Positions 1 through 64,000 of a stretch of 64,000 nucleotides of DNA are shown here, piece after piece. Source of the stretch: Acholoe squamosa (Eukaryota > Annelida > Polychaeta > Phyllodocida > Polynoidae). The stretch covers positions 2,250,001 through 2,314,000 of the forward strand of contig OX439038.1 in the NCBI GenBank assembly GCA_949317995.1, in the 5' to 3' direction. The first letter of the stretch is position 1, and the number at the start of each line of letters is the position of its first letter. Under the pieces are notes generated by a model that was given only the letters and a program-made list of their open reading frames with translations, made no database searches and was not told the origin of the DNA. The position numbers were made by a program, and so were the translations under genes.

Positions 1-375
1 CTTTACTAAACCATGGGAGTTGGGTACCGTCTGACGTGGCGGGTGAGTCGAGTCGTCGGACGTTCCTCAGGTTCCGGATAGGTGGCAGCACCGATCCGGG
101 TCTGTGGGACATCTGACGACGAACACCTGGGTCCGTATATAAAGCCCAGGGCTCAGCCGCTACGTCAGAGGCCCTTCTGGCCTCCACACTATGTAAACCA
201 CTGTCTTTTAATATTAGCTGCCTCTTCGATATCATTCGGCAGCCGTGAGTGTGCATTAAGTAATAAACCTAACCGTTGGCATACACTTGGAATACTGTCT
301 TACTCTTTCTTTCCGAACCGTAAGACCCGAACCCCCCAGGTCCGTAAGGCCACAAACCCTTACAGGCTTATAGGA
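1..375 (+). mobile_element. Possible LTR fragment (TATA box to polyadenylation signal)
   Basis: A TATATAAAG box lies at 136-144 and an AATAAA signal at 262-267, about 120 bases apart, in a non-coding stretch running in from the window edge. That spacing is what one expects of the U3-R part of an LTR. No TG start, CA end, primer-binding site or pol sequence was found beside it, so this could equally be a promoter region. The 100-residue reading frame across it has no recognisable protein features. Low confidence. Confidence 0.25.
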
Positions 376-390
376 TATCCCTGAACTCAG

Positions 391-460
391 CCCCGGCTTA
401 TGACCGGGGCTGGCCTATGACCGGGGCCGGCTTATGACCGGGGCCGGCTTATGACCGGGG
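391..460. repeat. Short GC-rich tandem repeat, 18-bp unit
   Basis: About four copies of an 18-base unit built on GGCTTATGACCGGGGCC follow directly after the LTR-like fragment. The repeats are nearly identical, so the expansion is recent. Confidence 0.8.
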
Positions 461-464
461 TTTT

Positions 465-1125
465 ACGGTACTGGCTAAGATTGGCTGTACAGTCCTAATT
501 GCAATGTCTCCACTGTGACCACTGCCTGCCTTACAATCGTTTAGAGATATTCATATTACAACTGGCAAAAAATCTATGTTCTAACCATAGGATTTTGCTC
601 ATATTCTCGGTTTTTACTTCCAACTGCCACACAAACTTACAGTATAAAACCTTCTTTAGATTTGGAGATAATTTTACTATGGAACTTTAACTTTGCCTTC
701 CTATTACAAAGATTTCAACCAGACAATTTCATCCCAAAACAAAGAACACAATTAGACAACAATTATGTATACTCTCGTCACTTTTAATACAATTCTATCG
801 ACTCATTTTGTCACAAATGCCATCAGAGTGATTACTCATTTTTCTTGCCAACCCTGTTTCATATTATGGGGTCCTGTAATGTAACCAGTTAAAGCTGAAA
901 CGTTATACTGACAGTCCCCCATAATTATACATCAATATTTAAAGCACAACTTATATGCTAGGTATCATAATAAAACTGATTTACCCGGCAGGTTGAGTGA
1001 GTCCTTCAGTAGCAGGAAGGAGAGAGTCTGACACAGTCCTACAGCAGTCTCCAGTTGTCTGTTGGTGCATGCGTCCTTAGCATGGGACGGCATCCCACAC
1101 TCCGGGCACGACTCTCCTATCGACT
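465..1125. other. No recognisable gene
   Basis: AT-rich sequence between the short GC-rich repeat and the 55-bp satellite. Reading frames are short and without known motifs. I see no feature I can support here. Confidence 0.5.
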
Positions 1126-4100
1126 TCTCTATACATGGACTGTAAATGTAATATGGTTATAACGTTACACCAGTCCTTGACTCTGCTATCGACTTCTCTA
1201 TACATGGACTGTAATACGTACATCAGTACTTGACTCTCCTATTGACTTCTCTACATATGGACTGTAATGTGGCTATATCAGTACTGGACTCTCCTATTGA
1301 CTTCTCTATATATGGACTGTAATATGGCTACATCAGTACTCGACTCTCCTATTGACTTCTCTATTCCTTGACTGTAATATGGCTATATCAGTACTCGACT
1401 CTCCTATTGACTTCTCTACATATGGACTGTAATGTGGCTATATCAGTACTGGACTCTCCTATTGACTTCTCTATTCCTTGACTGTAATATGGCTATATCA
1501 GTACTCGACTCTCCTATTGACTTCTCTATATATGGACTGTAATGTGGCTATATCAGTACTGGACTCTCCTATTGACTTCTCTATTCCTTGACTGTAATAT
1601 GGCTATATCAGTACTCGACTCTCCTATTGCCTTCTCTATATATGGACTGTAATGTGGCTATATCAGTACTGGACTCTCCTATTGACTTCTCTATTCCTTG
1701 ACTGTAATATGGCTATATCAGTACTCGACTCTCCTATTGACTTCTCTATATATGGACTGTAATGTGGCTATATCAGTACTGGACTCTCCTATTGACTTCT
1801 CTATTCCTTGACTGTAATATGGCTATATCAGTACTCGACTCTCCTATTGCCTTCTCTATATATGGACTGTAATATGGCTACATCAGTACTCGACTCTCCT
1901 ATTGACTTCTCTATTCCTTGACTGTAATATGGCTACATCAGTACTCGACTCTCCTATTGACTTCTCTATTCCTTGACTGTAATATGGCTACATCAGCACT
2001 CGACTCTCCTAGTGACTTCTCTACATATGGACTGTAATATGGCTACATCAGTACTCGACTCTCCTATTGACTTCTCTACATATGGACTGTAATATGGCTA
2101 CACCAGTACTCGACTCTCCTATTGACTTCTCTACATATGGACTGTAATATGGCTACATCAGTACTCGACTCTCCTATTGCCTTCTCTATATATGGACTGT
2201 AATATGGCTACACCAGTACTCGACTCTCCTATTGACTTCTTTATTTACTGACTACAATATGGCTACATCAGTACTTGACTCTCCTATTGCCTTCTCTATT
2301 CCTTGACTGTAATATGGCTACATCAGTACTCGACTCTCCTATTGACTTCTCTATGTATGGACTGTGATATGGCTATATCAGTACTTGACTCTCCTAGTGA
2401 CTTCTCTATATATGGACTGTAATATGGCTATATCAGTACTTGACTTCTATAGACTTCTCTATTCCTTGACTGTAATATGGCTACACCAGTACTCGACTCT
2501 CCTATTGACTTCTCTATATATGGACTGTAATATGGCTACACCAGTACTCGACTCTCCTATTGCCTTCTCTATTCCTTGACTGTAATATGGCTACATCAGT
2601 ACTCGACTCTCCTATTGCCTTCTCTATTCCTTGACTGTAATATGGCTACATCAGTACTCGACTCTCCTATTGCCTTCTCTATATATGGACTGTAATATGG
2701 CGATATCAGTACTCGACTCTCCTATTGCCTTCTCTATATATGGACTGTAATATGGCTACATCAGTACTCGACTCTCGTATTGCCTTCTCTATATATGGAC
2801 TGTAATATGGCTACATCAGTACTCGACTCTCCTATTGCTTTCTCTATATATGGACTGTAATATGGCTATCTCCTCTTTCCTATCCCCTCAGGATGTGTGT
2901 GGTGCACATATGCGCGGGCACTGACACATTTCTCTGATAAATTATCAACCTGTGAAGCACGGGATAGCCACTTAGTGCCGCTAAAGTGCTGTAAAACACA
3001 AATCAATCAATCAATACATCAGTACTCGACTCTCCTATTGACTTCTCTATTCCTTGACTGTAATATGGCTACATCAGTACTCGACTCTCCTATTGCCTTC
3101 TCTATATATGGACTGTAATATGGCTATATCAGTACTCGACTCTCCTATTGACTTCTCTATATATGGACTGTAATATGGCTACATCAGTACTCGACTCTCC
3201 TATTGACTTCTCTATTCCTTGACTGTAATATGGCTATATCAGTACTCGACTCTCCTATTGACTTCTCTATATATGGACTGTAATATGGCTATATCAGTAC
3301 TCGACTCTCCTATTGACTTCTCTATTCCTTGACTGTAATATGGCTACATCAGCACACGACTCTCCTATTGACTTCTCTATATATGGACTGTAATATGGCT
3401 ACACCAGTACTCGACTCTCCTATTGACTTCTCTACATATGGACTGTAATATGGCTATATCAGTACTCGACTCTCCTATTGCCTTCTCTATATATGGACTG
3501 TAATATGGCTATATCAGTACTCGACTCTCCTATTGACTTCTCTATTCCTTGACTGTAATATGGCTACATCAGTACTCGACTCTCCTATTGACTTCTCTAT
3601 TCCTTGACTGTAATATGGCTACATCAGTACTCGACTCTCCTATTGACTTCTCTATTCCTTGACTGTAATATGGCTACATCAGCACTCGACTCTCCTAGTG
3701 ACTTCTCTACATATGGACTGTAATATGGCTACATCAGTACTCGACTCTCCTATTGATTTCTCTATATATGGACTGTAATATGGCTACATCAGTACTCGAC
3801 TCTCCTATTGCCTTCTCTATTCCTTGACTGTAATATGGCTACATCAGTACTCGACTCTCCTATTGACTTCTCTATTCCTTGACTGTAATATGGCTACATC
3901 AGTACTCGACTCCTATTGACTTCTCTATTCCTTGACTGTAATATGGCTACATCAGTACTTGACTCTCCTATTGCCTTCTCTATTCCTTGACTGTAATATG
4001 GCTATGGCAGTACTCGACTCTCCTATTGACTTCTCTATATATGGACTGTAATATGGCTACATCAGTACTTGACTCTCCTATTGCCTTCTCTATTCCTTGA

Positions 4101-4372
4101 CTGTAATATGGCTACATCAGTACTTGACTCTCCTATTGCCTTCTCTATTCCTTGACTGTAATATGGCTACATCGGCACTCGACTCTTCTATTGCCTTCTC
4201 TATTCCTTGACTGTAATATGGCTACATCAGTACTCGACTCTCCTATTGACTTCTCTATATATGGACTGTAATATGGCTACATTAGTACTTGACTCTCCTA
4301 TTGCCTTCTCTTTTCCTTGACTGTAATATGGCTACATCGGCACTTGACTCTCCTAGTGACTTCTCTATACAT
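1126..4372. repeat. 55-bp satellite array, about 55 copies
   Basis: The unit runs ATCAGTACTCGACTCTCCTA, then TTGACTTCTCTATATATGGA, then CTGTAATATGGCTAC, and repeats every 55 bases. Two unit types differ in the middle: one reads TATATATGGACTG, the other TATTCCTTGACTG. Between about 1270 and 1860 they alternate strictly, giving a 110-bp higher-order dimer; elsewhere the order is irregular. A single 148-bp insertion splits the array at 2868-3015. Short reading frames inside are by-products of the repeat. Confidence 0.95.
2868..3015 (+). mobile_element. Short SINE-like insertion with (AATC)n tail inside the satellite
   Basis: The satellite breaks off after TATGGCT and resumes at ACATCAGTACT. Between lie about 148 bases unrelated to the unit, ending in GTAAAACACAAATCAATCAATCAAT-type sequence. 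A short AATC microsatellite tail after a conserved stem is typical of 3' ends of CR1/L2-mobilised SINEs. I see no A or B box, so it may be a 5'-truncated copy. Confidence 0.55.
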
Positions 4373-6580
4373 GTACTTTATTGGAGTATCATGAGGACCA
4401 ATGGGCATGATGCACTCATACAAAGAAAAGTTACTAGTGTTCGCGCTAGTCATTCGCCAAATCGTCAATTAAAGTGCATTTTGGTTAACAATAATCCATG
4501 AAAATTCGCAAAATTGGCTAATTGTAAAGGAATGATTTAGGACAAAATTATAATCAATTTAACTGCCTATGAAAGATAATAAGATATCAATGGCACATTA
4601 ACATGTTATGGAGGGTAGGAATTGAAAACATTTGTGCATCCTTGTTTTATTCTCTACTCAGATATGCTAATGTACTATGACTGCACTAGACAGTGTAGTA
4701 CATTTTCAGTATAGATATGTATGGTGATTTTGTTATAAAATGTCCTTAAAATGGTTTCAATATAGGGTAAAGCGACCTTGACTCGTCCAGGTACCTTGAG
4801 TCAGCCACTTTGCTTGTTTGTAAGTGCCAGATTTAAATTATGAATGGTCACCTATTAGAATTTTAACTATTTACAGTGGTACAAGATGGGGAGATACGGC
4901 AACAGCTATCTTACCATATTCAGCACTTTGACTTCTGCATGTTCCACAGCTTGTCAATGATAGTATGTTTGGGGTTATTTCCATGTAAATAGAGATAGCC
5001 TTCTCATGATTTTGAAGCCACTTATGTTGAGGTAAAACTCTTAAAAGAGGATAAACTGGCAACACTGTCCTAATAATCAAGGAACAGACTTAAGCTTAAC
5101 TAAATATTGTATATATGCATTACATTCACACCCTGTCAATTATAAGTGAGCCGGAAATCCACTATTTCATTGAATCAAGTACACAATAGACACTCTCCAA
5201 CACAATAGTTGATTCATGATATGATGTGGCTGACTCAAGGTACTTGTGGCTGACTCAAGGTACTGATAAAGAAAAATACACATCACTTTGGTAGTGAAGT
5301 CTTATAAGGACTGAAGGACACGAGTATAACAGTTGTAACCTTATTTGCTGGAAAGGCAAACACTTTAGGATAATTTTCATAGCCATTTCCTGATGCCTAC
5401 TACAATTTAGCCTACTAAAGCTCAGATCCAAGAAAAAGTTAGAGGTTACACAGAGGTCCATGTGGACGACTCATGGTCACCTTACCCTACAGGTCCTTTG
5501 ATAACAAGTTAACCTTCATTATTCCTATGACATTTGTCTCTCTAATGATATGCTACACATGAGCTTAATGTTTCTAGATGTGTTGTATTGCAAAAACAAA
5601 CATTAACCTTTAATAAGGCCATGTTATTATAATAACTCGGATTACGAGATTTTGGGTGGCCAAAGGTAAAAGGAAAATCCACCTAGAATGCCCCCAAAAA
5701 CACTTGTGAGGCAAACAAAAGGACCTTTTGACAAATTCAAGGAGTAGATATAATTAAGGTCGAGAATTGCTGCTGACTATGGACTTTTTTTATTGTTTTT
5801 TTGTTTTTTTTTAAACCAAAGATCTTGACGAATCTCCGCAGCATTCCAATTAAGTGACCAGAATAGTGATCATGTAATGAAATAAATACAACATATGATA
5901 TCTCTCATTTTTTGTCATTATCTCATATGTATGTAGACAATGGCGAGTAGAGCATATTGTACCAGGCACATGGAAAAAATATTTGGATAATTGATAATGA
6001 ATTTGGTTAATCAAACCCTATACAAATTCGCCCAAATTGGCTAACACAAAAGATGCCCTAGCGCTAACCCAGCTTACCTACAGAAGAAGTGTTCACAGTT
6101 ACCGAGGCTCTTAGGGTTTTGTACAAGTTGACGGCTGGAAGAAAAGAAAATTTGGTTTTCATATTCTTTCATTTTATGCCCAATGCACCTGTCTACCATA
6201 CATGGTGAGGCAAAGATGAAGGGTCTGGGCTCATCTTTTGGCCATTTTAGTGACCCATGTGTCATACTTTGTCTCGGTTGAGACTTTCCTCACAACACTC
6301 TATACAGTCATGTCTCTATAAACCGTCCACCTCCCTTTCAGATAAATTTTAGCTGGTTCCTAAATCGGCTGGTTCTCTGAATAATGATTACCATAGAACT
6401 CAATGGCTCTAATCAAATCTGAAAGCACTAAATGGTAGCTGAAAAGTGAATCAACCAGCTTATTGAAGAACGATGTATCGAGACTTGACTGTACCACAGT
6501 TGTGGTCCTCTGACTCATCATAATGTGTCCTGCCGGCCTGTCCAGCATCTTTGACTTTGTGGAATTAAGGAAAAAATGAA
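4373..6580. other. Intergenic, no recognisable gene
   Basis: AT-rich sequence. At 4389-4420 a short stretch (GACCAATGGGCATGATGCAC) matches the interior of the TTAA-flanked elements found at 38 kb, so a remnant of that family abuts the satellite. The rest holds only short reading frames with no motifs. Confidence 0.5.
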
Positions 6581-6589
6581 TAGAATGAA

Positions 6590-7120
6590 AATACCCTTCA
6601 AATAAGGGTTGAAATTTTTTTGCCCCCCCCCTCCCCAAATAAGATGGGTCTGATTCCCCCCCCCTCCTGCTTTTAAAAGGATGACCGCTTCCTTCAAAGG
6701 AAGGAGTGCCAGGAGAGAGACCAAGGGCAAAGTTACCCTCACCCTCGGTCTCAGCCAGGGCCTTTGGGTAAGGCGTAAATTTTTTTTCGTATTTGTTAAT
6801 TCGTTGAGACGGAAAGTCTGGTAACCTTGGTAATGTGCCGACATCTGCCCACCGGATGCCGGGGACAAGCTGGTGCTCTGCGCTCCCTGTTACGTAGTAT
6901 GATAAAATTTGTACACTGGAGCTCTGCGTAAGAGATGAAAATTGCGCGCACATGTGTCCTTTTCACCTACCTGGTATAATACTGCGTGGGGTTTTCAACT
7001 GAAAACAGGTGAAATAATTTTGACCCCCCCCCCCATCAGAGGGGTCGGAAAAATTCTGACCACCCCCTCAAACCACTCACCCACCAGCCCCCCCCCCCCC
7101 TTTTATAAATGATCACTCCC
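6590..7120. repeat. Poly-C/poly-G hairpin element remnant(s)
   Basis: Runs of 8-14 C separated by short spacers end in CCCTTTTATAAATGATCACTCCC followed by TTA. This is the same terminal pattern (poly-C, then an ATAAAT..ATGA..CTCCC end, then TTA) as the Harbinger-like elements at 12.5-16.8 kb and 36.5 kb. A clean left terminus was not found, so the element is truncated or rearranged. A 197-residue minus-strand frame (6360-6953) crosses it but shows only low-complexity residues. Confidence 0.5.
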
Positions 7121-7784
7121 TTAGGTAGGTACATCAAACACTGCCTGCACCACTCCCCTGGCAGTGTCCAACATTTGTGACACATTTTTTGTGACCCAAA
7201 AAATTGCTGCACTGGAAATTAAACTGCACTGAAATTGGCATATTCTTTCAGAACAACGATTAAATGAACACATATAAAAAGTTATTTTGGTATGTCATGG
7301 TTCATTTTACCTATATGAAACTTTCCCAGGGAAAATGGGCCATTTCTAGACATTTTTGTAGATTTCTGAAGTGGATGACTGAAAAGGTTATCTAACTCAA
7401 GTTGTCCAAAATGAAAAAAAGTAGAATGAAAATAAAAGAAAGTAATAGTATGTTTCATGGCATTTCATATAAGGTATAGTTTGTGCATGTGGACTGAACA
7501 GTACAGCTGGGGACTGCAAAATAAATTCAAAAATCACATTTTCCTGTGTAAAAGGTGCAAAGTGGTTATTTGGCAGTTTTAAAAACGTCACTGCATGACC
7601 CATGTACATCATATAGGTGTGACACCTAAAATTTGTGCTAAGATAAACTTGTTATACAGGCTCCCAATTTTGGTAACAATTAACAGATTTTTGAAGATTT
7701 CCCAACCATGTGAACTTGCTAACACAGGAAAAAATTATCTGATGTAGTTTGTCAAGAAATCTAAGTCATAAGCTTATGTGGGTC

Positions 7785-8010
7785 GAATATATAGGTCAGC
7801 CAGAAACTAGGTCAATAGGAAGCCCATTAGAGGTTAATATTAGGGTCAAATACCATTGATTAGGTCAGAATGTCTACTTATTGATATTTTACAGCCTCTG
7901 TTCCTATTAATTTGATATCAGAATCTAGGTCATGGGTCAATTAGGTCAGATATATAGGTCATGGGGAAATTAGGTCAAGGTAAAATTTTGTACAGGTCAA
8001 TTTCCGGGTC
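7785..8010 (+). promoter_or_regulatory. Cluster of AGGTCA-type nuclear-receptor half-sites
   Basis: Within about 225 bases the + strand carries roughly eight AGGTCA and three GGGTCA hexamers, all in one orientation. Pairs include AGGTCA-T-GGGTCA (direct repeat, spacing 1) and GGGTCA-ATT-AGGTCA (spacing 3). AGGTCA is the established half-site of many nuclear receptors. The cluster may instead be a decayed tandem repeat whose unit happens to contain this hexamer; the intervals are irregular. Function is inference. Confidence 0.4.
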
Positions 8011-8436
8011 AGGTAGCTTTTTATTTTGTGCTGATATTGTGAATCATTCCAATGGAATTGACATTTCACTAACTTACCTACCTTTCATTTCTTCATTTAT
8101 TTTGGCTAATTGGGATCCAGAAGGTCACAACAAATTGCCTGAATACTGGGGACAAAAATGTCAGATTTCTAGATACTAATTAAGCAATTCTGCGAGAACG
8201 AAATGAGATATCAACACGATTCCAAAAGATTTGAATTCCTCACACTCCTGCAGAATATAATTTTCATGTGATGTACCTACCGTTGGTAGGGCCACGAGAG
8301 TGGCTACCTTTAAGGCTTTAATAGCCTAAGGCTAGGCCGGGCCTATTATTAAAACTAAGTATTAAAGTTAAACTTAAACAGAGTGGGCGATAATACAGGA
8401 ATCAAACAAAACTGTAAAGACTACTAAAGTCCTTAC

Positions 8437-8507
8437 CATATTCCACATAACAACAGGTTCTCTAGGTCTCCAAGGGCGGCCTGCGTCCGTTCCCACGTAC
8501 AGTCCAT
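8437..8507 (-). CDS. Candidate first coding exon of an unidentified host gene
   Basis: On the minus strand an ATG at 8507 opens 23 codons (MDCTWERTQAALGDLENLLL and on) and runs into a strong donor, TATG|GTAAGG, at 8437/8436. The surrounding 8440-8820 segment is more GC-rich and CpG-containing than its neighbours, as expected of a promoter-proximal exon. The next exon would lie below 8430 but I could not identify it, so the product is unknown. An upstream in-frame ATG at 8819 would extend the frame by 104 codons; I prefer the shorter start because the extension shows no domain. Tentative. Confidence 0.3.
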
Positions 8508-8929
8508 GTCCAATCTGCGTCTTGATGTCCAAAACTCACAAAATGTCAGACAAACGTTACTACGTGTTTCTTGATTTACGCGCTCAAAACAAACGACACT
8601 CTCCTCTCTGAGCCGAGGAAGAGAAACATCTGCTAGGAGAGTGAAGAAACGCTGGAGGGAGATTCCCCAGGCTCGCCCTCTCCAGCCCGTCAATAGTATC
8701 AATAGACGCTGGCCGAGGCTGCATTTCCCCACGCAGCTGCACGCTACATACCTCACACTCCTCTTAGCCAGTGCATTAGTGATTATCAGACAGTGGCGCC
8801 ATCTCGAGGTAGAGCCCATGCAGCCAAAGCTAGGAATTTATGGTCACATTTTGACCCCTCCGATGGAAATACAACAAGCCAAGACGAATTGGACACTTTA
8901 TTTGGACACAAAAGACTTTATTATTAGTA

Positions 8930-9361
8930 AAGGAGTTATGGACCATTCGCACTACTGCCTGTTCGCCCTAGATGATTCGCCCTACTCCCTTTTGGATGAT
9001 TCGGCCTACCCCTGGACCATTGGCACTATACTCATACAAAACTGGCATTGGATGATTCGCACCACTCCCTCCCCCAGCAGCCCGGGCCCCATGTGAGCCC
9101 AGGCTGGCACATTTAGTGGAATTAAAAAAATTTGGGATTAATAGTGAACCAAATAATCATACTCCAAGCTCTACTAGAACTAGAAACAATTAAAGGGCTA
9201 AGGATTCTGTCCCTACGCTGTCCGTCAGTGACTGATGACTGTCAGTCGGCACTAGAGCGAATCGTCCAAAAGTAGAGCGAATCATCTAGAGCGAATGTGT
9301 AAGTAGTGCGAATGCGTATGTAGTGCGAACGGGCATTAGAGCGAATCGACCATTTCCCCTT
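8930..9361. mobile_element. Foldback element with GATTCGC-rich inverted ends
   Basis: The left end (GGACCATTCGCACTACTGCC, then CTAGATGATTCGCCCTACT, then TTTTGGATGATTCG) is matched in inverse order near 9240-9350 (CGAATCGTCCAAAAGTAGAG, then CGAATCATCTAGAGCGAATG, then AGAGCGAATCGACCATTTCC). The arms are about 100 bp, diverged, and made of sub-repeats of a GATTCGCnCTA module, around a unique centre. This is the architecture of foldback elements or MITEs. No transposase is present. Confidence 0.65.
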
Positions 9362-9364
9362 AGG

Positions 9365-9780
9365 AGTGTATGGGTAGGTTTAATAGACAGGCTGGCATGG
9401 CCGTTTTATTGAGTTCCAGCCAATCTTCACAGAAACTTGTAGGCTTCACCCACTCTATAGGTGGTTGGATGAAGCCAAAAGCAGGATCCCGTATAGGGGG
9501 CCTAGTCCAGATCAGGCCCTAAGGGCTCAATATAGCGGTAGGCTATGCCCCAAGGGCATAGTGTCCTTGGGCATATATGTTGGTCTACTTCCATAGAGTT
9601 TATACCACGATTTCGGAACTTCCGGTGGGTTTATATGCAGTTTAGCCGTGCATTATTCTGCATATACCACCCTTGTGCATTTTTGAAATTTTTGGTATAT
9701 ACTTTTTCGAGGTCAAGTTGGACTTAGAATATTTTTGGAAATTATGGCGCCTATACAAAGTTAATCTAGCCATTTTCCAT
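9365..9780. other. No recognisable gene; two palindromic ATGCCC motifs
   Basis: Short repetitive sequence. Copies of the ATGCCCnnnGGGCAT motif discussed under the 11.4-12.5 kb element begin here (9547 and 9564). I see no coding signal. Confidence 0.4.
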
Positions 9781-9789
9781 TGTGAAAAA

Positions 9790-9870
9790 TCGTCCCAACT
9801 CGTATGAGGATTGAACCCCGGCCGCAGTGGTGGTAGGCGAAGGCCTTAGCCATAGCGCCACACTGAACGG
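9790..9870 (-). mobile_element. tRNA-derived SINE head (A and B boxes)
   Basis: Read on the minus strand, a TGGCTAAGGCCTT segment resembling a pol III A box is followed about 30 bases later by GGTTCAATCC, a perfect B box. The stretch between can form a tRNA-like anticodon arm. A complete cloverleaf with a matched acceptor stem is not evident, which suggests a tRNA-derived SINE rather than a functional tRNA gene. The 3' extent of the SINE (towards lower coordinates) is unclear. Confidence 0.55.
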
Positions 9871-10518
9871 TGATGAAATCCAATGCGAAGGAAAATAAGT
9901 TCTAACCTGGAGTCCTAGTCGTATGTTTTCAAACAGTTTTCCTCCTGAATCCAACCTTTTCATGTTATAATATCGAAATCCCAAGAAGTTTTCGATCCAT
10001 AGACGAGGAATGCGTGCTAATTTTCTCCATTTTCTTCGATATAAATAAGAATCCATTGATTTTTCCATCGTACGCGAGTCGCTGCTCGTGGCCGCTCTGT
10101 GCGAAGCCATTGCTTTTCTTCCTTGACCTATATCCACATCCGGGCCACTGACACACTTTCGCCGGACAAGGAGGCGGGTGGGAATGGCCGGACCGCGACT
10201 CGCTTATGATGAAAAAATCAATGGATTCTCCTTTATTACGAATATATCGGACATATCAAGCATGGACTACTCATCTAGAATGTCTAAGGATATGTATGTT
10301 TTAATTTGAAAAATTGTCATGGATGGATTCAATACGAAAAGTGACTGTATACACAGCGGTACCTCTCCCGGCAAGGAACAAAAACAATGGCTTCGCGCAG
10401 AGCGGACACGGGCCGTATCGCTTGCACTTACAAAATATCTTCTCCTGGCTGTATTCTGTGGAAATCAGGTAAGAAATTGATACAAAATGGAGGAAATGGT
10501 GGTATAAACCTATTAGGT

Positions 10519-10622
10519 GATGCATATCGGGGCCCCACGGGCTGTATATGCTGTATATACCCTCGCCGCTCCGCGGCTCAGGTATATACAGCATATACAG
10601 CCCTAGGGCCCCGATATGCATC
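10519..10622. repeat. Hairpin: 43-bp inverted repeat with 19-bp loop
   Basis: The arms at 10519-10561 and 10581-10622 pair almost completely: GATGCATATCGGGGCCC then GGGCTGTATATGCTGTATAT, against its complement. The loop is CTCGCCGCTCCGCGGCTCA. Mismatches are few (CCACGGG against CCCTAGG). It is probably the core of a small foldback element; no target duplication was found. Confidence 0.85.
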
Positions 10623-11394
10623 ATCTATTAGCTTAATATAATTGACCAATATTAATTATACCCTCACGGCATATTTATCACATCCATAGACTATAGGTTT
10701 GTTGTAGGTCGATGCCCCCAGGGCATTAGTGATTATCAGCCCAAGGCTATCCTCCATGTTATTATCATATACCATTTTATTATTCCATAAATTGTAACAT
10801 ATTACTGTATTAATCAAAGAATATATAAGAAATTAATACATAGAAGGGCTAGAAGAGCGCTCATACATTCTAGAAGAGCGTTCATGCTCCACTGAACACC
10901 AGCTATGTCAAATATACATAGGTTACAACATCAAAGAGTCCGACCTAATGGTCCACTGCACAATATAATGCTTTTAAGAGTCTAAGAGAGCGACCTCATG
11001 GTTCAGTGCACAAAATAATAACTTGTAAGTGAAAGCAAACGGCCGTCACGGGTGCCTGGGCACCGCTGACGCCGTCATGGGTGTCTGAGCACACCAACAC
11101 TGAACAATAGGTTACATAAGTAACGACGCCATAACCTTCCGGTTGCTCTAGCGTCACTCCTGAGCGACCTAGGTCAAATATGAAAGTATTTATGAAAAGG
11201 CCATAATTAGACGGTCAGAATGAGCCCAAGATCAAGGCGGAACTCCCATTATTAAGGAAGTTACGCCACCTAGACTATTTCGACCTCCGAATGCGCTACA
11301 GACAAACCAGCGCGAGTTACGCGCCCGGAAAGCGAGCGTTGGTGACTTGACATATTCAAGTCCGTGCATGCGCAAGATGGAGGCCGTAGCAGCG

Positions 11395-12500
11395 TAAACG
11401 ACCGTCAGCGGTGCCCAGCCACGTGGGAGTGACACGGAAATTACGCGGACAGCAGCGGAGTAGGTGTCAATTTCCCACAGTGGCATGGGAAGGAGGCAGA
11501 GGAGAATACATGACCCAAGGGCATGAATGCCCCAAGGGTCTTTTCTGCGTCTATAATCCAACTAGAGCATGCCGTGGTGGCATCGATGGCACCCGTCACT
11601 GATGCCCCTGGGGCATAGCCTTTACTTTTATTGATACAAACAGTACACACCATGGATGGATGCCCTGGGGCATTGATCAACCTCCTAAACCTTTTAATAG
11701 AGCTGTAATTGTATGCCCTGGGGGCATTGCTCTGCCCTCCTCAAGACTATCGATAGTGATGCAGGCCCCAGGGCATGATTTCCAACCCTGCCCATGGGAA
11801 GTGGTGTCCAGATCTTCAGCTCCCTAAGGGCATAAACAGTTTACTATAGGCCTAATCATTGCCAGCCAATGCCCTGAGGGCACTCGATCAATAGACTGGT
11901 TGGGTAGTGTATGCGCAGGCCCTCAGGGCATCAGCAGTAGTATCCATGCCCCGGGGGCATGTTCATTTCTTGTTCTATGTCAGCTGCTACTGGGGGTACA
12001 GTTACTATTAAAATGGTTGCACTCAAGATATCACCAGTGTCATCAATGCCCTCAGGGCATGTTCCTTTGCTGACTGTTACAGGAGTCTATTCTCACACGG
12101 TATGCCCTGAGGCCATCTAGGCCCTCGGGGCCTATGTGGCCTCAATCTGTAGAAGATTAGTACATACCCTGGGGGCCTATGCCCTAGTTGAGTCAATCAT
12201 GTGTTAAAGAAGCAAGAAATATGTCCTGAGGACATAGATAACACTGGTGTTGCCCTCAAGGCATGTGCATCTTTTTGGTCAATCCCAGAACTTCAATAGG
12301 ACAGGAAGATGCCCTAAGGGACGATACACGTTGCCCTGAGGGCATACCCTAGAAGTAGTCATTGCTGATTTGTAGAATTGCAGCATTATGCCCTCAGGGC
12401 ATGCTCAATGCCGCACGGTCCCGAAAATATACACATCACCACACGGGTGGCGCTGCATGCCCTCAGGGCATAGTCCGATGTAACAAGTTGCATCCTGCAA
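11395..12500. mobile_element. Non-autonomous element A, packed with ATGCCC..GGGCAT palindromes
   Basis: The sequence shares both end regions with the element at 17.3-18.3 kb: CACGTGGGAGTGACACGGAAATTACGC near 11420, and CCCGAAAATATACACATCACC then GATGTAACAAGTTGCATCCTGC near 12420-12495. About 20 copies of a 13-15 base palindrome (ATGCCCTnAGGGCAT and variants) are spaced irregularly between them; the wider scatter starts at 9547. There is no coding capacity. The left terminal repeat is not recognisable, so this copy is probably truncated. Confidence 0.65.
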
Positions 12501-12903
12501 CTCGCAACAGCCATATCACCTCAGCTTAGGGAGCGTTCATTATTTATGGCAGGGGGGGGGGTGAGCAAATGAGGGGGGGGTCAAAATTTTTAGGGGTATT
12601 CAGAGGGGGGGGTCATTTTTTTTCAGCCTATTGTGAGAGGGGGGGGTCATTTTTTTTCAACCTATTCCTGAGGGGCGGCGCAATTCCTTTTTTTGGGGTA
12701 TTCGCCAACACAATGTAAAATTTCACAACATAACACGATTTTTTTTCGCGACACGTCGCGAAGTTTACAATTCTCCACCAAGTAATAGTACTTGTTAATG
12801 ATTGCAGCCACAATTTTGCCCAACATTTTCTTATTACCTATCATTCATATCCATTTATTCATGTTGGTGCAAACTATAAAAACAGATTAATTGGTCGTAA
12901 TAA

Positions 12904-12966
12904 CAAAGGGCGACGGTGCGTCTCTGTCCGGAGACCCAAGGCCCTCGGTCCGAGGGCTGGGCCAGT
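12904..12966 (-). repeat. Inverted fragment resembling the 14.2-kb LTR
   Basis: This stretch (GAGACCCAAGGCCCTCGGTC and flanks) matches, in inverse orientation and with several mismatches, the LTR interior at about 14463-14527 (GGACCGAGGGCCTTGGGTTT). It lies directly upstream of the truncated integrase frame. It marks a rearrangement junction, or an inverted LTR piece fused to the pol remnant. Confidence 0.6.
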
Positions 12967-12986
12967 AGTACAGGAGAGAAAGAATC

Positions 12987-13994
12987 GTGCCAATGAAAGG
13001 AACTGAGTTCCCCGACCGTCCTTGGTCTCGAATTGCTGCTGACTTCTGTTATCATGTTGGAACAAACTACCTAGTAGTTGTTGACTACTATTTAAGGGAT
13101 ATTGAGACAAGCAAAGTCACTAAAGGAGTTGACGCCGCAGAGACTGTCGCCAAACTTAAGAAAATATTTGTTCATCAGGGCATCCCCGTTATACTTGTCA
13201 CAGACAATGGACCTCAGTTCAGTGCAAGAGACTTTGCAAACTTTGTAGATGAGTGGAAATTTGTGCATGTAACATCTTCGCTGAGATATCCACAGTCAAA
13301 TGGTGAGGCCGAGCGAGCCGTACAGACAGTCAGAGGTATTCTCAACAAAGCTACTGATGTGGACTTAGCATTATTAATGTACCGAAACACACCACTCCAT
13401 AATGGCTTCTCACCAGCGCAACTAAATATGGGCAGGAAATTAAAGACCAGAGTCCCCTGCTATCCATCTGAACTCTTACCAAGCACACCAGACCCGGTTG
13501 TTGTACGAAAAAAGGAGAGGATGTACAGAGCCAGTATGAAACTGAACTATGACCAACGACACCGTGTAAAAGAAGCCGGAGAGTTATCAGCAGGTGACAA
13601 AGTGTGGCTCCCTGATCTCAAGACTCATGGCACAATTGTAGGCAAAGCCGATGGACCGAGATCATATGTCATCTCAACCCCAACAGGCCTCCTGAGGCAA
13701 AACCGCCGTATGACTAGAAATGTTGGACTACCACCTGCTACACTACCAATACCAGGTCCACCTAATACAGGACCTATTCCAGCAGTTCATCATCCTACAC
13801 CAAGACGTGACATACCATCACATGCAGTCACCCCTAGGGTTGACTCACCTGACAAACCAACACTGAGGATGGATCAGCCGGGTACCCCTTCATATGTGAA
13901 TGAACCTGATGACCCGCCAGGGGCTGATATTACTGAGCCTCGTAGGTCTGGGAGAGCCAGATCTGCACCTAAGCCTCTGATTGAAAACATGTGA
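12987..13994 (+). CDS. Ty3/Gypsy-type integrase (5'-truncated pol fragment)
   Basis: An open frame of 335 codons carries the integrase catalytic core: first Asp in RIAADF, second in LVTDNGPQF, Glu in NGEAERAV, with 35 residues between the second Asp and the Glu (DD35E). YLVVVDYY and RYPQSNGEAERAVQTVR are classical for Gypsy integrases. The C-terminal part (KVWLPDLKTHGTIVGK and on) looks like the usual SH3-like/GPF-GPY region, followed by a Pro-rich tail ending in RRSGRARSAPKPLIENM. The HHCC zinc-binding region, RNase H, RT and protease are missing upstream, so the ATG is internal and the element is dead. A polypurine tract and LTR follow 220 bases downstream, which fixes the 3' end of the element. 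Confidence 0.9.
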   Translation: MPMKGTEFPDRPWSRIAADFCYHVGTNYLVVVDYYLRDIETSKVTKGVDAAETVAKLKKIFVHQGIPVILVTDNGPQFSARDFANFVDEWKFVHVTSSLRYPQSNGEAERAVQTVRGILNKATDVDLALLMYRNTPLHNGFSPAQLNMGRKLKTRVPCYPSELLPSTPDPVVVRKKERMYRASMKLNYDQRHRVKEAGELSAGDKVWLPDLKTHGTIVGKADGPRSYVISTPTGLLRQNRRMTRNVGLPPATLPIPGPPNTGPIPAVHHPTPRRDIPSHAVTPRVDSPDKPTLRMDQPGTPSYVNEPDDPPGADITEPRRSGRARSAPKPLIENM

Positions 13995-14211
13995 AAGACT
14001 CAATGAGATATCAGTTTAGTTTAACTTGAGAGATAATTTCATAGCAAGATACTAGCTATAATCATGTTCTTATTTGGTTGATAAGTATTATTCATTCATG
14101 AACATTTCAAGACAAAGAGATTGATAAGTGAGCTACTCATTTTGATCGATAGGTATTATTCATCTATGAACATTTCAAGACAAAGAGACTAATAAGTGAA
14201 CTTCTCATTTT

Positions 14212-14728
14212 CCAAAAAAAAGGGAGATGTGGTATGACCGGTATGCCTATATGGTGCTGCCACCAGTGACTGTGTGGGGAACTAAAAAGTAAAGTGAGTG
14301 GGTTGAGTGGGACACAACTTTGGGGGTTTAGGAAGCGGAGATCAGCATGTCAACATGTGGCTGAAACTGAATTTGTAACACTACAAGTCTACTCTACATT
14401 AAAGAACTTCAAGAACTTCAAGATCTTCTAAATGTTTGCTCAAAAGAGTATCCAACAATTGCCGAAGGCGATCAGCCCAGCCTGAGGACCGAGGGCCTTG
14501 GGTTTCCGGAACAGAGACAAACCGGAGCCCTTTGTTTACGTTCTGACACGAGAAAAAGCTTTGATTTTCCTTAAAATAATTCACAAATAAGACAGAAAAG
14601 CCACAAACAGGAAGTGAGACCGGAAGTGCTTTTATGGGTCCCCTGACCCAACATGCGCTCTCAACCAATCAGATTGCAGGAAAGGCGACCCAACTGCACT
14701 CGAGTGTTAGAACAACTTGCTTACATCA
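14212..14728 (+). mobile_element. Polypurine tract and 3' LTR of the Gypsy-type element
   Basis: The tract AAAAAAAAGGGAGA (ending 14227) is directly followed by TGTGGTATGACCGG, a plausible LTR start. The LTR probably ends near TTACATCA at 14728, about 500 bp, with an ATTAAA polyadenylation-like signal at about 14398. No second LTR copy exists within the window in direct orientation, so the 3' boundary is estimated. Confidence 0.6.
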
Positions 14729-14729
14729 C

Positions 14730-16670
14730 TAGACCTGGTGCTCCTTTAGACGTTGCTTAATGGTGCTCATGATTATATTTTTAAAATTCAATAGTACCTC
14801 CCATATATAACGTGTGATTTGTGGATAAGGCACACTGTAGGAGCAAATTCAAAAGATCAAATGAGAACATGAAGTTGGCTCCAGAAATTCCAAAAACATT
14901 CTTGGGAGATACTCTCATACTCCATTATTATTGCTCCCATGCTGTACTACTTAACTAATGTGGTACAGTAATAAAAATGTATTCTCTTGCATGAAGTTTG
15001 TATTTAGGAATGTTTTAGTCCTGACTACCATAACGTCTTGCATATTAGGCGTGTCTTAGGCCTATGTGCGAATCAGAGCCCAGGTGCGCCTGATAGGATC
15101 AGCCTGAGTTAAGGGCACATCTTATACGTGGGGTTTATTCAAATATCATTTGATACATAAAATGATTTACCCTGAAAAACATTTAAATAGCCCCCAACCT
15201 CCATCAAACCTATGGGTAAAGCTAATGAATGCTGTAAAGGTGTTGGGCAGTATCAGCTCCCCTCCAACCCTACCAGTACTCTATGGTGGCCATAGCTTTT
15301 CACACCTTCCCATGTGACACTCACACCATCCAATGCCACCCTCACTCCATCCCATGCCGCCCTCACACCCTCCAATGTCGCGGTAACACATTAGCAAGGC
15401 TTTCCCCACAACTTGGGCCTATTCAATGTACATGTAGGTTGGCTTTTACCAAGGGAGGCTATGTCTTACACCATATGTCAAAAGGTTGGGGTGCACCTTA
15501 TACAAGGGTTTTTTAAAATATTAATCCAGAAGCAGTAGGTGTGCCTTATATGCAAAACACACATCCCTGAGTTAGGGGTGCACCTTATACATGAGCTCCG
15601 CCTTATATATGCGGGAGATTACGGTAAACTTCATTTTCAATAATCTTGGTGGCCAAAAGAGATCGCAAAGCACATTTTTCTGTAATTCCAATTACCATTT
15701 TCTTATTCCATGTACCGGGTAATTAGTTCAGGGTGTCAGGAGCAGTGAACCATTATCAAATCACCTTATCATCTTATATCTGGCACAAGTGCTTCAATCA
15801 CTACAGTTAGTCAGGAATAGGTTGCATGATTTAGCTGGCTAAGACATCCTGTATTTCCCTGTGTATTACTAAAAGCCTGTACGGGCTTGTAAACACACTT
15901 AAGTGGCAAATTTACCAGGATTATAAACAGGGCAGGCTTATACACAGGGCAGGCTTATATTTCACTACATGAAATAATGAGGGAGTGGCAAACAGTTTGC
16001 TCAAGACTTATCTATGGTTTGTACATCATTCTTTAGACATTTTCTATAATCCTTTATCTTTCTTTGCATGAAATATAAGGGTAGCGGAAATTGATATAGC
16101 TGAAAAAACATATAAACACCATATGTTGAAGTATGGTAATGGTCCAAAATGCTTTTTCATTGAGCACAGAGGCCATACACAGGGAAATATAGTACCCACT
16201 TAAACTGCATCAGTAGTGGCCCATGCTAGTGCCCCCTATGGAGGAGCCTTAAAAATAGGTACTTTTTATACAGATGTCAATCAATCAATGGCAGGGTATT
16301 CACATTTCAATTTTTCAAAAGATCGGAACCATTTTGAAAAAGGCTTTGCATTTATACAAAATGAAAGCTGGCTAACGGCTGATAGCTTTTACGACATTCT
16401 ACAACGGCCATCCCATTTTTAACATAATAATTGGAATGGTTTAAATTCAGGTAGAATACACTTTAGCTGGCGCACATCTTGCTGCACATTAGGATTAGCA
16501 TAGGGTTAGCATTAGGGTAGCTAAAGGGTTCACTTAATTCAGCACCGGCTAAAGTGCATTAGTCTCTCAATTTCTCCTAATATGACAGGAATGAAGAGAC
16601 CTGATGTACACAGACTTTGTTGAACATGGTTAAATGTATAAGGTAATGTGATGGGAATCATTTTCTTTCA
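14730..16670. other. Mobile-element debris, no gene
   Basis: AT-rich sequence between the Gypsy LTR and the right half of the Harbinger-like element. Around 15040-15630 there are several copies of a TGCACCTTATAnATG-type phrase ending in GGGAGATTACGGTAAAC, which looks like a decayed DNA-transposon family. No coding frame of interest. Confidence 0.4.
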
Positions 16671-16879
16671 ATCAGTTCTAAGGGGGGGGGGGTCATTTTT
16701 TTTCAACCCATTCCTAAGGGGGGGGGTCACTTTTTTTCAACCTATTCCCAGGGGGGGGTAATTTTTTTTTGACATATTCGTTCTGCCAGATTGGCACCCC
16801 CCCCTGCCATAAATAATGAACGCTCCCTTATAAAAAAAAACGCTGTTCTTGAGTTCAGCCTGCTAAACTATCGGCGATC

Positions 16880-17245
16880 ATGATCGGCGTTTGTCACTTG
16901 TTGCGCGATGCGAGTTGAATACCATAGTCTAAATGTCAGCACTGTACACAAATATCCTGCTTCTTTTCTTCTTGCTTTTTCTCAAACTCTTCTTCCTCTT
17001 TTCTTATTTCTTCAGCTATCTCTGCATGAACCATATCAACCACTTCATCTAGGGACCACTCACCTCCTCTCCAGCCTCAGTTCCCTGAAAACTTGAGCCA
17101 CATCATTGACGACCACATCGTCAATTATTACATTTAATCCTGCCTCAGCTGATAAAGGTACGTCCACCATCCTCTTCAATGTTAACTTTAATGACGAAAA
17201 ATTTGTCTGCTAGGGAAGTTTGTCTATATTCAGCTAGGTGGCACC
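16880..17245. other. No recognisable feature
   Basis: Sequence between the right end of the Harbinger-like element and element B. One short pyrimidine-rich frame (16908-17096) shows no motif. Confidence 0.4.
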
Positions 17246-17263
17246 ACTAAATTAACCTGCGTA

Positions 17264-18295
17264 GCGCAGGATACAACTTGTTACATCGGACTATGCCCTC
17301 GGGGCCTACAGACTGCCGCGTGGGAGTGATGCGAAAATTACGCAGACAGCAGCGGCTGAGGCGTGCCCTTTCCCACACTCCCCATGGCAAGTCTGGGAAA
17401 ATGCCCCCAGGGCATCCATGGTAAGGATGATGCTCCCAGGACATGTAGGCCTATATAGGGTATTGGACTATGCCCCGGGGCCATTGTTTAGTACATGGAT
17501 GCCCCCAGGGCATCGTCAATTTTTTTTTATGCATGTACGATTATCCTTACTATGAATGCCCTGAGGGCATTGTCCCCCATTGTTCTCTGTACCATGCCCC
17601 TGGGGCATCCATAATATGGATGATGTGTGATGATGCCCCCAGGGAATGGCGCCAGGGAATGCACTGATAGTCATGAGTTGAAGGTTGGAGAGTGCCCCAG
17701 CCTAGTAGGCTCCTAATTCCCCCCTGATTAGCTTAAAGTCCAATATTCCCTGAGGGCATGCATGGATGTCCCAAGGGCATACCCTTGTTTAATACCACTT
17801 CATTTATCATCAACTTTATGCCCTGAGGAGTAACATTTGTAGACTGTAGAAGGAACCCGGGAGAAGGAAGATATGCCTTGGGGGGTATGCATACTTAGGC
17901 CCTTCTTGTAGCTAGCCTACAAGTACAACTTGTGGAATTGTACTACATGCCTGGAGGGCATGCTTCGGTCAATCATGCTTTAAAGACGCAAGAAATATGC
18001 CCTGAGGGTATGTTGCCCTCAAGGCATGTGCATGTTTTTCTGGTCAATGCCAGAACGTCTAGATCCAGAGGTCAGGAATGGTCCTGTGTATGCATATGCC
18101 CTGAGGGCCGATACACGATGCCCTGAGGGCATAGACTAGCATTGGTAAATTGCTGATTTCTAGGGGGCCAGCAATATGCCCTAAGGGCATGCATAATCCC
18201 GCGCGGCAGTCCCGAAAATATACGCGTCACCACAGGGGGCGGCACTGAATGCCCCCAGGGCAAAGACCGATGTAACAAGTTGTATCCTGCACCTG
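17264..18295. mobile_element. Non-autonomous element B with ~35-bp terminal inverted repeats and palindrome array
   Basis: The left end GCAGGATACAACTTGTTACA then TCGGACTATGCCC pairs with the right end GGGCAAAGACCGATG then TAACAAGTTGTATCCTGC. Sub-terminal sequence is also partly mirrored (GACTGCCGCGTGGGA against TCCCGCGCGGCAGTC). About 19 variants of ATGCCCnnnGGGCAT lie inside, with short spacers and no reading frame. It is homologous to element A at 11.4-12.5 kb. No clear target-site duplication was found. Confidence 0.75.
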
Positions 18296-18477
18296 TAGCC
18301 AAAGGCACGCCTCCTATTGGTTCATTTAGTACTTCTTTGCGACGATATAGTATGCCTGTACACCGTGTGGGGGCGTACAATGTCGCCATAGTATGCCAAA
18401 AACCCGCATGGAGCCCTGGAGGAACTACTTTCCCTGCTCAAAATCCATATGCCCTACCTAAAATCTGTATGCCGGTA

Positions 18478-20017
18478 GCGGTCATTTATTACTAGGTGGG
18501 GGGGGGAGGCTTGTTAGATATAGGGCGGGGGGTCATTTTGAAAAAGATCCCCTTGGTGGCGGGCCCAAAACCCAATAAACCTTCACACTGGGGGGTCAAA
18601 ACTAAATATGGGCAATTCAAATACCCATTCTGATGCATCATTCCATGTGCGTATCTGATTTTTGGGGGGGTCATTTTGCAAAATCAGCACTTAGGCCACA
18701 CCAAATTAAAGTTGGTCTATGGATTTTCATTTTGAAAAAATGGAGAGGGAGGGCGAAATCTTTTTCTTTTTTTTTAAATTTTTTTTTTGTCAATGGATTC
18801 TCCACATCACAGATGTGGAGAGGGCAGTTTTTTTTTTGATAACCAAAGATTTCCCAGGAAAGGAGTTGAGAGGAGTTGGCCAGTTTTTAAAGCTAGTATC
18901 TGCCATTGTTTAGGCACTGACCTATCTGCTGTGTGTGGGTCTGCTTGACTGCAGGTGTGAAAGTTGTGATCAGCCACAGCTGTAACCTCACTTCGCTTTC
19001 GTAATTGATTTTGAAGCTATTCATAGGAGTATCAGTACAACCAAGGTACCATTTTAAAGGGCTTGAAGAGATCTATTGGATGCATATTTTTAATTTAAGA
19101 TCAGGTACAGAGAAGAAAATCATTCTCCACACTTAAGTTGAACCAAAATTTTAAAACCATTTTATGATATAAAGATGACATAGGACATAAAAAAGAATGG
19201 TTTGCACGCGTTCTCTGGTTAAAAATGGTCTAGAAAATGTTTAGATTTATTTTTTCTAAAGGGCCCCCGGAGGTTTGACAGACAGCCCCAAAATTGTGAT
19301 GTGTGGTTCACTCAGAGATTCAATCCAGCTTCCCAGTGTTAGGGAGTTCCCTGTTTTCCAATACTATATCCTATGTATTATATCTGTTTTGCAATTGGTA
19401 GGTATGATAAAAAGAAGGGGATTTGCTTTTTGAATGAAGTCTTTATGTCCATTTAAAGGGAAATTATACTATTCAAACTCTCGGAAAGGACCCCACAATT
19501 CGGCCGTGATTCTCGTTGACTGCTAAAATGGGGGGGGGGGGGAACTTGAGTCTAAATAAACCATTTTGAATTATTATACAGGGATAATATTAGGCATAAT
19601 CTAGCCTCTCAAAACAGAAAATAATTAAAAAATAGTGATAGAAGTGAACTACATTCTCCTGCATTCAACTTGCTTGATCAGAAATTTGGACCCTATTTAA
19701 ACTCTTAACTATGGCAGAATTATAGGTTCGATTTGGCATCTTTAACCAGTCATAATTCCCCTTTTACTTGATATAAAGACTTCATTTAAAAGACAAATCC
19801 ACTTCTTTTTATAGACAAAATAATTTAAAAAAAAAAAGAAAAAATTTGTATTTCTGAAAATATGATGCAGGAAATCCATAGACCAACTATTTAATTTGGT
19901 GTAGCCTTAGTGGGGGATCACAATCATTGTCATAGTGATGGGGGGGGGTCGGAAAAAAATCTGGCGATACGCCAAAATCCATCTAGTCCCCCGGCTAGCA
20001 ATAAATGACTCGTCCCT
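18478..20017. mobile_element. Poly-G hairpin (Harbinger-like) element with a nested insertion
   Basis: The left part GGTCATTTATTACTAGGTGGGGG (from 18478) is mirrored by CCCCCGGCTAGCAATAAATGACTCGTCCC near 19990-20017, and GTCATTTTG/poly-G modules flank the inner break. A second element with its own TTA duplication (18694-19906) is nested inside. The outer target duplication is not clean. Confidence 0.5.
18694..19906. mobile_element. Nested element with GGCCACACC terminal repeats and TTA duplication
   Basis: The ends GGCCACACCAAATTAAAGTT then GGTCTATGGAT and ATCCATAGACC then AACTATTTAATTTGGTGTAG then CC are inverse copies. Both are flanked by TTA (18691-18693 and 19907-19909). A shorter relative sits at 23485-23768. 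There is no transposase frame; about 1.2 kb of AT-rich filler. The 3-bp TWA duplication suggests PIF/Harbinger-type mobilisation. Confidence 0.75.
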
Positions 20018-20029
20018 AAAGTGGCCATC

Positions 20030-20560
20030 CATTATTGATGTCATGCAAAATTTGATCATTTTTGACCCCCCCCCCCCTTGTCATGCTTTTTGCCAATTTT
20101 GCAATGATGAAGGTACATTTGTATATGAAAAATTAATTCTGTCATGCCGGGACTGACTACCCCCCTCCCCCCTCCAGCATGATGTCATTTGTGGATGGCC
20201 CCAAATCATATTTTAATAAGGCCGAGTCTTTCATTGCCAGCTGGGGATTAGATGGATTTTGGAGGATTGGCAGATTTTTTTCCTGACCCCCCCCTCACCA
20301 CTATGACAAAATAATTGCAACCCCGCACCATAGAAATATCATGGAATGAGGCATCAGGATTGGAATTTGAATCAACCACATGATTTAGTTTTGACTCCCC
20401 CCCCCCCATTGTGAAGGTTTATTGGTTTTTGCCCGCCCCCACCAAGGCAAAAACCAATAAACCTTTATACTGGGGGGGGGGGCCTTCTCACAATGACCCC
20501 CCCTATATATTATAAGCCACCCCCACCCTCTCCCACCTGGCAATAAATGAATCAGTCCTT
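20030..20560. repeat. More poly-C/poly-G element debris
   Basis: Several runs of 7-11 C or G with inverse-matching phrases, for example CCAATAAACCTTTATACTGG near 20454 against GTGAAGGTTTATTGGTTTTT near 20413, and a GCAATAAATGAATCAGTCC end at about 20540. This is debris of the poly-G hairpin family; the number of copies cannot be resolved by eye. Confidence 0.5.
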
Positions 20561-20699
20561 ACCGGTGCCATTTCTCAAAATACCTGTCAATAGTCTCCAA
20601 ATCATAACCATAATTGAAAAAAAAGAAAAAAAAAACTTTATAAAAATGAACCAGAAAATGAGATAAATCTGATAGCAGTGTCCTCGAAAGGACACCCAC

Positions 20700-21880
20700 C
20701 GCCAGGTGAGCCCACCCTGCACCATAGAGACATAGTGGCTCCATTCTGCACCATAGAGACATAATGGGTCCACACTGCACCATAGAGACATAATGGCTCC
20801 ATACTGCTCCATAGAGACATAGTGGGTCCATACTGCACCATAGAGACATAGTGGCCCCATACTGCACCATAGAGACAATGTGGCTCCATACTGCACCATA
20901 GAGACATAGTGGCTCCACACTGCACCATAGAGACATAGTGGCCCCATACTGCACCATAGAGACATAGTGGCCCCACACTGCACCATAGAGACATAGAGGC
21001 CCCATACTGCACCATATTGACATAGTGGCCCCACACTGCAACATAGAGACATAGTGGCCCCATACTGTACGACAGGGACATAGTGGCCCCATACTGCACC
21101 ATAGAGACATAGTGGCCCCGTACTGCACCATAGAGACATAGTGTTCCCATAATGCACCATAGGGACATAGTGGCTCCATACGGCACCATAGAGACATAGT
21201 GGCTCCATAATGCACCATAGAGACAAAGTGGCTCCATTCTGCTCCATAGAGACATAGTGGCTCCACACTGCACCATAGAGACATAATGGCTCCATACTGC
21301 ACCACAGGGACATAGTGGCCCCATACTGCACCATAAAGACATAGTGGCTCCATACTACACCATAGACACATAGTGGCCCCATACTGCACCATAGAGACAT
21401 AGTTGCTCCATACTGCACCATAGAGACAGTGGCTCCATACTGCACCATAGTGGCTCCATACTGCAACATAGACACATAGTGGCCCCATACTGCACCATAG
21501 AGACATAGTGGCTCCATACTGCACCATAGAGACAGTGGCTCCATACTGCACCATAGTGGCTCCATACTGCAACATAGAGACATAGTGGCTCCATAATGCA
21601 CCATAGAGACAAAGTGGCCCCACACTGCACCATAGAGACATAGTGGCCCGATACTGCACCATAGAGACATAGTGGCCCGATACTGTACCATAGAGACATA
21701 GTGGCCCGATACTGCACCATAGAGACATAGTGGGCCCATACTGCACCATAGAGACATAGTGGGCCCATACTGCACCATAGAGACATAGTGGCCCCATACT
21801 GCACCATAGAGACATAGTGGCCCCATACTGCACCATAGAGACATAGTGGGCCCATATTGCACCATAGAGACATAGTGGCT
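20700..21880. repeat. 29-bp minisatellite, about 40 copies
   Basis: The unit is GCACCATAGAGACATAGTGG then CCCCATACT, 29 bases. Several units have deletions, for example those lacking GAGACATA near 21430-21570. Because 29 is not a multiple of three and the unit lacks stops on one strand, overlapping long frames arise in all three minus-strand phases with a 29-residue period. I do not regard any as a gene. Confidence 0.95.
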
Positions 21881-22200
21881 ATTCCTCGGGTTCAGCCCAG
21901 TCGTGACGAACAATCGTGAGCGATGGTTGGCGGCTGCCCGACTACCATGTTGTAATACTCCTCTGTGCTGTTGCACAGAGAAGGTAAATGTGGTTTGATA
22001 AATATAGACACTAGAAGGCTGTGCTAGTCGTCTAGTGTCGAAAGTGCTTAGTAGTTCAAACACTACTACCTGTAAACTGTCATTGAGAACGACTGATGCC
22101 TATGCGTTATTGACAATAAAGTTTTAACTGGAACCTGAATAGTTGTTCTTCATTGTCTATCGAAAGATTCGATTAACATTGAGGGGTAGAACACTACAAC
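21881..22200 (+). mobile_element. LTR-like segment downstream of the minisatellite
   Basis: A non-repetitive stretch contains AATAAA at 22115-22120 followed by a GTTTTAACTGGAACCTGAAT phrase and an end resembling GGGGTAGAACACTACA at about 22195, which would suit an R-U5 LTR end. No primer-binding site or pol is adjacent. Weak. Confidence 0.3.
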
Positions 22201-24950
22201 TATATATATTCACCCTCACATCATTGAGGGCACATGAAAATAAAAGTCAACAATAATCAGGTTGGGGACGGGATATCTTGTTGGGACACACCAGGATCAT
22301 AGTACAACAGTCTGATTTTAGTCTGTACTAAGATTCTGATACCATGCAGAGTCTTAGGATGTACTGGGATCTTAGTAGCCTTGTGTGTGCACTGGACCAT
22401 GACACTCACCTCCACGGGTGTATGGGCCAATTAGAGCCCTGGTCACTGGACCATGACATCTACCTGTGCATACATTATTGAGGTCAAAGTAGGCCTGTTT
22501 GGCCTACGAGTACACTATATCATAGGCCTTGTTTCCCTTACAGCCTTACACAATGCCTATGTTTTCACCTTCACACTCTACAAACTCAGGGATAGTTAAA
22601 CCAATTCCTGTAATGTTTACTCACATGTACATCCTGAAACAATCCTCTAAATCCCTCCATTGTTCTGCAATGCATATTTACCATGAATAATGCAATTTCA
22701 GGGTAGTTCCTTGAGCAAATGTTCAGAAATGCTTTCAAAGTTCGCACCACCAGGAACTGGAAGTAGAAATCACATCACAACAAACCTCCTCTAACTTAGG
22801 TACCAAGACTGTAAGCAATGGGCCTTGACAGTAACCAGGTAAGGGACTTTCCCTTGCACATGCTCAGTGAGGCACCACCATGCAAAACAAAAATGGTGGT
22901 GAATTCAAGAGAGTCAGGAAAGTTATAGATTTAACTTGGATTTTGACCAGCCAGTAAATTCAAGGTAGTACCAGTCATTTATCTGATAATACCAAGACCT
23001 AGTTTAGAATATGGAAATGACAACAATATAAACAGAAAAACTGAAAAGGGGACCAGCCATACTTTACAGACACCTCAACTGTCAGCCCCTTACCGAAACC
23101 AGAACCCAGAAAAGCTATTGTCTGGGTTCTTAACAGAACTAAGGTCAAAGGTGGGATGGTTAAACCACTGTCTCATAGAGTGTGTACTAGGTACATGACC
23201 TACTGACAGCCAGCTCTCTGTACCTGCTATGTAACATGTGGCATCAATTAAAATTGATTCTCCTCCCCACACACACCGCATTGGAGAAATGATGTAAATA
23301 TCACCATAAAGTTCCCTCAGTAGCCACCCAAAGTTCGGAACTTTTGAGGAAGGTTTTGAGTACATTGCTTTTAGATAAAAGTGGGTTTGATTCAGTCAAA
23401 ATTCAGCTCATTTAATTCCCTCAGGTTAGGGGGTTGGCTTATCAGGATGTTTTATGAAATATGCTAGGAATATTTGGTATGTAAGGCCACACCAAAAAAA
23501 ATAAGTTGGTCTACGGATTTTGGTTTTGAAAAAATGGTGCGAGCAAGCACATCTTTTGGCGTCCAATGGATTCCTTGCTAGGAAATTGAGGCGAGTGAAC
23601 AAATTTTATTTTTTTAAAAATTTTGCCAAACATCACAAAGAGAAAACTTGTAGAAAGTGAAGCGAGCGAAATCCGTAGACAAGATTTTTTTCAAAGAAAA
23701 AAAAAATTTGTATTTCTGAAAATGTGGAGAGGGCGATCCATAGACCAACTTATTTTTTTGGTGTGGCCTAAGGGAGTCTTCCTCTAGTAATGTATTTCAT
23801 CACCTCTATTATCTAGAGGGAACCAATAAACCCTTATTAGGTTTTAGCAAAGGTATGAAAGATACCAAGATTAACAATATTCCTATTGCTTTTAGATTTA
23901 TCCACACATCCTAAACCCCATACCAATACTGTACAAAGGTGCAATGAGGAAGCTTCTATGTAGTGTGGAATAATCATTTATATTCTCACTTGCTAATTTT
24001 GGCTGCATAGGTGTATGCCTGGTACTAGAATAGACCAGGCTCTGGGTGCCTCCATTCATCCATGACTGAACCTGCAAATTACACAACTGTAGCTCAGGTA
24101 GAAGGCAAACTTTAGATGGTCAAGGGCCTCCCTACTGACCCATGGATGATCTAGTTATACTTTGGAGACCTCTGTTGAATAATTCAAAATACCAATGCAA
24201 CCAATATTCTTATTGTTATTAGCTACATGTGTACATTCTGAGCCCGTTACCTACAACTACCAAAAGGTCCCCAGCAAAAGGTTCTGTACAGTGTGGTGCA
24301 TATAGTCTGACTTTCTAAATATAGCTTGCTATGTTTAGGTGTATGTGTTGCAGAAATGGATCAGGCTCTGTGTGCCTCCATTCATCCATGACCTCAGTTA
24401 CAAAATATCAGATATGGTTCTGCCCCCCTCCAACACAGCTTTGGCTTAGGTCCCACCCACTATGCTACAGAGACATCTGTTGTGTCATATTGGTACTGTA
24501 AGACTAGGTCCTAGTGGCACCAGGAGTCTCTAAAACCAGTTGAATTCTTTAGGAGCATTGGGTATCTGATGGAGAAAAAAACTATTTTTAACATCAAATG
24601 AAAGCAGATCCATAATGTTATGTAGATTATATGTAACCAATTGAAAACTATCTTTAAAATCTATCATCAGACTTTCTTTCAACCCATGTCAAACCCCAGA
24701 AAAAAGGTACTAAAAATATTGTCAATACAGAATATGATATCAGTGATAACTGTAAATAAGTCGGCAGGCACTATGCTTGCCTCGGGACTCTGCGGGGCAG
24801 GCTGGCTCGGTCCCGCATTGCGAGGGGGCGCATCGCCCCACAGCGAGTATATAACACGCTGCGGGGAATCAGGGGGATTCTTGACTAAGAGTTACTCAAC
24901 AGAGCTACATTCATGCATCATGCCAACACTAGCTGTGGGGTAATGAACTC
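22200..24950. other. Intergenic; one diverged internal duplication
   Basis: There is no convincing coding sequence. A phrase GTGCCTCCATTCATCCATGA, preceded by an AGGCTCTG segment, occurs near 24050 and again near 24380, indicating an old ~330-bp duplication. A GC-rich island lies at 24775-24870. One MITE (23485-23768) is listed separately. Confidence 0.45.
23485..23768. mobile_element. Short relative of the 18.7-kb element, TAA duplication
   Basis: The ends GGCCACACCAAAAAAAATAA then GTTGGTCTACGGAT and ATCCATAGACCAACTTATTT then TTTTGGTGTGGCC are inverse copies, flanked on both sides by TAA. The interior repeats the TATTTCTGAAAAT phrase also seen near 19850, so it belongs to the same family. 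No coding sequence. Confidence 0.8.
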
Positions 24951-24954
24951 TCAT

Positions 24955-25555
24955 AGGGTCAGCATGATGCACCAATCAATGAAGCACTTCATTGGTGCAT
25001 CATGCAGACCAATGGGTATGATACATGAATTGTCATTGGTGCATCATGCTGACCAATGGGTATGATACATGAATCGTCATTGGTGCATCATGCAGACCAA
25101 TGGGTATGATACATGAATCGTCATTGGTGCATCATGCAGACCAATGGGTATGATACATGAAATATCATTGGTGCATCATGCTGACCAATGGGTATGATAC
25201 ATGAAATATCATTGGTGCATCATGCTGACCAATGGGTATGATACATGAATCGTCATTGGTGCATCATGCAGACCAATGGGTATGATACATGAATCGTCAT
25301 TGGTGCATCATGCTGACCAATGGGTATGATACATGAATCGTCATTGGTGCATCATGCAGACCAATGGGTATGATACATGAATCGTCATTGGTGCATCATG
25401 CAGACCAATGGGTATGATACATGAATCGTCAGCAGTCCTTAGAGGGTTAAATGAATGCATCATTCCTCATTGGTTGTCAAGATGCATCTTGAATGGTGAG
25501 TTACTTGAGATGATACACTCATGCATTAGTGGCCTTTAAAGGGTTAAGAGTTCAC
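24955..25555. repeat. 44-bp tandem repeat within a TTAA-type MITE remnant
   Basis: Ten or eleven near-identical copies of TCATTGGTGCATCATGCAGA then CCAATGGGTATGATACATGA then ATCG run from about 24985 to 25430. They are followed by GGGTTAA sequences and end in GGCCTTTAAAGGGTTAA at about 25553. That terminal sequence and the TGCATCATG phrases match the TTAA-flanked elements at 38-39 kb, so the array is probably an internal expansion of one such element. Confidence 0.8.
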
Positions 25556-25682
25556 ATGTGACCTTTATAGATAAGGTTTAAGTGGTTAGCTGCTGATCAC
25601 GTGACTTGATAGGAAAGTGAGTCAGGTGTTGTACATCTACCTGTGCCATGTACTCACAGAGAGACTGATAACAGTTACACTC

Positions 25683-27162
25683 ACTCACAGATTACAGTTA
25701 CTCACAGACTAAGGTAAGATTCACAGATTACAGTTACTCACAGACTAAGGTAAGATTCACAGATTACAGTTACTCACAGACTAAGGTAAGATTCACAGAT
25801 TACAGTTACTCACAGACTAAGGTAAGATTCACAGATTACAATTACTCACAGACTAAGGTAAGATTCACAGATTACAGTTACTCCCAGACTAAGGTAAGAT
25901 TCACAGATTACAGTTACTCACAGACTAAGGTAAGATTCACAGATTACAATTACTCACAGACTAAGGTAAGATTCACAGATTACAGTTACTCCCAGACTAA
26001 GGTAAGATTCACAGATTACAGTTACTCCCAGACTAAGGTAAGATTCACAGATTACAGTTACTCACAGACTAAGGTAAGATTCACAGATTACAGTTACTCA
26101 CAGACTAAGGTAAGATTCACAGATTACAATTACTCACAGACTAAGGTAAGATTCACAGATTACAGTTACTCCCAGACTAAGGTAAGATTCACAGATTACA
26201 GTTACTCACAGACTAAGGTAAGATTCACAGATTACAATTACTCACAGACTAAGGTAAGATTCACAGATTACAGTTACTCCCAGACTAAGGTAAGATTCAC
26301 AGATTACAGTTACTCCCAGACTAAGGTAAGATTCACAGATTACAGTTACTCCCAGACTAAGGTAAGATTCACAGATTACAGTTACTCCCAGACTAAGGTA
26401 AGATTCACAGATTACAATTACTCCCAGACTAAGGTAAGATTCACAGATTACAGTTACTCCCAGACTAAGGTAAGATTCACAGATTACAATTACTCCCAGA
26501 CTAAGGTAAGATTCACAGATTACAGTTACTCACAGACTAAGGTAAGATTCACAGATTACAGTTACTCACAGACTAAGGTAAGATTCACAGATTACAGTTA
26601 CTCCCAGACTAAGGTAAGATTCACAGATTACAGTTACTCACAGACTAAGGTAAGATTCACAGATTACAGTTACTCCCAGACTAAGGTAAGATTCACAGAT
26701 TACAGTTACTCCCAGACTAAGGTAAGATTCACAGACTACAATTACTCCCAGACTAAGGTAAGATTCACAGATTACAGTTACTCACAGACTAAGGTAAGAT
26801 TCACAGATTACAGTTACTCACAGACTAAGGTAAGATTCACAGATTACAGTTACTCCCAGACTAAGGTAAGATTCACAGATTACAGTAACTCCCAGACTAA
26901 GGTAAGATTCACAGATTACAGTAACTCCCAGACTAAGGTAAGATTCACAGATTACAGTTACTCCCAGACTAAGGTAAGATTCACAGATTACAGTTACTCC
27001 CAGACTAAGGTAAGATTCACAGATTACAGTTACTCACAGACTAAGGTAAGATTCACAGATTACAATTACTCCCAGACTAAGGTAAGATTCACAGATTACA
27101 ATTACTCCCAGACTAAGGTAAGATTCACAGATTACAATTACTCCCAGACTAAGGTAAGATTT
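25683..27162 (+). repeat. 36-bp tandem array, about 41 copies, each with a splice-donor consensus
   Basis: The unit is AGATTCACAGATTACAGTTA then CTCACAGACTAAGGTA. Each copy contains ACTAAG|GTAAGAT, a near-ideal 5' splice site, and TTACAG or CTCACAG, which can serve as 3' splice sites. Variation is mostly A/C at CTCaCAG and G/A at TTACaGTT. The last unit runs into GTAAGATTTCAACAAG, ordinary intron-like sequence, suggesting that the array grew from the donor junction of a real exon. A CACGTG box lies just upstream near 25600. Confidence 0.95.
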
Positions 27163-27455
27163 CAACAAGTAAAGTATGACATAGACATCATTTAACACCA
27201 TGTGCTTTTAGAACCTTCTTGATTTACTTTTGTGTGTGTTTAAATTATGATTTGAGAATTAAAGGGGGAAAAGCTGCCTGAAAAAGGTAGCATTTACCCC
27301 ATCGCCCCAATAAAGGATGATTTACAAGATAGATTGGGTTGACAAAATTTATTATTGTATATGATAAATTTTGATACATGTAATAGTTATACAATACATG
27401 TTAAGAACAGTAGATGATAAAAGACACATAAAATAAGGCCAAAAGGGTCAAGAGT

Positions 27456-28920
27456 CTAGTGTTCTGTTTGTGAGATTGCTTTTGCTAGAGCTTTGCTAAC
27501 TCTCTGATTTCCATGTATTCTGATGTATTGTTTATGGGTATCAGACTGCCAACCCCCAAATATCTTGACGTCATGTTCTGAACACCCATGATCGTATGCT
27601 TCTGTGGCAGCTGCTATTCTCAGCGAGTGTAGGGAAAAGGCTCTCTTTTTCTGTCCTATAAGGGCCATGACCCTGTGCCATTCCGCCTCGACATACAACA
27701 CTTGAAGTGGGGTATGCCTCTCCAGTTGTATACCAGATCTACAAATAATAGCAGGGGTTAGTATACCTAGAACATATGTACATGCAGTGGCCAGAGGGAT
27801 ATTTCCTTCTCTCAGAATGTCTAGAGCATGTGTGAACTGTCCACAGCCCAAGTGAGCGCAACTAAGTCCATTTTGTTCCTTTTTCCTGCTATGTGTTTGT
27901 ATGTGATGTCCAGATTGTACATAGCTTGGAGCATCCAACAGGCATGGGCACACCTTGATGTGGCCACCCTTGTGCTCCTGACCAATAAAGGTGTGAAGCA
28001 CAATGGCAACATTTGCAGCTTCCAAGCATGTTATATTCTTAACCGGGTCCTTGATGGGACATACTTGTGCGGCGTATGCTGTGCTGCCATCTATGCCGCT
28101 GCCACAGGCATCAACGTGGATGGTGAGGGTGGAGTCATTGCGGAGCCCAACTCTGTTCCATTGTTCTGCAAATTCATCAAACGACTTTAAGTCATGGCGC
28201 ATATCAGAGTTTACATTCAAGTGCTTACCCTTCACATTTCTCAAATTGTCTAGGAGTCTAGTTACAAATAATCTGGCCGGTTGTATACATTTGGCCACAT
28301 GTAGAAGTACACCAAGTTACAACTGTAACTGGCGTTTAGACATGGACTTTCTTTAAGCATAGTATTTAACCTTTCCCCGTACCTCCTGTAACTTCTCTTC
28401 TGGTACTGAGACTGTCATCTTCTCTGCCTAACTGATTGGGCCGGTGCCTGTAGCTTGTCCAGCGCTTCAGGAAGCCCAAGAGTAGGCCAGTAGGCATTTA
28501 GTAGTGTCATAGCCCTCTACAGCACTGGAATGATCATTAGAAATAATAATATCATCCAGATACATACGGGAGTATATGCCCTGGCAGGCCAATATATCTA
28601 CTAAACAGTGAGCAATTCTCTGCATGTGATTTGTGCTAGCCCTACTGCCAAACGGTACAGACAGATCTATATAGTATGCATCGTCCCATTTTAAGCACAG
28701 TAGTGGCCAGTCACTTGGGTCCGTCAGATAACTTTTATAGGCGCAACTGATATCTTTACTAGAGACATATGCCCCATTTCCTACTTCCGCCACCTTATCT
28801 AGAACCTCTTTTACCATTGGTAGACTATGATGACGTGGAATACCATTAACGATATTTTTCATAATGTACGAGTTAATAAACTTCTCTTGAATGTCTGAGT
28901 TCCTCGATGGCCCCCGGACG
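27456..28920 (-). pseudogene. DIRS-type retrotransposon pol: RT, RNase H, tyrosine recombinase (decayed)
   Basis: Reading down the minus strand: an RT core with DISCAYKSYL and the YLDDI active site (about 28862-28467); a linker with VSVPEEKLQEV and LLHVAKCIQPARLFVTRLLD (about 28400-28260) interrupted by stops; an RNase H-like part with TIHVDACGSG (about 28220); and a tyrosine-recombinase C-terminus with HSLRIAAATEAYDHGCSEHD and GGWQSDTHKQYIR, including the catalytic Tyr (to 27456). RT-RNase H-YR is the DIRS/Ngaro order; no methyltransferase domain is visible. The N-terminal RT and gag are missing; the frame fades at about 28920 beside a (CAAA)n tract. At least three in-frame stops make it non-functional. 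Confidence 0.85.
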
Positions 28921-28923
28921 TAA

Positions 28924-28948
28924 AACTAAACAAACAAACAAACAAATA
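28924..28948. repeat. (CAAA)n microsatellite
   Basis: AAACAAACAAACAAACAAAT at the upstream edge of the DIRS-type fragment; possibly the tail of another retroelement that truncated it. Confidence 0.7.
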
Positions 28949-28949
28949 T

Positions 28950-29550
28950 ATTTCTCCCTCAGGTAGGACATATCCGTAATAAAGCGGCGGCTTCTGTATT
29001 TTTTTTTAGGGCATGACATTAATGGTGACACCAAGGTTGAAATGGAGGTTGAGAATAAGGGCCTTTGAAACTCCTGTATCCCATCTCCTTCTGATATTTG
29101 ATGGAAGGTAAAGTTTCATTTAGCTGTCATCCAGGACAGTCTCTGATGACCGTCTAGACAGTTGTCTGCGGGTGGCTTATAAGGTCAATTGACTACTATG
29201 TTGGCATAGCGCGCTCCTTCATGTGGGGATTAGGCTTTAGACACTCCATTGTGTTACCCTTACTTTTCTGTAGACTTCATGTCTGCTTTACTTGGAGGGT
29301 CCCAGTCTTTGACCATTCAGTGGTAATAACCTACTGATATTAAACAAATTTGATGACTCATATAAAATATAAATTCAGTCACACATGCTTATGTGTGGTT
29401 GAAATGAAAATATGATTTTTTAGGTATCTTAAATAATTCTAATTTCTTGAAACTACACCACATTTAGATATCTTTCTTAATATGTGGTGTGTAGGCCTAG
29501 GCTTAATAGGGCCTATACCTGTGGTTTCTCTTGTGAGAGTGATTTCACTC
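28950..29550. other. No recognisable feature
   Basis: AT-rich spacer between the DIRS-type and Gypsy-type pol remnants. It may include untranslated ends or LTR sequence of either element, but no LTR signature is clear. Confidence 0.35.
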
Positions 29551-29557
29551 TTATTTC

Positions 29558-30956
29558 TCACAATCTTGTAGTATTTGGCTTCATGTAAAATAGGCCTGTG
29601 TTCCTGAAAGCTGCAACCTCTTTTAGTGTGTCTATGTGTACAGGTCTGGCCACCAGTAGGTTGGTGTCCATGTTCTTGAGTTTGGCACTTGTCAAACTAG
29701 GTCTATTTACTACAACATATGGTCCCATAAAAAGGGGTTGAAGTTTCTTACACTCTGTGTTGGTCAGGATTCTTGGTATGTTAAGGTACACCATGTCAGT
29801 GACCTTGATTTCCTGGGGTGTAAGTTTCTTATCATATCTGTTCTTCCTCTCCTTCTGTAGCTTGGCGACCCTTTGTATAGCTTTCCTCCTTGAGGTATCT
29901 TGATTTGTTATCATGTTAGCTACATGGTCTGCTACAGTTGATATGTCATTCTGTATTCCTAATCCTAAGTCCATTGGGGTGGCTGGGTTTCTTCCATGGA
30001 GTAAGAAGAAAAGGGTGAATCCTGTAGTGTGGGATTCAGTATTGTTCAAGGCAAAGGTTATGGGTTCAATAAATGAGTCCCAATTGTTTTGATGCTTTGA
30101 ACAGAATGTTCTGAGAGCTGTGCCAATGCTAGCATTGAATCTCTCCACCAGACCATTACTTTGAGGCCTGTAGGGGGAGGAAAATTTATGCTTGATCTTA
30201 AGGTGTTTAGTTAGCTTTGTGAATCTTGCACCTGTATAGCATGTCCTATTGTCTGTTTGAAGAGTGGCTGGTGTTCCATGATGGCAAACTATGTTATTGT
30301 AAAACTCAGCTGCTGTTGTTTCAGCTTTTAAGTCAGTAGTAGCCCAAGCTGTTGCATATCTGGTAGCATAATCTATGCAGACTTGTATATGTTTGTTTCC
30401 TCTGGCAGTTGTGGGGAGTGGTCCCACTGCGTCGAGATTTAGAAACTTCATTGGTGAAGCCATGTAATCTCTCACTGTCATTGGTGTTTTGTGTGAGTGA
30501 ACTTGCCTCTTTGCTGCTAGACAAGTGTGACAGGTGGAAACATATTTGGTTGTGTCTGCTAGCATAGATTTCCAAAATACCCTATATACTAATACTAGGT
30601 CGGAGTGCTGACATCATCCTATTTGAGCCAAGATGGCCACCTGTAGGTGAGTCATGGAAATACTGTAGTGTACTTGTTACACATTACTGTGGTATAACAA
30701 TTTGAAGTGGTACAGTATTGGGGTTTCTCTAATTTATGGGGCATATGTGGACTAATGTACCATTTACCAAGGTGTATGGCTGGCCTTGGTTGATGATTCT
30801 ATTTGCTTGGGCTTTTGGTGAAGGCAAGGTTCCATCCTCAAGATATTGTATGAGTGGAAAAGGTTCCTTGTCCTTCCTTTCTTCCAAGCCAAGACTGATA
30901 CCTGAGATAGATGTGTCGGGAATCTGATCCAACAATTGATTTATATCTAGCACATG
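29558..30956 (-). pseudogene. Ty3/Gypsy-type pol 3' part: RNase H-integrase linker and integrase (decayed)
   Basis: From 30956 down: a linker with FPLIQYLEDGTLPSPKAQAN and LVNGTLVHICPI, then after a TAG and a TAA stop the HHCC module (FHDSPTGGHLG ... YVSTCHTC), a frameshift near 30580, then the catalytic core from 30565. The core has Asp in LNLDAVGPLP, Asp in LQTDNRTCYTG and Glu in SNGLVERFN, with 35 residues between the last two. The usual DRGTxF after the second Asp is altered to DNRTCYTG. The frame ends at 29558. RT and RNase H, expected at higher coordinates, are cut off by the inverted repeat that starts at 30957. Protease-like fragments on the same strand at 56.7-62.5 kb may be the rest of this copy. 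Confidence 0.9.
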
Positions 30957-31429
30957 AGTAGTATAGTGTGAGACACAATGACATAGTTTGGTTAAGGGCA
31001 AGTTTTGAGGTGAATGATTGGGAGTTTGGATTTGATTCAGCTATGTATGTGTAGGGAAAATGTTGAGCTATCAGAATGTGCAATAATATTTGGGGGAATA
31101 TTAAAATGAATAGTGAATTAAGTGGTCCAAAGTCGGGTAATTTTTGGGTGTTTTGGTGAGATATCAGAATGTTAAAACCATCTGTGGGAACGCATTGACT
31201 GCATGGAATTACCTATGGTTTTGGGGTATGATACATTCTATGTGAATATATGTGCATGTATGTTTTTAAGTTGATTAGTTCAAAATCAATCGAGTAATGA
31301 ACAAATGAGTGTAGACTGTAAATGTATGGAGTTGGAAATCCAAGATGGCCGTGGCTGGAGGCAGGTGCTGGCTTGTCCTGGGGTAGGTGGCCTACATTCA
31401 CGCGTGGGGTAGCCTCGAATGCTGCTAGC

Positions 31430-31615
31430 TGATTGGATGGTTGTGCTCACGTGATCACTCATGTGTTCATCGGATAACACAAAGAGAATTGTGCCAGGAG
31501 TATTGCACCACCATTGCAGGTCCAGCGGCTACAGGGAAGGGTGGTTATTCCTGTTCTCAAAATAACCGGCACAAGCCAGTTCCTTTTCAGTTGCGTTCCC
31601 ACCTCTGAGTCAAAC
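31430..31615 (+). promoter_or_regulatory. Putative promoter of the PC4/death-domain gene (left arm)
   Basis: An inverted CCAAT box (ATTGG at 31432-31436) and a CACGTG E-box (31448-31453) lie 160-185 bases before the chosen ATG at 31616. No TATA box is obvious. Two overlapping upstream reading frames are likely untranslated leader. Confidence 0.35.
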
Positions 31616-33432
31616 ATGGCTGCTACGATGGATGACTTTCCTTTCAATATTAAGCCTGTCTATGACAGGGAGCTTACTCCGGAGGAAGTGGAGCTCTTGA
31701 GGACCGTGGATTCACAACCAATGCCTTGCATTTACCTTCAAACTGTAAGTGTACATTACATTACTCGATAAGATAAGCTGTTTGTTAAGTTGTGTTTATC
31801 TCTTAGGGATCCCAAGTTACTATTATGCTGAAATTCAAGGAAGAATATAAGCTACAATATTTCTGTTTCCATCTAATCTTCAGACTGATGAGGAGGCAGA
31901 AATGAATGAGCCGGTTAGTTCTACCCAAGATGAACCTACACCTACTCCTGCTAAGAAGAAGAAAAAGGATATCACAACCCCTGTCAGGAAGAGAGCAAAG
32001 CTTCTGCCTGAAGTGAAAAAGAAGACAACTAAGACAGCCAAGCGGGTTATTTATCCTTGCAGATACCTAAGCTAATGAACTTTGATGATGATACTGTCAT
32101 GCCTGAGACACCACAGCCGGGAGCACTACCCAATTCACCTTTCACTTCTGATAAAGCCAGTGAGGGTGATAACAAGAAGACAAGCAGAGTCTGCTACCTA
32201 GATGATGCTGTGAAGCTACCATCTGTCTCATCCTTTCGGAAGGGTACAACCTATTTGTGCTCCAGTGAGTGGAGACAGAACTTAGGAGTGACAGATGCTG
32301 GGAAGCAGGAAAAGGAACAAAGCAAGCTGTGGTATGATCTGGGAAGGGGACTTTACATAGACCGCCCTCCCACCACTGCAGGGAGCACAGAAAAAGAGGA
32401 ACTAAGGATCGGTCTGTGGTATACAGACTCAATAAGGAAACACCAACGTGCTGGATCCAGGTACAGTGTCACTTTGGACTTTGATGCCCTCTATCTGCTA
32501 AAGACCAATGCTAAGGATATCGAAAATGCAATGAAAATCTCGGAACGGGAGTATTTTCTAGGATACTCATGCCATCTTGGAGGACAGTATTTCATTACGG
32601 TGGAGCACGACAACTGCAGTGTTTCCATCAGGTATTGGTTTGCCTTGAAGGCCAACGAGGGAGATCCAGAGGCAGAATTATTACCTGGTCGTAAAGGATT
32701 GAAGCTGACTTATGATCAATTTGGAAAGCTCAGAGTCTTCTTGGAGAAGCACCTGGATGAATATCTCCCTAACTTTAAGAATCACATCTTTAGATGTCAC
32801 AGGGAAGGTCATGATCCTGCTGAGTGTACCCTATGCTATGTCTGTGGTAGACTTCCTATGGAGAGAAATATACAGAGACTGCTTGGTGAGTATCATCCTT
32901 TCTTCATGAAATCTGTGTGCCTAATATAGTTAATGTTGACCATAGGAAAATATATGTTAAAGATTTCTAGTATGGTTAAGATATACATATTTCATTGGAG
33001 ATAGTGTGTATTGCTTATCATGCACCTGACTGAACTTGAAAAATTTGATCATGCTGAATGATAGTAGGTCTCATGTGTCATTCCAGGGCTGGAGATGGGA
33101 CTACCTTGAATGAGCCAGACACCAGTGTACTTGATGATGACTCCGAGAGGGGCTATAAAGCAGCAGAGCATAGGTATCCATGGAGGAAATTTGAAGAAAT
33201 AGACTGTTATAGAATTGCTTCACATTTTGCGCCGGCCTGGAAAAGTGTTGCCCCTTTGTTAGGTTTCACATACTGGGAAATAGAAGCCATAGCTATGGAA
33301 AATGAAGACAGTAGTTGTGTGATGCAAGCTACTGCTATGCTTATCAAGTGGTGTCAGCTTGAGGTTGATGATGCCAATCTGAATACACTGACATATGTAC
33401 TGGATCGACTTTCAATTAATACATTTCACTGA
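31616..33432 (+). pseudogene. PC4-like DNA-binding plus death-domain protein, left-arm copy (frameshifted)
   Basis: Exon 1 (31616-31744) ends at CAAACT|GTAAGT. Exon 2 (31884-32885) starts after CTTCAG and ends at CTTG|GTGAGT. A third exon ends at the stop at 33432; its acceptor is uncertain (about 33059 or 33087). AATAAA is at 33604. A Lys-rich basic stretch is followed by a PC4/p15-like domain at roughly residues 260-330: GYSCHLGGQYFITVE, then ELLPGRKGLKLTYDQFGKL, the PGRKG turn being diagnostic. Exon 3 encodes a death domain (RIASHFAPAWKSVAPLLGF, then WEIEAI, MLIKWCQ, YVLDRL). PC4 domains bind single-stranded DNA; death domains mediate signalling assemblies in apoptosis and innate immunity. 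One base is missing near 32046 relative to the other arm, shifting the frame in exon 2. Confidence 0.7.
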
Positions 33433-33776
33433 ACTGTCTATAGATGTGTAGAGTAGTTGTCAACATCGTTATTGTCATATATGTGTGTCAACCGATTTCA
33501 GTGTAAACCTTTGTGTTAAAGTGTTGAGATGAATCATTTTATATAGCATGTACCTGCTAGTGATGACATATCAATTCATAAATGACCTTGTAAACTGATT
33601 TGTAATAAAATAGATATAGCTAATATTGTCTTTGTTTCAATTTTTGTGATTATTCAATAGGAATCAGGAGAGAATACAAAACACTTGAGTTCAATGATGA
33701 ATCATTTTAATATCTACAAATATAATTGCTAAAATACTAGAATTTCTACAGTGATATCAATGTCTATTTCATCTTA

Positions 33777-35623
33777 TTATACTTCTTCATCAACTTCAGG
33801 TAAGGGTATATTTTGGATTATAAAGTTTAGAATCGACATAAGATTTTCATTGACGAAATCACCATCCATGTCAGAGAATGATAGTTCCTCCTCCTCATTA
33901 TAGCATGAGGGTGAGGGAGTTGAGTCAGAGAGTGGATTAGAGGAATCAAATGGGAAGGAGGAGGAGGGGCTGAAACCAAAGAAGGAGGATCCATCAGAGG
34001 GTGATGATCCCGACTCAGAGGAGGGGGACTTGACCCCTGATGATGGGGATGGGGTCCCAGAAGCAATTGAGTATGCTATAGTACTGTGGTCGTTGCTTGA
34101 TTCAGGTTGTGGAGCCTCAGCCTGGGAGGTGTCAGGCTGAGGAGCCCCAGCCTGGGAGGTGTCAGGCTGGGGCTCCTCAGCCTGGGAGGTGTCAGGCTGG
34201 GGCTCCTCAGCCTGGGAGGTGTCAGGCTGGGGCTCCTCAGCCTGGCAGGTGAGAGACTGAAGCTCCTCAGCCTGGGAGGTGGAGGGCTGGGGTTCCTCAG
34301 CACTGGAGGTGGAGGGCTGGGGTTCCGCAGCACTGGAGGTGGAGGGCTGGGGTTCTGCACCACTGGAGGTGGAGGGCTGGGGTTCCTCAGCCCTGGAGCT
34401 CGAGGGCTGGGGCTCCTCAATGCGGAAGGGGCATTGAAGCTCATGGCGTCTCCGACTTGATTCTGTGACCCTCTCCTTACCACAAAATCCACACTCGTAT
34501 GTATGGAAGAGATCCGGGGATGAGGGGTCATTGTCAGCAGGGGGTGGATGGTAGGGTGAAGAAGTGTTTTGAGGAGGGAGACGTGTCAGAGAAACAGAGC
34601 AGGGCCTTATCAGGGATTGAGGGGGAGGGGAGGCTTCATGAACTTTTTTTGTTTTCTTTCCTTTTCCTTTTAGGCTAAGGTTTTTTCTCTTTTTTAAGAA
34701 TTTTGTGGAGGGTTCATCCGAGATCTTAGGGGAATTTGGGCGGGTTTGGTCCATGACTCTTGTCATGGAGCGGGGGGTTAGGTCTAATAAATTATCTACA
34801 TCTACCCCCTGGGGTGGGGTGGGTTCCAAAGTACACACCACATTTGATGGGGAGTGTATAGATGGAGGTGAAGGCCGAATCAGTGGTGATTGGTAGGGGG
34901 ATCTGGTTTTGGTTGGTGTTGTTGTGGAGTAGGGGCGGTGCCTGAGGGTGCCAAAGGGTCGGGAAGGATTTGATGGGGGATAGTCGGAGTCAGAGTCAGA
35001 GTCAGTGGAGGAAGAAGAAGATGGTGATGTCGATGGGGATGATATAATGGATGAAGTACGACGATTGATCCTCATCACCAGCCTTCCCCTCATGGTGTTT
35101 CTGTAATTAAGCAAAAACCAAGAAAAATTAGAATATTCTTTTTAACAGATGTTTTGCAATAGCTAATACTTAATGTTTAAAGGTGAAAGCACTCTCTTTG
35201 TCTTTTTAATATCATGAATTAATATTCCAAAACCTATATGCTGCTTTAGGAGGTGTGATATCTTCATAGTTCATTGATCATCTTTAAGACACCCTTCAAA
35301 ATAGTTTAGAATACTACAGGTTCCAATTCTAGACCGTGCTGTATTTATATGAGGTGGCATGTGTAGAAAAAATGCTTTAAGTGATTCAACTTATAAACTG
35401 ATAGTTTCACTAACAAACTCGAAAAAGTAAAGTTGAATGAATTATATCATTTCTTACCTGTCTGTTTCCTGTGTAGGGGGTATGATTTCAGGGGACATCC
35501 CTCCATCAGATGACTGCTGGGTGTTTTTGCTGGATTCGGTTCTGTCGAAAAGCACATAAATAAAAATCATCAGTTTTGGTGGTTTTTTTTTTTTGGTTTA
35601 TTTTTTTATCATGTGATGTATCA

Positions 35624-35686
<63 letters not shown>

Positions 35687-36373
35687 AACGCACACTACAC
35701 TACCCGTTGCACTTCATTTCATGGTCTTTATGGGGGGTATAATGAATTATGCTATTCTTACCTGACGGAGAGCTGGTCATCAGAGTCGTCAGGATCGCTG
35801 TTGGTTGGACCGCTGGGTTCGATTCTGTCATAATTGCATGAATAAAAATCTATGAGGAGGGAGATCTATTTTAAAACTTTCATCATGTAAACATCAGCAA
35901 TATATATATGGAAATGCACACATCACTATCCATTTTTTATCATACCATATCACATATTGGGGCTTTTTCAAATTGAATTATGATATTCGTACCTGTCAGA
36001 GGGTTGGTCATCAAAGTTTGTGGAGTCTTCAGGGTCAGCAGGGTTGGAGGCTGCAGGATGTGCATGCTCTCGATTGCGCAACACTTTGCCGGCTTTCTCC
36101 ATGAAGTTGTCGAACATGGGTAAGTACACCTCAGTGTGCCTCCTGAAATCATCCAGCAGAGACACACCGGGGTAGACTGTTGCCTTGTTGGTGGCATATG
36201 CCTGCAAGGTACCCCTGAGCATTGATGCTCCTCCTACCAAGCGTTTAAAGACTTGGTGCATCATTTCGACTCCCTCCTCTAAGAGGGAGGCTTCCTCCTG
36301 ATGCTGAGGGAATATCTTCACACATAGGAGGGTCATCAAGCTCATCAAAGACTTGAAGTCCCTGATGGCATGG
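33777..36373 (-). CDS. Pro/Ser-rich repeat protein with Cys/His finger, left-arm copy
   Basis: Four minus-strand exons can be read: 36373-35993, 35824-35762, 35541-35458 and 35100-33777. Every junction is canonical (CAG|GTACGA, CAG|GTAAGA; acceptors ..ACAG) and in phase 2, each splitting an Arg codon. A further 5' exon must exist because the first acceptor (TTTCAACAG) needs two preceding bases; I could not find it. The first exon encodes a helical domain (HAIRDFKSLMSLMTLLCVKI and on). The last has a Ser-rich start, basic KKRKNLSLKGKGKKTKK, a finger-like CGFCGK..HELQC, about ten EEPQPSTSS/EEPQPDTSQA repeats and an acidic C-terminus (SFSDMDGDF, PEVDEEV). This suggests a nuclear regulatory protein; family not recognised. 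Uninterrupted in this arm. Confidence 0.65.
35627..35683. repeat. (AT)n microsatellite in an intron
   Basis: About 57 bases of TA dinucleotide; the mirror copy in the right arm is longer. It lies between the second and third listed exons of the Pro/Ser-rich gene. Confidence 0.95.
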
Positions 36374-36518
36374 CTGTTGAAAGAAAAAGAGAAAAGAATA
36401 AGGGTCCATGTATTTTTTCCCCTCCTACCATCATACTGGATCATAGACCTAGTAAGTAATTCAACAAGGAATCACTCATACCAACCCTGAAGGTCGTATA
36501 CTGCATTTATTACAATAA

Positions 36519-36891
36519 GGGAGTGGTCATTATTTATCAACAGGGGGGGTGGGTTTTCGCGCGGACGCATGGAATTTTTTACGCCCCCATCAACGACAGT
36601 TAAAATTTTTTGCACCCCCCCCATCAACGGCAGTAAAAAATTTTTGCGTCCCCCCATCAACGGCAGTAAAAATTTTTTGCGTCCCCCCCAAGCCGGAGGC
36701 GTGGAGTGTTTTTGCGCCCCTCCTTGATTTATAGTAGCTTGCGGGCTTTTTTGCTTAAAAGAGGGTGAATTTTTTTAGCCCCCCCTCACGAGGGGTCAAA
36801 TTATTTTTACCCCCCCTCGGGAGGGGACTGAAAATTTTACACACCCCCCCTCAAACCCACCCCCCCCCATTGATAAATAATGACCACTTCC
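36519..36891. mobile_element. Harbinger-like poly-G hairpin element, TAA duplication (left arm)
   Basis: The ends GGGAGTGGTCATTATTTATC then AACAGGGGGG and CCCCCCCATTGATAAATAAT then GACCACTTCC are inverse, flanked by TAA (36516-36518 and 36892-36894). Internal CCCCCATCAACGGCAGTAAA-type modules are tandemly repeated. It has no coding sequence and is related to the elements at 12.5, 18.5 and 38.5 kb. The same insertion is present in the right arm, so it predates the palindrome. Confidence 0.85.
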
Positions 36892-38050
36892 TAAACATGT
36901 ATTTCACGCGTAATAAATGCGGTGAAACGGCCTCCTGATGGGTTACTCACTATTACTCTATTGACATTTCATACATTTCTTGATTGACAGCTTGGAACAT
37001 TATCTCAGAAGAAATAGGAAAAGACTGCATCATAAAACCTATGTTACATTGGTGAATCATGCTGACCTTATACATAATACACCAAACCAATAGGATACAC
37101 TGAGAGTGTTACAGTACATAGATCCATGCTGTGTTTTATTCAGTCTTGATATAGGTCTAGATAGTCACACTGTTTAGAGTAGAACACATGTCTTAGACAG
37201 ATGGTATACAGATAGGTGTAAACATGAAACCTAATGTCCTCATAAAATGGCATTCCTGATCCACCACTCCCTTGGAGATTCACTCATTAAGAGGATACAT
37301 CAGCATCAGAACAGACTACTTCCTCAGGATACACACCAAGGATAAAAAGAAGAGGTAGGTTTTAATATCTTTCTCATACCACTTTTCTTATATCAAACCT
37401 GAGACAGACACAATGTCAGGGAATATGTGGAGGGACAGGGACAGTAGGAGAGGAGGAGAGGAGAGATACCCCCCCCCCCATGGTTTGGTCCCACTTTGCC
37501 TACAGTAGAGGCAGGGAGGGAGGTGACAGACTCCCAACAAGTTCCCAACCCTGTGTGCAACAGCCCCTCCCCCTTTTCTATTAATACACGACAGTAGATG
37601 CACGCTGACAATAGGGGACGTGTGGGGGACACGGCAGATGCTGCCCTAGGGATGCGGACGCGGTTAGACGGACACCAGCCAGAGGAGGGGGGGGTGTATG
37701 TATTGGAACCCACCCCATGGTGGGGGGTGGGGGTGATGCCTAGCAGAGTTCACAGGGTGAAGATGCAGGTCATGGGTTTTGCATATCTGCCAGTGGAGTA
37801 TACCCCTTTGTGTTATCTCAGGGCCATGTACAGGGTATAAGAGTATGATGCTTTGTGAAAATTTTGGTAAAATTGGAATAAATTCCTGTTATGATAGAAT
37901 TGATGTATGTTTTGGTAGTGGATGTATGTGTCAATGAATCATGTGGTATTGAGATAATTTTGCTCTGATGTGCCTTTGTATCAATTCATTGATATTATTG
38001 TTACTCTCCTAAAAGGGTGGCATGATGCACTTATGCAGCACCATAGCTCA

Positions 38051-38313
38051 TTAACCCTTTAAGGGCCGATGATGCATTAATGCATCATGCTTACTGGTCG
38101 TCATGATGCACCAATGAAGTGCTGCTGAGACTACTCACCAGCACTTCATTGGAGCATCATTGCAACCCTTTGGGAGTATATGTATCAACCCGGGAGGGTC
38201 GGCATGATGCTCCAATGAAGTGCTGGCGAGTAGTCTCGCCAGCACTTCATTGGTGCATCATGACGACCAATGGGCATGATGCACTCCTGCAACAGCGGCC
38301 TTTAAAGGGTTAA
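38051..38313. mobile_element. TTAA-flanked hairpin element, copy 1 (left arm)
   Basis: It starts TTAACCCTTTAAGGGCCGAT and ends GGCCTTTAAAGGGTTAA; TTAA target sites with CCC-type ends are the hallmark of piggyBac-like elements. Inside are two long hairpins built from CCAATGAAGTGCTGGCGAG and its inverse. It is a MITE without a transposase. Confidence 0.75.
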
Positions 38314-38453
38314 GTAAGATATTGGTTTCATTTGTCTGGTAGGTTATCCAACAAAAGATAGTAAAAACAAAGAATCACTCACTCTTCAGTGCATCATGGG
38401 AACTTTATGATGGTTAATCACTGTGGGTTATATCATGTTGATACTCTCACTCA

Positions 38454-38530
38454 GGGAATTACTCATCATTTACCATTGGGGGGGGTAAAATTTTTTACCC
38501 CCCCCCCCACCTGATAAGTGATGAACACCC
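38454..38530. mobile_element. 77-bp poly-G/poly-C hairpin element
   Basis: GGGAATTACTCATCATTTAC then poly-G and TAAAATTTTTTA then poly-C and GTGATGAACACCC form one hairpin. The flanking trinucleotides are TCA and TTA, an imperfect duplication. A second copy is at about 39526-39603 in the duplicated kilobase. Confidence 0.65.
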
Positions 38531-39018
38531 TTAATAGTACCATGATACATGAATGCAGCTGAATGAGAATCACTCAATAGTAGTGCATATGTGCATCATG
38601 CTAAGTGCAATTTCTGTTGAACCTTTCATTTTGATACTCACACAAAGGGTGGGCATGATGCACTTATGCAGCACCATAGCTCATTAAGTAAGATATTTTG
38701 GAACCCACCCCATGGTGGGGGGTGGGGGTGATGCCTAGCAGAGTTCACAGGGTGAAGATGCAGGTCATGGGTTTTGCATATCTGCCAGTGGAGTATACCC
38801 CTTTGTGTTATCTCAGGGCCATGTACAGGGTATAAGAGTATGATGCTTTGTGAAAATTTTGGTAAAATTGGAATAAATTCCTGTTATGATAGAATTGATG
38901 TATGAATCATGTGGTATTGAGATAATTTTGCTCTGATGTGCCTTTGTATCAATTCATTGATATTATTGTTACTCTCCTAAAAGGGTGGCATGATGCACTT
39001 ATGCAGCACCATAGCTCA

Positions 39019-39382
39019 TTAACCCTTTAAGGGCCGATGATGCATTAATGCATCATGCTTACTGGTCGTCATGATGCACCAATGAAGTGCTGCTGAGACT
39101 ACTCACCGGCACTTCATTGGAGCATCATTGCAACCCTTTGGGAGTATATGTATCAACCCGGGAGGGTCGGCATGATGCACCAATGAAGTGCTGGCGAGAC
39201 TACTCGCCAGCACTTCATTGGAGCATCATTGCAACCCTTTGGGAGTATATGTATCAACCCGGGAGGGTCGGCATGATGCACCAATGAAGTGCTGGCGAGT
39301 AGTCTCGCCAGCACTTCATTGGTGCATTATGACGACCAATGGGCATGATGCACTCCTGCAACAGCGGCCTTTAAAGGGTTAA
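39019..39382. mobile_element. TTAA-flanked hairpin element, copy 2 with three hairpins (left arm)
   Basis: Same ends as copy 1, with an extra hairpin-plus-spacer unit of about 100 bases, showing that the internal CCAATGAAGTGCTGGCGAG palindromes can expand in tandem. Confidence 0.75.
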
Positions 39383-39901
39383 GTAAGATATTGGTTTCAT
39401 TTGTCTGGTAGGTTATCCAACAAAAGATAGTAAAAACAAAGAATCACTCACTCTTCAGTGCATCATGGGAACTTTATGATGGTTAATCACTGTGGGTTAT
39501 ATCATGTTGATACTCTCACTCAGGGAATTACTCATCATTTACCATTTGGGGGGGGGTAAAATTTTTTACCCCCCCCCCCACCTGATAAGTGATGAACACC
39601 CTTAATAGTACCATGATACATGAATGCAGCTGAATGAGAATCACTCAATAGTAGTGCATATGTGCATCATGCTAAGTGCAATTTCTGTTGAACCTTTCAT
39701 TTTGATACTCACACAAAGGGTGGGCATGATGCACTTATGCAGCACCATAGCTCATTAAGTAAGATATTGGTTTCATTTGTCTGGTAGGTTATCCAACAAA
39801 AGATAGAAAAAACAAAGAATCACTCACTGTTCAATATCTTTATTTCTACCATAGATTAATATGATGGTACATTCATGCTCCAAATACAGTCTCTACACTA
39901 C

Positions 39902-40860
39902 TTAAAAATGATAATCTTTATAGTTACATACAGTACATGATTCACACTTTCCATATCTTGCAACGACCCCAGTTGTGACGGTAAAGTCTGACAGATTTGG
40001 TAATGTCACTCCTTCTGCATGGGCCCTAACATGGAATGAATCTATTTTATATATCTTTAGTTTTTCTGTATATTCCAAAATCCAATCATCTAAAAGACAA
40101 CCAGGGTGGGGGTACAATATTTTGGTGAAGTAAATTGTCTGAGCTTCTCCCTTCGTGTTCATGAGGTCAATAGCCACATGCATTCTGAATGGTTTGATGC
40201 CACAGAGATCATCCTTTGTGTGCCCCACAATGGAGAAGTGACTCAGGGCCAGTTCCCAATTCAGTTCAGGATTGAAAGTCATGGTCTTGTATAGATCTCT
40301 CCCATAGTTCTGCCAGTCATCCCCTGCATTGACACTACCTATGGGAATGCTCACATCCATGTCATGTTGCATCCTTGTTTGGTTTTCTCTAAGGGGCATG
40401 GAGTCTGGTATCTCCTCTGGTATTTCATCCAATCCTTGAATCATCCCCAGTGTGGTATCTTTAGTGTGAGACTCAGAAATATCAAGAAGGGTGTGGCTAC
40501 CCCTGTTATGCAGCCTGGGGTCCTTGGGGGCATTGGAGGTAACCACAGATCTGGTCCCTTCAGCATCACATGTGTCATCAGCCACCTTAAAGAAAAGAAG
40601 AGAACATGATGTGTACTTGGTCATGTCTCATTCGCATGATTCAACACTGTCAAAGTGGACTAAGAGAATAATCAGGGGTAATAAATGTGCAACTCATGTG
40701 CCTGCAGTGGTAGTCACTGGTAGAGGATGGTGAGGAGAGAATGATAAACATGTTTACTTACCACCTTGTGGGGGAGAGTGACCATGGGCTCTACCTCTTC
40801 TTGTAGTGCCTTTGTGATTGACAATTCCGACATGGTTTCTATCATGTTATCTTGAGCCAT
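39902..40860 (-). CDS. Two-exon gene for a 260-residue protein of unknown family (left-arm copy)
   Basis: Exon 1 (40860-40762, 33 codons, starting MAQDNMIETMSELSITKAL) ends at AAGGTG|GTAAGT. Exon 2 (40585-39902) follows a TTTCTTTAAG acceptor in phase 0. A polyadenylation signal (AATAAA on the minus strand) is at 39844-39839, about 60 bases beyond the stop. The protein is acidic in its N-terminal third and soluble, with FNPELNWELALSHFSIV in the middle and a CESCTVC cysteine cluster near the C-terminus. I do not recognise the family. The WELAL phrase faintly recalls the LxxxWEVAL segment of Polinton penton (minor capsid) proteins, which would suit the neighbouring capsid, but that is speculation. 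It shares a 313-bp divergent promoter with the membrane-protein gene. Confidence 0.6.
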
Positions 40861-41173
40861 GGTATGATAATAGGGTTCACACTATGCGACTGCTCTCTCT
40901 AAACTCCAGCTCTTGAGTGCGCTCTGCAGGCATCGAAATGTACCTTTTCAAAAAATCTCTTTTGTGTGCTCAGCCAATCACAGCATGATTTTCAAGACCC
41001 ATCACCCAATCAGAGAGCAGTGTACATGACATTATAGTTATGAAATGTATGAAAAGTGAGTCCTTCCCTGAGAGTGAATTTGTATGCCCTCATAGTAGAG
41101 AAACAGTAAAAACACTATAAATAATCAACTGTGCAGACTGGTATACTTAATTATGCTTTCATATTTTTTAGGA
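40861..41173. promoter_or_regulatory. Bidirectional promoter between divergent genes (left arm)
   Basis: Only 313 bases separate the two start codons. They contain two CCAAT boxes (40974-40978 and 41006-41010) and a TATAAAT at 41116-41122, 52 bases before the membrane-protein ATG. A pyrimidine run ending in TTTTTTAG directly before that ATG could also be a splice acceptor, in which case an untranslated first exon exists. Confidence 0.5.
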
Positions 41174-42735
41174 ATGATGGAGATTGCGAGACTCCTGTTG
41201 GTGTTCGCTGCAGTCTGGGTGATGTGTGCAGCCGATAGATGCCCAGATGCTCCTTACTGCAGTTGCCTGCCACGCATTATAATCTGTCGCAAGACTACGG
41301 TTCTACCAGGACGAATGTCAAAGGGGTCATCACCTCTCAGAATTAGCCCGCCACAGTCTGCAGACCTCCAGGAGTCTGTGTTGAGTGTCACCAAGTTATG
41401 GGAGTTCATAGGATTATTCCCTACCCTGACAAAGGTTGATATCAGGAACGGCCGTGTACCAATGCCCTGTGATCTCATCAATGTCCTGAAACAAATGAGA
41501 TCAAACATTCTAATCCTGTCTGACTGCCCGTCCACTGATATCAACACCGTCGTGCCTTACACAGATGTACCCTCCACAGTCCAAGCCTCCACAGACACAC
41601 ACACTTGGACTGGTGAGAACAGATAGATTTATTGTGGACAGTTTCTAAAAAATGTATCAGTGTTGCTGGTATTACAGTATATATATATATACAGTGTAGG
41701 AAATCATGATCATTGTCAGTCTTGTACTTTTATGTAAAGATTTTTATAGCAATGACCCAATTAATCATATTGAATTTGCCCTTACAGAGGTACCTGTGAC
41801 TACCAGCGCACCAGTCCTCAACACCACAGACTCTACTTACCTGAGGTATGAGGACACTACACTCCTCACGTCTGGATGGGTGCTGGCCGGGATTCTCTTT
41901 TTGGTGGTGGTGATCATCGGATCTTACACCTGCTGCCCCTGCCGGTATTTATTGCATGGCCGTGCATCTTGTAAGTGTCTTGATGCTGCCTGAAAGCTTT
42001 TGGTCCCCTCTTTCATTATCAATAGTGCATTCTCCCTTACTGTAGTTCTCCCTGCCTTGTCGCTTGGCTTGATTGTGTGTGGTATAGAATGTAGGTCTAA
42101 AAGCTGAACTGCATGATGATTATAACACTGCCTGATATCTGCTTTATGCCTGAAGCTCAAGTGTGTTATTTCTATCTGTAATGTCTCACAGCTATCTAAA
42201 TCTAATTCATTCATAACATCATTTACAGCACGTGTTACCCCAGAGGACGTTACACCAGATGCGGAGAAGGGATTACAACGGATCCGTCGGGTATTGAGAT
42301 GGCAAGCGTTGACAAGAGTTCCACGGCGTGTGGCCATCTGGATTCGAGGCAGACGATTTGGACGGAGGAGGCAGGCAAAGACACCCTGTGCCCCAAACTC
42401 ACCACAGAGTGCTACAGAGTCGGTCTACGAGATGAGGGACATGACACTCACACAGTCACCCAGCTCTGACACAGCTAAGGTGAGTATATATCATTACATG
42501 AAATAAGAAGAGACACAAAGACATTTGGTATGATACCTTTATTTCAAAGCTTAAGGTTAAATGTTTCTTACTACATGCAAGACTACTGTCTGCTCTAGAT
42601 AATAATGATTGAACCTATACTTGGGGCTTGGCCCGAGGGTCTACACACAATAAATCATTATCATTTGATTTTTTTTTTTCAAAGTTTATGGATACATGAT
42701 TCCTACTACATGCAAGACTACTGTCTCCTCTAGAT
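41174..42735 (+). CDS. Type I membrane protein with LRR-like Cys ectodomain (left-arm copy)
   Basis: Exons 41174-41612, 41788-41970 and 42229-42479 join in phases 1, 1 and 0 with canonical sites. A fourth acceptor (CTGCTCTAG, 42598) opens about 45 codons to a TAG at 42733-42735. A signal peptide (MMEIARLLLVFAAVWVMCA) precedes CPDAPYCSCLPRIIICRK, which resembles an LRR N-terminal Cys cap. FPTLTKVDIRN and ILILSDC look like one or two LRR strands and a closing cysteine. An N-glycosylation site (NTT) precedes the membrane span (GWVLAGILFLVVVIIGS, residues ~176-193), followed by CCPC and a basic cytoplasmic tail. AATAAA lies at about 42650. Probably a surface or envelope-like protein; family not firmly recognised. 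Confidence 0.65.
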
Positions 42736-42790
42736 ATCAATAATTGAACCTATACTTGGGGCTTGTCCCAAGGGTCTACACACAATGAAT
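42553..42790 (+). repeat. Duplicated candidate terminal exon (~125 bp)
   Basis: ACTACATGCAAGACTACTGT then CTnCTCTAG followed by ATAnnAATnATTGAACC occurs twice (about 42570 and 42705). Both copies keep the acceptor and a similar short open reading (IEPILGA), so the membrane-protein gene may have alternative 3' ends. Confidence 0.55.
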
Positions 42791-42886
42791 CCTTGTCATT
42801 CGAACAGATATCACCATACAATTGCGGTCAGCACATTTCAGAAATGACATCAGTAGATGGTTGTATATGATTGTCTTTTGTCTCTA

Positions 42887-43195
42887 TTAATATTCCACTG
42901 TCACCTCCCTAGCCTGAGAGATTTTATAGGCTCCTGCTGAAACCATGTACAGTAAGCAGATCATAGGAGAGGCCAGGTTCTGTGAGAATTTCATCTCCAA
43001 GCGTGTTGAGGCCTTGCGGATGGTGGAGAATTGAAGCTTCCTCACATCTAGGTCATGCTGGGTCGAGAAGGCGAATATGGTGTTGTCCTGGCGGAAGGCA
43101 TCCTGTGTGATTCCATTGCCCTTGTTGCCTGCAATCTGTTGGAATGCTGCATAGACTTCAGCAAACCTCTTTTTTCCAAAGTCGGGCTGAGACGG
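42887..43195 (-). pseudogene. Major-capsid-like protein, C-terminal fragment (left-arm copy)
   Basis: About 102 codons read down from the axis to a TAA at 42887. The order NTIFAFSTQHDL, then STRLEMKFSQNL, then KISQAREVTVEY corresponds to the end of Polinton/Maverick/adintovirus-type double-jelly-roll capsid proteins, in which a FAFDLTPD-like motif is followed by an (N/T)LRLE-x-F strand and a final strand ending in (E/K)I..(A)R.V..(D/E)Y. This is recognition by pattern, not by alignment. The N-terminal three quarters are absent: the reading crosses the spacer into the antisense of the other copy. Truncated by the palindrome and not functional as it stands. Confidence 0.6.
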
Positions 43196-43210
43196 GGTTG
43201 CAGGGAAACT
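43196..43210. other. Palindrome axis (15-bp spacer)
   Basis: GGTTGCAGGGAAACT separates the two arms. It is the only unpaired sequence in 24.5 kb. Both capsid fragments are cut at the same codon here. Confidence 0.95.
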
Positions 43211-43519
43211 CCGTCTCAGCCCGACTTTGGAAAAAAGAGGTTTGCTGAAGTCTATGCAGCATTCCAACAGATTGCAGGCAACAAGGGCAATGGAATCACA
43301 CAGGACGCCTTCCGCCAGGACAACACCATATTCGCCTTCTCGACCCAGCATGACCTAGATGTGAGGAAGCTTCAATTCTCCACCATCCGCAAGGCCTCAA
43401 CACGCTTGGAGATGAAATTCTCACAGAACCTGGCCTCTCCTATGATCTGCTTACTGTACATGGTTTCAGCAGGAGCCTATAAAATTTCTCAGGCTAGGGA
43501 GGTGACAGTGGAATATTAA
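43211..43519 (+). pseudogene. Major-capsid-like protein, C-terminal fragment (right-arm copy)
   Basis: Same 102 codons as the left copy, running outward to the TAA at 43519. The 154-codon frame starting at 43055 is chimeric: its first third is the antisense of the left copy, so the apparent start is not real. Confidence 0.6.
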
Positions 43520-43669
43520 TAGAGACAAAAGACAATCATATACAACCATCTACTGATGTCATTTCTGAAATGTGCTGACCGCAATTGTATGGTGATATCT
43601 GTTCGAATGACAAGGATTCATTGTGTGTAGACCCTTGGGACAAGCCCCAAGTATAGGTTCAATTATTGA

Positions 43670-45231
43670 TATCTAGAGGAGACAGTAGTCTTGCATGTAG
43701 TAGGAATCATGTATCCATAAACTTTGAAAAAAAAAATCAAATGATAATGATTTATTGTGTGTAGACCCTCGGGCCAAGCCCCAAGTATAGGTTCAATCAT
43801 TATTATCTAGAGCAGACAGTAGTCTTGCATGTAGTAAGAAACATTTAACCTTAAGCTTTGAAATAAAGGTATCATACCAAATGTCTTTGTGTCTCTTCTT
43901 ATTTCATGTAATGATATATACTCACCTTAGCTGTGTCAGAGCTGGGTGACTGTGTGAGTGTCATGTCCCTCATCTCGTAGACCGACTCTGTAGCACTCTG
44001 TGGTGAGTTTGGGGCACAGGGTGTCTTTGCCTGCCTCTTCCGTCCAAATCGTCTGCCTCGAATCCGGATGGCCACACGCCGTGGAACTCTTGTCAACGCT
44101 TGCCATCTCAATACCCGACGGATCCGTTGTAATCCCTTCTCCGCATCTGGTGTAACGTCCTCTGGGGTAACACGTGCTGTAAATGATGTTATGAATGAAT
44201 TAGATTTAGATAGCTGTGAGACATTACAGATAGAAATAACACACTTGAGCTTCAGGCATAAAGCAGATATCAGGCAGTGTTATAATCACCATGCAGTTCA
44301 GCTTTTAGACCTATATTCTATACCACACACAATCAAGCCAAGCGACAAGGCAGGGAGAACTACAGTAAGGGAGAATGCACTATTGATAATGAAAGAGGGG
44401 ACCAAAAGCTTTCAGGCAGCATCAAGACACTTACAAGATGCACGGCCATGCAATAAATACCGGCAGGGGCAGCAGGTGTAAGATCCGATGATCACCACCA
44501 CCAAAAAGAGAATCCCGGCCAGCACCCATCCAGACGTGAGGAGTGTAGTGTCCTCATACCTCAGGTAAGTAGAGTCTGTGGTGTTGAGGACTGGTGCGCT
44601 GGTAGTCACAGGTACCTCTGTAAGGGCAAATTCAATATGATTAATTGGGTCATTGCTATAAAAATCTTTACATAAAAGTACAAGACTGACAATGATCATG
44701 ATTTCCTACACTGTATATATATATATACTGTAATACCAGCAACACTGATACATTTTTTAGAAACTGTCCACAATAAATCTATCTGTTCTCACCAGTCCAA
44801 GTGTGTGTGTCTGTGGAGGCTTGGACTGTGGAGGGTACATCTGTGTAAGGCACGACGGTGTTGATATCAGTGGACGGGCAGTCAGACAGGATTAGAATGT
44901 TTGATCTCATTTGTTTCAGGACATTGATGAGATCACAGGGCATTGGTACACGGCCGTTCCTGATATCAACCTTTGTCAGGGTAGGGAATAATCCTATGAA
45001 CTCCCATAACTTGGTGACACTCAACACAGACTCCTGGAGGTCTGCAGACTGTGGCGGGCTAATTCTGAGAGGTGATGACCCCTTTGACATTCGTCCTGGT
45101 AGAACCGTAGTCTTGCGACAGATTATAATGCGTGGCAGGCAACTGCAGTTAGGAGCATCTGGGCATCTATCGGCTGCACACATCACCCAGACTGCAGCGA
45201 ACACCAACAGGAGTCTCGCAATCTCCATCAT
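43670..45231 (-). CDS. Type I membrane protein with LRR-like Cys ectodomain (right-arm copy)
   Basis: Exons 45231-44793, 44617-44435 and 44176-43926 mirror the left copy with intact phases and splice sites; the duplicated terminal exon region is mirrored at 43617-43855. Substitutions include Tyr/Asn in the Cys cap (PNCSC here), Trp/Arg and Arg/Lys in the tail. No stop or frameshift was seen. It reads toward the palindrome axis. Confidence 0.65.
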
Positions 45232-45544
45232 TCCTAAAAAATGTGAAAGCATAATTAAGTATACCAGTCTGCACAGTTGATTATTTATAGTGTTTTTACT
45301 GTTTCTCTACTATGAGGGCATACAAATTCACTCTCAGGGAAGGACTCACTTTTCATACATTTCATAACTATAATGTCATGTACACTGCTCTCTGATTGGG
45401 TGATGGGTCTTGAAAATCATGCTGTGATTGGCTGAGCACACAAAAGAGATTTTTTGAAAAGGTACATTTCGATGCCTGCAGAGCGCACTCAAGAGCTGGA
45501 GTTTAGAGAGAGCAGTCGCATAGTGTGAACCCTATTATCATACC
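45232..45544. promoter_or_regulatory. Bidirectional promoter between divergent genes (right arm)
   Basis: Mirror of the 313-bp region in the left arm, with both CCAAT boxes and the TATAAAT conserved. Confidence 0.5.
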
Positions 45545-46503
45545 ATGGCTCAAGATAACATGATAGAAACCATGTCGGAATTGTCAATCACAAAGGCACT
45601 ACAAGAAGAGGTAGAGCCCATGGTCACTCTCCCCCACAAGGTGGTAAGTAAACATGTTTATCATTCTCTCCTCACCATCCTCTACCAGTGACTACCACTG
45701 CAGGCACATGAGTTGCACATTTATTACCCCTGATTATTCTCTTAGTCCACTTTGACAGTGTTGAATCATGCGAATGAGACATGACCAAGTACACATCATG
45801 TTCTCTTCTTTTCTTTAAGGTGGCTGATGACACATGTGATGCTGAAGGGACCAGATCTGTGGTTACCTCCAATGCCCCCAAGGACCCCAGGCTGCATAAC
45901 AGGGGTAGCCACACCCTTCTTGATATTTCTGAGTCTCACACTAAAGATACCACACTGGGGATGATTCAAGGATTGGATGAAATACCAGAGGAGATACCAG
46001 ACTCCATGCCCCTTAGAGAAAACCAAACAAGGATGCAACATGACATGGATGTGAGCATTCCCATAGGTAGTGTCAATGCAGGGGATGACTGGCAGAACTA
46101 TGGGAGAGATCTATACAAGACCATGACTTTCAATCCTGAACTGAATTGGGAACTGGCCCTGAGTCACTTCTCCATTGTGGGGCACACAAAGGATGATCTC
46201 TGTGGCATCAAACCATTCAGAATGCATGTGGCTATTGACCTCATGAACACGAAGGGAGAAGCTCAGACAATTTACTTCACCAAAATATTGTACCCCCACC
46301 CTGGTTGTCTTTTAGATGATTGGATTTTGGAATATACAGAAAAACTAAAGATATATAAAATAGATTCATTCCATGTTAGGGCCCATGCAGAAGGAGTGAC
46401 ATTACCAAATCTGTCAGACTTTACCGTCACAACTGGGGTCGTTGCAAGATATGGAAAGTGTGAATCATGTACTGTATGTAACTATAAAGATTATCATTTT
46501 TAA
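45545..46503 (+). CDS. Two-exon gene for a 260-residue protein of unknown family (right-arm copy)
   Basis: Exon 1 (45545-45643) and exon 2 (45820-46503) mirror the left copy; donor GTG|GTAAGT, acceptor CTTTAAG. The predicted protein appears identical to that of the left arm, making this the best-conserved gene of the cluster. AATAAA follows at about 46561. Confidence 0.6.
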
Positions 46504-46620
46504 GTAGTGTAGAGACTGTATTTGGAGCATGAATGTACCATCATATTAATCTATGGTAGAAATAAAGATATTGAACAGTGAGTGATTCTTTGTTTTTTCT
46601 ATCTTTTGTTGGATAACCTA

Positions 46621-48722
46621 CCAGACAAATGAAACCAATATCTTACTTAATGAGCTATGGTGCTGCATAAGTGCATCATGCCGACCCTTTGTGTGAGTAT
46701 CAAAATGAAAGGTTCAACAGAAATTGCACTTAGCATGATGCACATATGCACTACTATTGAGTGATTCTCATTCAGCTGCATTCATGTATCATGGTACTAT
46801 TAAGGGTGTTCATCACTTATCAGGTGGGGGGGGGGGGGTAAAAAATTTTACCCCCCCCAATGGTAAATGATGAGTAATTCCCTGAGTGAGAGTATCAACA
46901 TGATATAACCCACAGTGATTAACCATCATAAAGTTTCCATGATGCACTGAAGAGTGAGTGATTCTTTGTTTTTACTATCTTTTGTTGGATAACCTACCAG
47001 ACAAATGAAACCAATATCTTACTTAACCCTTTAAAGGCCGCTGTTGCAGGAGTGCATCATGCCCATTGGTCGTCATGATGCACCAATGAAGTGCTGGCGA
47101 GACTACTCGCCAGCACTTCATTGGTGCATCATGCCGACCCTCCCGGGTTGATACATATACTCCCAAAGGGTTGCAATGATGCTCCAATGAAGTGCTGGCG
47201 AGTAGTCTTGCCAGCACTTCATTGGTGCATCATGCCGACCCTCCCGGGTTGATACATATACTCCCAAAGGGTTGCAATGATGCTCCAATGAAGTGCTGGT
47301 GAGTAGTCTCAGCAGCACTTCATTGGTGCATCATGACGACCAGTAGCATGATGCATTAATGCATCATCGGCCCTTAAAGGGTTAATGAGCTATGGTGCTG
47401 CATAAGTGCATCATGCCACCCTTTTAGGAGAGTAACAATAATATCAATGAATTGATACAAAGGCACATCAGAGCAAAATTATCTCAATACCACATGATTC
47501 ATTGACACATACATCCACTACCAAAACATACATCAATTCTATCATAACAGGAATTTATTCCAATTTTACCAAAATTTTCACAAAGCATCATACTCTTATA
47601 CCCTGTACATGGCCCTGAGATAACACAAAGGGGTATACTCCACTGGCAGATATGCAAAACCCATGACCTGCATCTTCACCCTGTGAACTCTGCTAGGCAT
47701 CACCCCCACCCCCCACCATGGGGTGGGTTCCAAAATATCTTACTTAATGAGCTATGGTGCTGCATAAGTGCATCATGCCCACCCTTTGTGTGAGTATCAA
47801 AATGAAAGGTTCAACAGAAATTGCACTTAGCATGATGCACATATGCACTACTATTGAGTGATTCTCATTCAGCTGCATTCATGTATCATGGTACTATTAA
47901 GGGTGTTCATCACTTATCAGGTGGGGGGGGGGGTTAAAAAATTTTACCCCCCCCCAATGGTAAATGATGAGTAATTCCCTGAGTGAGAGTATCAACATGA
48001 TATAACCCACAGTGATTAACCATCATAAAGTTCCCATGATGCACTGAAGAGTGAGTGATTCTTTGTTTTTACTATCTTTTGTTGGATAACCTACCAGACA
48101 AATGAAACCAATATCTTACTTAACCCTTTAAAGGCCGCTGTTGCAGGAGTGCATCATGCCCATTGGTCGTCATGATGCACCAATGAAGTGCTGGCGAGAC
48201 TACTCGCCAGCACTTCATTGGAGCATCATGCCGACCCTCCCGGGTTGATACATATACTCCCAAAGGGTTGCAATGATGCTCCAATGAAGTGCTGGTGAGT
48301 AGTCTCGGCAGCACTTCATTGGTGCATCATGACGACCAGTAAGCATGATGCATTAATGCATCATCGGCCCTTAAAGGGTTAATGAGCTATGGTGCTGCAT
48401 AAGTGCATCATGCCACCCTTTTAGGAGAGTAACAATAATATCAATGAATTGATACAAAGGCACATCAGAGCAAAATTATCTCAATACCACATGATTCATT
48501 GACACATACATCCACTACCAAAACATACATCAATTCTATCATAACAGGAATTTATTCCAATTTTACCAAAATTTTCACAAAGCATCATACTCTTATACCC
48601 TGTACATGGCCCTGAGATAACACAAAGGGGTATACTCCACTGGCAGATATGCAAAACCCTCGACCTGCATCTTCACCCTGTGAACTCTGCTAGGCATCAC
48701 CCCCACCCCCCACCATGGGGTG
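46621..48722. repeat. Direct ~1-kb duplication with hairpin elements (right arm)
   Basis: Mirror of 37705-39770. TTAA-flanked hairpin elements lie at 47023-47385 (three hairpins) and 48120-48382 (two hairpins), and poly-G hairpins near 46803-46878 and 47905-47985. Confidence 0.85.
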
Positions 48723-49545
48723 GGTTCCAATACATACACCCCCCCCTCCTCTGGCTGGTGTCCGTCTAACCGCGTCCGCATCCCTAGGGCAGCATCTGCC
48801 GTGTCCCCCACACGTCCCCTATTGTCAGCGTGCATCTACTGTCGTGTATTAATAGAAAAGGGGGAGGGGCTGTTGCACACAGGGTTGGGAACTTGTTGGG
48901 AGTCTGTCACCTCCCTCCCTGCCTCTACTGTAGGCAAAGTGGGACCAAACCATGGGGGGGGGGGGGTATCTCTCCTCTCCTCCTCTCCTACTGTCCCTGT
49001 CCCTCCACATATTCCCTGACATTGTGTCTGTCTCAGGTTTGATATAAGAAAAGTGGTATGAGAAAGATATTAAAACCTACCTCTTCTTTTTATCCTTGGT
49101 GTGTATCCTGAGGAAGTAGTCTGTTCTGATGCTGATGTATCCTCTTAATGAGTGAATCTCCAAGGGAGTGGTGGATCAGGAATGCCATTTTATGAGGACA
49201 TTAGGTTTCATGTTTACACCTATCTGTATACCATCTGTCTAAGACATGTGTTCTACTCTAAACAGTGTGACTATCTAGACCTATATCAAGACTGAATAAA
49301 ACACAGCATGGATCTATGTACTGTAACACTCTCAGTGTATCCTATTGGTTTGGTGTATTATGTATAAGGTCAGCATGATTCACCAATGTAACATAGGTTT
49401 TATGATGCAGTCTTTTCCTATTTCTTCTGAGATAATGTTCCAAGCTGTCAATCAAGAAATGTATGAAATGTCAATAGAGTAATAGTGAGTAACCCATCAG
49501 GAGGCCGTTTCACCGCATTTATTACGCGTGAAATACATGTTTAGA

Positions 49546-49918
49546 AAGTGGTCATTATTTATCAATGGGGGTGGGTGGGTTTGAGGGGGGGTGTGTAAAA
49601 TTTTCAGTCCCCTCCCGAGGGGGGGGTAAAAATAATTTGACCCCTCGTGAGGGGGGGCTAAAAAAATTCACCCTCTTTTAAGCAAAAAAGCCCGCAAGCT
49701 ACTATAAATCAAGGAGGGGCGCAAAAACACTCCACGCCTCCGGCTTGGGGGGGACGCAAAAAATTTTTACTGCCGTTGATGGGGGGACGCAAAAAATTTT
49801 TACTGCCGTTGATGGGGGGGGGCGCAAAAAATTTTAACTGTCGTTGATGGGGGCGTAAAAAATTCCATGCGTCCGCGCGAAAACCCACCCCCCCCTGTTG
49901 ATAAATAATGACCACTCC
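49546..49918. mobile_element. Harbinger-like poly-G hairpin element (right arm)
   Basis: Mirror copy of the 36.5-kb element with small differences in poly-G length and one substitution in the left terminus. Confidence 0.8.
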
Positions 49919-50064
49919 CTTATTGTAATAAATGCAGTATACGACCTTCAGGGTTGGTATGAGTGATTCCTTGTTGAATTACTTACTAGTTCTATGATCC
50001 AGTATGATGGTAGGAGGGGAAAAAATACATGGACCCTTATTCTTTTCTCTTTTTCTTTCAACAG

Positions 50065-50747
50065 CCATGCCATCAGGGACTTCAAGTCTTTGATGAGCTT
50101 GATGACCCTCCTATGTGTGAAGATATTCCCTCAGCATCAGGAGGAAGCCTCCCTCTTAGAGGAGGGAGTCGAAATGATGCACCAAGTCTTTAAACGCTTG
50201 GTAGGAGGAGCATCAATGCTCAGGGGTACCTTGCAGGCATATGCCACCAACAAGGCAACAGTCTACCCCGGTGTGTCTCTGCTGGATGATTTCAGGAGGC
50301 ACACCGAGGTGTACTTACCCATGTTCGACAACTTCATGGAGAAAGCCGGCAAAGTGTTGCGCAATCGAGAGCATGCACATCCTGCAGCCTCCAACCCTGC
50401 TGACCCTGAAGACTCCACAAACTTTGATGACCAACCCTCTGACAGGTACGAATATCATAATTCAATTTGAAAAAGCCCCAATATGTGATATGGTATGATA
50501 AAAAATGGATAGTGATGTGTGCATTTCCATATATATATTGCTGATGTTTACATGATGAAAGTTTTAAAATAGATCTCCCTCCTCATAGATTTTTATTCAT
50601 GCAATTATGACAGAATCGAACCCAGCCAACCAACAGCGATCCTGACGACTCTGATGACCAGCTCTCCGTCAGGTAAGAATAGCATAATTCATTATACCCC
50701 CCATAAAGACCATGAAATGAAGTGCAATGGGTAGTGTAGTGTGCGTT

Positions 50748-50822
<75 letters not shown>

Positions 50823-52667
50823 TGATACATCACATGATAAAAAAATAAACCAAAAAAAAACCCACCAAAACTGATGATTTTTATTTATGTGCTTTTCGAC
50901 AGAACCGAATCCAGCAAAAACACCCAGCAGTCATCTGATGGAGGGATGTCCCCTGAAATCATACCCCCTACACAGGAAACAGACAGGTAAGAAATGATAT
51001 AATTCATTCAACTTTACTTTTTCGAGTTTGTTAGTGAAACTATCAGTTTATAAGTTGAATCACTTAAAGCATTTTTTCTACACATGCCACCTCATATAAA
51101 TACAGCACGGTCTAGAATTGGAACCTGTAGTATTCTAAACTATTTTGAAGGGTGTCTTAAAGATGATCAATGAACTATGAAGATATCACACCTCCTAAAG
51201 CAGCATATAGGTTTTGGAATATTAATTCATGATATTAAAAAGACAAAGAGAGTGCTTTCACCTTTAAACATTAAGTATTAGCTATTGCAAAACATCTGTT
51301 AAAAAGAATATTCAAATTTTTCTTGGTTTTTGCTTAATTACAGAAACACCATGAGGGGAAGGCTGGTGATGAGGATCAATCGTCGTACTTCATCCATTAT
51401 ATCATCCCCATCGACATCACCATCTTCTTCTTCCTCCACTGACTCTGACTCTGACTCCGACTATCCCCCATCAAATCCTTCCCGACCCTTTGGCACCCTC
51501 AGGCACCGCCCCTACTCCACAACAACACCAACCAAAACCAGATCCCCCTACCAATCACCACTGATTCGGCCTTCACCTCCATCTATACACTCCCCATCAA
51601 ATGTGGTGTGTACTTTGGAACCCACCCCACCCCAGGGGGTAGATGTAGATAATTTATTAGACCTAACCCCCCGCTCCATGACAAGAGTCATGGACCAAAC
51701 CCGCCCAAATTCCCCTAAGATCTCGGATGAACCCTCCACAAAATTCTTAAAAAAGAGAAAAAACCTTAGCCTAAAAGGAAAAGGAAAGAAAACAAAAAAA
51801 GTTCATGAAGCCTCCCCTCCCCCTCAATCCCTGATAAGGCCCTGCTCTGTTTCTCTGACACGTCTCCCTCCTCAAAACACTTCTTCACCCTACCATCCAC
51901 CCCCTGCTGACAATGACCCCTCATCCCCGGATCTCTTCCATACATACGAGTGTGGATTTTGTGGTAAGGAGAGGGTCACAGAATCAAGTCGGAGACGCCA
52001 TGAGCTTCAATGCCCCTTCCGCATTGAGGAGCCCCAGCCCTCGAGCTCCAGGGCTGAGGAACCCCAGCCCTCCACCTCCAGTGGTGCAGAACCCCAGCCC
52101 TCCACCTCCAGTGCTGCGGAACCCCAGCCCTCCACCTCCAGTGCTGAGGAACCCCAGCCCTCCACCTCCCAGGCTGAGGAGCTTCAGTCTCTCACCTGCC
52201 AGGCTGAGGAGCCCCAGCCTGACACCTCCCAGGCTGAGGAGCCCCAGCCTGACACCTCCCAGGCTGAGGAGCCTCAGCCTGACACCTCCCAGGCTGGGGC
52301 TCCTCAGCCTGACACCTCCCAGGCTGAGGCTCCACAACCTGAATCAAGCAACGACCACAGTACTATAGCATACTCAATTGCTTCTGGGACCCCATCCCCA
52401 TCATCAGGGGTCAAGTCCCCCTCCTCTGAGTCGGGATCATCACCCTCTGATGGATCCTCCTTCTTTGGTTTCAGCCCCTCCTCCTCCTTCCCATTTGATT
52501 CCTCTAATCCACTCTCTGACTCAACTCCCTCACCCTCATGCTATAATGAGGAGGAGGAACTATCATTCTCTGACATGGATGGTGATTTCGTCAATGAAAA
52601 TCTTATGTCGATTCTAAACTTTATAATCCAAAATATACCCTTACCTGAAGTTGATGAAGAAGTATAA
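50065..52667 (+). pseudogene. Pro/Ser-rich repeat protein, right-arm copy (4-bp exon deletion)
   Basis: Exons 50065-50445, 50614-50672, 50903-50986 and 51344-52667 mirror the left arm. The second is 59 rather than 63 bases: four bases are missing after AATCGAACCCAGC. Because all introns are phase 2, this breaks the frame into the downstream exons unless that exon is skipped, which would restore phase. The large last exon is otherwise open. Confidence 0.65.
50749..50819. repeat. (AT)n microsatellite (right arm)
   Basis: About 70 bases of AT, some 14 longer than the left-arm copy. Confidence 0.95.
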
Positions 52668-53011
52668 TAAGATGAAATAGACATTGATATCACTGTAGAA
52701 ATTCTAGTATTTTAGCAATTATATTTGTAGATATTAAAATGATTCATCATTGAACTCAAGTGTTTTGTATTCTCTCCTGATTCCTATTGAATAATCACAA
52801 AAATTGAAACAAAGACAATATTAGCTATATCTATTTTATTACAAATCAGTTTACAAGGTCATTTATGAATTGATATGTCATCACTAGCAGGTACATGCTA
52901 TATAAAATGATTCATCTCAACACTTCAACACAAAGGTTTACACTGAAATCGGTTGACACACATATATGACAATAACCATGTTGACAACTACTCTACACAT
53001 CTATAGACAGT

Positions 53012-54829
53012 TCAGTGAAATGTATTAATTGAAAGTCGATCCAGTACATATGTCAGTGTATTCAGATTGGCATCATCAACCTCAAGCTGACACCACTTGA
53101 TAAGCATAGCAGTAGCTTGCATCACACAACTACTGTCTTCATTTTCCATAGCTATGGCTTCTATTTCCCAGTATGTGAAACCTAACAAAGGGGCAACACT
53201 TTTCCAGGCCGGCGCAAAATGTGAAGCAATTCTATAACAGTCTATTTCTTCAAATTTCCTCCATGGATACCTATGCTCTGCTGCTTTATAGCCCCTCTCG
53301 GAGTCATCATCAAGTACACTGGTGTCTGGCTCATTCAAGGTAGTCCCATCTCCAGCCCTGGAATGACACATGAGACCTACTATCATTCAGCATGATCAAA
53401 TTTTTCAAGTTCAGTCAGGTGCATGATAAGCAATACACACTATCTCCAATGAAATATGTATATCTTAACCATACTAGAAATCTTTAACATATATTTTCCT
53501 ATGGTCAACATTAACTATATTAGGCACACAGATTTCATGAAGAAAGGATGATACTCACCAAGCAGTCTCTGTATATTTCTCTCCATAGGAAGTCTACCAC
53601 AGACATAGCATAGGGTACACTCAGCAGGATCATGACCTTCCCTGTGACATCTAAAGATGTGATTCTTAAAGTTAGGGAGATATTCATCCAGGTGCTTCTC
53701 CGAGAAGACTCTGAGCTTTCCAAATTGATCATAAGTCAGCTTCAATCCTTTACGACCAGGTAATAATTCTGCCTCTGGATCTCCCTCGTTGGCCTTCAAG
53801 GCAAACCAATACCTGATGGAAACACTGCAGTTGTCGTGCTCCACCGTAATGAAATACTGTCCTCCAAGATGGCATGAGTATCCTAGAAAATACTCCCGTT
53901 CCGAGATTTTCATTGCATTTTCGATATCCTTAGCATTGGTCTTTAGCAGATAGAGGGCATCAAAGTCCAAAGTGACACTTTACCTGGATCCAGCACGTTG
54001 GTGTTTCCTTATTGAGTCTGTATACCACAGACCGATCCTTAGTTCCTCTTTTTCTGTGCTCCCTGCAGTGGTGGGAGGGCGGTCTATGTAAAGTCCCCTT
54101 CCCAGATCATACCACAGCTTGCTTTGTTCCTTTTCCTGCTTCCCAGCATCTGTCACTCCTAAGTTCTGTCTCCACTCACTGGAGCACAAATAGGTTGTAC
54201 CCTTCCGAAAGGATGAGACAGATGGTAGCTTCACAGCATCATCTAGGTAGCAGACTCTGCTTGTCTTCTTGTTATCACCCTCACTGGCTTTATCAGAAGT
54301 GAAAGGTGAATTGGGTAGTGCTCCCGGCTGTGGTGTCTCAGGCATGACAGTATCATCATCAAAGTTCATTAGCTTAGGTATCTGCAAGGATAAATTACCC
54401 CGCTTGGCTGTCTTAGTTGTCTTCTTTTTCACTTCAGGCAGAAGCTTTGCTCTCTTCCTGACAGGGGTTGTGATATCCTTTTTCTTCTTCTTAACAGGAG
54501 TAGGTGTAGGTTCATCTTGGGTAGAACTAACCGGCTCATTCATTTCTGCCTCCTCATCAGTCTGAAGATTAGATGGAAACAGAAATATTGTAGCTTATAT
54601 TCTTCCTTGAATTTCAGCATAATAGTAACTTGGGATCCCTAAGAGATAAACACAACTTAACAAACAGCTTATCTTATCGAGTAATGTAATGTACACTTAC
54701 AGTTTGAAGGTAAATGCAAGGCATTGGTTGTGAATCCACGGTCCTCAAGAGCTCCACTTCCTCCGGAGTAAGCTCCCTGTCATAGACAGGCTTAATATTG
54801 AAAGGAAAGTCATCCATCGTAGCAGCCAT
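53012..54829 (-). pseudogene. PC4-like DNA-binding plus death-domain protein, right-arm copy (nonsense codon)
   Basis: Exons 54829-54701, 54561-53559 and a third ending at 53012 mirror the left copy. Here exon 2 is in frame through the Lys-rich region, but a TAC Tyr codon of the left arm is TAA at about 53980-53982, ahead of the PC4-like domain. The lesion therefore differs from the frameshift of the left arm. An internal Met at 53970 could restart the frame over the PC4-like domain. Confidence 0.7.
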
Positions 54830-56739
54830 GTTTGACTCAGAGGTGGGAACGCAACTGAAAAGGAACTGGCTTGTGCCGGTTATTTTGAGAACAGGAATAA
54901 CCACCCTTCCCTGTAGCCGCTGGACCTGCAATGGTGGTGCAATACTCCTGGCACAATTCTCTTTGTGTTATCCGATGAACACATGAGTGATCACGTGAGC
55001 ACAACCATCCAATCAGCTAGCAGCATTCGAGGATACCCCACGCGTGAATGTAGGCCACCTACCCCAGGACAAGCCAGCACCTGTCTCCAGCCACGGCCAT
55101 CTTGGATTTCCAACTCCATACATTTACAGTCTACACTCATTTGTTCATTACTCGATTGATTTTGAACTAATCAACTTAAAAACATACATGCACATATATT
55201 CACATAGAATGTATCATACCCCAAAACCATAGGTAATTCCATGCAGTCAATGCGTTCCCACAGATGGTTTTAACATTCTAATATCTCACCAAAACACCCA
55301 AAAATTACCCGACTTTGGACCACTAAATTCACTATTCATTTTAATATTCCCCCAAATATTATTGCACATTCTGATAGCTCAACATTTTCCCTACACATAC
55401 ATAGCTGAATCGAATCCAAACTCCCAATCCTTCACCTCAAAACTTGCCCTTAACCAAACTATGTCATTGTGTCTCACACTATACTACTGGGGTTTCTTCT
55501 GTCCAGGATGCAGAAGGGGCTCCTTCTGTACCCAGGATGCAGAAGGGGCTCCTTCTGTACCCAGAATATCCAAGGGACTCCTTCTGTACCCAGGATGCAG
55601 GAGGGGGCTCCTTCTATACCCAGGATATACAAAGGGCTCCTTCTGTACCCAGGATACAGAACAGGCTCCTTTTGTACCCAGGATCAACAAGGACTCCTTC
55701 TGTACCCAGGATACACAAGGGACTCCTTCTGTACCCAGGATGCAGAAGGGGCTCCTTCTGTACCCAGGATGCAGAAGGGACTCCTTCTGTACCCAGGATA
55801 CAGAAGGGGCTCCTTCTGTACCCAGGATGCAGAAGGGGCTCCTTCTGTACCCAGGATGCAGAAGGGACTCCTTCTGTACCCAGGATACACAAGGGGCTCC
55901 TTCTGTACCCAGGATGCAGGAGGGGGCTCCTTCTGTACCCAGGATCCACAAGGGGCTCCTTCTGTACACAGGATGCAGAAGGGGCTCCTTCTATACCCAG
56001 GATATCCAAGGGATTCCTTCTGTGCCAAGGATACACAAGCGGCTCCTTCTGTACCAAGGATCCAAAAGGGGCTCCTTCTGTACACAGGATACACAAGGGG
56101 CTCCTTCTGTACCCAGGATACAGAAGGGGCTCCTTCTCTACACAGGATACAGAAGGGGCTCCTTCTCTACACAGGATCCACAAGGGGCTCCTTCTGTACC
56201 CAGGATACAGAAGGGGCTCCTTCTGTACCCAGGATACAGAAGGGGCTCCTTCTGTACACAGAATACACAAAGGGCTCCTTCTGTACCCAGGATGCAGAAG
56301 GGACTCCTTCTGTACCCAGGATGCAGAAGGGGGCTCCTTCTGTACACAGGATCCACAAGGGGCTCCTTCTGTACCCAGGATGCAGAAGGGACTCCTTCTG
56401 TACCCAGGATACAGAAGGGGCTCCTTCTGTACCCAGGATGCAGGAGGGGGCTCCTTCTGTACACAGGATCCACAAGGGGCTGCTTCTGTACACAGGATAC
56501 AGAAGGGGCTCCTTCTGTACACAGGATAAAGAAGGGGCTCCTTCTGTACACAGGATACAGAAGGGGCTCCTTCTATACCCAGGATACAGAAGGGGCTCCT
56601 TCTGTATCCAGGATACACAAGGGGCTCCTATTGTACCCAGGATACACAAGGGGGTCCTTCTGTACCCAGGATACAGAAGGGGCTCCTTCTGTACCCAGAA
56701 TACGCAAAGGGCTCCTTCTGTACCCAGGATACAGAAGGG

Positions 56740-56908
56740 TGTCGATTTTTGACTTCCTTAATTGGATATCGAATCTCTTGTGGAGATCCATGAGGAAGGT
56801 TTGTCTGACACAGGTGATAGTGGCACATGTATCAACCTAACAGTGTACATCTGAATCATCATAGATATTTGTATTTTGAAGAAGTAGAAAGCGTGGTACC
56901 CTGGTTGC
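56740..56908 (-). pseudogene. Retropepsin-like fragment 1 in minisatellite
   Basis: On the minus strand the spacer reads DSDVHCLIDTCATITCVRQT then FLMDLHKRFDIQLRKSK, the shape of an LTR-retrotransposon protease active-site region (x-LIDTGA-x), with Cys in place of the Gly. The frame is open into the minisatellite on both sides. It encodes only about 50 residues of the domain. Confidence 0.6.
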
Positions 56909-58816
56909 CCCTTCTGTACCAAGGATACAGAAGGGGCTCCTGTACCCAGGATGCAGAAGGGGCTCCTTCTGTACCCAGGATGCAGAAGGGGCACCTTTTG
57001 TACCAAGGATACACAAGGGACTCCTTCTGTACCCAGGATACAGAAGGGGCTCCTTCTGTTCCCAGGATACAGAAGGGGCTCCTCCTGTACCCAGGATACA
57101 GAAGGGGCTCCTTCTGTTCCCAGGATACAGAAGGGGCTCCTCCTGTACCCAGGATACAGAAGGGGCTCCTTCTGTTCCCAGGACACAGAAGGGGCTCCTT
57201 CTGTACCCAGGATACAGAAGGGGCTCCTTCTGTACCCAGGATACACAAGGGACTCCTTCTGTACCCAGGATACAGAAGGGGCTCCTTCTGTTCCCAGGAT
57301 ACAGAAGGGGCTCCTCCTGTACCCAGGATACAGAAGGGGCTCCTTCTGTACCCAGGATACAGAAGGGGCTCCTTCTGTACACAGGATATCCAAGGGACTC
57401 CTTTTGTACCCAGGATCCACAAGGGGCTCCTTCTGTACCCAGGATCCACAAGGGGCTCCTTCTGTACCAAGGATACACAAGGGGCTCCTTCTGTACCAAG
57501 GATATAGAAGGGGCTCCTTCTGTACCTAGGATGCAGAAGGGGCTCCTTCTGTACCCAGGATACACAAGGGACTCCTTCTGTACCCAGGATCCACAAGGGG
57601 CTCCTTCTGTACCCAGGATATCCAAGGGACTCCTTCTGTACCCAGGATCCACAAGGGGCTCCTTCTGTACCCAGGATCCACAAGGGGCTCCTTCTGTACA
57701 CAGGATGCAGAAGGGGCTCCTTCTGTACCCAGGATACAGAAGGGGCTCCTGTTCCCAGGATACAGAAGGGGCTCCTTCTGTTCCCAGGATGCAGAAGGGG
57801 CTCCTTCTGTACCCAGGATACAGAAGGGGCTCCTTCTGTACCCAGGATGCAGAAGGGGCTCCTTCTGTTCCCAGGATGCAGAAGGGGCTCCTTCTGTACC
57901 CAGGATACAGAAGGGGCTCCTTCTGTACCCAGGATGCAGAAGGGACTCCTTCTGTACCCAGGATACACAAGGGGCTCCTTCTGTACCCAGGATGCAGGAG
58001 GGGGCTCCTTCTGTACCCAGGATCCACAAGGGGCTCCTTCTGTACACAGGATGCAGAAGGGGCTCCTTCTATACCCAGGATATCCAAGGGATTCCTTCTG
58101 TGCCAAGGATACACAAGCGGCTCCTTCTGTACCAAGGATCCAAAAGGGGCTCCTTCTGTACACAGGATACACAAGGGGCTCCTTCTGTACCCAGGATACA
58201 GAAGGGGCTCCTTCTCTACACAGGATACAGAAGGGGCTCCTTCTCTACACAGGATCCACAAGGGGCTCCTTCTGTACCCAGGATACAGAAGGGGCTCCTT
58301 CTGTACCCAGGATACAGAAGGGGCTCCTTCTGTACACAGAATACACAAAGGGCTCCTTCTGTACCCAGGATGCAGAAGGGACTCCTTCTGTACCCAGGAT
58401 GCAGAAGGGGGCTCCTTCTGTACACAGGATCCACAAGGGGCTCCTTCTGTACCCAGGATGCAGAAGGGACTCCTTCTGTACCCAGGATACAGAAGGGGCT
58501 CCTTCTGTACCCAGGATGCAGGAGGGGGCTCCTTCTGTACACAGGATCCACAAGGGGCTGCTTCTGTACACAGGATACAGAAGGGCTCCTTCTGTACACA
58601 GGATAAAGAAGGGGCTCCTTCTGTACACAGGATACAGAAGGGGCTCCTTCTATACCCAGGATACAGAAGGGGCTCCTTCTGTATCCAGGATACACAAGGG
58701 GCTCCTATTGTACCCAGGATACACAAGGGGCTCCTTCTGTACCCAGGATACAGAAGGGGCTCCTTCTGTACCCAGAATACGCAAAGGGCTCCTTCTGTAC
58801 CCAGGATACAGAAGGG

Positions 58817-58985
58817 TGTCGATTTTTGACTTCCTTAATTGGATATCGAATCTCTTGTGGAGATCCATGAGGAAGGTTTGTCTGACACAGGTGATAGTGG
58901 CACATGTATCAACCTAACAGTGTACATCTGAATCATCATAGATATTTGTATTTTGAAGAAGTAGAAAGCGTGGTACCCTGGTTGC
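58817..58985 (-). pseudogene. Retropepsin-like fragment 2
   Basis: Essentially identical to fragment 1, 2,077 bases further on; part of the larger duplicated block. Confidence 0.6.
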
Positions 58986-60107
58986 CCCTTCTGTACCAAG
59001 GATACAGAAGGGGCTCCTGTACCCAGGATGCAGAAGGGGCTCCTTCTGTACCCAGGATGCAGAAGGGGCACCTTTTGTACCAAGGATACACAAGGGACTC
59101 CTTCTGTACCCAGGATACAGAAGGGGCTCCTTCTGTTCCCAGGATACAGAAGGGGCTCCTCCTGTACCCAGGATACAGAAGGGGCTCCTTCTGTTCCCAG
59201 GATACAGAAGGGGCTCCTCCTGTACCCAGGATACAGAAGGGGCTCCTTCTGTTCCCAGGACACAGAAGGGGCTCCTTCTGTACCCAGGATACAGAAGGGG
59301 CTCCTTCTGTACCCAGGATACACAAGGGACTCCTTCTGTACCCAGGATACAGAAGGGGCTCCTTCTGTTCCCAGGATACAGAAGGGGCTCCTCCTGTACC
59401 CAGGATACAGAAGGGGCTCCTTCTGTACCCAGGATACAGAAGGGGCTCCTTCTGTACCCAGGATATCCAAGGGACTCCTTTTGTACCCAGGATCCACAAG
59501 GGGCTCCTTCTGTACCCAGGATCCACAAGGGGCTCCTTCTGTACCAAGGATACACAAGGGGCTCCTTCTGTACCAAGGATATAGAAGGGGCTCCTTCTGT
59601 ACCTAGGATGCAGAAGGGGCTCCTTCTGTACCCAGGATATCCAAGGGACTCCTTCTGTACCCAGGATGCAGAAGGGGCTCCTTCTGTACCCAGGATACAC
59701 AAGGGACTCCTTCTGTACCCAGGATCCACAAGGGGCTCCTTCTGTACCCAGGATATCCAAGGGACTCCTTCTGTACCCAGGATCCACAAGGGGCTCCTTC
59801 TGTACCCAGGATCCACAAGGGGCTCCTTCTGTACACAGGATGCAGAAGGGGCTCCTTCTGTACCCAGGATACAGAAGGGGCTCCTGTTCCCAGGATACAG
59901 AAGGGGCTCCTTCTGTTCCCAGGATGCAGAAGGGGCTCCTTCTGTACCCAGGATACAGAAGGGGCTCCTTCTGTACCCAGGATGCAGAAGGGGCTCCTTC
60001 TGTAACCAGGATACAGAAGGGGCTCCTTCTGTACCCAGGATGCAGAAGGGGCTCCTTCTGTACCCAGGATACAGAAGGGGCTCCTTCTGTACCCAGGGTA
60101 CAGAAGG

Positions 60108-60277
60108 ATGTTGATTTTTCACTTCCTTAATTGGATATCGAATCTCTTGTGGAGATCCATGAGGAAGGTTTGTCTGACACAGGTGATAGTGGCACATGTA
60201 TCAATCAAACAGTGTACATCTGAATCATCAAAGATATTTTCATTTTGAAGAAGTAGAAAGGGTGTTACCCTGGTTGC
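60108..60277 (-). pseudogene. Retropepsin-like fragment 3
   Basis: Diverged copy (NENIFDDSDVHCLIDTCATI) with the same DTCA motif, continuous with a 636-codon minus-strand frame through the minisatellite. Confidence 0.6.
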
Positions 60278-62300
60278 CCCTTCTGTACCCAGGATGCAGA
60301 AGGGGCTCCTTTTGTACCCAGGATACACAAGGGACTCCTTCTGTACACAGGATCCACAAGGGACTCCTTCTGTACCCAGGATGTAGAAGGGGCTCCTTCT
60401 GTACCCAGGATGCAGAAGGGGCTCCTTCTTTTCCCAGGATACAGAAGGGGCTCCTTCTGTACCCAGGATACACAAGGGGCTCCTTCTGTACCCAGGATCC
60501 ACAAGGGGCTCCTTCTGTACCCAGGATCCACAAGGGGTTCCTTCTGTACCCAGGATCCACAAGGGGTTCCTTCTGTACCCAGGATACACAAGGGGCTCCT
60601 TCTGTACCCAGGATATCCAAGGGACTCCTTCTGTACCCAGGATGTAGAAGGGGCTCCTTCTGTACCCAGGATGCAGAAGGGGCTCCTTCTGTTCCCAGGA
60701 TACAGAAGGGGCTCCTTCTGTACCCAGGATATCCAAGGGACTCCTTTTGTACCCAGGATCCACAAGGGGATCCTTCTGTACCAAGGATACACAAGGGGCT
60801 CCTTCTGTACCAAGGATATAGAAGGGGCTCCTTCTGTACCCAGGATATCCAAGGGACTCCTTTTGTACCCAGGATCCACAAGGGACTCCTTCTGTACCCA
60901 GGATACACAGGGGCTCCTTCTGTACCCAGGATATCCAAGGGACTCCTTCTGTACCCAGGATCCACAAGGGGCTCCTTCTGTACCCAGGATACACAAGGGA
61001 CTCCTTCTGTACCCAGGATCCACAAGGGGCTCCTTCTGTACCCAGGATATCCAAGGGACTCCTTCTGTACCCAGGATCCACAAGGGGCTCCTTCTGTACC
61101 CAGGATCCACAAGGGGCTCCTTCTGTACCCAGGATACACAAGGGGCTCCTTCTGTACCCAGGATCCACAAGGGGCTCCTTCTGTACCCAGGATCCACAAG
61201 GGGTTCCTTCTGTACCCAGGATACACAAGGGGCTCCTTCTGTACACAGGATCCACAAGGGGCTCCTTCTGTATCAAGGATCCACAAGGGACTCCTTCTGT
61301 ACCCAGGATGCAGAAGGGGCTCCTTCTGTACCCAGGATGCAGAAGGGGCTCCTTCTGTACCCAGGATGCAGAAGGGGCTCCTTCTGTACCCAGAATACAG
61401 AAGGGACTCCTTCTGTACCCAGGATCCACAAGGGACTCCTTCTGTATCAAGGATCCACAAGGGACTCCTTCTGTACCTAGGATGCAGAAGGGGCTCCTTT
61501 TGTACCAAGGATACACAAGGGACTCCTTCTGTACCCAGGATACAGAAGGGGCTCCTTCTGTTCCCAGGATACAGAAGGGGCTCCTCCTGTACCCAGGATA
61601 CAGAAGGGGCTCCTTCTGTTCCCAGGATACAGAAGGGGCTCCTCCTGTAACCAGGATACAGAAGGGGCTCCTTCTGTACCCAGGATACAGAAGGGGCTCC
61701 TTCTGTACCCAGGATATCCAAGGGACTCCTTTTGTACCCAGGATCCACAAGGGGCTCCTTCTGTACCCAGGATCCACAAGGGGCTCCTTCTGTACCAAGG
61801 ATACACAAGGGGCTCCTTCTGTACCCAGGATATCCAAGGGACTCCTTCTGTACCCAGGATGCAGAAGGGGCTCCTTCTGTACCCAGGATACACAAGGGAC
61901 TCCTTCTGTACCCAGGATCCACAAGGGGCTCCTTCTGTACCCAGGATATCCAAGGGACTCCTTCTGTACCCAGGATCCACAAGGGGCTCCTTCTGTACCC
62001 AGGATCCACAAGGGGCTCCTTCTGTACACAGGATGCAGAAGGGGCTCCTTCTGTACCCAGGATACAGAAGGGGCTCCTGTTCCCAGGATACAGAAGGGGC
62101 TCCTTCTGTTCCCAGGATGCAGAAGGGGCTCCTTCTGTACCCAGGATGCAGAAGGGGCTCCTTCTGTACCCAGGATGCAGAAGGGGCTCCTTCTGTACCC
62201 AGGATACAGAAGGGGCTCCTTCTGTACCCAGGATGCAGAAGGGGCTCCTTCTGTACCCAGGATACAGAAGGGGCTCCTTCTGTACCCAGGGTACAGAAGG

Positions 62301-62470
62301 ATGTTGATTTTTCACTTCCTTAATTGGATATCGAATCTCTTGTGGAGATCCATGAGGAAGGTTTGTCTGACACAGGTGATAGTGGCACATGTATCAATCA
62401 AACAGTGTACATCTGAATCATCAAAGATATTTTCATTTTGAAGAAGTAGAAAGGGTGTTACCCTGGTTGC
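62301..62470 (-). pseudogene. Retropepsin-like fragment 4
   Basis: Same as fragment 3, 2,193 bases further on. Confidence 0.6.
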
Positions 62471-64000
62471 CCCTTCTGTACCCAGGATGCAGAAGGGGCT
62501 CCTTTTGTACCCAGGATACACAAGGGACTCCTTCTGTACACAGGATCCACAAGGGACTCCTTCTGTACCCAGGATGTAGAAGGGGCTCCTTCTGTACCCA
62601 GGATGCAGAAGGGGCTCCTTCTTTTCCCAGGATACAGAAGGGGCTCCTTCTGTACCCAGGATACACAAGGGGCTCCTTCTGTACCCAGGATCCACAAGGG
62701 GCTCCTTCTGTACCCAGGATCCACAAGGGGTTCCTTCTGTACCCAGGATACACAAGGGGCTCCTTCTGTACCCAGGATATCCAAGGGACTCCTTCTGTAC
62801 CCAGGATGTAGAAGGGGCTCCTTCTGTACCCAGGATGCAGAAGGGGCTCCTTCTGTTCCCAGGATACAGAAGGGGCTCCTTCTGTACCCAGGATATCCAA
62901 GGGACTCCTTTTGTACCCAGGATCCACAAGGGGATCCTTCTGTACCAAGGATACACAAGGGGCTCCTTCTGTACCAAGGATATAGAAGGGGCTCCTTCTG
63001 TACCCAGGATATCCAAGGGACTCCTTTTGTACCCAGGATCCACAAGGGACTCCTTCTGTACCTAGGATACACAGGGGCTCCTTCTGTACCCAGGATATCC
63101 AAGGGACTCCTTCTGTACCCAGGATGCAGAAGGGGCTCCTTCTGTACCCAGGATACACAAGGGACTCCTTCTGTACCCAGGATCCACAAGGGGCTCCTTC
63201 TGTACCCAGGATATCCAAGGGACTCCTTCTGTACCCAGGATCCACAAGGGGCTCCTTCTGTACCCAGGATCCACAAGGGGCTCCTTCTGTACCCAGGATC
63301 CACAAGGGGCTCCTTCTGTACCCAGGATCCACAAGGGGCTCCTTCTGTACCCAGGATCCACAAGGGGTTCCTTCTGTACCCAGGATACACAAGGGGCTCC
63401 TTCTGTACACAGGATGCAGAAGGGGCTCCTTCTGTACCCAGGATGCAGAAGGGGCTCCTTCTGTACCCAGGATGCAGAAGGGGCTCCTTCTGTACCCAGA
63501 ATACAGAAGGGGCTCCTTCTGTACCCAGGATCCACAAGGGACTCCTTCTGTATCAAGGATCCACAAGGGACTCCTTCTGTACCTAGGATGCAGAAGGGGC
63601 TCCTTCTGTACCCAGGATACAGAAGGGGCTCCTTTTGTACCCAGGATGCAGAAGGGGCTCCTTCTGTACCCAGGATACAGAAGGGGCTCCTTCTGTACCC
63701 AGGATGCAGAAGGGGCTCCTTCTGTACACAGGATGCAGAAGGGGCTCCTTCTGTACACAGGATACAGAAGGGGCTCCTTCTGTACCCAGGATCCACAAGG
63801 GGCTCCTTCTGTATCAAGGATCCACAAGGGACTCCTTCTGTACCCAGGATGCAGAAGGGGCTCCTTCTGTACCCAGGATACAGAAGGGGCTCCTTCTGTA
63901 CCCAGGATGCAGAAGGGGCTCCTTCTGTACCCAGGATACAGAAGGGGCTCCTTCTGTACCCAGGATGCAGAAGGGGCTCCTTCTGTACCCAGGATACAGA

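Follow-up and report, generated by a model that had tools for sequence, protein, structure and literature searches.

Evidence for a non-autonomous family of palindromic Mavericks in the genome of the polychaete Acholoe squamosa

Palindromic defective genomes, in which one end of a linear genome with protein-primed replication is duplicated head to head, are known from adenoviruses, an example being the SYREC DNA of Ad12. Mavericks (Polintons) are characterized in the available text of PMC8097293 by AGTAGT/ACTACT ends and a 6-bp TSD. Inverted duplications are also made in chromosomes: according to the accessible parts of PMC3907307, PMC7467729 and PMC10766183, the inverted microhomology at chromosomal fold-backs measures 2-8 bp in human and 2-14 bp in yeast ODIRA, and the human spacers measure 766-70,466 bp. 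We found no reports of palindromic or snap-back Mavericks in the openly licensed PMC literature (CC0, CC BY, CC BY-SA), and the available portions of PMC12721341 and PMC8363768 contain nothing on them; as far as searched, a palindromic Maverick family is unreported.

The window, a stretch of 64,000 nucleotides from contig OX439038.1, had been predicted to contain a 24.5-kb palindrome with arms of ~12.2 kb and a 15-bp spacer, and self-BLAST and an arm alignment agree with this. The palindrome pairs with its own reverse complement from end to end (99.17%, including indels), and alignment of the ~12.2-kb arms with MAFFT revealed 38 substitutions (24 transitions and 14 transversions) and 17 real gap events. 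Its main components and flanks are:

30957..55488, no strand: whole palindromic (left-left) Maverick element, from self-BLAST, the arm alignment and the genome termini
30957..43195, + strand: left arm, the left half of a Maverick, with terminus AGTAGTATAGTGTGAG at 30957
43196..43210, + strand: 15-bp loop, the fold-back axis, flanked by GACGG/CCGTC
43211..55488, - strand: right arm, an inverted copy of the left arm, ending in ...ACTACT
29558..30613, - strand: LTR-retrotransposon-type integrase (rve) in the left flank, outside the element
55489..64000, no strand: 29-bp satellite array in the right flank, outside the element, extending beyond the window to ~C4:2315.8 kb

The outer boundary is exact, as genome matches start at most 10 bases from 30957 in 40 of 43 rows, the other three being the window itself, C7 and C8 54.45 Mb. 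Both outer ends are Maverick termini (AGTAGT...ACTACT), in line with the predicted snap-back origin from one end of a linear viral or Polinton genome. The loop sequence recurs, whole or in part, at the junctions of copies L012-L014. Conversion from the right-end terminal inverted repeat was tested as a source of the six outermost arm substitutions and was not supported.

Five gene pairs had been predicted in the arms, and ORFs of equal length are indeed present on both sides: five pairs of at least 150 aa (445, 158, 240, 157 and 154 aa), a count that omits a 151-aa frame nested within the 445-aa frame. Because the 154-aa frame crosses the axis, the truncated gene owns only ~103 codons of it. 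The features of the arms are:

32033..32929, + strand: PC4-like ORF of the left arm, frameshifted near its start (weak Pfam PC4 match, E 0.0096, under the cutoff)
53515..54543, - strand: PC4-like gene, right-arm copy, broken by a stop
33058..33432, + strand: Death-domain ORF (PF00531, E 4.1e-9)
33777..35114, - strand: 445-aa Pro/Ser-rich ORF with a 30-bp repeat array (pair 51330-52667(+))
35968..36444, - strand: 158-aa ORF (pair 49994-50470(+))
39902..40624, - strand: 240-aa ORF (pair 45781-46503(+))
41153..41626, + strand: 157-aa ORF (pair 44779-45252(-))
42887..43195, - strand: putative capsid ORF truncated at the axis, with ~103 C-terminal codons left (no profile hit)
43211..43519, + strand: truncated putative capsid ORF, second copy (from the ORF list)

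The PC4-like gene, which is damaged differently in the two arms, is 59-64% identical to metagenome proteins P0001-P0005; searches of viral and of prokaryote contigs with the protein and its alignment found nothing. Homologue searches with the 240-aa ORF and the Rfam and tRNA searches gave no result either. Among the 10 arm ORFs tested with profiles none matched a polymerase (PolB) or integrase, so that by its arms the window copy is not an autonomous Maverick. The PC4-like gene with an apparent intron, the Death domain and dispersed repeats that also occur in the left flank led us to consider the arms as host DNA, a reading that was dropped because the genome gave 55 matches to the arms, many of them as inverted pairs.

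The original prediction also held that a capsid-like fragment is cut at the axis. The cut is real: the arm is the left half of an ordinary element, severed within a frame that is open for 449 codons from stop to stop (L019:4459-5808(-)) and matches the truncated ORF. Its identity as a capsid gained no profile match. The 449-codon frame gave no Pfam, PHROG or significant PDB match and no match in viral contigs, and searches with the fragment for homologues and profiles found none; a structure model of the fragment (pLDDT 41) and a further model (pLDDT 33) were too poor for searching. "Capsid-like" is nevertheless a plausible label.

All genome-wide searches were done in the same 1.48-Gb chromosome-scale assembly, in which a terminus 30-mer has 92 matches (control, 0). 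The full-length element proposed as a check was found, as uncut relatives of ~24 kb run on beyond the putative capsid fragment. The ordinary unit is 24,073 bp with a TSD, and among seven ordinary copies of which both ends were read, six lie between exact 6-bp TSDs. The left end of one such copy, C13, is 99% identical to that of the window element, and 484 bp at its right end align with the left terminus of the window element at 93% identity, which constitutes the terminal inverted repeat. The same copy provided the coding evidence: an integrase (a 417-codon frame that scores above cutoff for both PF00665, E 3.3e-8, and Chromo, E 4.2e-6), a weak polymerase match (PF03175, E 1.2e-4, 21.5 bits under a cutoff of 25.8, in a 1798-codon frame) and a borderline ATPase (Pox_A32, E 1.2e-4, 22.1 bits against a cutoff of 22.8), for whose frame NACHT scores slightly better (E 8.2e-5), likewise under its own cutoff. 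No adenovirus-like protease was matched in the nine frames scanned, which cover part of the ordinary element. With its 6-bp TSD, its AGT/ACT end motif and terminal inverted repeat, its rve integrase and its weak PolB, the family is Maverick/Polinton.

This assignment agrees with the (AGT)2//(ACT)2 termini, 6-bp TSD and terminal inverted repeat of published elements and, for the ordinary ~24-kb copies, with their rve integrase and, through a weak match, their PolB, the match to their packaging-type ATPase being borderline (available text of PMC8097293 and PMC4028283). Unlike those elements, the copy in the window is bounded by a left end on either side; its putative capsid gene is truncated and gained no profile confirmation, and its arms carry neither a polymerase nor an integrase match.

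The window palindrome is one of 17 paired-terminus elements with the same end on both sides, 14 left-left and three right-right. Exact 6-bp TSDs surround 15 of the 16 others (12 of 13 left-left and all three right-right), and the two copies that miss, one palindrome and one ordinary element, still match at five of six bases. These 15 palindromes therefore formed before integration, and the expectation of an endogenised snap-back form is borne out at other chromosomal sites. At least four distinct left-end fold-back axes exist, of which three are simple, with 2-5 bp of inverted microhomology and loops of 9-18 nt. One axis recurs at unlinked sites, on different chromosomes and with different TSDs; the C4 37-Mb copy folds at the same axis as the window copy, as do, with less certainty, C11 and C7. 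Across 612 alignment columns, 12 arms of lineage A, taken from seven loci, are separated from one another by 0-7 bases and from each of eight full-length copies by at least 4. In C4 37 Mb, C3c and C6 the loop is kept beside a deletion, an arrangement that requires a pre-existing palindrome, and the two arms of C4 37 Mb share one mosaic pattern. Several copies have larger unpaired centres (~1.45 kb in C7, ~1.8 kb in C4b); the large-loop copies of lineages A and B hold the lineage axis on one side, and the junctions of C11, C7, C1 and C4b might represent new fold-back events near a hotspot, with larger loops. Two observations count against our preferred explanation: the centre of C14 is not a simple palindrome, and the founder stem of lineage B was deduced from a 98% relative whose own stem is imperfect. 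The shared axes and the junction anatomy show that the palindromic form multiplied as palindromes. The predicted snap-back is supported, with the amendment that it was not one dead accident. Within-copy arms are not the closest pair in C3b and tie in C7, so that regular homogenisation of arms within copies is not shown; the lineage A data do not support it.

We consider it very probable that these are non-autonomous palindromic Mavericks that folded extrachromosomally, were integrated by integrase and spread as palindromes with helper proteins. In a linear element replicating outside the chromosome, a 3' end would fold back and anneal at a short inverted microhomology about midway along the genome, prime on its own strand, as the anatomy suggests, and copy back to the left terminus. 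The resulting linear duplex would carry identical left ends on both sides and the putative capsid gene cut at the axis. Integrase, the presumed enzyme, would use the normal terminus at both ends and create the 6-bp TSD, a step for which the sister copies and not the window copy provide the evidence. Palindromic genomes would then have been replicated and inserted repeatedly, with proteins presumably supplied by intact relatives, since the arm ORFs tested encode no recognizable polymerase or integrase; some would later have been shortened by a central deletion in one arm. The left-left forms have the same terminus at both ends, have lost replication genes (scored on the window arm) and are amplified, which supports a proliferating, defective-interfering-like palindromic Maverick family. 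Unlike SYREC DNA, these palindromes are integrated with TSDs and multiplied in the host genome.

A palindrome can be an artefact of fold-back misassembly or chimeric long reads, as had been cautioned, and ours were read from assembled sequence alone; fold-back artefacts make up 0.55-0.6% of ONT genomic reads in the available text of PMC12870357. However, such an artefact cannot create the 6-bp TSDs found around the sister copies, and misassembly is accordingly rejected for the family; the occurrence of 17 same-end pairs, the substitutions and indels between the window arms and the return of the same axis at unlinked sites also make it very improbable. Even less credence is due to a chance head-to-head insertion of two neighbouring Mavericks. 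The family does have many copies, but the axis, which interrupts the putative capsid ORF, contains neither terminus nor TSD, and the TSDs of sister copies enclose the pair as a whole, so that the anatomy already refutes it.

Short inverted microhomology with a loop or spacer at the axis is shared with chromosomal fold-backs and ODIRA, although human spacers are far larger than the loops here. The inverted duplication might accordingly have been made in the chromosome after insertion, by a break, fold-back and break-induced replication, as documented for fold-back inversions in the available text of PMC3907307 and PMC7467729. For the window copy alone, which lacks a TSD, this is possible. For the family it is improbable: a chromosomal product would have no TSD around it and would not end exactly at a terminus and restore the target, whereas TSDs flank both ends of the sister palindromes and differ among chromosomes that share one axis. 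The event here precedes integration and yields a mobile product bounded by element termini. Somewhat less improbable, yet still unlikely, is an inward growth of the terminal inverted repeats by end-to-end recombination, one end being copied over the other without hairpin self-priming. The copies with large unpaired centres would suit it, but the three simple axes are typical of fold-back, and an axis retained on one side in the large-loop copies of lineages A and B fits one-sided deletions of the centre.

Extrachromosomal folding before integration, our preferred explanation, leaves the missing TSD of the window copy to be accounted for. CACATG and GGGGTT stand at its two ends, and its outer flank was probably rearranged after insertion. 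A CACATG hexamer also lies ~75 bp past the satellite, which proves nothing about a lost TSD.

Left-left copies that show no obvious insert reach at most 24.9 kb, or 103% of the ordinary unit of 24.07 kb. The four independent left-end founders measure 23.3-24.9 kb, the length of lineage A being deduced from its axis. In lineage D, whose axis lies only 8.3 kb in, tandem repeats fill the arms to ~12.35 kb. A strict unit-length rule was rejected for right-right palindromes: C16b is 20.07 kb, and C1RR reaches 24.05 kb only by ~7.4 kb of foreign central sequence (2 kb of it, when tested, proved a high-copy repeat), leaving at most ~16.6 kb of element. We offer only tentatively, as a rather doubtful idea, that palindromic Mavericks parasitize intact ones in the manner of defective-interfering genomes and that the capsid sets their length. 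If this were true, the insertions would document packaging in fossil form for a group in which particles have not been observed, according to the available text of PMC8097293, and the length distribution is a testable hint at a packaging limit.

The TSD-bearing palindromes show that Maverick DNA existed as linear molecules outside the chromosomes and that these folded back before they were integrated. Their signature, pairs of the same end between 6-bp TSDs, can be searched for in any genome, and they also show a defective-interfering-like, probably helper-dependent class of Mavericks multiplying in a eukaryotic genome.

Comparison of the window with itself gave, as the dominant inverted match, the segment 30957-55488 against itself at 99.17% identity including indels, and so bore out the original prediction of a 24.5-kb palindrome with a 15-bp spacer. 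The spacer is the loop of the structure:

43196-43210: loop, 15 bp, between the flanks ...GACGG and CCGTC...

In the alignment of the two arms, 12,149 columns match, and the arms differ by 38 substitutions (24 transitions and 14 transversions) and 17 gap events. The five predicted gene pairs were also recovered, as five pairs of ORFs of at least 150 aa with equal length in both arms (a nested 151-aa frame inside the longest was left out). The outermost 500 bp of the arms hold 6 of the 38 substitutions (p 0.004 for this region, picked post hoc); conversion by the right-end terminal inverted repeat (TIR) does not explain them.

Some copies of the family are not palindromic, and one of these, on contig C13 of the same assembly, was examined:

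C13:19026855-19050927: ordinary copy, 24,073 bp, between AGTCTG duplications

Over 2.6 kb, the left end of this copy shows 99% identity with the left end of the window element; at the right end, 484 bp match the window element's left terminus in inverted orientation at 93%, which gives the TIR. Past the equivalent of the window axis, the copy goes on with sequence that is not present in the window, and the search for an uncut element continuing past the predicted capsid fragment thus succeeded. In this part of the copy, Pfam places an rve integrase and a chromodomain above cutoff in a single 417-codon frame. Its other matches stay under cutoff: a weak one to a B-type polymerase (E 1.2e-4), in a frame of 1798 codons, and one to an A32-like ATPase (E 1.2e-4, only just short of it), for which NACHT is the marginally better match (E 8.2e-5). 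By its position, the capsid-like fragment at the window axis is the counterpart of the C-terminal end of a frame in the ordinary copy that is open for 449 codons from stop to stop. This frame was recognised by neither Pfam nor PHROGs and gave no significant match in a PDB search, so we call it a putative capsid from its size, its position and a presumed resemblance. The ends (AGT)2//(ACT)2 and the 6-bp target-site duplications (TSDs) published for vertebrate Mavericks (PMC8097293) are common to them and to the Acholoe squamosa family, which is filed as Maverick/Polinton.

The searches covered the 1.48-Gb assembly (63 contigs, the window being G000:C4:2250001-2314000). Window DNA 39900-43222 has 55 genome matches at 84-100% (40 of the 55 candidates scored). 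The outer 2.7 kb has at least 43 (40 of 1139 first-look candidates scored), and in 40 of the 43 listed the match starts within 10 bases of 30957; because these starts coincide, 30957 is an element terminus and not an arbitrary breakpoint. With at most 2 mismatches allowed, the degenerate terminus 30-mer has 92 occurrences in the genome (50 forward and 42 reverse), of which 69 are free of mismatches, and the reversed-pattern control has 0. These occurrences form 33 adjacent plus/minus pairs within 80 kb and leave 26 termini without partner. By probes of 39900-43222 and the outer 2.7 kb, 14 of the 33 are left-left, having the same element end at both sides; by a right-side probe, 3 are right-right. 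Of the other 16, 3 belong to a second subfamily and 13 match the right-side probe at a single end. One more left-left copy, at 3.08 Mb on C7, no longer has its right terminus. Three tandem left termini, 3,576 bp apart, precede an otherwise 24-kb copy at G000:C11:7220256, 7223832 and 7227408 (+). The second subfamily (TGTGTGAC variant) has paired termini 21.9-23.6 kb apart:

C13:7424957-7446820
C17:28123229-28146826
C12:17953366-17975604

With the window left aside, both ends were read for 16 same-end pairs (13 left-left, 3 right-right), and an exact 6-bp TSD flanks 15 of them; the sole inexact one, left-left C3c, matches at 5/6 bases. Among seven ordinary copies read at both ends, six have an exact 6-bp TSD and one a 5/6 match. 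Where a palindrome with one terminus on both sides lies between the copies of a 6-bp TSD, the DNA must have been palindromic when it was inserted; these palindromes thus formed before insertion. Same-end palindromes might also be put down to an assembly artefact, to a chromosomal inversion after insertion or to two neighbouring insertions, but none of these would yield such a TSD.

Fold-back axes, in element positions (e) of the C13 ordinary copy; letters or Mb positions separate copies on one contig
Lineage A: e12452/12471; intact in C2, C3b and C11b; changed centres in C1, C3c, C4b and C6
Lineage B: ~e11912-11928; window; changed centres in C11, C4 (37 Mb) and C7
Lineage C: e11097/11110; C5
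Lineage D: e8345; C3a and C9, whose TSDs differ
Right-right C16b: turn between e12300 and e14100

Short microhomologies lie at the axes: GG/CC with an 18-nt loop in lineage A, a 5-bp stem GACGG/CCGTC with a 15-nt loop in B and, as read in the linear reference, CAGG/CCTG with a 9-nt loop in C. In the C8 11.4-Mb copy, the closest linear relative of lineage B (98%), the stem is imperfect. Stem sizes in A-C are like those at fold-back junctions of people (2-8 bp; PMC3907307) and yeast (PMC7467729, PMC10766183).

Closeness within lineages was read from pairwise difference counts in alignments, not from a tree. Over 612 columns, the 12 lineage-A arms from 7 loci are 0-7 bases apart, with at least 4 differences from every one of 8 full-length copies and 38-42 from the C8 11.4-Mb copy. 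Over 937 columns near the axis, the window, C11, C4 and C7 are 0-10 bases apart, 7-12 from the C8 11.4-Mb copy and 88-95 from four full-length copies. The closest pair is not always the two arms of one copy (C3b is an exception, C7 tied). In C4 (37 Mb) and C3c, one complete arm is still joined to the loop, and the deletion in the other arm reaches as far as the loop. A fresh fold-back cannot leave a deletion of this sense, which points to a pre-existing palindrome; in C6, ~17 bp of the second arm still follow the loop, and then the deletion begins. C1, C4b, C11 and C7 could be fresh fold-backs with larger loops. Junction anatomy, more strongly than the arm differences, argues that palindromes multiplied as palindromes. 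Further out, the C4 37-Mb arms share one mosaic pattern: they differ from each other by 3, from the C8 52-Mb full copy by 10-13 and from the window by 29-32. Either templating of one arm by its partner or later conversion would account for this.

Of the left-left pairs, ten are 22.8-24.9 kb long and four exceed this (32.8, 44.3, 55.6 and 68.9 kb). In C2 and C11b, an arm of about 12 kb faces a longer one, and in C4 both arms are over 12 kb; the extra length is taken as later inserts. The 44.3-kb pair (G000:C14:42328225-42372495, TSD CATATC) departs from a simple palindrome at its centre and is probably nested or rearranged. Founders measure 24.5 (B), 23.3 (C) and 24.7 kb (D), and that of A would be 24.9 kb from its axis position; D reaches its length despite axis e8345 because its arm, read in part for one arm, carries tandem copies of a ~1.8-kb segment. 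Left-left forms without evident insert group at unit length, none above 103% of it. Right-right copies show no grouping: one is 20.07 kb, one of 24.05 kb includes ~7.4 kb foreign to the element (hence at most ~16.6 kb of element), and G000:C16:550250-578392 (28.14 kb) has a central capsid-region piece adjoining ~5 kb of foreign sequence. That a packaging limit sets the left-left length is an attractive reading, though less likely than not: the independent founders are few, the inserts of the four long copies are presumed, the length of one founder is derived from its axis, and folding favoured near the middle of the genome would account for most of the clustering.

The window copy is flanked by the hexamers CACATG and GGGGTT, that is, by no TSD. 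Either one flank or both were rearranged later, or this copy alone has a different history. Since it has terminus, axis and arms in common with its TSD-flanked sisters, by far the likeliest origin is theirs. A 29-bp satellite begins exactly at its right terminus (55489-64000, on to ~C4:2315.8 kb, ~10.3 kb in total), and its left end adjoins an LTR-type integrase region. Features to the left of the element are:

12969-13994 (+): rve integrase ORF, LTR-retroelement type
29558-30613 (-): rve integrase ORF, LTR-retroelement type
27456-28316 (-): tyrosine-recombinase-like ORF, weak Phage_integrase match (E 0.0018, under cutoff), possibly from a DIRS-like retroelement
25685-27161: 36-bp tandem repeat, 41 copies, 97% alike, one frame open over 507 codons

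The PC4-like arm gene (weak Pfam PC4 match, E 0.0096, under cutoff) is broken differently in the two window arms: the left copy is frameshifted, and the right copy has a premature stop. Next to it comes a Death-domain ORF (Pfam, E 4.1e-9). Five metagenome proteins (P0001-P0005) are 59-64% identical to the PC4-like product and come perhaps from related elements or hosts of such elements. Ten ORFs of the window arm, searched with Pfam, gave no polymerase or integrase match, and the palindromic copies would therefore depend on a helper.
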